Source: a candidate division WOR-3 bacterium (GTDB lineage Bacteria; Hydrothermota; Tepidihabitantia; Tepidihabitantales; Tepidihabitantaceae). Taken from it: a stretch of 37,163 nt of DNA. Each line of letters starts with the position of its first letter. Position 1 is the stretch's first letter. This document shows positions 1 through 37,163 of this stretch, piece after piece. The translations under genes and the position numbers were made by a program. The notes under the pieces were generated by a model. It saw nothing but the letters and a program-made list of their open reading frames with translations. It was not told where the DNA came from and made no database searches. The stretch is taken from NCBI GenBank assembly GCA_016867815.1, contig VGIR01000024.1:1-37163 (forward strand), given 5' to 3'.

Positions 1-87
1 CGGACAGCATCCAGCATCCAGTAGACAGCACACTAGGGCATTTCAGAATGCCGGCTGCAGATTGTGGCGGGCGTAGCCCGCTGGCCC

Positions 88-100
88 CAAGCCGCAAGCC
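88..100. repeat. Direct repeat copy 1, heptamer family
   Basis: The 13-mer caagccgcaagcc occurs here and again exactly at 975-987. Both are built from a CAAGCC-type heptamer. The two copies bracket the PIN-domain gene pair. The flanking bases 1-87 carry another short tandem (agcatcc twice, about 6-19) and a 6-bp hairpin (67-81), but no gene. Confidence 0.6.
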
Positions 101-176
101 TCCAGCTAGCCCAAACCCTCAGGCCGCTGGTGCGCAGCCGCCCCACAGAAGCGCGTACCGCTAGCGCTGGTCCGGT

Positions 177-204
177 TTGACGACCTTGGCATCAGGACTA
201 TACT
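177..204 (+). promoter_or_regulatory. Promoter of the PIN-domain gene
   Basis: TTGACG (177-182), a 16-nt spacer and TATACT (199-204). The GTG start at 210 follows after only 5 nt, so transcription should begin at or next to the start codon and the mRNA would be leaderless. No Shine-Dalgarno sequence is placed to serve this start. Confidence 0.7.
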
Positions 205-209
205 GATAC

Positions 210-698
210 GTGGCAACAGAACCGGCGCCCCTTCTCTACATCGAGACATCCGTGTTCGGCTTCTGCTTTGACGAGGAACCCCGCAACGTCCTGCGCCGCG
301 AGTCTGCACTGACACTGCTGCGGCAGATGCGTCTCGGCATCCTAGACGGCGGCACGTCGCCGGTCACATACCACGAGTTTGAGGGTGCGGCCGAGCCGCT
401 CCGTTCGAGGCTGCTGGAGTTGCTGAACGATGTACGGATACTGCCTGCCGATGATGAAGAAGTCGAACGACTCGCCCAGGTCTACTTGCGGGAGGGAATT
501 GTGCCGTCGAAGTTCGCCGACGATGCCAGGCACGTCGCCTACGCCACAATCTGTGGCGCCGGCGTTCTCGTGTCCCTCAACCTGCGGCACCTCGCCAACG
601 AGTGGACCGAGCGAAAGGTGGCGGCGGTGAACCAGCGTGAACGCTACGGTATCCTGCATATCAGGACTCCCGAAGAGGTACTCAGCTATGAAGGTTGA
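210..698 (+). CDS. PIN-domain protein, probable VapC-like ribonuclease toxin
   Basis: The 162-residue protein looks like a PIN-domain Mg-dependent endoribonuclease. It opens with a YIETSVF motif (acidic residue E12), has a central acidic position around E56 (TYHEF), and a C-terminal DDARHVAYA motif (D104/D105, H108) followed by LVSLNLRHLAN. This layout is typical of the PIN family used as type II toxins. The GTG start at 210 fits the promoter ending at 204 and leaves no 5' leader. The next ORF begins inside its last codons (ATG 688 versus stop 696-698), so the two are translationally coupled, as in toxin-antitoxin pairs, although here the putative toxin comes first. The fold call is fairly secure; the toxin role is inference from context. 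Confidence 0.75.
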   Translation: MATEPAPLLYIETSVFGFCFDEEPRNVLRRESALTLLRQMRLGILDGGTSPVTYHEFEGAAEPLRSRLLELLNDVRILPADDEEVERLAQVYLREGIVPSKFADDARHVAYATICGAGVLVSLNLRHLANEWTERKVAAVNQRERYGILHIRTPEEVLSYEG

Positions 699-879
699 AG
701 GAATGGACTGGATGGATTGGCTACACAAGGTCAGAGAGGAATCCGAGAAGGAACGGATTCGGCGCGGCATCGGTGGCGCGGAGTGGCTGAAGCAGATCCG
801 AGCCAGGGCTGAGGCCTTCAAGCGCGAACGCGCCGGCCGCGATACGCCGGCAGTCCACGACCGCAAGCCTGGTTCCTAG
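688..879 (+). CDS. Small charged protein, putative partner of the PIN protein
   Basis: This is a 63-residue, highly charged, helix-prone protein rich in Arg, Lys and Glu (for example KVREESEKERIRRG). ATG 688 overlaps the end of the PIN gene by 11 nt, and a longer in-frame extension back to 637 would lie entirely within that gene. Small basic and acidic proteins co-transcribed with PIN-domain proteins commonly act as antitoxins, and this role is plausible here. I do not recognise a named DNA-binding fold, so the function is inferred from position only. Confidence 0.5.
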   Translation: MKVEGMDWMDWLHKVREESEKERIRRGIGGAEWLKQIRARAEAFKRERAGRDTPAVHDRKPGS

Positions 880-953
880 CCAAGCCGGGGCGGACGGAGT
901 CCCTGAAGTCACGGTGACATGACGGTTCGGATTCCGAGCAGGCGACTGGCGTC

Positions 954-988
954 GCAGCCTCAAGCTTCAAGCCTCAAGCCGCAAGCCA
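954..988. repeat. Tandem heptamer array (CAAGCNN)
   Basis: Four or five degenerate 7-nt units read caagctt, caagcct, caagccg, caagcca. The array includes 975-987, an exact copy of the 13-mer at 88-100 on the far side of the PIN gene pair. Confidence 0.65.
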
Positions 989-1094
989 GTTTCACCCCAA
1001 GCCCCGCACCTTAGGGGCTTCCGCCCCTCAAGGCGGTGTACGCGACTTCCTTTGGTCGTCGCACGTGCACCTGTCACCCCGTTGGGGTGAAACT
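988..1094. repeat. Long nested inverted repeat (13-nt perfect arms)
   Basis: agtttcaccccaa (988-1000) and its exact reverse complement (1082-1094) enclose 81 nt. Inside lies a second stem, aggggc/gcccct around 1013-1028, flanked by partly complementary cacctt and aaggcggtg. No ORF of note is inside. It could be a structured RNA, a small palindromic mobile element, or a terminator or boundary. It lies about 60 nt upstream of the TIR promoter. Confidence 0.5.
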
Positions 1095-1151
1095 CGCCGC
1101 AACGCCGTAGCTAGCTAAAGCCGACACACCCCCATCCTGGGCGTCCGCGGC

Positions 1152-1180
1152 TTGACAAGCTCGGCGGGCATTCCTACAAT
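1152..1180 (+). promoter_or_regulatory. Strong promoter upstream of the TIR gene
   Basis: TTGACA (1152-1157), a 17-nt spacer and TACAAT (1175-1180), close to the sigma-70 consensus. The predicted start of transcription falls at about 1187, which is an ATG opening a 24-codon mini-ORF. Confidence 0.75.
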
Positions 1181-1186
1181 CCGGTG

Positions 1187-1261
1187 ATGGAACATGACGG
1201 CAGATGTCTGCTCCAGGGCGGCGGCGCACTGCTGTCTTCTTCTGACAGGAGGCCGAGATGA
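1187..1261 (+). CDS. Leaderless 24-codon upstream ORF coupled to the TIR gene
   Basis: ATG 1187 lies 6 nt after the -10 box, so it should sit at the very 5' end of the transcript. The frame (starting MEHDGRCL, ending DRRPR) stays open for 24 codons and stops at TGA 1259-1261. That stop overlaps the ATG of the TIR gene (ATGA). The AGGAGG serving the TIR gene (1247-1252) lies inside its last codons. The arrangement suggests translational coupling or a leader-peptide control. The peptide has no recognisable similarity, so it may matter only as a translated leader. Confidence 0.45.
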   Translation: MEHDGRCLLQGGGALLSSSDRRPR

Positions 1262-2202
1262 ACCCCGACACTCCCCGGGTTGTCCGCAAAGTGCCGGACC
1301 AACCCCACATCCTCATCGCCAACTGCTTTCAGGATCTGGAATTCGCCCGCAAGCTGACGATGGCGTTGCGCCGGGACCGGGTCAGCCCGTACGTCGACGT
1401 CGGCGAGATGACGCCGAGCGACTCGCTGTTGCGTAGGCTCGCCAGCGCTACCCGTCCCATCGACTGCGTCGTCCCGGTTATCTCCATGCCCTTGCTCGCG
1501 CACAACTGGGTAGGAAGGGAACTGCCCGAGCTGCTCAAGGGAGAGGTCAACGGGAGGCAGGTGCGAATCTGTCCGGTCAAGGTTGACAATTGCTCGCTAC
1601 CTCCCGGCCTGCGGGGCCGGTTCGTCGTCGACTTCTACACCCTCGGCTGGAACCAGGCCTATGGTGCGATCAAGGCGGCAATCCAGGGCCGGGCCGGGGC
1701 CGAGCGGCCCGTGCAGAAGCAGCCGGCAGCAGGTCCGGCCAGGTCAGCGCCCGTGGCTAAGGATGTCACCCCGACCTCGCCGAACCGGAAGCAGCTCTAC
1801 CTGAGCTTTGACCATGAGAACGACGGTTACTATCGAGAGGTTCTGGATACCTGGTCGAAGATGCCGGGCTTTGCCAGCTTCTGGGTCAATGACCAGCCAC
1901 CGGCCGTACCGGTGGACAGCGAAGCCGCCGAACCCATCAAACAGGCACTCGCCAGGCGCATCGGTGCGGCCGGCGGACTGCTGTGCGTGGTGGGGCAGAA
2001 CTCAAGCACGAGCGGCTGGATGGAGTGGGAGATCCGGAAAGCCGACGAGTTGGGCAAACGGCTGATCGCGGTCAGAGTCAATCGGGATTTTGCCTTCCCG
2101 GAGTTACTGTCCGATCTGGGCGCGACCTGTGCCATGTCCTTCACCTTTGAGGGGATTCGTCGGGCAATCGACGAGGCCTACGGAGGCCTGGCGCAGGAGT
2201 AG
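1258..2202 (+). CDS. Dual TIR-domain protein (TIR plus MTH538/ThsB-like TIR)
   Basis: This 314-residue soluble protein has two domains. Residues about 17-135 read as a TIR domain: strand HILIANCF, box-2-like VDVGEMTPSDSLL, CVVPVIS, then NWVGREL with W84 and E88 in the spacing of the TIR catalytic glutamate. A Pro/Ala-rich linker (about 145-175) leads to residues 178-310, which resemble the MTH538 TIR-like family that includes Thoeris ThsB: YLSFDHENDGYYREVLDTW, LLCVVGQNSS, then WMEWEIRKADELGKRLI (W254, W257, E258). TIR proteins of this kind cleave NAD or make cyclic-ADPR-type signals in antiphage defence. No ThsA-like partner is visible nearby. ATG 1258 has AGGAGG 5 nt upstream. The domain calls are solid; a defence role is inference. 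Confidence 0.75.
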   Translation: MNPDTPRVVRKVPDQPHILIANCFQDLEFARKLTMALRRDRVSPYVDVGEMTPSDSLLRRLASATRPIDCVVPVISMPLLAHNWVGRELPELLKGEVNGRQVRICPVKVDNCSLPPGLRGRFVVDFYTLGWNQAYGAIKAAIQGRAGAERPVQKQPAAGPARSAPVAKDVTPTSPNRKQLYLSFDHENDGYYREVLDTWSKMPGFASFWVNDQPPAVPVDSEAAEPIKQALARRIGAAGGLLCVVGQNSSTSGWMEWEIRKADELGKRLIAVRVNRDFAFPELLSDLGATCAMSFTFEGIRRAIDEAYGGLAQE

Positions 2203-2277
2203 TCGCCGCGGCGCAGCGGCATCCGTCAGCCTTGGCTCAAGCACCGGCTTGACTTCGCCAGCGGACGGCTCGTTCTC

Positions 2278-2305
2278 TTGACTTTCCGGTCTGCCCGGTG
2301 AGAAT
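2278..2305 (+). promoter_or_regulatory. Promoter of the lptE-like/rlmD/amidohydrolase operon
   Basis: TTGACT (2278-2283), a 16-nt spacer and GAGAAT (2300-2305, four of six consensus bases). GTG 2312 follows after 6 nt, again giving a leaderless layout. Confidence 0.5.
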
Positions 2306-2311
2306 CGTAGC

Positions 2312-2791
2312 GTGCGTGGATTCGCACTAGGCATACTGTTGCTCGCCGGCTGCTGCGGCTATTCGACCCGCTCGCTGCTGCCGTCACACCTCAAAGCCGT
2401 GGCGGTACTGCCGGCGGCGAACACAACGACGCAGCCGGGCCTGGCTGAGGCGCTCACCGATTCGCTGGCCGCGGCGTTCACGGCCGACCGGACACTGCGG
2501 GTGACGAACACGGAAGCAGCCGACCTGGTCGTGAGCACGACTGTCTCGAACTACAGCCGGACGGCATCTTCCTACACGGGCGACTCGGTGCAGGCCGTGT
2601 CCGCGTACGAAGTGAGTGTCAGCGCCCAGGTAGACGTACGGGACCAGACACGAAATGAGCAGTTCTACAAAGGGACCGCCTCGGCCCGGGTCAGCTACGA
2701 CCCGAATGCGAAGACCGAAGAGCAGGCGGCGGCGGAGGCGATCAGGAAGCTGGCTTCGGAGATCGTGCGCCAGGTGCAGATTACATGGTAG
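2312..2791 (+). CDS. LptE-like lipoprotein
   Basis: A 159-residue exported lipoprotein. The first 14 residues form a signal peptide ending in a lipobox (LLLAGC, C14). The mature start, CGYSTRSLLPSHLKAVAVLP followed by N-T-T-T-Q-P-G-L, matches the opening of LptE-family proteins, the outer-membrane partner of LptD in lipopolysaccharide assembly. The predicted strands (VVSTTVSNY, YEVSVSAQVDVRD) and the closing helix also fit. GTG 2312 is chosen because the lipobox follows directly and the promoter abuts it. It overlaps the next gene by 7 nt. The LptF/LptG genes in this window support an Lpt role. Other lipoproteins of unknown function share the opening pattern, so the call is by resemblance. 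Confidence 0.65.
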   Translation: MRGFALGILLLAGCCGYSTRSLLPSHLKAVAVLPAANTTTQPGLAEALTDSLAAAFTADRTLRVTNTEAADLVVSTTVSNYSRTASSYTGDSVQAVSAYEVSVSAQVDVRDQTRNEQFYKGTASARVSYDPNAKTEEQAAAEAIRKLASEIVRQVQITW

Positions 2792-4116
2792 TGGAACTCC
2801 TGATTGACAAGCTGGTCCAGGGCGGCGACGGCCTCGCCACGTTGGACGGCATGAAGGTGTTCGTACCTTTCTCTGCCCCGCAGGAGCGCGTGCGCGCCCG
2901 CATCGTCACCCAGAAGCGCGACTATGCCGTGGCGGAGATCGAGGATATCATCGAGCCCTCTCCCCTGCGCGTTTCGGCCCCGTGTCCCCATTTCGGAGTC
3001 TGCGGGGGCTGCCAGCTTCAGCACATCAGTTATCAGGGCCAGTTGGTCGTCAAGAAACTCTACGTCAACGAGGCGCTGCAGCGCATCGGCCAGGTGTTCG
3101 TCCCCGTGCGCAACGTGACCACGGAGGCCGAACCCTGGCACTACCGGAACAAGACCCAGTATCCTGTCGGCACGACCGGCAAAGGCATGGCGATCGGCTT
3201 CTTCCGGCGCGGCACGCACGACCTGCTGGACGTGCCGGTGTGTGTGCTTCACCCGATGGAGTTCGACCGCCTGCGCGAGGCCATCCGCGCCATCTTCTCC
3301 GCTGCCGGAGAGACCGGGTATGACGAAGCCGGGCACGACGGCAACATCCGGCACCTCGTTCTCCGGCAGGGAATCGGTGACGGCGGTCTGCTGGCCGTGA
3401 TTGTAACCCGCACGCCCGCGTTCGACGCGCGCGCGGCTGAGCTCATTGCCGAGGAGCCCGGCGTAGTCGGGGTGGCGCACAGCGTTGTGCCGACGCGCAC
3501 CAACCGAATCATGGGTTCGCACACGAAGGTCCTTGCCGGCCGAGCCCACCTGTATCAGACGGTGCTGGGTAAGTCATTCCAGGTATCGGCTCCCTCGTTC
3601 TTCCAGGTGAACATCCGGCAGGCCGAGGAGTTGTGCCGCAAGATCCTCAAGCACGTCGCACCCCGGGGAGATGAATCGGTCCTCGACCTCTACAGCGGGG
3701 TAGGCATGATCTCACTGCTCATCGCTCCCTTTGTCCAGCAGGTCACGGCCATCGAAGCCGACACAACTGCGGTGGAAGATGCCCGGGTCAACGCTCAGAC
3801 TCAGGACGTCCGCAACGTTGAGTTCATGTGCGACGACGTCAGCCGCGCCATCAGGCGAGTCGCATCTGCCGACGTCGTCATCCTCGACCCGCCGCGCAAG
3901 GGCTGTCCGAGCGAAGTCCTGCGTCGGATTGCCGCTTTGAGACCGAAGCGCATCGTCTACGTCTCCTGCAACCCTCCCACCCTGGCTCGGGACCTCGCAG
4001 CGCTCGAGCAGTCCGGGTACACGACCCACGAAGTTGAGCCGGTTGACATGTTCCCGCAGACCTTCCACGTTGAAGTCATCGCCCGGCTTGGCCCGCTCGG
4101 GTCGGCTGACGCGTGA
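2785..4116 (+). CDS. rlmD: 23S rRNA (uracil-C5)-methyltransferase, RlmD/RumA family
   Basis: The 443-residue enzyme transfers a methyl group from SAM to C5 of a uridine in rRNA. It has an N-terminal TRAM domain (1-55), a 4Fe-4S cluster set (C67, C73, C76 in CPHFGVCGGCQLQH, and C153), a SAM-binding motif (VLDLYSGVGM, 299-308), a DPPRKGC motif (368-374), and the catalytic Cys C395 in VSCNPPTLARD. The closing HVEVIA (E431) supplies the proton-abstracting glutamate. Length and motif order are those of RlmD/RumA; choosing between RlmD, RlmC and TrmA by sequence reading alone is uncertain, but the Fe-S cysteines favour RlmD/RlmC. It overlaps both neighbours (7 nt and 4 nt), so it belongs to one operon. 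Confidence 0.88.
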   Translation: MVVELLIDKLVQGGDGLATLDGMKVFVPFSAPQERVRARIVTQKRDYAVAEIEDIIEPSPLRVSAPCPHFGVCGGCQLQHISYQGQLVVKKLYVNEALQRIGQVFVPVRNVTTEAEPWHYRNKTQYPVGTTGKGMAIGFFRRGTHDLLDVPVCVLHPMEFDRLREAIRAIFSAAGETGYDEAGHDGNIRHLVLRQGIGDGGLLAVIVTRTPAFDARAAELIAEEPGVVGVAHSVVPTRTNRIMGSHTKVLAGRAHLYQTVLGKSFQVSAPSFFQVNIRQAEELCRKILKHVAPRGDESVLDLYSGVGMISLLIAPFVQQVTAIEADTTAVEDARVNAQTQDVRNVEFMCDDVSRAIRRVASADVVILDPPRKGCPSEVLRRIAALRPKRIVYVSCNPPTLARDLAALEQSGYTTHEVEPVDMFPQTFHVEVIARLGPLGSADA

Positions 4117-5666
4117 AGCTGACCGGTCAGACAATCGTCGATGCCCGGGCCCGGCAAAGGCCGGGAACGGTGGTTTTCGACACCAGGATCAGGGAGATAG
4201 TGATTGAGCGGGAAAGTGAGACAGCGACTGAGATTCGTTCCTTTGATCCTTCGACCCTTCAGCCTGCTCCTGCCGTCATCGTACCCGGGCTGATCGACTC
4301 GCACACCCATCCGCTTGAGACCGGGCTGCAGCTGCTCTTTGCCGATTTGCGGGGGGCGAGCTCGGTCGCAGAGGTACAGCAAAGCCTGCGCGACCGGCAC
4401 CAGGATGCGCTGGCGCGCGGCATGCTGCTGGGTTTCAATCTCGAGCCGGACGGGCTGAAGGAGCAGCGCTACCCAAGCAGGGAGGAACTCGACGCAGTGG
4501 TCCCCGAAGTGCCGGTCTTCATCTATCGAGTTGACGGCCACTCGGCGGTCACAAACACCGCCGGGCTGCAACTGGTTCTGGCCGGGTGGCCGGGCGTACG
4601 AGCCCGGGGCATGGACGGCGACTGCAACGGCCGTCCCACCGGGGTGCTGCGCGGCGAGGCCTATGAGCGGGCATCGCGCCTGTTCAAACACCGGCTGGCC
4701 CCGGATACCGTGCGTGAGGCGCTGCACCTCGCCGGCCGACAGGCCGCGGCCAAAGGCGTTACGACCATCGGTGCACTGGTCGGCGTCGAGGATACGAGCG
4801 ATGACGAATGGCGCGCGCTCCTGGATGGGCTGGCCGCGTGCGCAGTCGGGACTGTTCCCTACCTTCAGACCTGGAATGTGGAGACCCCGCGCCGGTTCGG
4901 TCTCAAGCAGGCCGGAGGATGCCTGCTCCTCGACGGGTCATTCGGGTCGCGGACCGCGGCGCTGAACGAGTCCTATTCCGACGCTCCCGGTAACAGCGGC
5001 GTCAGCTACGTGAGTGACGAGAAGCTGCTTTCGTTCCTGCGCGCGGCCATCGCTGCGGGCCTCCAGACCGCTCTGCATGCAATCGGCGATCGGGCAGTGG
5101 AACAAGTCGTGCGCTGCCACGAGCAACTCGCCGGACCGGATTCCGGCAATCCACTACGGCACCGGGTCGAACATGCCGAGCTTCTCAACGACGCCTTGAT
5201 TGACCGGATAGCAGGGCTCGGACTGGTACTCGGTGTCCAGCCCGCTTTTGAGGACGAATGGGGCGGGCCGGACCGCATGTACTCGGTTCGGCTCGGCGAA
5301 CGCTGGCGCATCACCAATCCCTATCGCCGTCTGCTCGACTCCCGGGTGCTTCTGGCGGGTGGCTCTGACGCCCCGATCACGCCGATAGACCCGATCGCCG
5401 GCATCCGGGCCGCCGTTGACCGCGGCAACTCCCTGCAGGCCGTCTCGGGCGAAGAGGCTCTGGCTATGTTTACGTCGGCAGCCTCCTTCGCCCTGGGCCG
5501 AGAGGCGACCTGCGGCAGCATTGGGGTCGGCAAAGATGCAGACGTCACGGTGCTTACCTCGGATCCGCGAACTTCCGGACTCTGCCAGGTGGTGGCGACT
5601 TTCCGTACCGGTATCTGCATCTACAAGAACGACGCCCTGGCCGACAGTTTGAGACTTGAGGCCTGA
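4113..5666 (+). CDS. YtcJ-like amidohydrolase (amidohydrolase family 3)
   Basis: A 517-residue metal-dependent hydrolase. The GLIDSHTHP motif gives the metal-binding H64 and H66 near the N-terminus. HAIGDRAVEQV and RHRVEHAELL carry further metal and catalytic histidines, and GGSDAPITPIDP carries the late aspartate. The closing GKDADVTVL strand is the usual beta-sandwich return. This order matches the YtcJ/amidohydrolase-3 family, whose members hydrolyse N-formyl, N-acyl or cyclic amides; the substrate cannot be told. GTG 4113 overlaps the rlmD stop (GTGA), so translation is coupled. No signal peptide is seen, so it is cytosolic. Confidence 0.85.
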   Translation: MKLTGQTIVDARARQRPGTVVFDTRIREIVIERESETATEIRSFDPSTLQPAPAVIVPGLIDSHTHPLETGLQLLFADLRGASSVAEVQQSLRDRHQDALARGMLLGFNLEPDGLKEQRYPSREELDAVVPEVPVFIYRVDGHSAVTNTAGLQLVLAGWPGVRARGMDGDCNGRPTGVLRGEAYERASRLFKHRLAPDTVREALHLAGRQAAAKGVTTIGALVGVEDTSDDEWRALLDGLAACAVGTVPYLQTWNVETPRRFGLKQAGGCLLLDGSFGSRTAALNESYSDAPGNSGVSYVSDEKLLSFLRAAIAAGLQTALHAIGDRAVEQVVRCHEQLAGPDSGNPLRHRVEHAELLNDALIDRIAGLGLVLGVQPAFEDEWGGPDRMYSVRLGERWRITNPYRRLLDSRVLLAGGSDAPITPIDPIAGIRAAVDRGNSLQAVSGEEALAMFTSAASFALGREATCGSIGVGKDADVTVLTSDPRTSGLCQVVATFRTGICIYKNDALADSLRLEA

Positions 5667-5704
5667 GCTGCGGAGCGTGGGTTCTCTTTCGTTCCGGTGA
5701 GTGG

Positions 5705-7447
5705 TTGAGTGGGCGGTTGAAGAACCAGGAGCTTGCCCGCCGGTTCGACCGCTTCGCCGATGCGCTGGAGCTGAAGGGCGAGACCGGCTTCCGCGTCCTG
5801 GCCTACCGCCGGGCGGCCCGGGCTCTCGCCGACCTCAGCGCCGACATCGAGTTGCTCGACGCTCAAGGAAAGCTCAAGGAAGTGCCTGGCATCGGGGCAG
5901 GCATCGCGAAGAAGATCCACGAATACCTCACATCCGGTCGGATACAGAAGTATGACGAGGTGGTCTCGAGCCTCCCACCAGGTTTGTTCGAGATGCTGGG
6001 GATCCAGGGAGTGGGTCCGAAGACCGTGAGGCAGTTGTATGACAAGCTCGGAGTTCAGACTCCGGCCGAGCTCAGACAGGCAATCGAGAGTGGCCGTTTT
6101 GCCGAGCTTCCGGGAATGGGAGAAAAGAAGGGCGCGAACATACTGCGCGGCATCCAGACCGGCGAGATGACCGGCGAGCGGATGTTGCTCGAGGAGGCGT
6201 TCGAGCTGGCTGACTCCGTCATCTCCCACATGAAGCTGCACCCGGACGTCCGCCAGCTCGCCTATGGCGGCTCGCTCCGCCGCGGCAGCGAGACGATCGG
6301 CGACATCGACATCCTGGCGACGGGCCGAAACCCGGACCGGATCGTCCGGCACTTCACCGCTCATCCCCGAGTCAAGCAGATGCTCGGAGCCGGAGAGACC
6401 AAAGCCTCAACCCGGTTCGAGAGCCGATCCGGGACCAGACAGGTCGACCTGCGGGTTGTGGTAGACACTGAATACGGCGCTGCCCTGCAGTACTTCACGG
6501 GTTCAAAGGACCACAACGTCGCGCTCCGAGCCCTGGCCCAGAAGAGGGGATTGAAGCTGTCAGAGTACGGCCTGTTCCGGGGCGAGAAACGGGTGGCGGG
6601 TCGGACCGAACAGGAGGTCTATGCGGCCCTCGGCCTCCCCTACATCGAGCCCGAGCTACGCGAGGACCGCGGCGAACTCGAGGCTGCAGCAGGAGACTCG
6701 CTGCCCACGCTTGTCTCGCGCGGAGATATCAAGGCTGACCTCCACATTCACACCTCTGCATCGGATGGTTCGGCGGACTTCGAGACGATGGTCGAAGCCT
6801 GCAGAGAGCTGGGCTACACCCACGCTGCCCTGACCGAACATTCGACTTCAGCCGGGTATGCAGGCGGACTCAGCGCAGACGAGCTACTGCGCCACTGCGA
6901 CCGTGTCGACCGATACAACTCCGGGTCACGTGCCTTCAGGGTCCTCAAGTCTTCCGAGGTGGACATCAAGCCCAACGGTGCAATGGACTACCCGGACACG
7001 GTGCTGGAGCGGCTGGACCTGGTCATCGCCTCAATTCACCAGGGCTTCAAGAAGGATACCACGCAGCGAGTGTGCACGGCTCTCGCCAATCCGCTCGTCC
7101 ACCTGATGGCTCACCCTACCGGCAGGATCATCGGCCGGCGAGAAGGCTACGATATCGATATCGAGCAAGTGATAGAGTGTGCGGCAAAGCACCGCAAAAT
7201 ACTGGAAATCAACGCGTTCTATGGCCGCCTCGACCTCAATGACATCTGGGCGCGCCGGGCGATGCAGGCCGGCGTGAAGCTGGCCATCAACACCGACGCG
7301 CACGCGCCTGGCGACCTGGAGTGGATGCGATACGGAGTCACGACAGGGCGCCGAGCCTGGCTGACCCGGAATGACGTAGTCAATTGTCTGAGCTACCCCA
7401 GGCTGCTGAAGCTGCTGGGTGGGATCCGAGCCGGCAGAGCCGACTAG
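5705..7447 (+). CDS. polX: DNA polymerase/3'-5' exonuclease PolX (Pol X core plus PHP domain)
   Basis: A 580-residue family-X DNA repair polymerase. An N-terminal helix-hairpin-helix 8-kDa domain (1-75, with VPGIGAGIAKKI) and a second HhH (QGVGPKTVRQL) precede the palm. The palm carries GGSLRRG and GDIDIL with catalytic D200 and D202, and D248 in RQVDLRVVVD. The C-terminal PHP exonuclease domain (about 340-575) has DLHIHTSASDGS (H347, H349), TEHS, ASIHQGF, MAHPTG and NTDAHAPGDL metal ligands, so both activities look intact. Length and order match bacterial PolX used in base-excision and gap repair. The TTG start at 5705 has a GGTGAG-type sequence just upstream. No separate promoter is evident in the 38-nt gap after the amidohydrolase, so it is probably in the same operon. 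It ends tail-to-tail, with no gap, against the hydrolase gene on the other strand. Confidence 0.92.
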   Translation: MSGRLKNQELARRFDRFADALELKGETGFRVLAYRRAARALADLSADIELLDAQGKLKEVPGIGAGIAKKIHEYLTSGRIQKYDEVVSSLPPGLFEMLGIQGVGPKTVRQLYDKLGVQTPAELRQAIESGRFAELPGMGEKKGANILRGIQTGEMTGERMLLEEAFELADSVISHMKLHPDVRQLAYGGSLRRGSETIGDIDILATGRNPDRIVRHFTAHPRVKQMLGAGETKASTRFESRSGTRQVDLRVVVDTEYGAALQYFTGSKDHNVALRALAQKRGLKLSEYGLFRGEKRVAGRTEQEVYAALGLPYIEPELREDRGELEAAAGDSLPTLVSRGDIKADLHIHTSASDGSADFETMVEACRELGYTHAALTEHSTSAGYAGGLSADELLRHCDRVDRYNSGSRAFRVLKSSEVDIKPNGAMDYPDTVLERLDLVIASIHQGFKKDTTQRVCTALANPLVHLMAHPTGRIIGRREGYDIDIEQVIECAAKHRKILEINAFYGRLDLNDIWARRAMQAGVKLAINTDAHAPGDLEWMRYGVTTGRRAWLTRNDVVNCLSYPRLLKLLGGIRAGRAD

Positions 7448-8146
7448 CTACTTCTGCGTCGCGAGGCTCAGCCAGCGGCAGCCGGCGAGGACCTCCGCTG
7501 CCGGACCGCTGCCGTGCTCACCGGGCGTGGTCTTGAGCTCGGTCAGGATGCCATGTTCATTGAGAAGCCGGTACATCATCTCGTTGTCGGCGCGATTCCA
7601 ATCCTGATTCCGCGTTACGAGATAAGCAAGATGTCCCGGTAGCTCCTCCCAGACGGCAAGCGGCACCGCCGCAGCATGCGGGCAGACCGCAACCAGGCCA
7701 CGCACGAGTTCCGGATGCCGGAACATCGTGGCCAGGGCTTGCACGCCCTGCCCGGAGAAACCGAACAGGAACACCCGACTGGAATCAACCGGATACCGCG
7801 TCAGCAGCTTGGCTATCGTGCGCACGACGTCCGCGTCATTTGAGTCCGCGCTCCGGTGGTTGCGCGTGGCGTGGCAGGTGGCTGCTATCCACCCGAGCGA
7901 GTCGCCAATCGATCGGAAAGTATCCAGGTCTTTTGGCCCTGCACCGTTGCAGTGGAGCAGAACGAGCGCCGGCACGCGCCCACCGGCCTTGGCTACCTGT
8001 GGCGGAACGTAGAAGCAGTCCGAGTCCGGATCACGGACCAGGCCCTTGGGCAGGCTGGCCGCGAGCGCGGCTGCGGCGAGGAGCGCAAGAAGCACAGCAG
8101 TGCGCGAACCCACCGGGGTCCTGGCTTGGCTGACAGGCACCTGCAT
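7448..8146 (-). CDS. Secreted alpha/beta hydrolase (poly(3HB)/phospholipase-like esterase fold)
   Basis: A 232-residue exported serine hydrolase. Residues 14-31 form a hydrophobic signal segment (TAVLLALLAAAALAAS). The fold shows LVLLHCNGAG (oxyanion region), the nucleophile elbow GFSGQG with S131, and a late GEHG histidine; the third triad member is likely an Asp or Glu in the segment before it. The substrate is unknown. The ATG at 8146 is preferred over longer in-frame starts because it sits right before the signal peptide and has GAGG about 10 nt upstream. An upstream ATG at 8185 would overlap lptG. It is the last gene of the lptF-lptG operon (25-nt gap). Confidence 0.7.
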   Translation of the reverse strand: MQVPVSQARTPVGSRTAVLLALLAAAALAASLPKGLVRDPDSDCFYVPPQVAKAGGRVPALVLLHCNGAGPKDLDTFRSIGDSLGWIAATCHATRNHRSADSNDADVVRTIAKLLTRYPVDSSRVFLFGFSGQGVQALATMFRHPELVRGLVAVCPHAAAVPLAVWEELPGHLAYLVTRNQDWNRADNEMMYRLLNEHGILTELKTTPGEHGSGPAAEVLAGCRWLSLATQK

Positions 8147-8171
8147 CCTGGATTCCTCGAATCCTTGACCC

Positions 8172-9251
8172 CTATCTGTCCACATTGAGCACCAGGAAAA
8201 GGGCAATTGTCCCGAACACGATGTTTGGCAGCCAGGCGGACAAGGCCGTGCTGATGACGTGCGACGTACCGAACGCCCGGCTGGTCTGAATTGCACCCCA
8301 GTACAGAAACGAGAGCAAGAGTCCCAGGCCGAGTCCGAACATCACCCCGCCGCGTCTCAGTCGTACCGCCAAAGGCAAACCAAGCAGCACCACCACGAGT
8401 CCGATAAGCGAGTATGAAAACCGGTAGTAGTACTCGACTTCCTGCCGCGCCACGTTCTCGCCGGCCCGCTTCATGCGGCCGATGTAGTTCCGCAGGGCGC
8501 GCGTCGATGTCTCCTCGACCGGTCGCGAGGTGCTGGCGAAGTCGAGTGGAGTTTCGGGGATCATGTCGAGTTCGAGGCTGTCGCTTTGCTCCAGCCGCTC
8601 GTTGCCGAGCGCGTCAAAAGTGCGCACATCGACGCCTCGCGCGTGCCATGCCCGTTCGCGCCACACGGCTTCCCGTACGTCGAAACGACGTCTGACTCTC
8701 CGGTCCGGGCCGAGCTCGCTGACGCTGAAGTTCTTCATCACTCCGTCGGATGAGATCTCGCGGATGTAGAAGATCCGCCCCTCGTCGCCGACGAAGTACA
8801 GGTTCTGTCGCCTCTGTACCTGGCTGGACTGGCGTCTCTCGATCCTCTGGCGTCGCAGGTCGGTGAGCCGGGCGTTGAACGGGATCGTGATCAACTCGTT
8901 GGCCGCCAGGTAGAGGACGACCGATGCCAGGCCCAGACCGACGGCCGGCACGAACAGCCGCAGGATCGGAACGCCCGAACTCTCCAGCGCATGCAGCTCC
9001 CGGTTGCGCGTCAGCTGCCCGTAGACCATGAAGACCGCGAGCACCATGCTTACCGGGTAGAGCAGGCTGATGGCAGAAGGCAGGCTGTAGAAGTAGTAGA
9101 GCAGGATCAGGTCCAGCCCCGTCTTCCGGCCGGTGAAGTAGCTGAGTTCCTCAAAAAGGTCAATCAGCAGGTAGATGACAACAACGCTCGTGACGGCGAT
9201 GACTGCGAACTTCACCAGTTCCTTGACCAGGTGTCGGTCAACTACCTTCAA
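8172..9251 (-). CDS. lptG: LptG-like permease (YjgP/YjgQ family)
   Basis: A 359-residue inner-membrane protein with the YjgP/YjgQ layout: three N-terminal membrane helices (about 12-33, 55-77, 98-120), a periplasmic jellyroll domain (about 125-255, containing LYFVGDEGRIFYIREI), and three C-terminal helices. It is one half of the LptB2FG ABC transporter that extracts lipopolysaccharide and hands it to the Lpt bridge. The N-terminal VDRHLVKELVKF and RNRELHALESSGVPILRLFVP are family signatures; the latter is the coupling helix that contacts LptB. Its ATG overlaps the lptF stop by 4 nt (ATGA). The F versus G assignment is by order and N-terminal style and is less certain than the family. Confidence 0.85.
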   Translation of the reverse strand: MKVVDRHLVKELVKFAVIAVTSVVVIYLLIDLFEELSYFTGRKTGLDLILLYYFYSLPSAISLLYPVSMVLAVFMVYGQLTRNRELHALESSGVPILRLFVPAVGLGLASVVLYLAANELITIPFNARLTDLRRQRIERRQSSQVQRRQNLYFVGDEGRIFYIREISSDGVMKNFSVSELGPDRRVRRRFDVREAVWRERAWHARGVDVRTFDALGNERLEQSDSLELDMIPETPLDFASTSRPVEETSTRALRNYIGRMKRAGENVARQEVEYYYRFSYSLIGLVVVLLGLPLAVRLRRGGVMFGLGLGLLLSFLYWGAIQTSRAFGTSHVISTALSAWLPNIVFGTIALFLVLNVDR

Positions 9252-10486
9252 GATTCCGCACCTCTCATCCGGAAGAGCGATTTCTCATAGAAGGCGCGCA
9301 GAAACAACTCGGTGACCGGCAGCACGAGGATGAGGTTCGGCAGCCACATCCCCACGAAAGGTGACAGCCTGCCCGATTCGGCAAGGTTCTCGCCGGCGAG
9401 AAGCAGGACGTAGAAGACCGCGAAGAAGATGAGCCCGATGATGAAGCCGGTACCAACCCCCCCGCGTCGGAGCAGCAATCCGACGGGTGCTCCGAAGAGC
9501 ACGAAGAAGAATGCCGAGAAAGCCAGCGAGAGTCGCTTCTGCAGCTCTACCTGGTAGCGCGCCATCTCCAGGTTTTTGTACCTGAAGCGGGACTTCATCT
9601 CGTCGTACTTCAGCTTGTCCGGCTCGCCGGCACCGGCCTTGCGTTCGGCCTCGCCCGTCTTCTCCTTCAGGTCCAGAGCTTCCGTGCCGAGCTGCTTCAT
9701 CGTGGCCGCAAGCTGCGGCAAGAGCATCTCTTCGTTGCTGCGGTACTCGCGATCCCGCCGGACAAGGTCATCGTCCATGGCGACATTGATGACGTGTTTC
9801 TTGAACAGAACCCGCCGATAGGTGCTGGTGTCCACCAACTCGTGCATCTCTCCGTCAAACAGGGTCATGATCATGTAGGCATCGTCGGCTGTGTACGATA
9901 TGTCGCCGAGCGGCGCCGTGACGAAGCCGGGCGTGCCCTTGCGGGCTCCGGTTGCGAAGATGGTCACGTTTCTGACCGTAGAGCGACGTTCATCAATCGC
10001 TCCGATGTAGATCATGTAGCCGGCGAAATCGTCCATGAACTGACCCTCGCGAATCCTCATCGCCGGACGCTTTCGCGCCACATCAGTGAGCAGGTTTCTC
10101 ACCCGGTGCTGGGCCTCCGGTACGACAAAGCCATTGAAGCCAATCATCGCGGCCAGCAGCAGCAGGCAGGCGAACATGATCGGCGTGAACAAGCGGATCG
10201 TCCGGATACCGGCGGCCCTGATCACGCGGACTTCGTTGTCCTGTGCCATTCTTCCGAACGATATGACCCCGGCGATCAGGCTGCCCAGCGGCGCACAGAT
10301 CGACACCACGAATGGCAGGGAGAGCAGCGCGACCTCGGACACCACTGTGACGGCGACGCCCTTGCGCACCAGCATGTCGGCCAGCAGGAAGAGGCGATCC
10401 ATCAGCAGTACGAATGTCAGAATGAGGATGGCGAGGAAGAACGGCGGAACGAACTGCCTCAGCGCGTAGCGCTGGAGTAGCTTCAC
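9248..10486 (-). CDS. lptF: LptF-like permease (YjgP/YjgQ family)
   Basis: A 412-residue partner of the adjacent LptG-like protein, with the same three-helix, periplasmic domain, three-helix plan. The start LLQRYALRQFVPPFFLAI and the coupling-helix segment NEVRVIRAAGIRTIRLF are typical. The periplasmic domain is longer than usual, with a charged insert near residues 265-315 (DLKEKTGEAERKAGAGEPDK), probably helical. Together with LptB it powers lipopolysaccharide export. GTG 10486 is 6 nt downstream of a TATCAT -10 box, so it heads a leaderless operon lptF-lptG-hydrolase. No lptB, lptC or lptD lies in this window. Confidence 0.85.
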   Translation of the reverse strand: MKLLQRYALRQFVPPFFLAILILTFVLLMDRLFLLADMLVRKGVAVTVVSEVALLSLPFVVSICAPLGSLIAGVISFGRMAQDNEVRVIRAAGIRTIRLFTPIMFACLLLLAAMIGFNGFVVPEAQHRVRNLLTDVARKRPAMRIREGQFMDDFAGYMIYIGAIDERRSTVRNVTIFATGARKGTPGFVTAPLGDISYTADDAYMIMTLFDGEMHELVDTSTYRRVLFKKHVINVAMDDDLVRRDREYRSNEEMLLPQLAATMKQLGTEALDLKEKTGEAERKAGAGEPDKLKYDEMKSRFRYKNLEMARYQVELQKRLSLAFSAFFFVLFGAPVGLLLRRGGVGTGFIIGLIFFAVFYVLLLAGENLAESGRLSPFVGMWLPNLILVLPVTELFLRAFYEKSLFRMRGAES

Positions 10487-10492
10487 CGGCTG

Positions 10493-10521
10493 ATGATAGC
10501 GCCGTGCCGACCCGAAGTCAA
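10493..10521 (-). promoter_or_regulatory. Promoter of the lptFG operon
   Basis: Read on the minus strand: TTGACT (10521-10516), a 17-nt spacer and TATCAT (10498-10493). The lptF GTG (10486) follows after 6 nt. Confidence 0.6.
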
Positions 10522-10552
10522 AGCCGTGCCCGCGCCAAGCTCCGGGTATGAG

Positions 10553-10577
10553 GCGGGCGCGTCAAAGACGCGCCCGC
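10553..10577 (-). terminator. Hairpin after rplT, probable terminator
   Basis: A perfect 11-bp stem, gcgggcgcgtc/gacgcgcccgc, with an AAA loop lies 20 nt beyond the rplT stop. No T-run follows, so it may need Rho or act as an mRNA 3' stabiliser. Confidence 0.65.
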
Positions 10578-10596
10578 GCAATCGTCCGCTGCTGGA

Positions 10597-10992
10597 CTAG
10601 GCCTCGACCTTGGCCGCGGCCCTGGTGGCTGCCTCGACGGCGAGCGCCTCCTTCGCCATGGTCACGATTCCGGCGAAGTCTTCGGGTTGATGGATCGCCA
10701 TCTCGGACAGGACGAACCGGTCCATGGTGATCCCGGCAAGGTTGAGGGAGTGTATGAACTTCGAATAGCTCAACTCCAGCGGCTTCAAGGCTGCGCCCAG
10801 GCGGATGACGGCCAGCGAGCGGAAAGTACGCTTCTTGCGCCGGCGCTCCTTGTACGCGGACGTGCCGGCGTGGATGACTGCCTGACGTGCGGTCTGGTAC
10901 AGTCGAGACCTTCCGCCCCAGTAGCCTTTGGCGTCGTTCAGCCACTTCTTGCGGCGTTGCTTGGTATACGGGCCGTTCTTCACTCTCGGCAT
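10597..10992 (-). CDS. rplT: 50S ribosomal protein L20
   Basis: 131 residues, the last gene of the thrS-infC-rpmI-rplT operon. The basic N-terminal extension (MPRVKNGPYTKQRRKKWLND) and the KGYWGGRSRLYQTARQAV and YKERRRKKRTFR segments are the L20 rRNA-binding helices. The globular part ends in LEMA-like SEMAIHQPEDF, with an Ala/Lys-rich tail (about 15 residues longer than many L20). It binds 23S rRNA early in 50S assembly. In E. coli L20 also represses rpmI-rplT translation; no obvious mimic structure was identified here. AAGGAG lies just upstream of ATG 10992. Confidence 0.97.
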   Translation of the reverse strand: MPRVKNGPYTKQRRKKWLNDAKGYWGGRSRLYQTARQAVIHAGTSAYKERRRKKRTFRSLAVIRLGAALKPLELSYSKFIHSLNLAGITMDRFVLSEMAIHQPEDFAGIVTMAKEALAVEAATRAAAKVEA

Positions 10993-11001
10993 CTGGTCTC
11001 C

Positions 11002-11202
11002 TTACTTGTAGGGAACAAGCTGGCTCATCCGCTCGCCCAGGCGGCCTTCGCACACGGCCGGGACGCGCAGGCCGCGCTTTCTCCGCTTGCTCTTGGACCC
11101 GTTGTTGTGATTCCTGCCGCAGCCGCCGTGGATGAACTTGCCGCCGGCGGTGCGCTTTATGCGTTTCTTCAAAGAACTGAGGGACTTGGTTTTCTGCTTC
11201 AT
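11002..11202 (-). CDS. rpmI: 50S ribosomal protein L35
   Basis: A 66-residue basic protein beginning MKQKTKSLSSLKKRIKRTAG, the L35 signature, with HNNGSKSKRRKRGLR in the middle. Its ATG overlaps the infC stop (ATGA), so it is translationally coupled to IF-3. A short 9-nt gap separates it from rplT. The length is normal for L35. Confidence 0.95.
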   Translation of the reverse strand: MKQKTKSLSSLKKRIKRTAGGKFIHGGCGRNHNNGSKSKRRKRGLRVPAVCEGRLGERMSQLVPYK

Positions 11203-11744
11203 TTCGGCACCAGCATCATCTGGATTGATTTCCTTCCTTCGGTCAGCAGTCGGGGAGGCGACTCAACGCGAGCGACGTCGGCGAGGTCCGCGCTGAGCTT
11301 GCTCATCAGTTTCATACCCAGGTCGGCGTGGACGATTTCGCGGCCGCGCACGAACAGCGTGATCCGGATGCGGTCCTTGTCGGCGAGGAACTCGCGCATC
11401 TTCTTCATCTTCACTTCGTAGTCGCCTGGCCCGATCTTCATCTTCATGCGCATTTCCCTGACCTCGGTCGCGTGTTGCTTCTTCTTGGACTCGCGCAGGC
11501 GGACCTTCTGTTCGTACAGATACTTGCCGAAATCGACGATGCCGCAAACCGGTGGCTCCTCGGTCGGCACGAGCACGACGAGGTCGAGGCCCTGCCGCCG
11601 CGCCAGCCCGACGGCATCGCGGGTCGGCAGGATGCCGATGAGCTTCTTGTCGGAGCCGATGACCTTGACATACGGTACGCGTATCTGTTCGTTTACTCTT
11701 GGCCTGTCTTTGAAACCGTCACGTGGGACTCTACCCGGGTACGT
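11199..11744 (-). CDS. infC: Translation initiation factor IF-3, inferred ACG start
   Basis: IF-3 (181 residues from the start chosen) binds the 30S subunit, blocks 50S joining and proofreads the start codon. The N-terminal domain (RVNEQIRVPYVKVIGSDKKL, then GLDLVVLVPTEEPPVCGIVDFGKY) and C-terminal domain (KKMREFLADKDRIRITLFVRGRE) are complete. The first ATG/GTG/TTG in frame (11576) would delete the whole N-terminal domain. Upstream, the frame stays open into the end of thrS, and the only near-cognate codon after the Shine-Dalgarno AAGGAGG (11757-11751) is ACG at 11744, with a 6-nt spacer. Non-canonical starts (AUU in E. coli) are a known autoregulatory feature of infC, so ACG is plausible. 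It overlaps thrS by 14 nt. Confidence 0.85.
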   Translation of the reverse strand, partial: TYPGRVPRDGFKDRPRVNEQIRVPYVKVIGSDKKLIGILPTRDAVGLARRQGLDLVVLVPTEEPPVCGIVDFGKYLYEQKVRLRESKKKQHATEVREMRMKMKIGPGDYEVKMKKMREFLADKDRIRITLFVRGREIVHADLGMKLMSKLSADLADVARVESPPRLLTEGRKSIQMMLVPK

Positions 11745-13629
11745 TGTTCTCCTCCTTGATTTGTGCGAGTGCTGACTCGACGGTAACCGCGCCGAGATTG
11801 CCCTTGCCGTGCCGGCGGACCGACACGGTGCCCTGGGCGGCCTCGCGACCGCCGACTACGAGCATGAAGGGGATCTTCTGGCGTTCGGCTTCACTGACTT
11901 TCTGGCTAATCTTATCAGACTTCAGGTCGATTTCAACTCTTATCCCGATGGCCTGCAACTTCCGTCCTACCTCCTGCGCGTAGCCGTTCTCGGCGTCGGT
12001 CACCGGCAGTACGCGGGCCTGGACCGGCGCGAGCCAGACCGGGAAGTCACCGGCATAGTGCTCGACCAATATCCCCATGAAACGTTCGATACCGCCCAGG
12101 ACGGTGCGATGGACGAGATACACCGGGTGGTGCTGCCCGTCCTGTCCCATGTAGTAGAGGTTGAACCGCGGCCCTTCGTTGAAGTCGAACTGGCAGGTCG
12201 GGCACTGCCACTCGCGGTCGAGAGAGTCGAGCAGCTTGATGTCGATCTTCGGCCCGTAGAAGACGGCCTCGCCCTCGGCCCGGTGGTAGGGCAGGCCGAT
12301 GCGCTCAAGCGCGCGTACCAGCGACTGCTCGCCCAGATTCCACTGCTCGTCGGTGCCGAGGTACTTACCCAGGTTCTTCGGGTCCCGCACCGACAGGTCG
12401 ACCTTGAACTTCTCGAACCCGAACGCCCGGAGCATCTTGACCGACAGGCTGACCACACCGAAGACCTCGTCCTCGACCTGCTCCGGTGTACAAAAAATGT
12501 GAGCGTCGTCCTGAGTGAAACCGCGGACGCGCATCATGCCGTGGAGTACGCCCGACCTTTCGCGACGATAGACTGTCCCCCACTCACCCATACGCAGGGG
12601 CAGGTCGCGATAAGAATGCACCTTGGTCCGGTAGATGAGCATGTGGCCCGGGCAGTTCATCGGCTTCAGGACGTACTGCTCCTTCTCGACTTCCATCAGG
12701 TACATGTTCTCGGCGTAGTAGTCGAGGTGACCTGACGTCTGCCACAGCCCGGCGCGGGCTATGTGCGGAGTCAAGACCAACTGGTACCCGGCGGCGAGAT
12801 GCTCCTTTTCCCAGTACTGCTGTATCAGGCGTCGGACGGTAGCACCCTTGGGGTGCCAGAACGCCAGCCCGGCCCCGGCTTCCTCGTGGAAGCTGAACAG
12901 GTCGAGAGCCGGTCCGAGCTTGCGATGGTCCCGGCGCCTGGCTTCTTCCAGCCGGTCCAGGTGCTCCTTGAGCAGTTCTTTGGACGGAAAGGCAATGCCA
13001 TAGACGCGCGACAGCATCCGGTTCTTCTCGTCCGCGTGCCAGTACGCGCCCGCAACCGAAAGCAACTTCACGGCCTTGATCTTGCCGGTACTCGTGACGT
13101 GAGGTCCGCGACAGAGATCGACGAAGTCGCCCTGCTCGTAGACCGAGATGGTCTCATCGGGTATGCCCTCAATCAGCTCGAGCTTGTACTTCTCGTCCCG
13201 CGCCCGGAACAGATCCTCTGCCTCTTTGCGCGGCAGGAACTTGTGGACGATGGGTATGCGCTGCTTGGCGAGTTCGTACATCCGTTCTTCGATCCTGGCC
13301 AAGTCGGTCTCGGTGAAAGGCTTCTCGACGTCGAAATCGTAGTAGAAGCCTTCGGGGACGGCCGGCCCGATGGTCACCTGGGCGTCGGGGTACAACTGTT
13401 TGATCGCCTGTGCCATCAGGTGAGAGGCGGAATGCCAGTATACTTCTCTCCCCTGCTCCGAGTCGAAGGTAACTGCTTCGACCCTGGCGTCCTGCTCGAG
13501 TCGACTGGTCAGGTCGACCAGCCGACCGTCAACAGTGGCCGCAATCGCGTTCTGGTCGTTCAAGACCTGGCCAACGGCCATTCCCGGCTCAAGTTGCCGA
13601 GTTTCGCCACTTACGGTCACGTTTATCAC
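11731..13629 (-). CDS. thrS: Threonyl-tRNA synthetase
   Basis: A full-length class II synthetase (632 residues) that charges tRNA-Thr. The N-terminal TGS domain (1-60) is followed by the editing domain with the HxxxH motif (H66, H70 in WHSASHLMAQ) and the DLCRGPHV box. The catalytic core shows motif 1 around LWQTSGHLDYY, the zinc-site MNCPGHMLIYR, motif 2 (YRRERSGVLHGMMRVRGFTQ) and motif 3 (GGIERFMGILVEHY). A C-terminal anticodon-binding domain follows. GTG 13629 begins right at the TGS fold and 6 nt after a TATGAT box, so the operon mRNA thrS-infC-rpmI-rplT should be leaderless. The classic E. coli operator leader that ThrRS binds is therefore absent. Confidence 0.97.
   Translation of the reverse strand: MINVTVSGETRQLEPGMAVGQVLNDQNAIAATVDGRLVDLTSRLEQDARVEAVTFDSEQGREVYWHSASHLMAQAIKQLYPDAQVTIGPAVPEGFYYDFDVEKPFTETDLARIEERMYELAKQRIPIVHKFLPRKEAEDLFRARDEKYKLELIEGIPDETISVYEQGDFVDLCRGPHVTSTGKIKAVKLLSVAGAYWHADEKNRMLSRVYGIAFPSKELLKEHLDRLEEARRRDHRKLGPALDLFSFHEEAGAGLAFWHPKGATVRRLIQQYWEKEHLAAGYQLVLTPHIARAGLWQTSGHLDYYAENMYLMEVEKEQYVLKPMNCPGHMLIYRTKVHSYRDLPLRMGEWGTVYRRERSGVLHGMMRVRGFTQDDAHIFCTPEQVEDEVFGVVSLSVKMLRAFGFEKFKVDLSVRDPKNLGKYLGTDEQWNLGEQSLVRALERIGLPYHRAEGEAVFYGPKIDIKLLDSLDREWQCPTCQFDFNEGPRFNLYYMGQDGQHHPVYLVHRTVLGGIERFMGILVEHYAGDFPVWLAPVQARVLPVTDAENGYAQEVGRKLQAIGIRVEIDLKSDKISQKVSEAERQKIPFMLVVGGREAAQGTVSVRRHGKGNLGAVTVESALAQIKEENNVPG
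11751..11757 (-). promoter_or_regulatory. Shine-Dalgarno of infC inside the thrS 3' end
   Basis: AAGGAGG on the minus strand, coding for part of IKEEN at the ThrRS C-terminus. It lies 6 nt before the inferred ACG codon and decides the infC start. Confidence 0.75.
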
Positions 13630-13635
13630 GGTGCA

Positions 13636-13663
13636 ATCATAGCGAGACTCGTGCGAGTGTCAA
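13636..13663 (-). promoter_or_regulatory. Promoter of thrS-infC-rpmI-rplT
   Basis: Minus strand TTGACA (13663-13658), a 16-nt spacer and TATGAT (13641-13636), then 6 nt to the GTG of thrS. Confidence 0.75.
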
Positions 13664-13708
13664 TTGAGGCGAGGCGGACCGAGACGCTGATACAGGTCCA
13701 GCCGCTTA

Positions 13709-13780
13709 AGCACGAAGGACACGAAACGGAAGGTAGATGGTCGCTCCGGGCCGTTCATCCGGCTTCGTGTCTTCGTGGCT
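13709..13780. repeat. Inverted repeat of the CCACGAAGACACGAAG type
   Basis: The left arm agcacgaaggacacgaaac (13709-13727) is nearly the reverse complement of the right arm ggcttcgtgtcttcgtggct (13761-13780). Each arm shows a rough 7-nt period. It lies between the divergent thrS and ispF promoters and resembles the element at 23891-23961. Confidence 0.65.
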
Positions 13781-13811
13781 CAATACTCCGGTCCTGGGTC
13801 CGTCGCTTGGC

Positions 13812-13839
13812 TTGACCGATGGGCGCAGTGGGCTACAAT
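13812..13839 (+). promoter_or_regulatory. Promoter of the ispF operon
   Basis: TTGACC (13812-13817), a 16-nt spacer and TACAAT (13834-13839). The TTG start proposed for ispF is at 13848, 8 nt downstream. Confidence 0.7.
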
Positions 13840-13847
13840 CATCGCAC

Positions 13848-14420
13848 TTGAACCCTCGTTTGTCCAACCGGGGTCGCCGCAACCAACCAAAGTACCGCAT
13901 CGGCTTCGGCTTCGACGCCCACGAACTTGTCTCGGGCCGGCGACTTATGCTCGGCGGCGTTCACATCCTTTCCAGGCTCGGCTTGCGCGGCCACTCGGAC
14001 GCGGACGTACTGCTCCACGCCCTGACGGACGCTCTTCTTGGCGCGCTGGCCCTACCTGACATCGGAACGCTTTTCCCGGACACCGACGCAAGGTGGAGGG
14101 ATGCCGCAAGCGAGCTGATGCTGAAGGAAGCCGATCGGCGAGCAAGGGCAGCGGGCTACCGGCTGGTGAACGCGGACTGTGTGCTGGTCTGTGACCAACC
14201 GAAGCTCCAACCGTACTGCCTCGCTGTGCGTGAGAGCATCGCTGCCATGCTCGGCGTGCCGCCCGACCGGATCGGCCTCAAAGCCAAGACCACCGAAGGT
14301 ATGCTCCTGGCGCTGAAACGCAAGAGCATCGCGGCGATGGCGGTTGTGCTCGTTGGCGCGGAACAGGCCCGGATGGTCGGACGACCCGGGTCGCTTCGCA
14401 AGCGTCTCCGCGGCCTATGA
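13848..14420 (+). CDS. ispF: 2-C-methyl-D-erythritol 2,4-cyclodiphosphate synthase
   Basis: This enzyme of the MEP isoprenoid pathway cyclises CDP-ME 2-phosphate to MEcPP. The 190-residue protein has the zinc-binding GFGFDAHEL motif near the N-terminus, GHSDADVLLHALTDALLGALALPDIG (written here in two overlapping parts: GHSDADVLLHAL and LGALALPDIG), the FPDTD box, and KAKTTEGM near the end. All match IspF. An ATG at 13737 would place the promoter inside the gene, so the TTG at 13848 (or TTG 13860) is preferred; about 17 residues still precede the conserved KYRIGFGFD. The C-terminal tail (VGAEQARMVGRPG) is somewhat longer than usual. The stop overlaps the rhomboid ATG. Confidence 0.92.
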   Translation: MNPRLSNRGRRNQPKYRIGFGFDAHELVSGRRLMLGGVHILSRLGLRGHSDADVLLHALTDALLGALALPDIGTLFPDTDARWRDAASELMLKEADRRARAAGYRLVNADCVLVCDQPKLQPYCLAVRESIAAMLGVPPDRIGLKAKTTEGMLLALKRKSIAAMAVVLVGAEQARMVGRPGSLRKRLRGL

Positions 14421-15091
14421 TACCGCTCCGCGACGACATCCGCTCCGAGAAGCGGCCCTTTGTTACTTGGGGATTAATGACCGCCTGTGTCGGTGTGTTC
14501 ATCTATCAGACCCTTTCGGAGTATCAAGACCCGAAAGCCGGTGAGCTGATAGTCAACGCCTACGGTATGATGCCGCGGGACATTACCTCCGGCCAGCATC
14601 TCTGGGCCCTCTTCACATCGATGTTCCTGCATGGCGGTTTCTTCCACATCATCGGGAACATGCTGTATCTCTGGATTTTCGGCGACAACATCGAGGATGC
14701 GTTTGGACACGGCTGGTTCCTCCTCGTGTACCTGTTCACCGGGGTAATCGGCAGTCTGCTTCAGGTCATGTTCATGCCCGGCTCAACTATCCCGACCATC
14801 GGTGCCTCGGGCGCAGTATCAGGAGTGATGGGTGCGTACTTCGTGCTGTTCCCGCGCGCCCGGGTCCTGACCCTGATTCCGATTTTCTTTTTCATCCGCC
14901 TGATCTACCTGCCGGCTCCGCTTCTCCTCGGCTTCTGGATAATAATCCAGGTCCTCAACGGTTGTGGTTCGGTGCCGGGCGCGGGCGGCGGCGTCGCCTA
15001 CTTCGCCCACATCGGCGGGTTTGTATCCGGCTTGGTACTCGGCCTGGCTGTGCGCAACCGCGTGCGCCGGCCGTGGTATGAGATCAGCTAG
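14417..15091 (+). CDS. Rhomboid-family intramembrane serine protease
   Basis: A 224-residue membrane protease that cleaves substrates within or near the bilayer. The pattern is a first helix (about 15-32), a long loop with HGGFFHIIGNMLYLWIFGDN (helix 2, oxyanion His and Asn), the catalytic GASGAVSG serine, and the catalytic histidine in AYFAHIGGFVSG. All core rhomboid residues are present, so it should be active; the substrate is unknown. ATG 14417 overlaps the ispF stop (ATGA). The following glycosyltransferase begins inside its 3' end, so the three form an operon. Confidence 0.9.
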   Translation: MIPLRDDIRSEKRPFVTWGLMTACVGVFIYQTLSEYQDPKAGELIVNAYGMMPRDITSGQHLWALFTSMFLHGGFFHIIGNMLYLWIFGDNIEDAFGHGWFLLVYLFTGVIGSLLQVMFMPGSTIPTIGASGAVSGVMGAYFVLFPRARVLTLIPIFFFIRLIYLPAPLLLGFWIIIQVLNGCGSVPGAGGGVAYFAHIGGFVSGLVLGLAVRNRVRRPWYEIS

Positions 15092-16550
15092 CTGGCTGCT
15101 TGCAGCATCCCTGCTGATGACAGTCGTAACTCGGCTCGCGTTCACTCTGCTGCCGAGAGTTCCGCTCTCGACCAAGGCCGTCGCCTCCATCGGCGACAGC
15201 CGCGAGTACATTGAGCTCGCTCGCAACCTCGCAGGTTCTCAGACCTTCACCCGCGACACTGTCCCGCCCTTCCGTCCCGAGCTCTTCCGCACTCCCGGCT
15301 ATCCGCTCTTTCTGGCCATCCCGTACGTCGTACATCGTCCATCGTTCATCGTTCTGGCACTCGCGCTGCAACTGCTGCTCGCACTCTTCACGGTCTGGCT
15401 GACCTCGCGGCTCGCGCTTGAGCTTGGACTTCGCCCCATCACCTCCGCGCTTGCCGCCCTCCTGGTGGGCTTGAGCCCCAGCCTTGCGTTCCTCTCCACC
15501 AAGTTGATTTCCGAGACTCTGTTCACACCCATGCTGCTGACTTGTGTGCTTCTCCTCAACCGCCATCGCCAGTCCGGCCGGGCACTCGACCTCATCGGAA
15601 CCGGCGTCTGTTGCGGCCTGCTGGTTCTCGTCCGCCCCATCGCCACCTTCTTTCCGTTCCTCATCGCCCTCTATGTCTTTCTGCGTGGCATCGCCATCAG
15701 GAATTCGCTACTAGGTGTTAGGAATTCCGTTCTCCTCCTCGCCTCCGCCTCCATCGTCGTCGCGCCCTGGGTCATCCGCAACGGCATGAAGACCGGACGT
15801 TACATGATCTCGACCGCGTCCGAACACAATGTCTACCTGTACGACGCCGCTACCGTTCTGGCCGCCGAGAAGGGCATCAACATCCTCAAGGCCCGCGACT
15901 TGATGATGGCCGAGGCCGAGGCGAAGTTCGGCCCCATCGATACCAGCGATGAGGCGACTATGTGGCAGAAACTCGCGGCCGTAGCCCGACCGCACCTACT
16001 AAGGAAACCCGCGGTCGCAGTTCCAGTCTGGTTGTTCGGGGTCAGCGCCGACTTCCTGAACCCCATCAGCGTCGGCCCGCTGCTCATCCACTCCGGTGCC
16101 TCCCCGGCCGCGGGCAGCGCGAACCTGCTCCAGTCATCCCTAGCCCTGCTGGTCAAGGGCAAAGTCGCCCAGGCATTCACCCGGGCCTGGCAGGTACGGG
16201 TTGGCGGCGCGCCGCTCTTCATACTGGTTGTCCTCGCGTGCGCGACGCTGTTCAACCTCGTCCTCATCTGGTTTGGATTCGCCAGCCTCTTCCTGCCCAG
16301 AACCCGGGACATCCGCTGGCTGCTACTGCCAATTCTCTACTTCACGTTTCTGACCGGCACGGTCGGAGACGCCCGCTTCCGGGCTCCAATCGAACCTCTT
16401 CTCTGCCTCTTTGCCGCCGCGGCAATCACTCGCCCTCCGCGGCGAGGTCCGGTCGGGCAAACCGAGCTCTCGCCCGAGCTGATATCAGAGTTGACTCGCG
16501 GCAGCTGCTCGCTAGGGCTCTCCACACCCAAGACAAGTCACCAAGCATAG
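15078..16550 (+). CDS. Membrane glycosyltransferase, GT39/ArnT-like (GT-C fold)
   Basis: A 490-residue protein with about ten hydrophobic segments. The first periplasmic loop carries D-S-R-E-Y-I-E-LARNLAG and then ELFRTPGYPLFLAIPY, the pattern of GT-C enzymes that use polyprenyl-phosphate sugars (PMT/ArnT). It probably transfers a sugar to lipid A, protein or another envelope acceptor; the acceptor cannot be told. ATG 15078 gives a signal-anchor start (MRSASWLLAASLL) and overlaps the rhomboid gene by 14 nt; longer in-frame starts lie wholly within that gene. Two short repeats (15323-15350, 15699-15727) are embedded in the coding frame. Confidence 0.75.
   Translation: MRSASWLLAASLLMTVVTRLAFTLLPRVPLSTKAVASIGDSREYIELARNLAGSQTFTRDTVPPFRPELFRTPGYPLFLAIPYVVHRPSFIVLALALQLLLALFTVWLTSRLALELGLRPITSALAALLVGLSPSLAFLSTKLISETLFTPMLLTCVLLLNRHRQSGRALDLIGTGVCCGLLVLVRPIATFFPFLIALYVFLRGIAIRNSLLGVRNSVLLLASASIVVAPWVIRNGMKTGRYMISTASEHNVYLYDAATVLAAEKGINILKARDLMMAEAEAKFGPIDTSDEATMWQKLAAVARPHLLRKPAVAVPVWLFGVSADFLNPISVGPLLIHSGASPAAGSANLLQSSLALLVKGKVAQAFTRAWQVRVGGAPLFILVVLACATLFNLVLIWFGFASLFLPRTRDIRWLLLPILYFTFLTGTVGDARFRAPIEPLLCLFAAAAITRPPRRGPVGQTELSPELISELTRGSCSLGLSTPKTSHQA
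15323..15350. repeat. Heptamer tandem array within the glycosyltransferase gene
   Basis: Four 7-nt units: gtacgtc, gtacatc, gtccatc, gttcatc. They encode the segment YVVHRPSFIV without breaking the frame. Confidence 0.65.
15699..15727. repeat. Direct repeat aggaattc, 21-nt period, within the glycosyltransferase gene
   Basis: aggaattc at 15699-15706 and 15720-15727. The spacing is a multiple of 3, so the peptide repeats as IRNSLLGVRNSV. Confidence 0.5.
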
Positions 16551-17114
16551 CCAAAGAGCATTGCGGACCGAGTGAACGGCCGCCGGAGTGCTGCTCTGGC
16601 TACCGACGCAGCAACTGCCGGCGCGACCTGAACTGCGACCGATCGAATGACCGTGGAGACGACGGCAGGACAACTCAGACAGCGACTCACGCCTCAGTCA
16701 GCCACGTCAAGGTCAGAACGCCGAGCACAACATTGAGGACGGCAACGTAGCCGGCCACCCACGGCCGCTACCACTCGGATAGCCCAACGGGCCACCGCCA
16801 GAACTGCGGAAGAGGAAATCCAGGCCGAGACTCAGGAAGCAGGGGAGGAAGCAGCCTGCTGTGCTTCCAGGCAGGCTGCGGGCGGAGCGATTCCGCCAGC
16901 AGTCTTCAGCGCAACCCGGAACACAATCCGGGGACTCCCGGGGTATAGCGGAGGTAACTCCAGGCGACTAGCTCTTCCGGCCTGGCATCAGGCATCCGGG
17001 AACACCTGTGTCAAGTCAACGTTCGCCGAACGGTCGTTACCCCGTCCGGCAAGCGAACAGACCTGGTGACTGAGGCAAGCAGGATGTATGTCGGTTGGAG
17101 GCCGACTGGTACGG
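16551..17114. other. Gene-free region, possible decayed membrane-protein gene
   Basis: No intact gene is visible in this 564-nt region. On the minus strand, around 16690-16850, one frame reads RWPVGLSEW, an amber stop, then RPWVAGYVAVLNVVLGVLTL and a stop shortly after, which looks like the end of a small membrane protein. Further upstream, near 16910-16995, a short frame (MPDARPEELVAWSYLRYTPG) is open for 29 codons. These could be pieces of a gene broken by stops and frameshifts, or chance. Nothing else was recognised. Confidence 0.3.
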
Positions 17115-18338
17115 TCAGACGCGGGACGTACTTTTACTCTTCGGCCGTGGCTTCTTTCGGCGTATCTGGTCGACCCGGTCGAGCAGATCGGAAGCGGTGC
17201 GTCCATCGAGGCCGGCTTGTTTGAGCAGATCCTCCACCGTCCTTCGGCCAAGATTGTCCTCGCACCTGACCAACCCGGTAACTACCTGACGAGGGCCATC
17301 TGCGACACCGCTGGCCAGCATGAGAGCCAGGGCCTCTGCCAACTTCGGCGCTGCCTCAGAGCACTTCCCCTGGGCAACCAGGATGAGGCCGATGTTGCCA
17401 AGATCGGCCGCGACACCAAGCTGATACCCGATCCTTCGCGCCAGGCCCAGCGATTCCTCTCCGTACTTGAGTGCTTCAGCGTCTCTTCCCTTGAGACGGT
17501 AGATGCTGGCCATGCCTCCCAGGCTCGTCACCACGCCGAGGCGGTGCCCAAGCTTGCGCGCGATCGCCAGCGCCTCTTTGTTGAGGCGAAGCGCTTCGTC
17601 GAGAGATCCCTGGTCGCGGTAGATGCCGGCGATGCCGGCAAGATCGCTGGCCACGCCCCACTTGTCTCCGAGGGCGCGAGATAACTCCAGGGCCTGTTGG
17701 TGATACTCGAGCGCCCGATCGAGCTCTCCCTTGTCACGCCAGATGTTGCCGATGTTGGCCAGGTAGATCGCCTCGGCCCACTGGTCTCCCAACTGGTGAG
17801 CCTGAGCCAGCGCCTTCTCCTTGTACTGGAGCGCCACGTCGAGCTCTCCCCGATCGTGCCGGACTACCCCGATGTTGCCAAAGGCAGGGGCCTTTCCATC
17901 TTCGGCCCCGAACTGCTCTGCCAGCCGGGACGCCTGCTCAAAGCTCGAGAGCGCGGCGTCCAGCATACCCTGGGCGTATCTGCACACGCCTGTAAGATTG
18001 AAGAGAGCAACAAGCTGAGCCCCCTTCGCTTCCGGCATCGCCTGCTGAAAGCAGCCGACTGCCTTGTCCCAGGCATTGTCTTCGATGGCCGCAAGCCCGA
18101 GCTCGAACGGTTGTCTGACGGCATCAGCAGAGCTGGACAGACCGTCGAGGTACTGCGTCATCCGGTCCACGTCACGCCTGATCACGTCGCGGCTCGCCGC
18201 TGCCATCCGGGCGCGCCGGCGGATCGGTCCCAAGTAGTACGCGAGAAGCATCACGATTCCCGCTATCAGGGAAACGCCTGCCAGCACGACTATCCAGAAC
18301 GACGCCGTACCGAACTCATGCCCGGAGAACTTAACCAA
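17115..18338 (-). CDS. Membrane-anchored TPR-repeat protein
   Basis: 407 residues. A single membrane helix (about 13-35) is followed by a basic stop-transfer segment (RRRARMAAASR) and a short linker. From about residue 75 to 350 there are roughly six tandem 40-residue tetratricopeptide repeats of the kinesin-light-chain type (units such as ALEYHQQALELSRALGDKWG). TPRs make superhelical protein-binding scaffolds; no catalytic domain is present, so the partner is unknown. A basic tail ends the protein. The TTG start at 18338 is chosen because TTGACT-16-TAGACT ends 7 nt upstream and the helix starts soon after. It is monocistronic or followed only by the possible gene remnant. Confidence 0.8.
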   Translation of the reverse strand: MVKFSGHEFGTASFWIVVLAGVSLIAGIVMLLAYYLGPIRRRARMAAASRDVIRRDVDRMTQYLDGLSSSADAVRQPFELGLAAIEDNAWDKAVGCFQQAMPEAKGAQLVALFNLTGVCRYAQGMLDAALSSFEQASRLAEQFGAEDGKAPAFGNIGVVRHDRGELDVALQYKEKALAQAHQLGDQWAEAIYLANIGNIWRDKGELDRALEYHQQALELSRALGDKWGVASDLAGIAGIYRDQGSLDEALRLNKEALAIARKLGHRLGVVTSLGGMASIYRLKGRDAEALKYGEESLGLARRIGYQLGVAADLGNIGLILVAQGKCSEAAPKLAEALALMLASGVADGPRQVVTGLVRCEDNLGRRTVEDLLKQAGLDGRTASDLLDRVDQIRRKKPRPKSKSTSRV

Positions 18339-18345
18339 CGCTGCC

Positions 18346-18373
18346 AGTCTAGCTATCTCCGGTCTGCAGTCAA
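18346..18373 (-). promoter_or_regulatory. Promoter of the TPR gene
   Basis: Minus strand TTGACT (18373-18368), a 16-nt spacer and TAGACT (18351-18346), then 7 nt to the TTG at 18338. Confidence 0.6.
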
Positions 18374-18397
18374 CCCTGTTCCTGAGCCCTGAAAGAG

Positions 18398-18427
18398 AAG
18401 GCGGGCCGCGTCGCCGCGGCCCGCCTT
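18398..18427 (-). terminator. Hairpin after the surface-repeat gene
   Basis: A perfect 13-bp stem (aaggcgggccgcg against cgcggcccgcctt) with a 4-nt loop lies 15 nt beyond the stop at 18442. The minus-strand continuation is pyrimidine-rich (ctctttc), which fits an intrinsic terminator. Confidence 0.75.
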
Positions 18428-18441
18428 CCAGGAGACGTGGT

Positions 18442-20253
18442 TCAGATTACCCGGAACTCCAGTCCGATCGCAGCCCCGGGCCAGATGGCGATGTTGGTGC
18501 TGCCGGTCATCTTGTACATCGGTATCACCGACAGGAAGGGGATGCCCGATCCGTCCTCTCCCTGATCCGACAGCCAGACGTTTGCGGCCAGCCCGCCCGT
18601 GATTGCCAGCTTCGGCAGGATCTCCCAGCCGCTGGTCAAACGTACCTTTGCCAGGTAGCTCATGCCGTCGAAGCTCATCATCTCGTCCATGAGATCGACC
18701 CGGTAGCCGACCAGATCCGCGTCGACGAAGAAACGGGAGCAGCCGCGGGGGAAATGTCCGCCGATGCCGTACCCGATCATCACCCGGGCCGGATCAGTAG
18801 GATGGTAGCCGAAGCCCAGAACGTTGTAGAAGGAGCGCCCACCGGTCTTGAGCTCGAACCCGGCGAGGGGTGCCTCACTGGCGAAGACATGGGCACGCAA
18901 CTGGCCGTTGAGTATGACGTTCAGCGGGCCGATGGCGACGTCGTTCTCCCGGGCGAAGTTGAAGGCGCCGAGCTGGAAGCCGCGCACCTCGCCGGCGATG
19001 TTGGCAGCCCCGACCTGTACGCCGAGCGCGCCCCCGGCGAGGTTGAACAGACCCATCTGCAGGCCGCTCGACCGGTCCGGCCACTCGCCAGCCTGGGTGC
19101 CGTAGGTCATGCAGCCGAACTCGCTGACCTTCGCGGCCTCGGCCTGGTTGCCGAGGACGTTGATCCCGCCGAGCTGCAGCTTGCTGGAGCCGCGCAGGAA
19201 ATTGACTCCGCCCAGAGCGATATCGTTTTCACCGCCGCCGATGTTTATGCCACCGAGGGTGAAGCTCGCGTCGTGCCGCGCCACATTGCAGCCGCCGATC
19301 TGCGCCGCAGAGCTGCCGCCCGTAGCGTTAACGCCGCCGAACTGCACCGACGCATCGCCACCGGCAACATTGACTCCACCTAGTTGAAGAACGCTGGAAC
19401 CGGCGACCAGATTGGCTGCGCCGAGGGCGACTCCGTTGTCGCCGCCGCCGAAGTTGACACCACCCAGTGTCAGACCGGTCTTCCCGCGAGCCGCATTCAC
19501 CCCGCCGAGCTGCAGGCCCGCGCTGCCACCCGTGGCATTCAATCCGCCCAACTGAATCGGCACGTTCCCGCCGGCGATGTTGACGCCGCTCAGCTGCGCC
19601 ACGCCTACGTCGCCGCGTGCCAAGTCAAACAGGCCAAGCTGCAGTCCGGCGCCACCCCAGGACAGGTTGACCCCGCCGAACTGACAGGCAGCCCAAGTGC
19701 CACCGAAGTTGACCGCGCCCAACTGGAGGCAGCGTGCCTCTCCCTTGGCGACGTTGACCCCGCCAATCTGCAGGCCGCGGGCGTCCCGCATCACGAAGTT
19801 GCCAAGCAGTGCCAGCTGGAACCCGCTGAAATCACCCCACAATCTGGTTGCGGGCCCGCGGCCGCAGAGCTGATTGCCGCCCTGTGCGGCGACGTTCGCG
19901 TCACCGCAATGCTCGTTGGCGGCGCAGGACGAGCCGACGCCGACAACATTCACGCCGCCGGCCAGCTGTATCCACCTGGCGTCGTAGGCCTCAACGTTGA
20001 AAAGCGCTCCCAACTCGAAGCCGCGAAGTTCGCCGACGTAACCGCCGAGGATGTTGAGTGAGATGTTGGTCGCAACGTTGCCTGACTGGCTCCCGTTGGT
20101 GGAGATCGGCGGGAACAGCGACAAACTGACAGGGTGGTGGACGATGAGAGAGCTGCTGCTGGCGCAACAACTCGCAGTTGCGCTGGACACCGGAATGATG
20201 GCGGCCACTAAGACGGCAACCATCGCGGTCCTGATACGACCTGTTGTAGACAC
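18442..20253 (-). CDS. Exported surface-repeat protein (LA_2272-like 14-residue G-x-x-N repeats)
   Basis: 603 residues with an N-terminal signal sequence (MVAVLVAAIIPVSSATA, about 11-27). Residues about 75-430 are tandem 14-residue units of the type QLGGVNxxxGxxxL, more than 15 copies with a few loops. One loop is Cys-rich (around CAANEHCGDANVAAQ). Units like QIGGCNVARHDASF and ALGGVNFLRGSSKL repeat exactly 14 residues apart, which suggests a beta-solenoid or stacked beta sheet. The last about 150 residues are different and beta-rich, ending in F-R-V-I, like an outer-membrane barrel tail. This matches the LA_2272 surface-repeat family known from Leptospira; the function is unknown. GTG 20253 is chosen for AAGGAGG 7 nt upstream; in-frame ATGs at 20319/20316 would put that motif inside the gene. 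Confidence 0.75.
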   Translation of the reverse strand: MSTTGRIRTAMVAVLVAAIIPVSSATASCCASSSSLIVHHPVSLSLFPPISTNGSQSGNVATNISLNILGGYVGELRGFELGALFNVEAYDARWIQLAGGVNVVGVGSSCAANEHCGDANVAAQGGNQLCGRGPATRLWGDFSGFQLALLGNFVMRDARGLQIGGVNVAKGEARCLQLGAVNFGGTWAACQFGGVNLSWGGAGLQLGLFDLARGDVGVAQLSGVNIAGGNVPIQLGGLNATGGSAGLQLGGVNAARGKTGLTLGGVNFGGGDNGVALGAANLVAGSSVLQLGGVNVAGGDASVQFGGVNATGGSSAAQIGGCNVARHDASFTLGGINIGGGENDIALGGVNFLRGSSKLQLGGINVLGNQAEAAKVSEFGCMTYGTQAGEWPDRSSGLQMGLFNLAGGALGVQVGAANIAGEVRGFQLGAFNFARENDVAIGPLNVILNGQLRAHVFASEAPLAGFELKTGGRSFYNVLGFGYHPTDPARVMIGYGIGGHFPRGCSRFFVDADLVGYRVDLMDEMMSFDGMSYLAKVRLTSGWEILPKLAITGGLAANVWLSDQGEDGSGIPFLSVIPMYKMTGSTNIAIWPGAAIGLEFRVI

Positions 20254-20333
20254 GCTAGTTCCTCCTTGCGGTAAGGTGACCAATGAAAGCCGACAGCACT
20301 GCCTAGGCTGAGTCATCATTGCTTGACGCGCTA

Positions 20334-20361
20334 AGTCTACGCTACGACTGTCGGCTGTCAA
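20334..20361 (-). promoter_or_regulatory. Promoter of the surface-repeat gene
   Basis: Minus strand TTGACA (20361-20356), a 16-nt spacer and TAGACT (20339-20334). Unlike most promoters here it leaves a leader of about 70 nt with a good Shine-Dalgarno (AAGGAGG, 20267-20261). Its -10 is identical to that of the TPR gene just downstream. Confidence 0.6.
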
Positions 20362-20496
20362 CTTGCGCAACAGAGGAACTTTAGGGTGCCAGCGACGCCC
20401 CCAGCCCGCGATTCTGGCAGGCTCGTGCATGGATTGGGCAGGAACTGGACCGGTGAGGGCCGGCCGCTGGTTGTGGTCCACGGTGCGGAAGAAAAG

Positions 20497-20523
20497 GCCG
20501 GCCGGGCGCGCGGCCCGGCCGGC
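20497..20523 (-). terminator. Intrinsic terminator of the EF-G paralogue
   Basis: An 11-bp stem gccggccgggc/gcccggccggc with a 5-nt loop starts 18 nt after the stop at 20541. The minus strand continues cttttc, a short T-run. Confidence 0.75.
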
Positions 20524-20540
20524 GATACTCCGTGGTCCCG

Positions 20541-22625
20541 CTACTTCTGGGCGGCTTCCTTCTCGCGCTTGGCTTCGTCAATTACCTTCTGCGCTACCTC
20601 GCGCGGCGTCTCTTCGTAGTGAGAGAACTCCATCGTGAAGAAGCCTCGACCCTGGGTCATGGAACGGAGGCTGTTTGAGTACTTGTACATCTCCGCCTGC
20701 GGTGCCTGGGCTTTGATGACCTGCAGGTTGCCCTGCACTTCCATGCCCATGATGCGTCCCCGGCGGGAGTTAAGGTCACCCATCACGTCGCCGGTATACT
20801 GGTCGGGCACGGTGACTTCGACGTTCATTATGGGCTCGAGCAGTATCAGTCCGGCTTTCTCGGCGCAGTTCCTGAAAGCAAGCTGACCGGCGAGCTTGAA
20901 GGCGATGTCCGAAGAATCAACGTCGTGGTAGGAGCCGTCGAAGACTACCGCCCGGATGTCCATCATGTGGTAGCCGGCGAGCACGCCCTTGGTCATCGTC
21001 TCGACGATGCCCTTCTCTATCGGCGGAATGAACTTGGTCGGAATCGACCCGCCCTTTATCTCGCTCACAAACTCAAACCCCTTGCCGCGCGGCACCGGCT
21101 CAAGCCGCAGCCAGCAGTCACCGAACTGACCCCGTCCGCCGGTCTGCTTCTTGTGCCTGCCCTGGGCCTCGCCCTTCTTCGATATCGTCTCGCGGTACGG
21201 GATTCGTGGTTTCACCAGGTCAACCGTAACGTCGAACCTGCGTTTCAGTCTGGCAACCAGCACGTCGAGGTGAAGCTCGCCCATGCCGTTGATGAGCTGC
21301 TGGCCGATTTCGGAGTTGAACTCGTAGGAGAAAGTCGGGTCCTCCTCGCGCAGCCGAGCGAGGCCGGTCGAGACCCGCTCCTCGTCTCCCTTGGTGTGCG
21401 GGACGATGGCGACTGAGATCGAAGGCCTTGGGAAGACGATTGGTGGCAAGCTGGCGGGTTGGCGCTTGTCGCAGAGCGTGTGGCCGGTGTGCGTCTCCTT
21501 AAGCTTGACCAGCGCGCCGATCATGCCGGTGGTCAGCTTGTTCACCTCGACCCGCTCCTTGCCCTTGACAACGTACATCTGATTGACCTTCTCTTCACGC
21601 TCGGTGTGAGTGTTCATCACAACCGCGCCCGCCTCAAGCTTGCCACGGAAGACGCGGACGAGGTTCATGTCGCCGACGTGAGCCTCGGAGACGGTCTTGA
21701 AGATGAAGGCGCAAACCGGGCCGTTCTCTTCGGGCTTCACCTCCAACACATCGGTCGTTCCGGGCCGGGTCGCGCCCAGCCCCGGCATGTCGAGCGGGCC
21801 GGGCAGCACGTCTACGGCGAGGTCAAGCAGCAGATCGACACCGACCTGGGCGAGGGCGTCGCCACCAACCAACGGATAGACGACACCGGCCGTGATGCCT
21901 TTTCTAACTGCGGCGCGCATCTCCTCCGGCGCGATCTTGCCGCCCTCGATGAACTTCTCCATCAGGGTCTCGTCGACCTCGGCCGCGGCCTCGACCAGCT
22001 TCTCCTTCCACTGGCTGATGGCGTCGGCCATGTCGGCCGGCACCGGAATCTCCTTGCGGACGCCGTTCTCGTAGCCGTACGCCTTGTCGTTCAAGAGGTC
22101 CACGACCCCTTTCAGGCCGGCCTCCTTGCCGATCGGCAGGAAGAGCGGCGTGACGCGGGTGCCGAACGCCCTGCGCAGGTCCTCGGCCGTGGCGTCAAAT
22201 GAAGTGCGTTCCTTGGTGAGCTTGTTGACGAAGACGGCGCGGGGCAGTTTCGCCTCATCGAGCCGTCGCCAGACCATCTCGGTCCCGACCTCGACCCCGG
22301 ACGAGGCATCGACGACTATGATGCCGTTGTCAATCGCGCGCACGCCGGATACGACGTTACCGAAGAAGTCGGCGTAGCCAGGGGTGTCGACCAGGGTGAC
22401 CAACGTATCTTTCCAGTCCCCATAGCCGAGCGAGAGGTTAATGGATATCTTGCGGCTGATCTCATCTTCGTCATAGTCCAGGAGCGACGTCCCCTCGGCC
22501 ACCGAGCCGAGCCGGGTGTTCTGCTTCATTGCGAGCAGAAGCGCCTCGCAGAGCGAGGTCTTGCCCGAACTGGCATGACCGAAGAGGCCTAGGTTGCGGA
22601 TCTTTTCCGCGCTGTATTCTATCAC
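20541..22625 (-). CDS. Elongation factor G-like GTPase (EF-G paralogue)
   Basis: A 694-residue protein with all five EF-G domains. Domain I has a P-loop (GHASSGKTS, 16-24) and a G3 motif DTPGYADF (80-87) with Tyr where EF-G and EF-Tu have the catalytic His. The G4 motif reads NKLT (134-137), so the Asp that reads the guanine ring in the NKxD consensus is Thr. Domain IV (GRGQFGDCWLRLEP) and domain V (PIMNVEVTVPDQYTGDVMGDLNSRRGRI) are normal; the latter is given here only by its ends, PIMNVEVTV and GDLNSRRGRI. It belongs to the EF-G-like group that sits beside the main FusA in many bacteria, with roles in recycling or unknown. GTG 22625 has AGGAGG 5 nt upstream. The promoter leaves about a 30-nt leader. 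Confidence 0.85.
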   Translation of the reverse strand: MIEYSAEKIRNLGLFGHASSGKTSLCEALLLAMKQNTRLGSVAEGTSLLDYDEDEISRKISINLSLGYGDWKDTLVTLVDTPGYADFFGNVVSGVRAIDNGIIVVDASSGVEVGTEMVWRRLDEAKLPRAVFVNKLTKERTSFDATAEDLRRAFGTRVTPLFLPIGKEAGLKGVVDLLNDKAYGYENGVRKEIPVPADMADAISQWKEKLVEAAAEVDETLMEKFIEGGKIAPEEMRAAVRKGITAGVVYPLVGGDALAQVGVDLLLDLAVDVLPGPLDMPGLGATRPGTTDVLEVKPEENGPVCAFIFKTVSEAHVGDMNLVRVFRGKLEAGAVVMNTHTEREEKVNQMYVVKGKERVEVNKLTTGMIGALVKLKETHTGHTLCDKRQPASLPPIVFPRPSISVAIVPHTKGDEERVSTGLARLREEDPTFSYEFNSEIGQQLINGMGELHLDVLVARLKRRFDVTVDLVKPRIPYRETISKKGEAQGRHKKQTGGRGQFGDCWLRLEPVPRGKGFEFVSEIKGGSIPTKFIPPIEKGIVETMTKGVLAGYHMMDIRAVVFDGSYHDVDSSDIAFKLAGQLAFRNCAEKAGLILLEPIMNVEVTVPDQYTGDVMGDLNSRRGRIMGMEVQGNLQVIKAQAPQAEMYKYSNSLRSMTQGRGFFTMEFSHYEETPREVAQKVIDEAKREKEAAQK

Positions 22626-22662
22626 GGGGTCCTCCTGAAAACTTGTCTAGGTGCTGCGCGGA

Positions 22663-22690
22663 ATCATAGCGAAGGAGTCAGGCAAGTCAA
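22663..22690 (-). promoter_or_regulatory. Promoter of the EF-G paralogue
   Basis: Minus strand TTGACT (22690-22685), a 16-nt spacer and TATGAT (22668-22663). It is divergent from the gcvT promoter. Confidence 0.7.
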
Positions 22691-22741
22691 GCCTCGTGGC
22701 CGCCAGATACAAACGTAACTCCTCTCTCCGGGGCACGATTC

Positions 22742-22769
22742 TTGACTCCTAGTCCGCTTCTGATAAGAT
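22742..22769 (+). promoter_or_regulatory. Promoter of the glycine cleavage cluster
   Basis: TTGACT (22742-22747), a 16-nt spacer and TAAGAT (22764-22769). ATG 22778 follows after 8 nt without a Shine-Dalgarno, so a leaderless mRNA is expected. No glycine riboswitch can fit. Confidence 0.7.
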
Positions 22770-22777
22770 AGCCGCCC

Positions 22778-23878
22778 ATGCTCAAACTGACTCCGTTTCA
22801 CGATCGTCACGTGGCAGCCGGCGGCAAGATGGTCGACTTCGCGGGGTACGACCTGCCGGTCCAGTTCCACGGGATTATCCCGGAACACACCCGCGTGCGA
22901 TCCACCGTCGGCGTCTTCGACGTTTCCCACATGGGCCGGATCGAAGTCCGTGGCAAGGACGCCCTCGCCTTCATCAACCGGATGACGACGAACGACGCCG
23001 GCAAGCTGGCCGAGTATCAGGCCCAGTACTCGGTGCTCTGCTACCCGGATGGCGGCATCGTCGACGACCTCGTGGTCTACCGGCTGCCCGACTGCTATTT
23101 CCTGGTCGTGAACGGCGCAAACAACGAGAAGGATACTGCCTGGCTGCGCGAGCACCTGTCCGGCGACGTGCGGATGGATAACATCACCGACACGCAGGCC
23201 CAGCTCGCCATCCAGGGGCCAAAGGCCGAGGCGGTGATGCAGAAGATCTGCTCGATCCCGCTCGCGCCAATCGGCTTCTATTGGGCGGCCCATTGCGAGA
23301 TAGCGGGAGTGAAAGGGCTCGTGTCCCGCACCGGTTATACCGGCGAAGACGGATTCGAGGCATATTTCCCGGCCGCGAGCGCGTCGAGAGTCTGGGACGC
23401 CATCTTCGCTGCGGGCAAGGAATTCGACATCGAGCCCATCGGTCTTGGCGCCCGCGACACCCTGCGCATGGAAATGAAGATGGCCTTGTACGGCAACGAC
23501 ATCGACAAGACCACGAACCCGATTGAGGCCGGCCTGAGCTGGGTGGTGGCTTTGGATAAACCCGAGGGCTTCACCGGCTCAGACATCCTCAAGAGGGTCG
23601 AGGAAGAGAAGCCCACGCGCCGCCTGGTCTGTCTGGAGATGCAGGATAGGTCGATTGCCCGTCCCCACTACCAGATTCTCGCGCAGGGACAACCGGTCGG
23701 TACCGTGACGAGCGGCACGCTCTCCCCTTCACTCAATAAGGGCATCGCGCTCGGCTACGTGAAGCGCCAGCTCACCAAGGCCGGCACCGAGGTAGAGATC
23801 GACATTCGCGGCCGCCGCGCCGCCGCGCTCATCGTGAAACCGCCGTTCTACAAGAACGGATCCCACAGACCCAATTAG
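22778..23878 (+). CDS. gcvT: Aminomethyltransferase (glycine cleavage T protein)
   Basis: A 366-residue T protein that takes the aminomethyl group from lipoyl-H protein and, with tetrahydrofolate, releases ammonia and makes methylene-THF. The N-terminal TPFHDRHVAAGGKMVDFAGY, VGVFDVSHMGRIEV, the folate-site acidic residue in VKGLVSRTGYTGEDGFE, and GLGARDTLRMEMKMALYGND are typical of GcvT. The length is normal. First gene of the gcv cluster. Confidence 0.96.
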   Translation: MLKLTPFHDRHVAAGGKMVDFAGYDLPVQFHGIIPEHTRVRSTVGVFDVSHMGRIEVRGKDALAFINRMTTNDAGKLAEYQAQYSVLCYPDGGIVDDLVVYRLPDCYFLVVNGANNEKDTAWLREHLSGDVRMDNITDTQAQLAIQGPKAEAVMQKICSIPLAPIGFYWAAHCEIAGVKGLVSRTGYTGEDGFEAYFPAASASRVWDAIFAAGKEFDIEPIGLGARDTLRMEMKMALYGNDIDKTTNPIEAGLSWVVALDKPEGFTGSDILKRVEEEKPTRRLVCLEMQDRSIARPHYQILAQGQPVGTVTSGTLSPSLNKGIALGYVKRQLTKAGTEVEIDIRGRRAAALIVKPPFYKNGSHRPN

Positions 23879-23890
23879 GACAGGATGATT

Positions 23891-23961
23891 GCCACTAAGA
23901 CACCAAGACGCGAGGCCAGCCCGGTTCCGGAACCCCCTAGTGTCTTTGTGACTTGGTGGCT
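23891..23961. repeat. Inverted repeat between gcvT and gcvH
   Basis: gccactaagacaccaagacg (23891-23910) is an imperfect reverse complement of agtgtctttgtgacttggtg (23939-23958, continuing gct). The consensus is related to the 13709-13780 element (CCAC-AAGACAC-AAG). It could form a hairpin in the gcv mRNA. Confidence 0.65.
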
Positions 23962-23995
23962 AGTCTGTTCCGTCTCAATAAACTGAGGAGGATCG

Positions 23996-24391
23996 TTGGC
24001 CAACTTCCCTTCCGACCTGAAGTACGCGAAGACCCACGAGTGGCTGAAGATTGACGGCGACATCGCGACCCTCGGCATTACCGACTTCGCCCAGGGCGAA
24101 CTGTCGGACATCGTCTACGTCGAGATCACGGCAGTCGGCAAGACCATCAAGCGCGGCGAGCCGATCGGCACCATCGAGGCGGTTAAGGCCGTCTCCGACC
24201 TCTACTCGCCGATTTCGGGCCAGGTGCTCGAGGCCAACGAGGGACTCAAGGATGCTCCGGCCAACGTGAACAAGGACCCGTACGGCGCCGGCTGGATGGC
24301 CAGGATCAAGATGTCGGACCCGGCCGAACTCAGCGGTCTCCTCGACTCAGCGGCGTATGCCGAGCTGGCCCGGAAGTCCGCGCACCACTAG
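23996..24391 (+). CDS. gcvH: Glycine cleavage system H protein
   Basis: The 131-residue lipoyl carrier of the glycine cleavage system shuttles the aminomethyl group between P, T and L proteins. The lipoylated lysine is K64 in GTIEAVKAVSDLYSP. The N-terminal YAKTHEWLKIDGD and the closing GAGWMARIKMSDPAEL are typical. TTG 23996 is used because GAGGAGG (23985-23991) sits just upstream and FPSDLKYAKTHEW is the usual N-terminus. Confidence 0.96.
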   Translation: MANFPSDLKYAKTHEWLKIDGDIATLGITDFAQGELSDIVYVEITAVGKTIKRGEPIGTIEAVKAVSDLYSPISGQVLEANEGLKDAPANVNKDPYGAGWMARIKMSDPAELSGLLDSAAYAELARKSAHH

Positions 24392-24402
24392 CCCCAGGCA
24401 GA

Positions 24403-24515
24403 TGACGAAGTCCGAAACTCGAACAGCGAATCAAGCCCGAACTCGCGAAAATGCCCAATCGTACATTCGAGCTTGGTCATTGATTCGTCATTCGTATTTC
24501 GAGCTTCGAGTTTCC
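24403..24515. repeat. Paired inverted heptamer arrays between gcvH and gcvPA
   Basis: Four units of nnnCGAA (tgacgaa, gtccgaa, actcgaa, cagcgaa; 24403-24430) face, about 50 nt on, four units of TTCGnnn (ttcgtca, ttcgtat, ttcgagc, ttcgagt; 24484-24511). The arms are complementary in part and would form a long imperfect stem. The array ends 10 nt before gcvPA and displaces its usual Shine-Dalgarno. Confidence 0.7.
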
Positions 24516-24520
24516 GCGTA

Positions 24521-25867
24521 ATGCGGTTTACTCCTCACACCGACGCCGACCGGAAGTTGATGCTCGAGCGCATCGGCGTGAAGACGATCGACGAGCTGTT
24601 CGCCGGGATACCAGCCGGGATCAGACTGGACCGGCCGCTCAATCTGCCCGAGCCGCTGTCCGAGCCGGAGGCAGTGTGCGTGCTGAACAAGCTCGCAGCC
24701 GAGAACACCGGCGCGAACCAGCTCGCCTGCTTCGCCGGTGCTGGCGCCTACGACCACTACATCCCGGCCATCGTCGATACCATAGTCTCGCGGCCCGAGT
24801 TCTACACGGCGTATACGCCATACCAGGCCGAGGTCAGCCAGGGAACCCTGCAGGCCATCTACGAGTTCCAGTCGCTCGTGTGCCGGCTCTATGGAACCGA
24901 CGTGGCCAACGCCTCGATGTACGACTGCGCAACGGCCCTGGCCGAGTCCGCGCACATGGCCCGCGACATCACCCGCCGGAACCGGGTACTGGTAGCTGCC
25001 AGCGTCAACCCGACGCACGTCGAGGTAGTCCGCACCTATGCCCACGGCCTGAACATCCCGATTGAGTTCGTCCCGCTGGCGGGCAACACGATCGACCTGG
25101 ACGCGCTCAGCCGGATGTGCACCGCTGACGTGGCTGCGCTCATCATCCAGCACCCGAGCTTCTTCGGCAACACCGAGCCGGTCCGGAGCGCAAGCGAGAT
25201 TGTCCACAAGGCCGGCGCCCTCCTGGTTGTCTCCGCCGACCCGATCTCGCTCGGAGCGCTGGAGCCGCCCGGGACATACGACGCCGACATTGCGGTCGGC
25301 GACGGCCAGCCCCTGGGCATTCCCCTGAGCTTCGGCGGGCCGTACCTCGGCCTGATGAGCGCGAAGAAGAAGTACATCCGCAACATGCCCGGCCGGATTA
25401 TCGCGCGCACCGTGGACACCGAAGGCAAGCCCGGATTCGTGCTCGCGTTGCAGACCCGGGAGCAGCACATACGGCGCGAGCGGGCCACATCGAACATCTG
25501 CACGAACCAGGCCCTGTGCGCGCTCGCCGCGAGCGTCTACATGGCGACCATGGGCCGGACCGGAATCACCGAGGTAGCAAACCAGAGCATGGCCAAGGCC
25601 CATTACCTTGCCGCCGGCATCGCCGCAGTGCCCGGTTTCTCGACCGAGACCTCTGCCCCATTCTTCAAGGAGTTCGTGGTCAGAACCCCGGTGCCGGCCG
25701 CCCGAGTGGTCGAAGCGGGGGTCAAACGGGGCATCTTGGCCGGCGTGGCGCTCGACCGGTTCAATCCCGAGTGGAAGGACCGACTGCTCGTGGCCGTCAC
25801 CGAGAAGCGGACCAAGGCCGAGATGGACCAGTACTGCGAGTTCCTCAAGCAGGAGTTCGGGAGCTAG
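24521..25867 (+). CDS. gcvPA: Glycine dehydrogenase (decarboxylating) subunit 1
   Basis: The 448-residue alpha-type half of the split P protein pairs with GcvPB to decarboxylate glycine and load H protein. [20 protein letters not shown] at the start, then [40 protein letters not shown], and [13 protein letters not shown] late are all GcvPA signatures. It carries no PLP lysine, as expected. ATG 24521 matches the family N-terminus; a start at 24473 would translate the repeat array. It is followed 1 nt later by the Cys-rich mini-gene. Confidence 0.96.
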
Positions 25868-25868
25868 T

Positions 25869-26063
25869 ATGGAGTGCAGTCTTAAGGCGAATCGGGAGAG
25901 CTGTGCCTGTACCTACGAACCGTGTTCCCGCAAGGGCAAGTGCTGCGAGTGCGTCTCGTACCACCGTGCGAGCGACGAACTACCCGCATGCTATTTCACG
26001 CCCGAAGTCGAGCGCACCTATGACCGGTCGGCCGCCCGCTTCGTTGCGTCGAGGAAACGCTGA
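25869..26063 (+). CDS. Cysteine-rich small protein (DUF6485-like)
   Basis: A 64-residue protein with eight Cys, seven of them within the first half: MECSLK, then [20 protein letters not shown] and PACYF. The C-x-C-x4-C-x5-CC-x-C spacing suggests a small zinc or Fe-S site. It resembles the DUF6485 family of short Cys-rich proteins. ATG 25869 is 1 nt after the gcvPA stop, and its own stop overlaps the gcvPB ATG (TGATG), so it is translationally locked between the two halves of glycine decarboxylase. The role is unknown; the position suggests a link to the P protein or to metal or redox state. Confidence 0.75.
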
Positions 26064-27559
26064 TGCCTGAGAAGACCTTGTTCGAACTCTCCAGTCCCGG
26101 ACGGCAGGCATGGTCCCTGCCCAAGCTGGATGTCCCGCCGGCCGATGCCGGCGAGATAGCGCGCAAGAGCAACGAGCTGCCGGAACTGAGTGAAGTGGAC
26201 GTCGCTCGCCACTACACGCGGCTCTCGATCATGAATCACCACGTCGACAAGGGGTTCTACCCACTCGGTTCGTGCACGATGAAGTACAACCCCAAGGTCA
26301 ACGAACTGACCTCGCGACTTCCCGGTTTCGGCAGCGTTCACCCGCTTGAGCCCGAGACGCTCACGCAGGGCTCATTGCGACTGATGTACGAACTGGGCGA
26401 GATGCTCAAGGAGGTTACCGGCTTCGACGCGGTAACGCTTGAACCGGCCGCGGGCGCGCACGGCGAACTGACCGGCATAATGATGGTGCGCAAGTACTTC
26501 GAGAAGCGGGGCGAACAGCGGGACGTGGTGCTGGTGCCGGACTCGGCCCATGGCACCAACCCGGCTTCCGTTACCTTATCCGGTTTCAAGTCGGTCCAGA
26601 TCAAGTCCAACGCCAAGGGCGAGATCGACCCGAGCGAGCTGGAGCGCGCCTGCTCGACCTGCGTAGCCTGCCTGATGGTCACCAACCCGAATACGCTCGG
26701 CATCTTCGAGCCCGAGGCCAGGCGGATCTGCGACATCATGCACAATCAGGGATCGCTCGTCTACCTGGACGGCGCCAACCTCAACTCCTACGTCGGTGTG
26801 CACCGCCCGGCCGACGCCGGGTTTGATGTGATGCACATCAACCTGCATAAGACCTTCTCGACCCCGCACGGCGGCGGCGGCCCGGGCGCCGGCCCGGTAG
26901 CGGTCAGGAAGGCGTTGGAACCCTTCCTGCCGAAGCCGGTGGTAAGAAAGGGTTCAAGGGTCCAGGGGTCCAGGGGTCCAGCTTCAGAACCGGAACCCCC
27001 GAGCCCTGCAGCCCCAGAACCCCTTTTCTACCTCGACTCCGACCGGCCTGATTCCATTGGCCGTGTCATGGGTTTTCATGGGCAGTTCGCGGTGCTGGTT
27101 CGTGCATACACCTACATCCGTCTGCTCGGTGCTGCGGGCTTGAGGGACGCGGCCGAGAGCGCGGTGCTGAATGCGAACTACGTCCGGGCCGGGCTTGAAG
27201 GTGTCTATGACCTGCCCTACAGGGACCGGATCCTGCACGAGGTTGTGTTCTCCGGCACGAACCTGCGCGAGCACGGTATCAAGACGCTCGATGTCGCCAA
27301 GCGCCTGCTCGACTACGGCATGCATGCCCCGACCATCTACTTCCCGATGATTGTGCCGGAGGCGCTGATGATCGAGCCGACCGAAACCGAGTCCAGGGAG
27401 TCGCTCGATGGGTTCATAGCCGCGATGAGGCAGATTGCCGAGGAAGCCAGGACCAACCCCGACGTCCTGCTACAGGCGCCGGTCACGACGCCGGTACGTC
27501 GGCTGGACGAGGCGCGCGCGTCGCGCGAGCTGGATGTCAACTGGGGAGCGCAGTCCTGA
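26063..27559 (+). CDS. gcvPB: Glycine dehydrogenase (decarboxylating) subunit 2
   Basis: The 498-residue PLP-bearing half of glycine decarboxylase. The PLP lysine is in HINLHKTFSTPHGGGGPG. Upstream are GFYPLGSCTMKYNPK and TLEPAAGAHGELTG, and downstream HAPTIYFPMIVPEALMIEPTETES (shown by its parts HAPTIYFPM and EPTETES), all standard. It is about 20-25 residues longer than usual because residues about 295-321 are a Pro/Ser-rich insert encoded by a repeat element (26947-27027), placed where relatives have a short variable loop before YLDSDRPDSIGRV. The frame and all catalytic parts are intact, so it should be functional. ATG overlaps the previous stop. Confidence 0.95.
   Translation: MPEKTLFELSSPGRQAWSLPKLDVPPADAGEIARKSNELPELSEVDVARHYTRLSIMNHHVDKGFYPLGSCTMKYNPKVNELTSRLPGFGSVHPLEPETLTQGSLRLMYELGEMLKEVTGFDAVTLEPAAGAHGELTGIMMVRKYFEKRGEQRDVVLVPDSAHGTNPASVTLSGFKSVQIKSNAKGEIDPSELERACSTCVACLMVTNPNTLGIFEPEARRICDIMHNQGSLVYLDGANLNSYVGVHRPADAGFDVMHINLHKTFSTPHGGGGPGAGPVAVRKALEPFLPKPVVRKGSRVQGSRGPASEPEPPSPAAPEPLFYLDSDRPDSIGRVMGFHGQFAVLVRAYTYIRLLGAAGLRDAAESAVLNANYVRAGLEGVYDLPYRDRILHEVVFSGTNLREHGIKTLDVAKRLLDYGMHAPTIYFPMIVPEALMIEPTETESRESLDGFIAAMRQIAEEARTNPDVLLQAPVTTPVRRLDEARASRELDVNWGAQS
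26947..27027. repeat. Palindromic repeat inserted in frame in gcvPB
   Basis: Ends aaagggttc and gaacccctttt are inverted. Between them ggggtcca-type units repeat three times (gggtcca/ggggtcca, about 26958-26980) and a C-rich complementary half follows (cggaacccccgagccc). It encodes about 27 residues of Pro/Ser/Gly-rich sequence without a stop. Confidence 0.65.
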
Positions 27560-27852
27560 TGTTCGCTTCCGATATCTCGGTCGAACGCCGCGAGGTGATC
27601 CTCACCAAGATAGCGCAGAAGGTCGTAGACCTGAAGCTGGCTCCGGTCGCCATCGTCATGCTGGAGTCGAGCAAGCCGCTATCTTTCGTCGGCTCGCAGT
27701 TGATGGTGTTCCTTCAGCCGGTAGTGACCTCGATCTTCCCGTTCCACCAGTACGACGAGGTCGCGGCCCTGATGGAGGACCGGGCGAACGTCGAGGAACT
27801 GATTCAGAGAATAGAGAAACTGGAGGATGGCAGACGTGATCGAAAAGGATAG
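27559..27852 (+). CDS. Conserved-looking 97-residue protein between gcvPB and MutL
   Basis: I do not recognise this protein. It has an amphipathic N-terminal part (SDISVERREVILTKIAQKVV), a hydrophobic centre (LAPVAIVMLESSKPLSFVGS then MVFLQPVVTSIF) that could be a membrane-associated or buried helix pair, and an acidic, helical C-terminus (EELIQRIEKLEDGRRDRKG). ATG overlaps the gcvPB stop (TGATG) and its 3' end overlaps MutL by 26 nt, so it is certainly translated in the operon. Hydrophobic content suggests loose membrane association. Confidence 0.65.
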   Translation: MFASDISVERREVILTKIAQKVVDLKLAPVAIVMLESSKPLSFVGSQLMVFLQPVVTSIFPFHQYDEVAALMEDRANVEELIQRIEKLEDGRRDRKG

Positions 27853-29638
27853 GATAACGCGGATACTGGCGACCGATTGCGGTTCGACTACCACCAAGGC
27901 CATCCTGATTGAGAAGCGCGGCACCGAATTTCGTCTCAGCACGCGGGGCGAGGCGCCGACCACGGTCGAGGCGCCGTTCGAGGACGTCACCCGCGGCGTG
28001 CTGAACTCAGTAATGGAAGTCGAAGAGCTTTCCGGCGTGAAGCTGCTCGACGGCGAGACTATCATCAAGCCGAAGGCCGGGGACAAGGAAGGTTCGGACG
28101 TCTACATTTCCACCTCGTCGGCCGGCGGCGGCCTGCAGATGATGGTCGCGGGCGTTGTGCTCACGATGAGCGGTGAAAGCGCGGCGCGCGCGGCACTCGG
28201 AGCGGGCGCCATCGTGATGGACGTCATAGCCTCGAACGACGGCCGTCTCCCCCACGAGAAGATAGAGCGCATCCGTACACTGCGACCGGACATGATCCTC
28301 CTGTCCGGCGGCATCGACGGCGGAACCGTCTCGCACGTCATCGAACTGGCCGAGCTTATCGCCGCCGCCGACCCCAAACCCCGGTTCGGAATCGGCTACA
28401 ACCTGCCGGTCATTTTTGCCGGCAACCAGGACGCGCGCGAACTGGTTCTCAAGACGCTGCGCGAGAAGAGCGCTATTGAAGTCGTAGAGAACATCCGGCC
28501 GGTGCTGGAGCGCGAGAACCTGCGGCCGGCCCGCAACAAGATCCACGACCTGTTCATGGAACACGTGATGGCCCATGCCCCGGGCTACAAGAAGCTGATG
28601 GAATGGACTGATGTGCCAATCATGCCAACGCCGGGCGCAGTCGGGCTCCTGATTGAGAACATCGGCAAGTCGCAGGGCATCGCGGTGCTGGGTGTGGACA
28701 TCGGCGGCGCCACGACCGACGTGTTCAGCGTGTTCCAGGGCGTGTTCAACCGCACGGTTTCGGCCAACCTCGGCATGTCGTACTCGATCTCCAACGTGCT
28801 CGCCGAGGCCGGAGAGAAGAACATCATGCGCTGGCTGCCCATGGCGATGTCAGCGGCCGAGGTCCGGAACCGCATTCGCAACAAAATGATCCGCCCGACC
28901 ACGATCCCCTCGACTCTTGAAGACCTCAAGCTTGAACAGGCGATAGCCCGCGAGGCCTTGCGGCTGGCATTGGTCCACCACAAGTCGATGGCGGTGGGGC
29001 TCAAGGGTGTGCAGCAGGAACGGACGATTTCCGACGCCTTTGCTCAGTCGCGAACCGGTGAGACCCTGGTGAGCATGATGGACTTAAACCTCGTCGTCGG
29101 TTCCGGCGGCGCGCTCTCCCACGCCCCGCGCCGGGTCCAATCGGCTATGATGACGATGGATGCCTTCCAACCAGAAGGTGTGACGCGTCTGACCGTGGAC
29201 TCGATCTTCATGATGCCTCACCTCGGGGTTCTGACCGAGGTCCATCCTGAAGCCGCCTACGAAGTCTTCGAGAAGGACTGCCTGATTCACCTCGGGACCT
29301 GCATTGCCCCGGTCGGCGAGGGCAAAGATGGTGCCAAGTGCGTGCAGGTTAGAGTCACCAAGGCTGACGGCGGAGTTTCAGAAGCGAAGGTTGACTTTGG
29401 CGACATCGCGGTCCTGCCGCTAGGTGTCGGCGAGTCCGCCAGCGCGGTCATCAACCCCGAACGCGGATTCGACGTCGGGGCGGGTGCCGGAAAGGCACTT
29501 GAGGCCAAGGTCGAGGGTGGGCTGGTCGGTGTCATCGTTGACTGCCGCGGGCGGCCGCTGGTTCTCTCCGAGGACGACAAGACGCGGATGGAGGCACTGC
29601 GCAAGTGGGCGGCGCAGCTCAGCGCGTACCCGGCCTAG
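27827..29638 (+). CDS. MutL-family ASKHA ATPase (glutamate mutase activator-like)
   Basis: 603 residues, resembling MutL encoded with coenzyme-B12 glutamate mutase and taken to be its reactivating or assembly ATPase. It has two ASKHA phosphate motifs (ATDCGSTTTKAIL near 15-27; GVDIGGATTDVFSV near 296-309), a hinge region SSAGGGLQMMV, and LLSGGIDGGTVSHV. No mutase (MutS/GlmES) subunit is in the window, so the client may lie elsewhere or be different; it shares the gcv operon. ATG 27827 has GGAGG directly abutting it, too close to work; GTG 27836, in frame, lies 9 nt after the same GGAGG and may be the true start (600 residues). Confidence 0.85.
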   Translation: MADVIEKDRITRILATDCGSTTTKAILIEKRGTEFRLSTRGEAPTTVEAPFEDVTRGVLNSVMEVEELSGVKLLDGETIIKPKAGDKEGSDVYISTSSAGGGLQMMVAGVVLTMSGESAARAALGAGAIVMDVIASNDGRLPHEKIERIRTLRPDMILLSGGIDGGTVSHVIELAELIAAADPKPRFGIGYNLPVIFAGNQDARELVLKTLREKSAIEVVENIRPVLERENLRPARNKIHDLFMEHVMAHAPGYKKLMEWTDVPIMPTPGAVGLLIENIGKSQGIAVLGVDIGGATTDVFSVFQGVFNRTVSANLGMSYSISNVLAEAGEKNIMRWLPMAMSAAEVRNRIRNKMIRPTTIPSTLEDLKLEQAIAREALRLALVHHKSMAVGLKGVQQERTISDAFAQSRTGETLVSMMDLNLVVGSGGALSHAPRRVQSAMMTMDAFQPEGVTRLTVDSIFMMPHLGVLTEVHPEAAYEVFEKDCLIHLGTCIAPVGEGKDGAKCVQVRVTKADGGVSEAKVDFGDIAVLPLGVGESASAVINPERGFDVGAGAGKALEAKVEGGLVGVIVDCRGRPLVLSEDDKTRMEALRKWAAQLSAYPA

Positions 29639-29639
29639 C

Positions 29640-30089
29640 TCAGGAGTGCGGCAGCAGTGCTGCCGCCTGGAAGATGCTGCGGGAGCTACCTCCCGCAGCT
29701 TGCGTTTCCCTGAAATCCCCGAGTATTGCCGCGTGGTCGAAGACCAGTTCGGTCTCGGATACTGCGTTCAGGTCAACCAGTCGGTGGCGGTCGGCATCGT
29801 CTCCGGCCTCAGGCTTCCCCATTCCTCGGGCCGTGAATACGACGGATACCACATGCCCACGCGAGTCGCGTCTAGGGTCTGAGTAGACTCGGAACTGAGT
29901 AAGGTCCTGTAGATCGAGCCCTGTCTCCTCTTTCATCTCCCGTCGCACCGCATCTTCGACGGTCTCTCCGTATTCGACGAATCCGCCAGGCAGCGCCCAT
30001 CCGCGTGGCGGATTGCGGCGGTGTATGAGCAGCACCTTGCCCTCAACCAGGATGATGCAGTCAACGGCCAGCTTCGGTCCGTGGTTCAT
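29640..30089 (-). CDS. Nudix hydrolase
   Basis: A 149-residue pyrophosphohydrolase with a full Nudix box: G-x5-E-x7-REMKEETGL (within GFVEYGETVEDAVRREMKEE). The strand DCIILVEGKVLLIHRRNPP and WALPGG precede it, as in ADP-ribose pyrophosphatase-like members that clear ADP-ribose or nucleotide derivatives. The exact substrate is unclear. ATG 30089 (next to TTG 30092) overlaps the end of rmlD by 29 nt, so it is coupled to it. The 3' end holds two hairpins and ends 1 nt from the MutL stop on the other strand. Confidence 0.85.
   Translation of the reverse strand: MNHGPKLAVDCIILVEGKVLLIHRRNPPRGWALPGGFVEYGETVEDAVRREMKEETGLDLQDLTQFRVYSDPRRDSRGHVVSVVFTARGMGKPEAGDDADRHRLVDLNAVSETELVFDHAAILGDFRETQAAGGSSRSIFQAAALLPHS
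29648..29699 (+). terminator. Two hairpins at the gcv-MutL operon end
   Basis: gcggcagc/gctgccgc (29648-29666, 8 bp, 3-nt loop) and gctgcggga/tcccgcagc (29676-29699, 9 bp, 6-nt loop) lie just after the MutL stop and inside the 3' end of the convergent Nudix gene. They could end the plus-strand transcript; no long T-run follows. Confidence 0.4.
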
Positions 30090-30948
30090 CAAGCGTCCCT
30101 TGAACTTCGTCCTCTCCCTTGATGTAGCTCATCAAGGCCCGATGCCACGGTCTCAGTTCTTTGCCGAACCGGTGCTTGAATTCTCTATTCTCAAGCACCG
30201 AGTAGGCGGGGCGCGGGGCCTTGCGTGCGGCGGTAGCGGTATTGATCGGCGCGACCTCGCACTTCGCGTCCGTCAGCCTCACTATCTCGACCGCAAGATC
30301 GAACCACGAGCAGTGACCTGAATTGGTCAAGTGATAGATGCCGAAGTGCTTGGACTTGGCCACCTCCCAGAGCGGCCGGCAAAGGTCGCGTGCGTAGGTC
30401 GGCGACCCGACCTGGTCGCTAACGACTTCTATTCGCGGGACTTGTGAACACTTCTGACGGATAGTATCAACGAAGTTGCGGCCGTGCCTGCCGTACAGCC
30501 AGCTGGTCCTGACGACCAGGTGCTTGTGGCAGGTCTTGATTACTGCATTCTCCCCCATCAGCTTGGTCCGCCCATAGACCGAAAGCGGATTCGGCTTGTC
30601 TCCTTCGCGATAGGGACGATCGGTCCGGCCGTCGAAGACGTAGTCGGTCGAGACGTACACCAGCTTGCACCGCAGTTCTTCGGCTCCCAGAGCCACTGCC
30701 CATGCGCCCTGGAAGTTGATGGCGGTCGACCCGGCTACGTCGTCCTCGCAACCGTCCACATCAGTCCGGGCGGCAAGATGGAACACGACATCCGGCCCCA
30801 CCTGATGCATGCCGTTGATGGTCTTCTCTACATCGGTCACGTCGTGCTTCGGCAGATCCCAGCCGACGACTTCTTCGCTCTGATGCCGCAGGAACTCGAC
30901 CAACTCGGTCCCGAGCATGCCCTCTGCTCCGGTCACTAGGCAGCGCAC
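30061..30948 (-). CDS. rmlD: dTDP-4-dehydrorhamnose reductase (RmlD-like)
   Basis: A 295-residue short-chain dehydrogenase of the extended type. It reduces dTDP-4-keto-rhamnose to dTDP-L-rhamnose for surface polysaccharide. TGAEGMLG is the NAD(P) loop, followed by DVVFHLAARTDVDGCE, the STDYVFDG box, YGRTK (catalytic Y and K) and RTSWLYG. It lacks the other rml genes nearby. GTG 30948 opens right before CLVTGAEGMLG, with GGAG 6 nt upstream; an ATA/ATG-type start further up (31029) would overlap the promoter. The start is overlapped by a leaderless mini-ORF. Confidence 0.85.
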   Translation of the reverse strand: MRCLVTGAEGMLGTELVEFLRHQSEEVVGWDLPKHDVTDVEKTINGMHQVGPDVVFHLAARTDVDGCEDDVAGSTAINFQGAWAVALGAEELRCKLVYVSTDYVFDGRTDRPYREGDKPNPLSVYGRTKLMGENAVIKTCHKHLVVRTSWLYGRHGRNFVDTIRQKCSQVPRIEVVSDQVGSPTYARDLCRPLWEVAKSKHFGIYHLTNSGHCSWFDLAVEIVRLTDAKCEVAPINTATAARKAPRPAYSVLENREFKHRFGKELRPWHRALMSYIKGEDEVQGTLDEPRTEAGR

Positions 30949-30995
30949 GGCGTGCTCCAATCTGCAGTTCGGGTCGAACCGGGTGCGCGCTTCAT
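30936..30995 (-). CDS. Leaderless 19-codon upstream ORF overlapping the rmlD start
   Basis: ATG 30995 lies 6 nt after TACACT. The frame (MKRAPGST...) stays open for 19 codons and stops at TAG 30938-30936, 13 nt past the first base of the rmlD GTG (30948). The rmlD GGAG (30958-30955) is inside it. The layout repeats that of the TIR gene, and both suggest that a leaderless mini-ORF carries ribosomes onto a weakly initiated gene. Confidence 0.4.
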   Translation of the reverse strand: MKRAPGSTRTADWSTPCAA

Positions 30996-31001
30996 TGACT
31001 G

Positions 31002-31029
31002 AGTGTATCCCGAGCCTGCGCAGAATCAA
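31002..31029 (-). promoter_or_regulatory. Promoter of rmlD-nudix
   Basis: Minus strand TTGATT (31029-31024), a 16-nt spacer and TACACT (31007-31002), with the mini-ORF ATG 6 nt later. It is back to back with the yidD promoter, 12 nt apart. Confidence 0.55.
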
Positions 31030-31041
31030 GTTCCCATGAGT

Positions 31042-31069
31042 TTGACTAGACCTGAGGAGGGACTATACT
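31042..31069 (+). promoter_or_regulatory. Promoter of the YidD-TPR gene pair
   Basis: TTGACT (31042-31047), a 16-nt spacer and TATACT (31064-31069), then 6 nt to the TTG start at 31076. A GAGGAGGG lies within the spacer and would not be transcribed. Confidence 0.7.
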
Positions 31070-31075
31070 GACCTC

Positions 31076-32323
31076 TTGCGAAGAGCAGTACTTCTTATCC
31101 TCTCTCTGATCGGCGCGTGCGTGGCCGGGTACGATGCTCTGTCGGTGTTCAGCGAGTGGATGATCGGCGGCTACAAGGCCGTCCTTTCGCCTCTGCAGGG
31201 CTCAAACGTCTGTAACTTCCACCCTACGTGCTCGCAATTCGCGCGAGGCGCGATCCGATCACGGGGATTCCTGCCGGGTGTACTCATCGGCGCGGACCGC
31301 TTGATGCGATGCAACACCCTTGCCTGGTCTTACTATGACACACACTACCGCGGAGACGTAGTTGGCGGGAGAATGCCTGACCCGGTCGAGAACCACATTG
31401 CGTGGCGCCCGCCACCGGGCGAACCAGGTCTCGTTCTCGTTGCACAGTCAGAAGGAACCAAGACGAAACCCGACGCGTCCAGTGCTCCCCGTCACCCGCC
31501 GGCTCCCAGCCTGGGTTTCGCCGACCATCTGTACTCCTCGGGCGACTACTATCAGGCGGCAGGCGAATACCTGAGAGTGAGATTCACCTCGGATTCGTCC
31601 GGCATTGGCAGCTATGCCGGGCTGATGGCGGGCGAGTCATACTTGCGGGCTGGAGATCTGGCGCAGGCGCGCCACGCGTTCGCCGACTTGAGCGCTCCCG
31701 CTGCGCAGGGTCTCACGCAGTACGGAGTCGCTCGCGCCGACTTTGCGGCGGCTGACTACGTCGGCACGCGAGCGGCCCTCGGCTCGATCACGTCGCCTGT
31801 TCTTGGCCGACAGGCCAAGGCACTCGAGGGCTGGACCTACTTCAGACAGCACCGGTTCGCTGAAGGTGCGTCAACGCTGGGCGCACTGGGGACCGACGAA
31901 CCGTCGCTGCAGCTCGCAACGATGGACGGGCATGACATCCGCCGCCGCTCGCGACTGGTGAGCACGCTGTTTTCTGTCATCGTGCCCGGCGCCGGCCAAC
32001 TCTACTCGGGCCGCGCCGGCGACGGGGCATATTCATTCCTAACCGTGGCTGGCACGGGACTGGTGACGTTGTGGTATGCGGCCGATCTGGCCCACCGTGA
32101 CCGCACCGGCGTCAAGGTGTCCATCTTCGGCGCTATCACCGCCCTGTTCTATGCCGGCAATGTCTACGGCGCCAACATCGCTGCCCGTGACCACAATCTG
32201 CTACAGGAACGCCGCTACGTTCAGCGTGCCGACTCCCTCTTTGAACTCATGTCGCTGGAGCCCGACTATCGCCCCCTGCTAGACTCTGTTCCACCCGACA
32301 TCGCCCCACCCGTCCGCGAATGA
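31076..32323 (+). CDS. YidD domain fused to TPR and C-terminal membrane domain
   Basis: 415 residues. The first about 95 form a YidD domain: an N-terminal helix (3-20), WMIGGYKAVLSPLQGSNVC, then FHPTCSQFARGAI (C46, C52) and DRLMRCN (C79). YidD normally is a free about 70-100 residue factor aiding YidC membrane insertion. A linker (about 95-140) leads to TPR-like helices (about 145-280; DHLYSSGDYYQAAGEYLRVR, DLAQARHAFADLS). Residues about 290-385 hold STLFSVIVPGAGQLYSGRAG and two or three membrane helices, like the DUF5683-type domain. So YidD is fused to a TPR/membrane module. The TTG start at 31076 abuts the promoter and begins the helix. Confidence 0.75.
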   Translation: MRRAVLLILSLIGACVAGYDALSVFSEWMIGGYKAVLSPLQGSNVCNFHPTCSQFARGAIRSRGFLPGVLIGADRLMRCNTLAWSYYDTHYRGDVVGGRMPDPVENHIAWRPPPGEPGLVLVAQSEGTKTKPDASSAPRHPPAPSLGFADHLYSSGDYYQAAGEYLRVRFTSDSSGIGSYAGLMAGESYLRAGDLAQARHAFADLSAPAAQGLTQYGVARADFAAADYVGTRAALGSITSPVLGRQAKALEGWTYFRQHRFAEGASTLGALGTDEPSLQLATMDGHDIRRRSRLVSTLFSVIVPGAGQLYSGRAGDGAYSFLTVAGTGLVTLWYAADLAHRDRTGVKVSIFGAITALFYAGNVYGANIAARDHNLLQERRYVQRADSLFELMSLEPDYRPLLDSVPPDIAPPVRE

Positions 32324-33279
32324 CTCTGCTCCTCTTCCTTCTCCTCCAATCCGCGAATCCATCTCTGCCCGCCCAACCCGACACCGCGGCTCAGGCAGAA
32401 TCCCCGCCCGCCGTCGCCCAATCTGCAATCTGCAATCTGAAATCTGAAGTGGCTCTGGGCGATTCCCTGCTCAAGCACGGATTCTACACCGAGGCAGCCC
32501 AGCAGTACCGTCGCTCACTGTGGCTGACTGACTCCTTTGACGACTCAGCCGGCCTGCCATACCTCAAGCTTGGGTTGAGCCTCGCGGGAGCAAACCAGCT
32601 GTTCCTTGCTTCTGAGGAACTTCGGGCTGCCGGCCGACTCCAACCTGGCCTGTCTGCTCCGGCTCAGACAGCTCTTGCCGGCTACTACGCACACAACAGG
32701 CGCTACGACCTGGCATCGTTCGAGGTCTCCGACCTGCTGGTCTTCACCCGGGATTCGGCGCGTCGCGCTTCTCTGAATTCGGCGATGGGTTGGCTCAGAC
32801 TGCAAGACGGTGACGTTGCCTCTGCCGCGGCCAGCTACGAGCTTGCGGGCAGACCTGATGTCGCGAGCGCTCTTCGCCTGGCCAAGGCCGTTCCCCAGCG
32901 CAGCTCGACTCTGGCCGCGGTGCTGTCGTCGGTCATCCCCGGCTTGGGCGAAGTGTACGCCGGGCGCCCGGCACCGGGGCTGCTGGCATTTGCCGTTTCT
33001 GCCGGGTCTTTGGCTTGGGCTGTCACAGCCGCGAGAAGCGACGACTGGGTGAGTGCCTCGGTCATCGTGTCCGTCTTGTTCTGGCGGTTCTACAACGGAT
33101 CCCGCGCCAATGCGGTTGCGTTCGCTGACGAGTACAACATGGCGGCGCGGCGGCATCGCATCGCGAACCTCGCCCCGAGAATCGCTGAGCCTGACTGGTT
33201 CGCCGGTACCGACAGCCTGCTTGGCTACAAGGTGAGGCCGGACACGGCGGCGACAGATTCCGTGGCCAGCCTCAGGTGA
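32320..33279 (+). CDS. TPR protein with the same C-terminal membrane domain (paralogue of the upstream gene)
   Basis: 319 residues. A short N-terminal hydrophobic segment (MTLLLFLLLQ) suggests a signal or anchor. TPR-like helices follow (GDSLLKHGFYTEAAQQYRRS, about 48-67), then AVLSSVIPGLGEVYAGRPAP and two membrane helices (about 205-285). This is the same SVIPGxGxxYxGRxxxG domain as in the YidD fusion upstream, so the pair arose by duplication, with YidD gained or lost. A heptamer array (AATCTGN, 32420-32447) codes for SAICNLKSE near the N-terminus. ATG overlaps the previous stop (ATGA). Confidence 0.7.
   Translation: MTLLLFLLLQSANPSLPAQPDTAAQAESPPAVAQSAICNLKSEVALGDSLLKHGFYTEAAQQYRRSLWLTDSFDDSAGLPYLKLGLSLAGANQLFLASEELRAAGRLQPGLSAPAQTALAGYYAHNRRYDLASFEVSDLLVFTRDSARRASLNSAMGWLRLQDGDVASAAASYELAGRPDVASALRLAKAVPQRSSTLAAVLSSVIPGLGEVYAGRPAPGLLAFAVSAGSLAWAVTAARSDDWVSASVIVSVLFWRFYNGSRANAVAFADEYNMAARRHRIANLAPRIAEPDWFAGTDSLLGYKVRPDTAATDSVASLR
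32420..32447. repeat. Heptamer tandem array within the TPR gene
   Basis: Four 7-nt units: aatctgc, aatctgc, aatctga, aatctga. In frame, no stop. Confidence 0.7.
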
Positions 33280-33282
33280 GAC

Positions 33283-33825
33283 TCAGTTCTCGAACAGGAT
33301 CTGTGACAGGTCCCGGGCCAGTTCATCGCGCAGTGCTGACAGGGCTCCGGCCAATGAGAAGTTCAACTCCTCTTTGCCGGTGCGAATCATGACTCCGCCG
33401 GCAATGCACACGGGTTCCCCGATCTTCGCCTCCAGCCTTGTCCCGAACGAACGTGTGTCAGCTTCCGACAGCGACACCACCGATTCGGGGCCGGCATGCT
33501 GCTTCACCAATCTGATAACGGAGCCGGCGTAGCCGGGGTCAGCGAGAACCTTCTCCTGGGCACGTCGAACGACTAAGTCCAGCACTTGCCAGCGTGCACC
33601 CAGTGCGGCGCTGCGCTGCTCCAGACGGGCGCGGCCTCGGGCCCGCTCAAGCATTGCCTCACAGTCACGCTGAGAGCGTTCCGCGCAGTCGCACTCAATG
33701 ACCGCAACCTCCGCCGCAGATCGCTTCCGCGTTGCCACCACCGCCTGGCTGCTTTCATCCGCGATGGCGGCCGCACGTGTCCTGCCGTCGGCCAGTATCT
33801 TCTCGACCAGTTCGTTGGTGCCCAT
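33283..33825 (-). CDS. atpE: V-type ATP synthase subunit E
   Basis: The 180-residue peripheral-stalk subunit. Residues 1-75 are an Ala/Arg/Glu-rich coiled coil that pairs with G/H; 80-180 is the globular head with LVVRRAQEKVLADPGY, SLSEADTRSFGTRL and GGVMIRTGKEELNFSLAGAL. The length is near normal for E. It is the last gene of the partial operon here, ending 3 nt from the convergent TPR gene, so C, F, A, B and D are not downstream. ATG 33825 has no clear Shine-Dalgarno because the repeat at 33832-33894 sits in front of it. Confidence 0.85.
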   Translation of the reverse strand: MGTNELVEKILADGRTRAAAIADESSQAVVATRKRSAAEVAVIECDCAERSQRDCEAMLERARGRARLEQRSAALGARWQVLDLVVRRAQEKVLADPGYAGSVIRLVKQHAGPESVVSLSEADTRSFGTRLEAKIGEPVCIAGGVMIRTGKEELNFSLAGALSALRDELARDLSQILFEN

Positions 33826-33831
33826 GGCGAG

Positions 33832-33894
33832 TTCTTGGCTTCTAGTTTCTGGTTCCTGGAACTAGCGACAAGAAACCGGAAGCTAGGAACCGAT
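33832..33894. repeat. Inverted heptamer arrays between the V-ATPase K and E genes
   Basis: Units ttcttgg, cttctag, tttctgg, ttcctgg (33832-33859) are followed by the complementary series aactagc, gacaaga, aaccgga, agctagg, aacc (33860-33891). The result is a 7-nt-period palindrome that includes the last codons of atpK. Confidence 0.7.
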
Positions 33895-34365
33895 CCTGAC
33901 GCCCATCTGCAGGAAGATGGTCGCAAGCAGGCCGAGCACCGCGTACGTCTCGACCAAGGCGCCGAAGATTACGCCCTTGGTGCCTTCCGTCGCACGCTTG
34001 GCAACCAGTTCGGCGCCGGCAGCGCAGACCTTGCCCTGCCAGATCGCCGTCGCGAGTCCGGCTACTCCGACCGGTACGCAGGCGGCGAACATCTGCACTC
34101 CCTGCCACACCGTGATCGGAACCAGGTTTCCGAGCACGCCCATCTTCATCATGGCCAGGAACGCGCCGAGGAATCCGTAGAATCCCTGGGTGCCGGGCAG
34201 GGCGACGAGGATGAAGAGGCTGCCGAACTTCTTGGGATCCTCGGCGAGTACACCCGAGGACACTTTCGCGACGTAACCGATGCCGATGGCCGAGCCGATT
34301 CCAGCCGGCAGGGCCGCCACAACACAACCGAGCAAAGCAATGGCCAAACCAATCGGGTCAACCAC
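33883..34365 (-). CDS. atpK: V-type ATP synthase subunit K, sodium-type signature
   Basis: The 160-residue rotor-ring subunit has two hairpins (four helices). The residues that bind sodium in the Enterococcus hirae NtpK ring are all in place: L56, T59 and Q60 in ALPGTQGFYGF with Y63, Q110 in AIWQGKVC, and the carboxylate E139 in GALVETYAVLG. This predicts a Na+-coupled rather than H+-coupled motor. The first hairpin lacks a carboxylate, as in NtpK. GTG 34365 has AAGGAGG 4 nt upstream. The neighbour atpI stop is 9 nt away. Confidence 0.9.
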   Translation of the reverse strand: MVDPIGLAIALLGCVVAALPAGIGSAIGIGYVAKVSSGVLAEDPKKFGSLFILVALPGTQGFYGFLGAFLAMMKMGVLGNLVPITVWQGVQMFAACVPVGVAGLATAIWQGKVCAAGAELVAKRATEGTKGVIFGALVETYAVLGLLATIFLQMGVRIGS

Positions 34366-34374
34366 TAGTCCTCC

Positions 34375-36591
34375 TTATTGCTTCACGGCCACATACTCAT
34401 TGGTCTCGCGGAACGGGACAAAACGCTCACCGCCGCCGGTGTAGAAGCGCGGAAAGAACTCGACGTACTGCAGACGAAGCGAATGTACAAAGGCCCCCAG
34501 CACGTTCACCGCGATGTTGTAGGTGTGACCCACTACCAGCACGATAAGCGCACCGATGATGCCGACCACCGGAATCGGCAGGAGCATCCAAGCTATCACG
34601 TTGATAGCCACGGCAACGCCACCGGTACACATGCCCAGGGCCATCAGCCTGATGTAGGACAACACCACGCCGATGTACCCGGTCGCGCCGTACAGCGCGT
34701 ACCCGCCCCAAGCGAACTTGGCGAGCATCGATGCACTCGATGGCGACAAGAGGAAGAACAGCGCACCGGTCAGGCTCGGGATCCAGGCCGGCAGCACACC
34801 GGCGAAGTAGAGCACCACTGCGGCCGCGGCAAGTGCGCCCAGCCCCAGCGGTACCGGCTTGAACTTCCGCGTACGGATCGTACTAACGACGGCATGGACG
34901 AACATGCCAAGGTGAAGAAACCAGAAAGCCCACTTCGCCAGACTGAACCCGGCCGGCAGCCAGCCGAGCCTGGCCCCGACGAAAACCAGGAACGCGGAGA
35001 AGAGCGCGAACCAGAACGTCTGGCTGAACGCGGTCTCCCGGCTGCGCTGGGTGAAGACGATTATCGCGGCAACCGAAAGGAGAATAGTGAGCATCAGCGC
35101 TGTCATCGCCCAGTCCGGCAGGGACTTCGCGAGCACGAACCTCGCGGTCAAGGCATTCAGCGACAGGAACCACGGCAACTGCCCGAGCAGCCCGCCCCCG
35201 AAATCGCGGACGCGCAGGCAATCGACGATCTCAAACGCGATGCCGGCAATCATCTGCAGGTAGCCGAGCCCAATCGACAGTATGAAGAACTTCATCGGGT
35301 CCTTGACCGGGTCGAACCACATCAACCGGTTCTTGAACACCTGGAACCAGCTTACACCCAGCCGGTCCGGGATGTCGCCGAACCAGCCGCCGACCAGCGC
35401 CCCGGCCGGTATCGTCAGTATCGCGCCGATCAGGATAATGCCTAGCAGCTTGTTGCCCATGCCCATCTTCCGCATCATGAAGTAGGCGAGCACCGCCACC
35501 ACGATCCCGTATCCGGCATCGGTCAGACAGAGAGCAAAGAAAACTCCGAAGAACGGGGCGATGATCCAGGTCGGGTCCAGCTCGTTGGGACGCGGCATGC
35601 TGAAGAGCTCGAGCACCATTTCGAACGGCCGGAACACGGGCCGGTTAACGAGCGCCACCGGCGTTTCCTCGCCTTCGGCCGGATGCACCCCTGTCATGGC
35701 CGCCGCCCCACTCTCGGTCACGAGTCTCTCCAGCCGTCCGAGATCGCGAGTGCGTACCCATCCGTGAATCAGCGCTACGGTCTCAGTTTTGGCAAACGCG
35801 GCGGCCGTCGCGCGCCTCAACTCATCGTTAGTGAGGGAGTCGGCCGCGACTCTGAGTTCGGGCAGGGCCGAACCGAGCTGCTCAATCTCAGCACCGATTG
35901 ACTGCAGACGCCCCCGGGCTGCGGCAGCATCTTTGGCAAGGTCGGCCAGCGCGTCCTGCGGCTTGCTCTTCACGTTGTGCAGGTCGATTGTCACGAAGCG
36001 GTTCTCGCTCAGGGTTCTTGCGACCCGGTCAGCCGCCTCGGGTAGTGCCGCTACCAGCACGCGTACCTCATCGCCGGCACGACCCACGGTCTCGACCGCG
36101 CCCGGCCCGTCCTTCAAAACCTCCTGCACAGTACGGAGGTCGTCTTCGACCGGGAAGCAGCCGAACGACACAACCGCGGTCTTGAGCCCGTACATCTCGG
36201 CCGGCGAATAGTCGAGTCCCGACCAGGGCTCGAGCCTTGCCCTCTCGGCCGTAATCGCCTGAACCCGGGCTTCCAGCTCAGCCTGCTCGTGGGTCAGGCT
36301 CGTGAGCCGTTCTACAGCCGAGGAATGGTCGAAGTTCGCAGCGAGCAGGTCATACTCCTGTCGAGACAGCTCCTTGCGGCCACCGGCGTGCTTCCTCTTC
36401 TTCACTCTGGTCGTGAGGGTTTCGATTGCCTGAATGACACGCCGGCTGTCTGCGTTGACCTGGCTCTCCGGCGTTGCCGATTCGGTCTGCGTGATGTGCA
36501 TCACGCCCAGACGTTGGAGCTTCTTGAGGAACGGATCGCGGCCCTCCTGATGGACCGCAACGAGAACGCGGGAGACTTTCTCTACTGCCAC
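34375..36591 (-). CDS. atpI: V-type ATP synthase subunit I
   Basis: 738 residues. The N-terminal half (1-about 370) is the cytoplasmic stalk-contact domain with coiled segments; it starts AVEKVSRVLVAVHQEGRDPF and includes a KKRKHAGGRKELSR basic patch. The C-terminal half has about seven to eight membrane helices, with FFGVFFALCLTDAGYGIVVA, a lysine/arginine-rich step, the DPTWIIAPF lead-in and, near the end, IRLMALGMCTGGVAVAIN, which contains the arginine that faces the rotor carboxylate. The subunit forms the ion half-channels. GTG 36591 overlaps the subunit G/H gene by 10 nt. Confidence 0.9.
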   Translation of the reverse strand: MAVEKVSRVLVAVHQEGRDPFLKKLQRLGVMHITQTESATPESQVNADSRRVIQAIETLTTRVKKRKHAGGRKELSRQEYDLLAANFDHSSAVERLTSLTHEQAELEARVQAITAERARLEPWSGLDYSPAEMYGLKTAVVSFGCFPVEDDLRTVQEVLKDGPGAVETVGRAGDEVRVLVAALPEAADRVARTLSENRFVTIDLHNVKSKPQDALADLAKDAAAARGRLQSIGAEIEQLGSALPELRVAADSLTNDELRRATAAAFAKTETVALIHGWVRTRDLGRLERLVTESGAAAMTGVHPAEGEETPVALVNRPVFRPFEMVLELFSMPRPNELDPTWIIAPFFGVFFALCLTDAGYGIVVAVLAYFMMRKMGMGNKLLGIILIGAILTIPAGALVGGWFGDIPDRLGVSWFQVFKNRLMWFDPVKDPMKFFILSIGLGYLQMIAGIAFEIVDCLRVRDFGGGLLGQLPWFLSLNALTARFVLAKSLPDWAMTALMLTILLSVAAIIVFTQRSRETAFSQTFWFALFSAFLVFVGARLGWLPAGFSLAKWAFWFLHLGMFVHAVVSTIRTRKFKPVPLGLGALAAAAVVLYFAGVLPAWIPSLTGALFFLLSPSSASMLAKFAWGGYALYGATGYIGVVLSYIRLMALGMCTGGVAVAINVIAWMLLPIPVVGIIGALIVLVVGHTYNIAVNVLGAFVHSLRLQYVEFFPRFYTGGGERFVPFRETNEYVAVKQ

Positions 36592-36911
36592 TGTCGGCGC
36601 AGGTTCTCGACCAACAGGTCAGCCGCCTTGTCCACCCTGTCTTCAGAAACGACCTTGATGGAGCTGGCAGCCGCCTCGGCCTCGGCCTTCGCTTTGGACT
36701 GAATGCCGGCGGCTTCCGCCCTGGCCCGCTCGAGAGCAGCATCGTGTTCCCGGCGGCAGCGCTCCCGGGCCTCGGTGATTGCCGCCGCGGCCTCCTGCTC
36801 AGCCTGCGCAATGGCCTGGCGACGCTGCTCTTCAGCCTGTTTGATCGCCTCATCCGCCTCGACTTCGGCGGCACGGATAAGGCCGATGATATCCTGAGAT
36901 TGACCTGACAT
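36582..36911 (-). CDS. V-type ATP synthase subunit G/H (peripheral stalk)
   Basis: A 109-residue, almost fully helical protein (EVEADEAIKQAEEQRRQAI, ARERCRREHDAALERARAEA) that forms the long coiled coil with subunit E in the peripheral stalk. Ala/Glu/Arg content and length fit G/H. ATG 36911 is 11 nt after the -10 box at 36923, giving at most a very short leader. First gene of the operon G/H-I-K-E. Confidence 0.8.
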   Translation of the reverse strand: MSGQSQDIIGLIRAAEVEADEAIKQAEEQRRQAIAQAEQEAAAAITEARERCRREHDAALERARAEAAGIQSKAKAEAEAAASSIKVVSEDRVDKAADLLVENLRRQWQ

Positions 36912-36922
36912 AAAGGACTCTC

Positions 36923-36950
36923 ATGCTATTGTGGCAACCCCGAAAGTCAA
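36923..36950 (-). promoter_or_regulatory. Promoter of the V-ATPase G/H-I-K-E operon
   Basis: Minus strand TTGACT (36950-36945), a 16-nt spacer and TAGCAT (36928-36923), then 11 nt to ATG 36911. The leader is about 4 nt, too short for a Shine-Dalgarno. Confidence 0.65.
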
Positions 36951-37163
36951 GCAAACTCCGGGCGCAATGAGTTCTGGCCTGGGTACATGGTGACCCCCTG
37001 AGAGAGGTAAGACGGTCAGCGGGAATTGCTCCGCGGAGATGGAGAGAGATGAGACGGAACGTGCGTGAGATTTGTCGGTCGGCAGGCGCTCGGATGCGCC
37101 CGGGCAGACAAGAAGAAGGGCATCGTGCTCAACGCCTGGCTGGTTACACTTGTGTGATGAATA
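36951..37163. other. Right-edge region without a callable gene
   Basis: Only a 30-codon plus-strand frame (GTG 37065 to TGA 37155-37157) is seen, overlapping an ATG at 37157 that runs off the window. The next gene probably starts there on the plus strand, but nothing can be named. Confidence 0.4.

Follow-up and report, generated by a model that had tools for sequence, protein, structure and literature searches.

Results

The region examined here is a 37,163-nt stretch of a candidate division WOR-3 genome (contig VGIR01000024.1), referred to below as the window. A sequence-only reading had listed eleven sites in it at which a promoter is followed almost immediately by a start codon. At nine of these, the form TTGA(C/T)-N16/17-TANNNT was found with the start codon 5-8 nt past the -10 box (the number of bases separating the two is denoted d), and these pairs were borne out; the lptE and V-ATPase pairs fell outside this form, the former by its -10 and the latter by its distance.

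On the forward strand, the PIN gene (177..212) has TTGACG at 177-182, a 16-nt spacer, TATACT at 199-204 and GTG at 210 (d=5); this is a direct reading with no relative compared, and a Pfam search assigned the protein to no family. The 24-codon TIR mini-ORF (1152..1261) has TTGACA at 1152-1157, a 17-nt spacer, TACAAT at 1175-1180 and ATG at 1187 (d=6). The lptE gene (2278..2314; Pfam LptE) starts with GTG 2312 at d=6 behind TTGACT-16-GAGAAT, a weak site for which no relative was compared and whose -10, having no TA, is not a TANNNT box. ispF (13812..13850) displays TTGACC (13812-13817), 16 nt, TACAAT (13834-13839), a conserved AC and TTG 13848 (d=8), and its protein matches Pfam YgbB from residue 16 on. 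In gcvT (22742..22780), TTGACT (22742-22747), 16 nt and TAAGAT (22764-22769) precede ATG 22778 (d=8), and in the YidD fusion (31042..31078) TTGACT-16-TATACT (-10 at 31064-31069) precedes TTG 31076 (d=6).

On the reverse strand, lptF (10484..10521; Pfam LptF_LptG) has TTGACT at 10521-10516, 17 nt, TATCAT at 10498-10493 and GTG at 10486 (d=6), and thrS (13627..13663) has TTGACA at 13663-13658, 16 nt, TATGAT at 13641-13636 and GTG at 13629 (d=6). The TPR gene (18336..18373) starts with TTG 18338 at d=7 behind TTGACT-16-TAGACT, and the 19-codon rmlD mini-ORF (30936..31029) with ATG 30995 at d=6 behind TTGATT-16-TACACT, the weaker -35. The V-ATPase G/H-like gene (36909..36950), for whose protein all Pfam matches were under their cut-offs, combines TTGACT and TAGCAT with ATG 36911 at d=11; a leader of about 4 nt would fit this distance, and the gene probably has a very short leader.

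Two reverse-strand genes of the window provide the leadered contrast: the EF-G paralogue (22623..22690), with AGGAGG and GTG 22625 lying 37 nt after the -10, and a repeat gene (20251..20361), in which TTGACA-16-TAGACT is followed by a leader with AAGGAGG and by GTG 20253 (start positioned by hand count). Both had been correctly recognized as carrying Shine-Dalgarno (SD) sites; the statement that they are the only such genes omits the AGGAGG of the TIR gene, as well as the SD sites found at 100 of the 198 operon-internal genes with a gap of <25 nt in the window's genome.

Three window sites (lptE, V-ATPase and the rmlD mini-ORF) deviate from the strict form. A search of the window for TTGAC-N15..18-TANNNT gave 11 occurrences, nine of them followed by a start codon at 4-11 nt, a count that takes in the V-ATPase site and leaves out lptE and the rmlD mini-ORF. 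In 100 order-2 Markov simulations of the window, the means were 0.97 occurrences and 0.25 with a start codon, and the maxima 3 and 2, respectively.

To ask how far this arrangement extends, in-frame starts 4-9 nt past strict promoters were counted with a home-made gene caller (order-4 periodic coding model) and compared with the same count in shifted frames. Such starts were found in 73/620 genes of the window's genome (shifted frames 3 and 11), in 40/294 genes of G006 (same family, GC 50%; 1 and 3), in 37/295 genes of G031 (same class, GC 49%; 1 and 6) and in 1/148 genes of a 200-kb stretch of E. coli K-12 (0 and 0). Fisher tests of in-frame against pooled shifted frames gave p values of 3e-23, 4e-16 and 1e-12 for the three WOR-3 genomes in this order. 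Genes close to stretch ends were excluded (620 of 627 kept here, 759 of 766 in the TTG-start table); the 73/620 count and the promoter assignments below were made on 837 kb, of which 82% is coding, and later tables on 1.017 Mb of the 3.37-Mb genome. Start codons peak 5-9 nt behind the -10, where a peak at 5-8 nt had been predicted; this supports leaderless or nearly leaderless starts as a trait that is conserved and extends through the genome.

The context of these starts was tabulated for strict and relaxed -35 boxes together. In the window's genome, a motif start was found in 41/144 divergent genes (control 5.5), in 43/251 genes with a same-strand gap of at least 100 nt (control 4), in 10/134 with a gap of 25-99 nt (control 0.5) and in 1/198 with a gap of <25 nt (control 0); the last class yielded 4/120 in G006 (control 1.5) and 3/101 in G031 (control 1). 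The signal is concentrated at the genes that head transcription units, which need a promoter, and away from operon interiors. Among genes that probably require a promoter of their own, 84/395 have leaderless-type starts (shifted-frame mean 9.5) versus 163 that are SD-led, and strict promoters with an assigned gene divide into 79 leaderless-type and 112 leadered. Leaderless transcription as the default, as initially proposed, was therefore rejected; leaderless-type starts are a large minority mode in this WOR-3 bacterium and its relatives.

Two genomes were sampled outside the class: G049 gave a weak excess (9/58, control 4.5), and G065 a clear one (21/49, control 5.5), albeit in an AT-rich genome (GC 30%). 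A D. deserti plasmid, the intended positive control, yielded 1/85 genes with a strict and 5/85 with a relaxed -35, and its peak was clear only for TANNNT alone (16/63 versus 1 and 4 shifted). That form of the test discriminates less, because E. coli gives 11/80 versus 3 and 11. A surplus of ATG and GTG codons downstream of non-leaderless promoters was seen in the window's genome only, and was absent in G006 and G031.

The inclusion of GTG starts and of the core gene thrS, also part of the original claim, is supported. The thrS promoter-start geometry is kept in 5/5 genus, 11/11 family and 15/15 resolved class loci; the genus set consists of four genomes and the bin-1181 record, assumed to be of the same genus, one further class locus failed to align, and the loci are those returned by searches or fetched, a subset of the class genomes. 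In these 31 loci d is 6 in 28 and 7 in 3, and both the 16-nt spacer and TTGACA are found in 30. Within the same order, d=11-13 was observed in 3/6 loci and an SD-type start in 1/6; outside the class, an apparently leaderless start was seen at 2/13 resolved loci, one of the two being doubtful. Of the other sites, the lptF geometry is common to G001, G004 and G006; gcvT has an unchanged d of 8 in G002 and G003 and d=10 in G006; the TPR orthologue in G003 has identical geometry with ATG instead of TTG; and the YidD fusion retains its TTG in G002, at d=8. For ispF, TACAAT-N6-AC-TTGA followed by an open in-frame extension is present in five genus genomes, the window's included (G006 and G007 gave no resolved comparison). 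The extension from TTG varies in length and its frame stays open in all five, which lends indirect support to translation from a 5'-terminal codon, and an invariant A lies seven bases past the -10 and two bases ahead of the TTG. The SD site of the EF-G paralogue is common to G002, G003, G006 and G007.

GTG and ATG starts differ in their spacing, the -10 being nearer to GTG than to ATG starts in three genomes. GTG starts lie at d=5-6 in 23/32 cases in the window's genome and in 9/11 and 6/6 in the other two (G006 and G031), whereas the distance of ATG starts is d=7-10 in 38/48 (window's genome) and 20/31 (G006); in G031, 22/34 ATG starts are at d=5-6. TTG starts, likewise part of the initial proposal, are in small excess in the window's genome, with 9 in frame and 1 and 2 in the shifted frames; G006 likewise has a small excess (5 versus 0 and 1), and G031 has none (1 versus 1 and 4).

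SD sites of at least 4 nt were found at 8/77 leaderless-type and 71/112 leadered starts, a contrast that is partly geometric, as the -10 sits where the SD would be. The 16S 3' end is CACCTCCTTT, with the anti-SD intact, and anti-SD loss was rejected as a cause; loss of bS21 was also rejected, this protein being found in 39/41 WOR-3 genomes. That both are present argues against a requirement for either to be lost first. bS1 is unlikely to have been lost: an rpsA model matched strongly in 40/41 genomes (E 9e-77 or better; G026 just 4e-14), although its cut-off was passed in 9/41 and weak matches were obtained in every one of the 14 control genomes, including the archaea. The expected absence of a glycine riboswitch held, with no Rfam match in the window at gathering score and RF00504 found under stricter filters in 0/41 lineage genomes and in 2/14 control genomes.

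Both mini-ORFs of the window run into the gene that follows. The TGA of the TIR mini-ORF overlaps the TIR-gene ATG 1258 as ATGA, and the AGGAGG lies within the mini-ORF; across homologous loci the peptide is not conserved, and the placement recurs in part. The TAG of the rmlD mini-ORF (30938-30936) overlaps rmlD, the start of which is read as GTG 30948; a start at TTG 31029 was rejected by comparison with G002, where the locus, read by eye, is arranged in the same way (d=7, 15 codons) but encodes an unrelated peptide. Mini-ORFs with a 4-base overlap were enriched at promoters in the window's genome (17/51 versus 31/331, p 2e-5) and in G031 (7/36 versus 16/326, p 0.004), with no excess in G006 (1/26 versus 9/256); these counts take in nested starts and doubled promoters. 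One mini-ORF, on contig 15, is missing in the genus orthologues shown. Another, on contig 5, has a tail resembling a histidine kinase C-terminus, and by-eye reading shows that kinase to be longer in G005; this mini-ORF may therefore be a gene relic.

Discussion

Taken together, these results make it very likely that housekeeping-sigma promoters directly abut the start codon in a large minority of the genes heading transcription units, with mRNAs that would be leaderless or nearly so, and that the rest are SD-led, some through putatively coupled mini-ORFs. In the proposed scheme, promoters with a strong -35 and -10 would direct RNA polymerase to initiate at the codon's first base or a few nucleotides ahead of it, and ribosomes would enter such mRNAs from the 5' end, with no need for SD pairing. 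The remaining first genes and many operon-internal genes would use SD sites, and at some SD-led genes a promoter-adjacent mini-ORF, its stop overlapping the start, would provide coupling.

That the promoter matches are fortuitous boxes in AT-richer upstream DNA, with the true starts downstream behind SD sites, is highly improbable. The motif start does differ from the coding-score start in 39/91 cases in the window's genome (34 of the 39 upstream), and at single sites such as lptE this explanation may apply; as a general account it is contradicted by the shifted-frame controls and window simulations, by the near absence of motif starts from closely spaced operon genes in the window's genome, and by the conservation at thrS. 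We also consider it quite improbable that mere compactness, in the form of short intergenic regions bringing promoter and codon together, explains the data with no special leaderless translation. The genome is gene-dense, as its coding fraction attests, but the in-frame peak at 5-9 nt is strong at divergent genes, and longer-leader promoters of the same genome mostly lie ahead of SD sites.

An alternative we regard as unlikely, though with appreciable weight, is that most transcripts have a tolerated leader of 1-5 nt and that strict leaderlessness is exceptional. The ATG starts at d=7-10 in the window's genome and G006, past the usual +1, would suit it, as would the invariant A ahead of the ispF TTG, the thrS distances in order members and the V-ATPase site; it is countered by the position of GTG starts in all three genomes, by that of ATG starts in G031, and by the d=6 of thrS in 28 of 31 loci. 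Returning to promoters that abut start codons, a joint reading can be offered tentatively, as one we hold short of even: in WOR-3 each start codon may be tied to an exact -10 distance, GUG serving only as a true 5' end (5-6 nt), AUG being tolerated a few nucleotides inward as well, and UUG being used where polymerase initiates on an A that lies two bases ahead of it. Together with mini-ORFs handing ribosomes to SD-led genes, this might constitute a leaderless initiation system of separate origin from the ones in Actinobacteria and Deinococcus, with bS21 and an intact anti-SD kept.

Leaderless genes of Deinococcus-Thermus are described, in the relevant passages of PMC12340547 and PMC3160421, as having TANNNT about 6-7 nt ahead of the start codon, with SD-led genes alongside, so that there, as in WOR-3, both types share one genome. 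WOR-3 differs in its clear TTGAC(A/T) -35, mostly at 16 nt, whereas the D. deserti plasmid peak emerged only when no -35 was required, and in bS21, for which the same search was negative in the Thermus, Deinobacterium and Corynebacterium control genomes. For mycobacteria, the corresponding passages of PMC4633059 describe leaderless ATG and GTG starts, one or the other codon being necessary, and small ORFs joined to the next gene by RTGA overlaps above expectation, in a linkage that is sometimes peptide-independent. ATG and GTG starts are shared by WOR-3, a distant lineage in which some TTG starts with conserved geometry are also found; mini-ORFs overlapping the next gene, at times with no conserved peptide, occur there too, their excess being seen in two of three genomes. 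Deinococcus-Thermus and Actinobacteria, named initially as the established groups, prove too narrow a list: surveys using a sequence signature as here report leaderless genes in 207/953 bacterial genomes of many groups (Zheng 2011; PMC3160421) and a GeneMarkS-2 prediction of 21.6% of bacterial species as leaderless users (cited in PMC9581028). The Zheng 2011 section consulted does not name WOR-3, and our literature search found no earlier report of such genes in this lineage. The expression mode is already known; its occurrence in the WOR-3 lineage appears new.

In WOR-3 genomes, start sites may be wrongly placed, and mini-ORFs next to promoters overlooked, by gene callers built around SD sites. 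The different spacing of GTG and ATG starts offers a simple, testable prediction of how strictly each codon must be 5'-terminal. An uncultured lineage with LPS-export genes would join the bacteria with substantial leaderless expression, a trait that at one gene, thrS, has been held over the class loci examined.

Promoter geometry and the frequency of leaderless starts

Eleven promoter/start-codon pairs had been claimed for the window in the sequence-only reading. Nine of them have the form TTGA(C/T)-N16/17-TANNNT with ATG, GTG or TTG at d=5-8 (d being the bases between the -10 box and the start codon), whereas two deviate: on direct reading, the lptE site has GAGAAT in place of TANNNT and the V-ATPase gene starts at d=11. 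The window holds 11 matches to the strict promoter, TTGAC-N15..18-TANNNT, and behind 9 of them a start codon follows at 4-11 nt; the simulated expectations are 0.97 and 0.25. Pfam backs the LptE, LptF/LptG, IspF (YgbB), TPR, EF-G, GcvT, YidD, TIR, RmlD and ThrRS assignments; it gives no match for the PIN protein, and its V-ATPase G hits fall under their cut-offs. The protein at 1258-2202, with TIR_2 and ThsB-like TIR domains (Pfam) and several diverged relatives in the genus, is possibly defence related.

The draft genome to which the window belongs, as contig 24, comprises 3.37 Mb in 215 contigs. The nearest named relatives of the window's ThrRS are in the WOR-3 lake-sediment bin AlinenSedimentsD0_bin-1181 (87%, partial match) and the WOR-3 isolate SKW181 (73% over full length), and the window is accordingly assigned to candidate division WOR-3.

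Using a gene caller written for this analysis, start codons in the gene's own frame were counted at each distance behind strict promoters, the remaining two frames serving as control. An in-frame start at 4-9 nt was found in 73/620 genes of the window's own genome (837 kb; 3 and 11 in the other frames), 40/294 in G006 of the same family (1 and 3), 37/295 in G031 of the same class (1 and 6) and 1/148 in E. coli (0 and 0). The distance peak proposed earlier as a check on leaderless transcription is present in all three WOR-3 genomes and not in E. coli. For a breakdown by gene context, the own sample was extended to 1.017 Mb: 41/144 divergent genes were leaderless-type, as were 43/251 with a same-strand gap of at least 100 nt, 10/134 with a gap of 25-99 nt and 1/198 below 25 nt. 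The signal sits on genes likely to need their own promoter.

The 311 strict promoters in the 837 kb divide into 79 that are leaderless by geometry, 112 followed by a gene start no more than 200 nt away, 81 with no such start and 39 located within genes. Leaderless starts account for 84/395 promoter-proximal genes in the own genome (control 9.5), 34/116 in G006 (2.5) and 36/135 in G031 (5.5), and starts behind a Shine-Dalgarno (SD) site for 163 (27), 43 (10) and 55 (10), respectively; E. coli shows no excess (3/80, control 2.0). Leaderless starts, earlier taken as the default, are a large minority mode. Passages of a review put leaderless genes at ~20-25% in mycobacteria and Streptomyces coelicolor and ~60% in D. 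deserti (PMC9031893).

Start codons and spacing

Leaderless starts in the 837 kb comprise 37 ATG, 31 GTG and 9 TTG, against 74, 32 and 6 for leadered ones. GTG lies nearer the -10 box than ATG, with mean d of 6.3 vs 7.9 in the own genome (p 4e-6), 6.2 vs 7.9 in G006 (p 0.004) and 5.2 vs 6.7 in G031 (p 0.02). This is a tendency rather than a rule, because in thrS both codons stand at d=6-7. Two explanations fit: the polymerase may initiate on A across a broader span of positions than on G, or AUG may still be used with a few bases ahead of it.

Of these three genomes, only the own one and G006 are enriched in TTG starts. The best case is ispF: TACAAT-N6-AC-TTGA recurs in five genomes of the genus, and the extension behind it, though its length varies, is open and in frame in all five. 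The constant A occupies the position at which a transcript would be predicted to begin. Should translation start at the upstream TTG, IspF has an N-terminal extension (13848-13892) variable in length and sequence within the genus.

Conservation across relatives

The thrS geometry is kept in all resolved loci examined in the genus (5/5), family (11/11) and class (15/15), nearly always as TTGACA with a 16-nt spacer and d=6; loci of the own family start with GTG, and the remaining class loci with ATG. It is looser in the order, where of 6 loci 2 are leaderless, 3 have d=11-13 and 1 is SD-type. Other classes of the phylum gave 22 loci, 9 not aligned and 13 resolved: 2 leaderless-looking (one doubtful), 1 near, 5 with SD and 5 with neither. 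In contrast to thrS, mostly not leaderless outside the class, G065 from another class (GC 30%) shows a leaderless-type excess, 21/49 promoter-proximal genes vs 5.5.

Comparable relatives retain the promoter/start layout of gcvT, lptF, TPR and YidD and the SD leader of the EF-G paralogue; for PIN and lptE no such comparison was possible.

Mini-ORFs behind promoters

In the own genome, extra ATG/GTG codons occur at 5-9 nt behind promoters whose gene is not itself leaderless; none were seen in G006 or G031. Counted as mini-ORFs were frames of 4-70 codons whose end shares 4 bases (ATGA, GTGA or TTGA) with a start codon of the following gene. They begin at 17/51 promoter-adjacent vs 31/331 further-down codons in the own genome, 7/36 vs 16/326 in G031 and 1/26 vs 9/256 in G006. 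The pattern resembles that of mycobacteria as described in parts of PMC4633059.

Four downstream genes were traced in relatives. On own contig 31, the mini-ORF at L222:14291-14344 (promoter-adjacent GTG, VRNR..P.PVY..GG) precedes a VIT/VWA-domain protein, and genus relatives share the promoter, the GTG and a similar peptide (VRNR...). The overlap measures 4 bases in G003, as in the own genome, and 1 base in G002 and G005; G004 reads as the same layout with GATTAT as -10, and in G001 the mini-ORF is joined in frame to the gene. Of 10 loci homologous to the TIR gene, counting paralogues, 7 carry a start codon at 6-11 nt behind a strict promoter; the mini-ORF peptides are unrelated, and in 4 loci no more than 25 nt separate the mini-ORF end from the start of the gene. 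The remaining two are not conserved as such.

A 45-codon mini-ORF at L006:7296-7433 precedes a response-regulator-like gene. Its tail resembles the C-terminal end of a histidine kinase whose G005 version is longer, so the mini-ORF may be what is left of a gene, retained in coupling. Separately, own contigs L004, L011, L012, L015 and L020 open with an identical 127-221 bases, with a promoter-like site near the end of the stretch, probably a repeat where the assembly breaks.

Translation machinery and novelty

The 16S rRNA 3' end reads CACCTCCTTT. Protein bS21 is present in 39/41 WOR-3 genomes, and the S1 model matches strongly in 40/41, 9 of them above its cut-off. No glycine riboswitch was found in the 41 genomes; the lack thus seems to characterise the lineage rather than to follow solely from the missing gcvT leader.

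The open-licence PMC literature (subscription journals and preprints lie outside it) yielded no earlier paper on leaderless expression in WOR-3/Stahlbacteria, none on WOR-3 and Shine-Dalgarno, and, judged by title and abstract opening among the matches listed, none on leaderless genes in candidate phyla. Leaderless expression itself is well known; what is added here is the lineage, the conserved layout at thrS within it, the presence of strong -35 boxes and a spacing that depends on the start codon.

Follow-up and report, generated by a model that had tools for sequence, protein, structure and literature searches.

The 37,163 nucleotides analysed here (the whole stretch, hereafter the window) encode a protein in which two TIR domains of different types, an N-terminal TIR_2-type domain (N-TIR) and a C-terminal ThsB-type domain (C-TIR), are joined in a single chain. 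This two-TIR architecture is real, conserved and restricted to one genus of WOR-3, and it represents known TIR biology in a new arrangement. The gene, its expression signals and the parts of its protein are located in the window as follows.

1152..1180, + strand: sigma-70-type promoter, TTGACA-17-TACAAT (sequence; such a site is found in all TIR genes of the family)
1247..1252, + strand: Shine-Dalgarno AGGAGG (sequence; the ATG lies 5 nt further on)
1258..2202, + strand: two-TIR protein, 314 aa (ORF, Pfam, AlphaFold2, family conservation)
1303..1686, + strand: N-terminal TIR_2-type domain, residues 16-143 (PF13676, E 1.2e-18; AbTir/BtTir-type fold)
1507-1509, + strand: W84 of the N-TIR
1519-1521, + strand: E88 of the N-TIR
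1693..1782, + strand: Pro/Ala-rich flexible linker, residues 146-175 (low pLDDT; dN/dS raised in most pairs)
1786..2184, + strand: C-terminal ThsB-type TIR domain, residues 177-309 (PF08937, E 4.4e-12; alignment to BcThsB 6lhy/9b7d, EcThsB2 8v6t, and 8fz9)
1798..1800, + strand: Y181, counterpart of the active-site Tyr8 of EcThsB2 (alignment to 8v6t, column counts, PMC11204291)
2017..2031, + strand: W254-M-E-W257-E258, putative catalytic motif of the C-TIR (invariance of W254, W257 and E258 in two-TIR proteins)

Domain composition of the two-TIR protein

A first-pass annotation of this DNA had proposed that two distinct TIR types, the second of them ThsB-like, share one chain, and this was borne out by profile searches and structure prediction. 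Against Pfam, the whole protein matched TIR_2 (PF13676) at residues 25-132 with 68.2 bits (cut-off 28) and ThsB_TIR (PF08937) at residues 181-275 with 46.7 bits (cut-off 21.2). Scored singly, the N-terminal half matched TIR_2 at 2.8e-12 (47.6 bits) and the C-terminal half ThsB_TIR at 1.9e-12, each half thus scoring as its own TIR type above the curated cut-off, while the ThsB models of PADLOC matched the C-terminal half only (E 1.5e-9). The residues W84/E88 and W254/W257/E258 were found where they had been placed, and both halves fit the W-x3-E motif of TIR domains. AlphaFold2, with an input alignment made up of the window and fetched-locus proteins only, predicted two domains at approximately residues 17-142 and 179-307 (pLDDT > 92), separated by a disordered Pro/Ala linker at approximately 145-175 (pLDDT below 50 to 70); with a pTM of 0.58, the mutual orientation of the two domains is not fixed by the model. 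The confident full-domain matches returned by Foldseek against the PDB were TIR domains (8fz9 of Bacillus cereus, AbTir, BtTir, BtpA, PdTir and EcThsB).

Both domains are under purifying selection, with dN/dS values of 0.11-0.29 for the N-TIR and 0.13-0.32 for the C-TIR (saturated for the window/L020 pair), while the linker lies mostly at 0.4-0.6. A chance join or an assembly artefact of two adjacent genes might be suspected, given that the source is a draft metagenome-type assembly (3.37 Mb in 215 contigs) with an estimated contamination of 4.7%. However, eight homologous two-TIR genes from five independent genomes, all with the same domain order, together with the low dN/dS of both domains, effectively rule this out.

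Occurrence, relatives and chromosomal setting

The source genome carries two two-TIR genes, the window copy and L017 (46% identical), as well as two single-TIR genes (L018 and L019) which encode the N-TIR alone. In a survey of 147 WOR-3 genomes, the full-length family was confined to the genus of the window: eight two-TIR genes were present in five of its six genomes and none in the 141 other WOR-3 genomes, where ThsB_TIR was found without an N-TIR, mostly in frames of 85-224 aa. The same five genomes hold at least six single-TIR genes, and the sixth has one N-TIR, truncated where its contig ends. When 84,980 species were scanned with patterns derived from the C-TIR, which would miss two-TIR proteins whose C-TIR is very different, 62 loci were obtained, five of them two-TIR (all WOR-3) and 57 elsewhere matching the C-TIR alone. 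The open frames around these 57 matches, all short, contained no N-TIR, and the fusion was seen in no genome outside the genus among those searched. Copies of the full protein on phages or plasmids were also sought, and none was found; the matches cover one domain (mostly the C-TIR) and never more than 47% of the query. Three different TIR_2 genes (L102, L109 and L129) lie within about 8 kb in a sister genome from the same genus (G004:C322).

The 57 loci outside WOR-3 encode single ThsB-type TIRs of approximately 130-220 aa with 24-41% identity to the C-TIR and W-x3-E in nearly all. A conserved protein of approximately 200 aa with membrane-like sequence adjoins the stand-alone ThsB_TIR in 32 of 53 loci. 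This protein is encoded downstream of ThsB_TIR (L045:8431-9036 and 31 other loci) and has no Pfam or PADLOC match; the pairing spans many phyla as well as viral contigs, and is a candidate two-gene system of a TIR and a membrane effector. In staphylococcal phages, a DUF4231 and ThsB_TIR gene pair lies beside the integrase (L153:3561-4399, Staphylococcus phage SN8), and a DUF4231 partner is also next to ThsB_TIR on a Staphylococcus aureus plasmid (L152). A 9.9-kb plasmid of Acinetobacter johnsonii carries a four-gene cluster of TIR_2, ThsB_TIR, a TPR-S protein and a further ThsB_TIR (L154:2546-5390), in which the two TIR types fused in WOR-3 are separate genes. On a Lichenicola plasmid, a C-TIR relative is accompanied by a SLOG-like protein and a TIR-TPR-S protein. 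The operons of the closest stand-alone relatives of the C-TIR, some of them on plasmids, include TPR-S proteins, other TIRs or a SLOG-like protein, and the outside relatives sit in conflict-type operons.

The WOR-3 genes have none of these partners beside them. The first-pass remark that no known partner adjoins the window gene held, as no ThsA is next to it, and no ThsA-like gene was found beside any paralogue, so that the operon arrangement of Thoeris is lacking. Among the six genomes of the genus, ThsA_Macro was found in none, STALD in none (in a search without a positive control) and relatives of the ~200-aa membrane-like protein in none; SIR2_2 is sporadic, being missing from G001, G003 and G005 and sub-threshold in the source genome, and TPR-S genes are also sporadic. 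No effector family among STALD, ThsA_Macro, SIR2_2 and the ~200-aa relative is conserved with the two-TIR gene across the six genomes.

Copies of the two-TIR gene are found at two conserved chromosomal positions, beside dnaN/xseA and beside lptE/rlmD. Four copies from four species (L017, L023, L024 and L025) share flanks encoding a DUF2207 protein, DNA polymerase III beta, the exonuclease VII large subunit and 3-hydroxyacyl-CoA dehydrogenase. The window copy and L020, which are 67% identical, share the downstream stretch lptE-rlmD-amidohydrolase, to which the following gene of the window belongs.

2312..2791, + strand: LptE-like gene, downstream of the two-TIR gene and syntenic with L020 (PF04390, E 5.8e-13)

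Every one of the family's 15 TIR genes is preceded, within 228 nt, by a TTGAC-N16-18-TA promoter, for which chance predicts 0.04 sites per 250 nt. Within the 88 ORFs around the paralogues there was no PADLOC defence match except for one TatD-type nuclease (QatD model), and the absence of defence or mobility neighbours together with the synteny across species does not describe a mobile defence island. The first-pass annotation had spoken of a compact defence protein; both halves do score as TIR, as it proposed, but the homologues lie in conserved housekeeping surroundings inherited vertically, an outcome which it had itself listed as speaking against its reading, and a defence context was not supported. 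Such settings weaken the defence reading. A defence role is plausible by homology only, with gene context adding no support.

Single-TIR paralogues are present in every genome with two-TIR genes (5/5). In the N-TIR tree they form one group (91/91), with the base of the tree unresolved. Their proteins stop just past the linker, and no remnant of a decayed C-TIR was found downstream of the genes. An untranslated leader of 127-145 nt, lying between the promoter and the start codon, is common to seven genes, of which three are two-TIR genes from the dnaN group and four are single-TIR genes.

L017:10555-10691, - strand: leader
L024:9331-9464, - strand: leader
L025:9140-9273, + strand: leader
L018:13110-13236, - strand: leader
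L019:395-539, + strand: leader
L026:224-356, + strand: leader
L028:8575-8709, + strand: leader

Between the two-TIR and single-TIR classes, leader identity is 64-74% for six of the seven genes and 45-54% for S_G000b. This conservation equals that of the coding part, the DNA upstream of the promoter is dissimilar, and the genes concerned lie at unrelated loci. A search of the six genomes found the leader only before these genes, besides short marginal matches. It is compatible with a long hairpin, with 92.6% of cells paired and four pairs with double changes, from seven sequences, which are few; the folding energies are no better than those of shuffles. The leader is probably structured and is possibly a cis-acting RNA element. 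In Rfam, nothing in the window reached the gathering threshold, and L026/L027 gave one match at chance level. The window gene itself does not have the shared leader.

Active sites and a proposed division of labour

Among the 14 family members the active site of the N-TIR is relaxed in many. The position of Glu88 is occupied by Asp in four (L018, L024, L025 and L029), a distribution for which the family tree requires three or more changes, residue 19 is V/I/L in 13 with Phe only in L020, and the BB-loop GDS is lost in 12, being full in one member and SDS in the window. The N-TIR family as a whole therefore does not carry the combination expected of an active TIR NADase, namely the Glu of W-x3-E with Phe or Ala opposite, and the first-pass suggestion that both halves are enzymes is not supported by these counts. 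In the Asp-bearing pair L024/L025, dN/dS of the N-TIR is nevertheless 0.11. As purifying selection persists in this pair, the N-TIR is likely to serve something which tolerates the change from Glu to Asp; it is probably required, yet in many members it is probably not a canonical NADase. The most canonical N-TIRs of the family are those of the window copy, which has Leu at residue 19 but retains Glu88 and the BB-loop Asp55-Ser56, and of its ortholog L020, in which Phe19, BB loop and Glu are all kept. For this reason the N-TIR of the window subgroup may itself be active.

The site of the C-TIR is held more strictly. W254, W257 and E258 do not vary in the eight two-TIR proteins; the 32 stand-alone relatives all keep W254 and E258 and have an aromatic residue at position 257. 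Residue 181, which aligns with Tyr8 of EcThsB2 (8V6T), is always Phe in the 32 stand-alone relatives (alignment A4); the two-TIR proteins are split, four of them, including that of the window, having Tyr and four Phe, and even the orthologs L024 and L025 disagree. At the position equivalent to Tyr8, Phe or Ala is usual in TIRs with NADase activity, and no NADase activity was detected for EcThsB2, which has Tyr8 in its active site (PMC11204291). On its residues, the C-TIR would fit an active TIR NADase or ThsB, with the Glu of W-x3-E and Phe/Ala/Tyr opposite. The C-TIR looks like a working signal-making enzyme and the N-TIR like a controller.

It is tentatively suggested, with slightly less than even confidence, that the protein is a single-chain pair of unlike TIRs, in which the ThsB-like C-TIR would be an NAD+-processing enzyme and the N-TIR would mainly regulate or scaffold it by detecting or relaying a trigger. 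Alternatively, the N-TIR might provide the partner surface in a head-to-tail TIR assembly with a composite active site, since the active sites of TIR NADases arise between two TIRs (PMC12847820). Assembly would lead to NAD+ cleavage by the C-TIR and so to an ADPR-type signal and/or NAD+ loss, and single-TIR paralogues may join through their N-TIRs. Given that no partner adjoins the gene and none of the ThsA families searched was conserved across the six genomes, the protein would either cause NAD+ loss itself or signal to a receiver that is not linked to it. In staphylococcal Thoeris, Sau-ThsB1 binds the phage capsid, its own catalytic Glu being mutable, and recruits ThsB2, whose Glu is needed (PMC12578639); a fused pair resembling ThsB1 and ThsB2 fits the WOR-3 protein because one TIR is catalytically relaxed and the other is ThsB-type, and one chain would then do the job of both the sensor TIR and the cyclase TIR. 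What we infer comprises NAD+ cleavage, signal making, a regulatory part for the N-TIR, co-assembly and any function in cell death or in defence against phages. The single-chain pair is supported by the invariant C-TIR site, the decayed N-TIR site under continued purifying selection, the flexible linker between rigid domains and the operons of the closest stand-alone C-TIR relatives with TPR-S, SLOG-like protein and other TIRs. Against it count Glu88 and Asp55-Ser56 in the window N-TIR (and also Phe19 in L020), the chance that Asp might functionally replace Glu, the lack of a predicted interdomain arrangement, the window Tyr181 shared with EcThsB2, and the conserved housekeeping surroundings free of defence neighbours and signs of mobility.

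The W-x3-E of both halves of the window protein, the resemblance of the N-TIR to the NADases AbTir and BtTir, the canonical N-TIR of L020 and the failure to recognise a ThsA would also agree with two active NADases forming a self-contained effector, whose depletion of NAD+ would kill or arrest infected cells. This is considered unlikely, as the N-TIR site has decayed in most members while purifying selection persists and residue 19 is Leu in the window. Were the C-TIR instead to produce a nucleotide signal whose effector is encoded at another chromosomal site, the system would be dispersed and Thoeris-like; the ThsB-like character of the C-TIR, the candidate effectors adjoining its outside relatives (the ~200-aa protein, DUF4231, TPR-S) and the sporadic SIR2_2 and TPR-S genes of the genus could be read in this way. 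The likelihood of such a system is also judged to be low, since none of the effector families searched, with the STALD result resting on a search without positive control, is conserved with the two-TIR gene, SIR2_2 being missing from three genomes and the ~200-aa relative from all six. The vertical inheritance of copies fixed next to dnaN/xseA/DUF2207 and lptE/rlmD, individual sigma-70-type promoters and the lack of defence neighbours could point away from immunity altogether, to a non-catalytic regulator or scaffold of ordinary cell physiology in the genus. The invariant ThsB-type catalytic motif argues against this, and confinement to one genus with expansion of paralogues is unusual for housekeeping genes, making it the most improbable of these functional readings.

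The two-TIR protein might further belong to a TIR signalling circuit that is fixed in the chromosome of this genus and passed on vertically, a bacterial counterpart of receptor/adaptor TIR networks; only a small probability is given to this proposal. Scattered two-TIR receptors or enzymes and single-TIR adaptors, all under promoters of their own and several with a common structured 5' leader, would assemble through their N-TIRs and thereby switch on the ThsB-type enzyme.

Staphylococcal type I Thoeris (PMC12578639) is comparable in having two unlike TIRs, a sensor with dispensable Glu and a catalytic ThsB-type TIR, but these are two proteins in an operon with ThsA, whereas the WOR-3 protein is one chain, chromosomally inherited, with no operon and no adjoining ThsA. 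Stand-alone ThsB_TIR proteins (PF08937, formerly DUF1863) share the domain of the C-terminal half but lack an N-terminal TIR and usually lie beside the ~200-aa membrane-like protein, DUF4231 or TPR-S. The TIR_2 NADases of the AbTir/BtTir type share the fold and W-x3-E of the N-terminal half, from which they differ at residue 19, at the Glu position and in the mostly lost GDS. In SpbK and other TIR effectors with a composite BE-interface site (PMC12847820), two TIRs likewise build one active site, but each chain has a single TIR and an unrelated N-terminal sensor domain. Two TIRs per chain are known from mollusc tandem-TIR Tolls (PMC4929906) and Dictyostelium TirE (PMC13142454), which are eukaryotic receptor or RCC1-repeat proteins ending in tandem TIRs and do not combine TIR_2 with a ThsB-type TIR. 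A natural fusion of sensor and enzyme TIR, in a family where catalytic residues are missing from the N-TIR of many members, would allow their division of labour to be tested in one polypeptide. It would also exemplify TIR genes retained by vertical descent outside mobile defence islands, and is relevant to the way in which immune TIRs settle permanently in genomes.

Other features of the window

Of the PIN gene pair reported beside the two-TIR gene, a PIN-like gene does adjoin (window 210-698, + strand), but its match is weak (E 0.0038, below cut-off). A small ORF at 688-879 starts inside the end of this gene and could form a toxin-antitoxin-like pair with it. The palindrome described in the same place is present as an inverted repeat with 16-nt arms at 985-1000 and 1082-1097, which are 94% complementary, lie 81 nt apart and precede the promoter of the TIR gene. 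Further along the window, the ORF list includes a 679-aa protein (18442-20481, - strand) with many repeats like LQLGGVNVAGG, which have a pentapeptide-like or beta-helix look.
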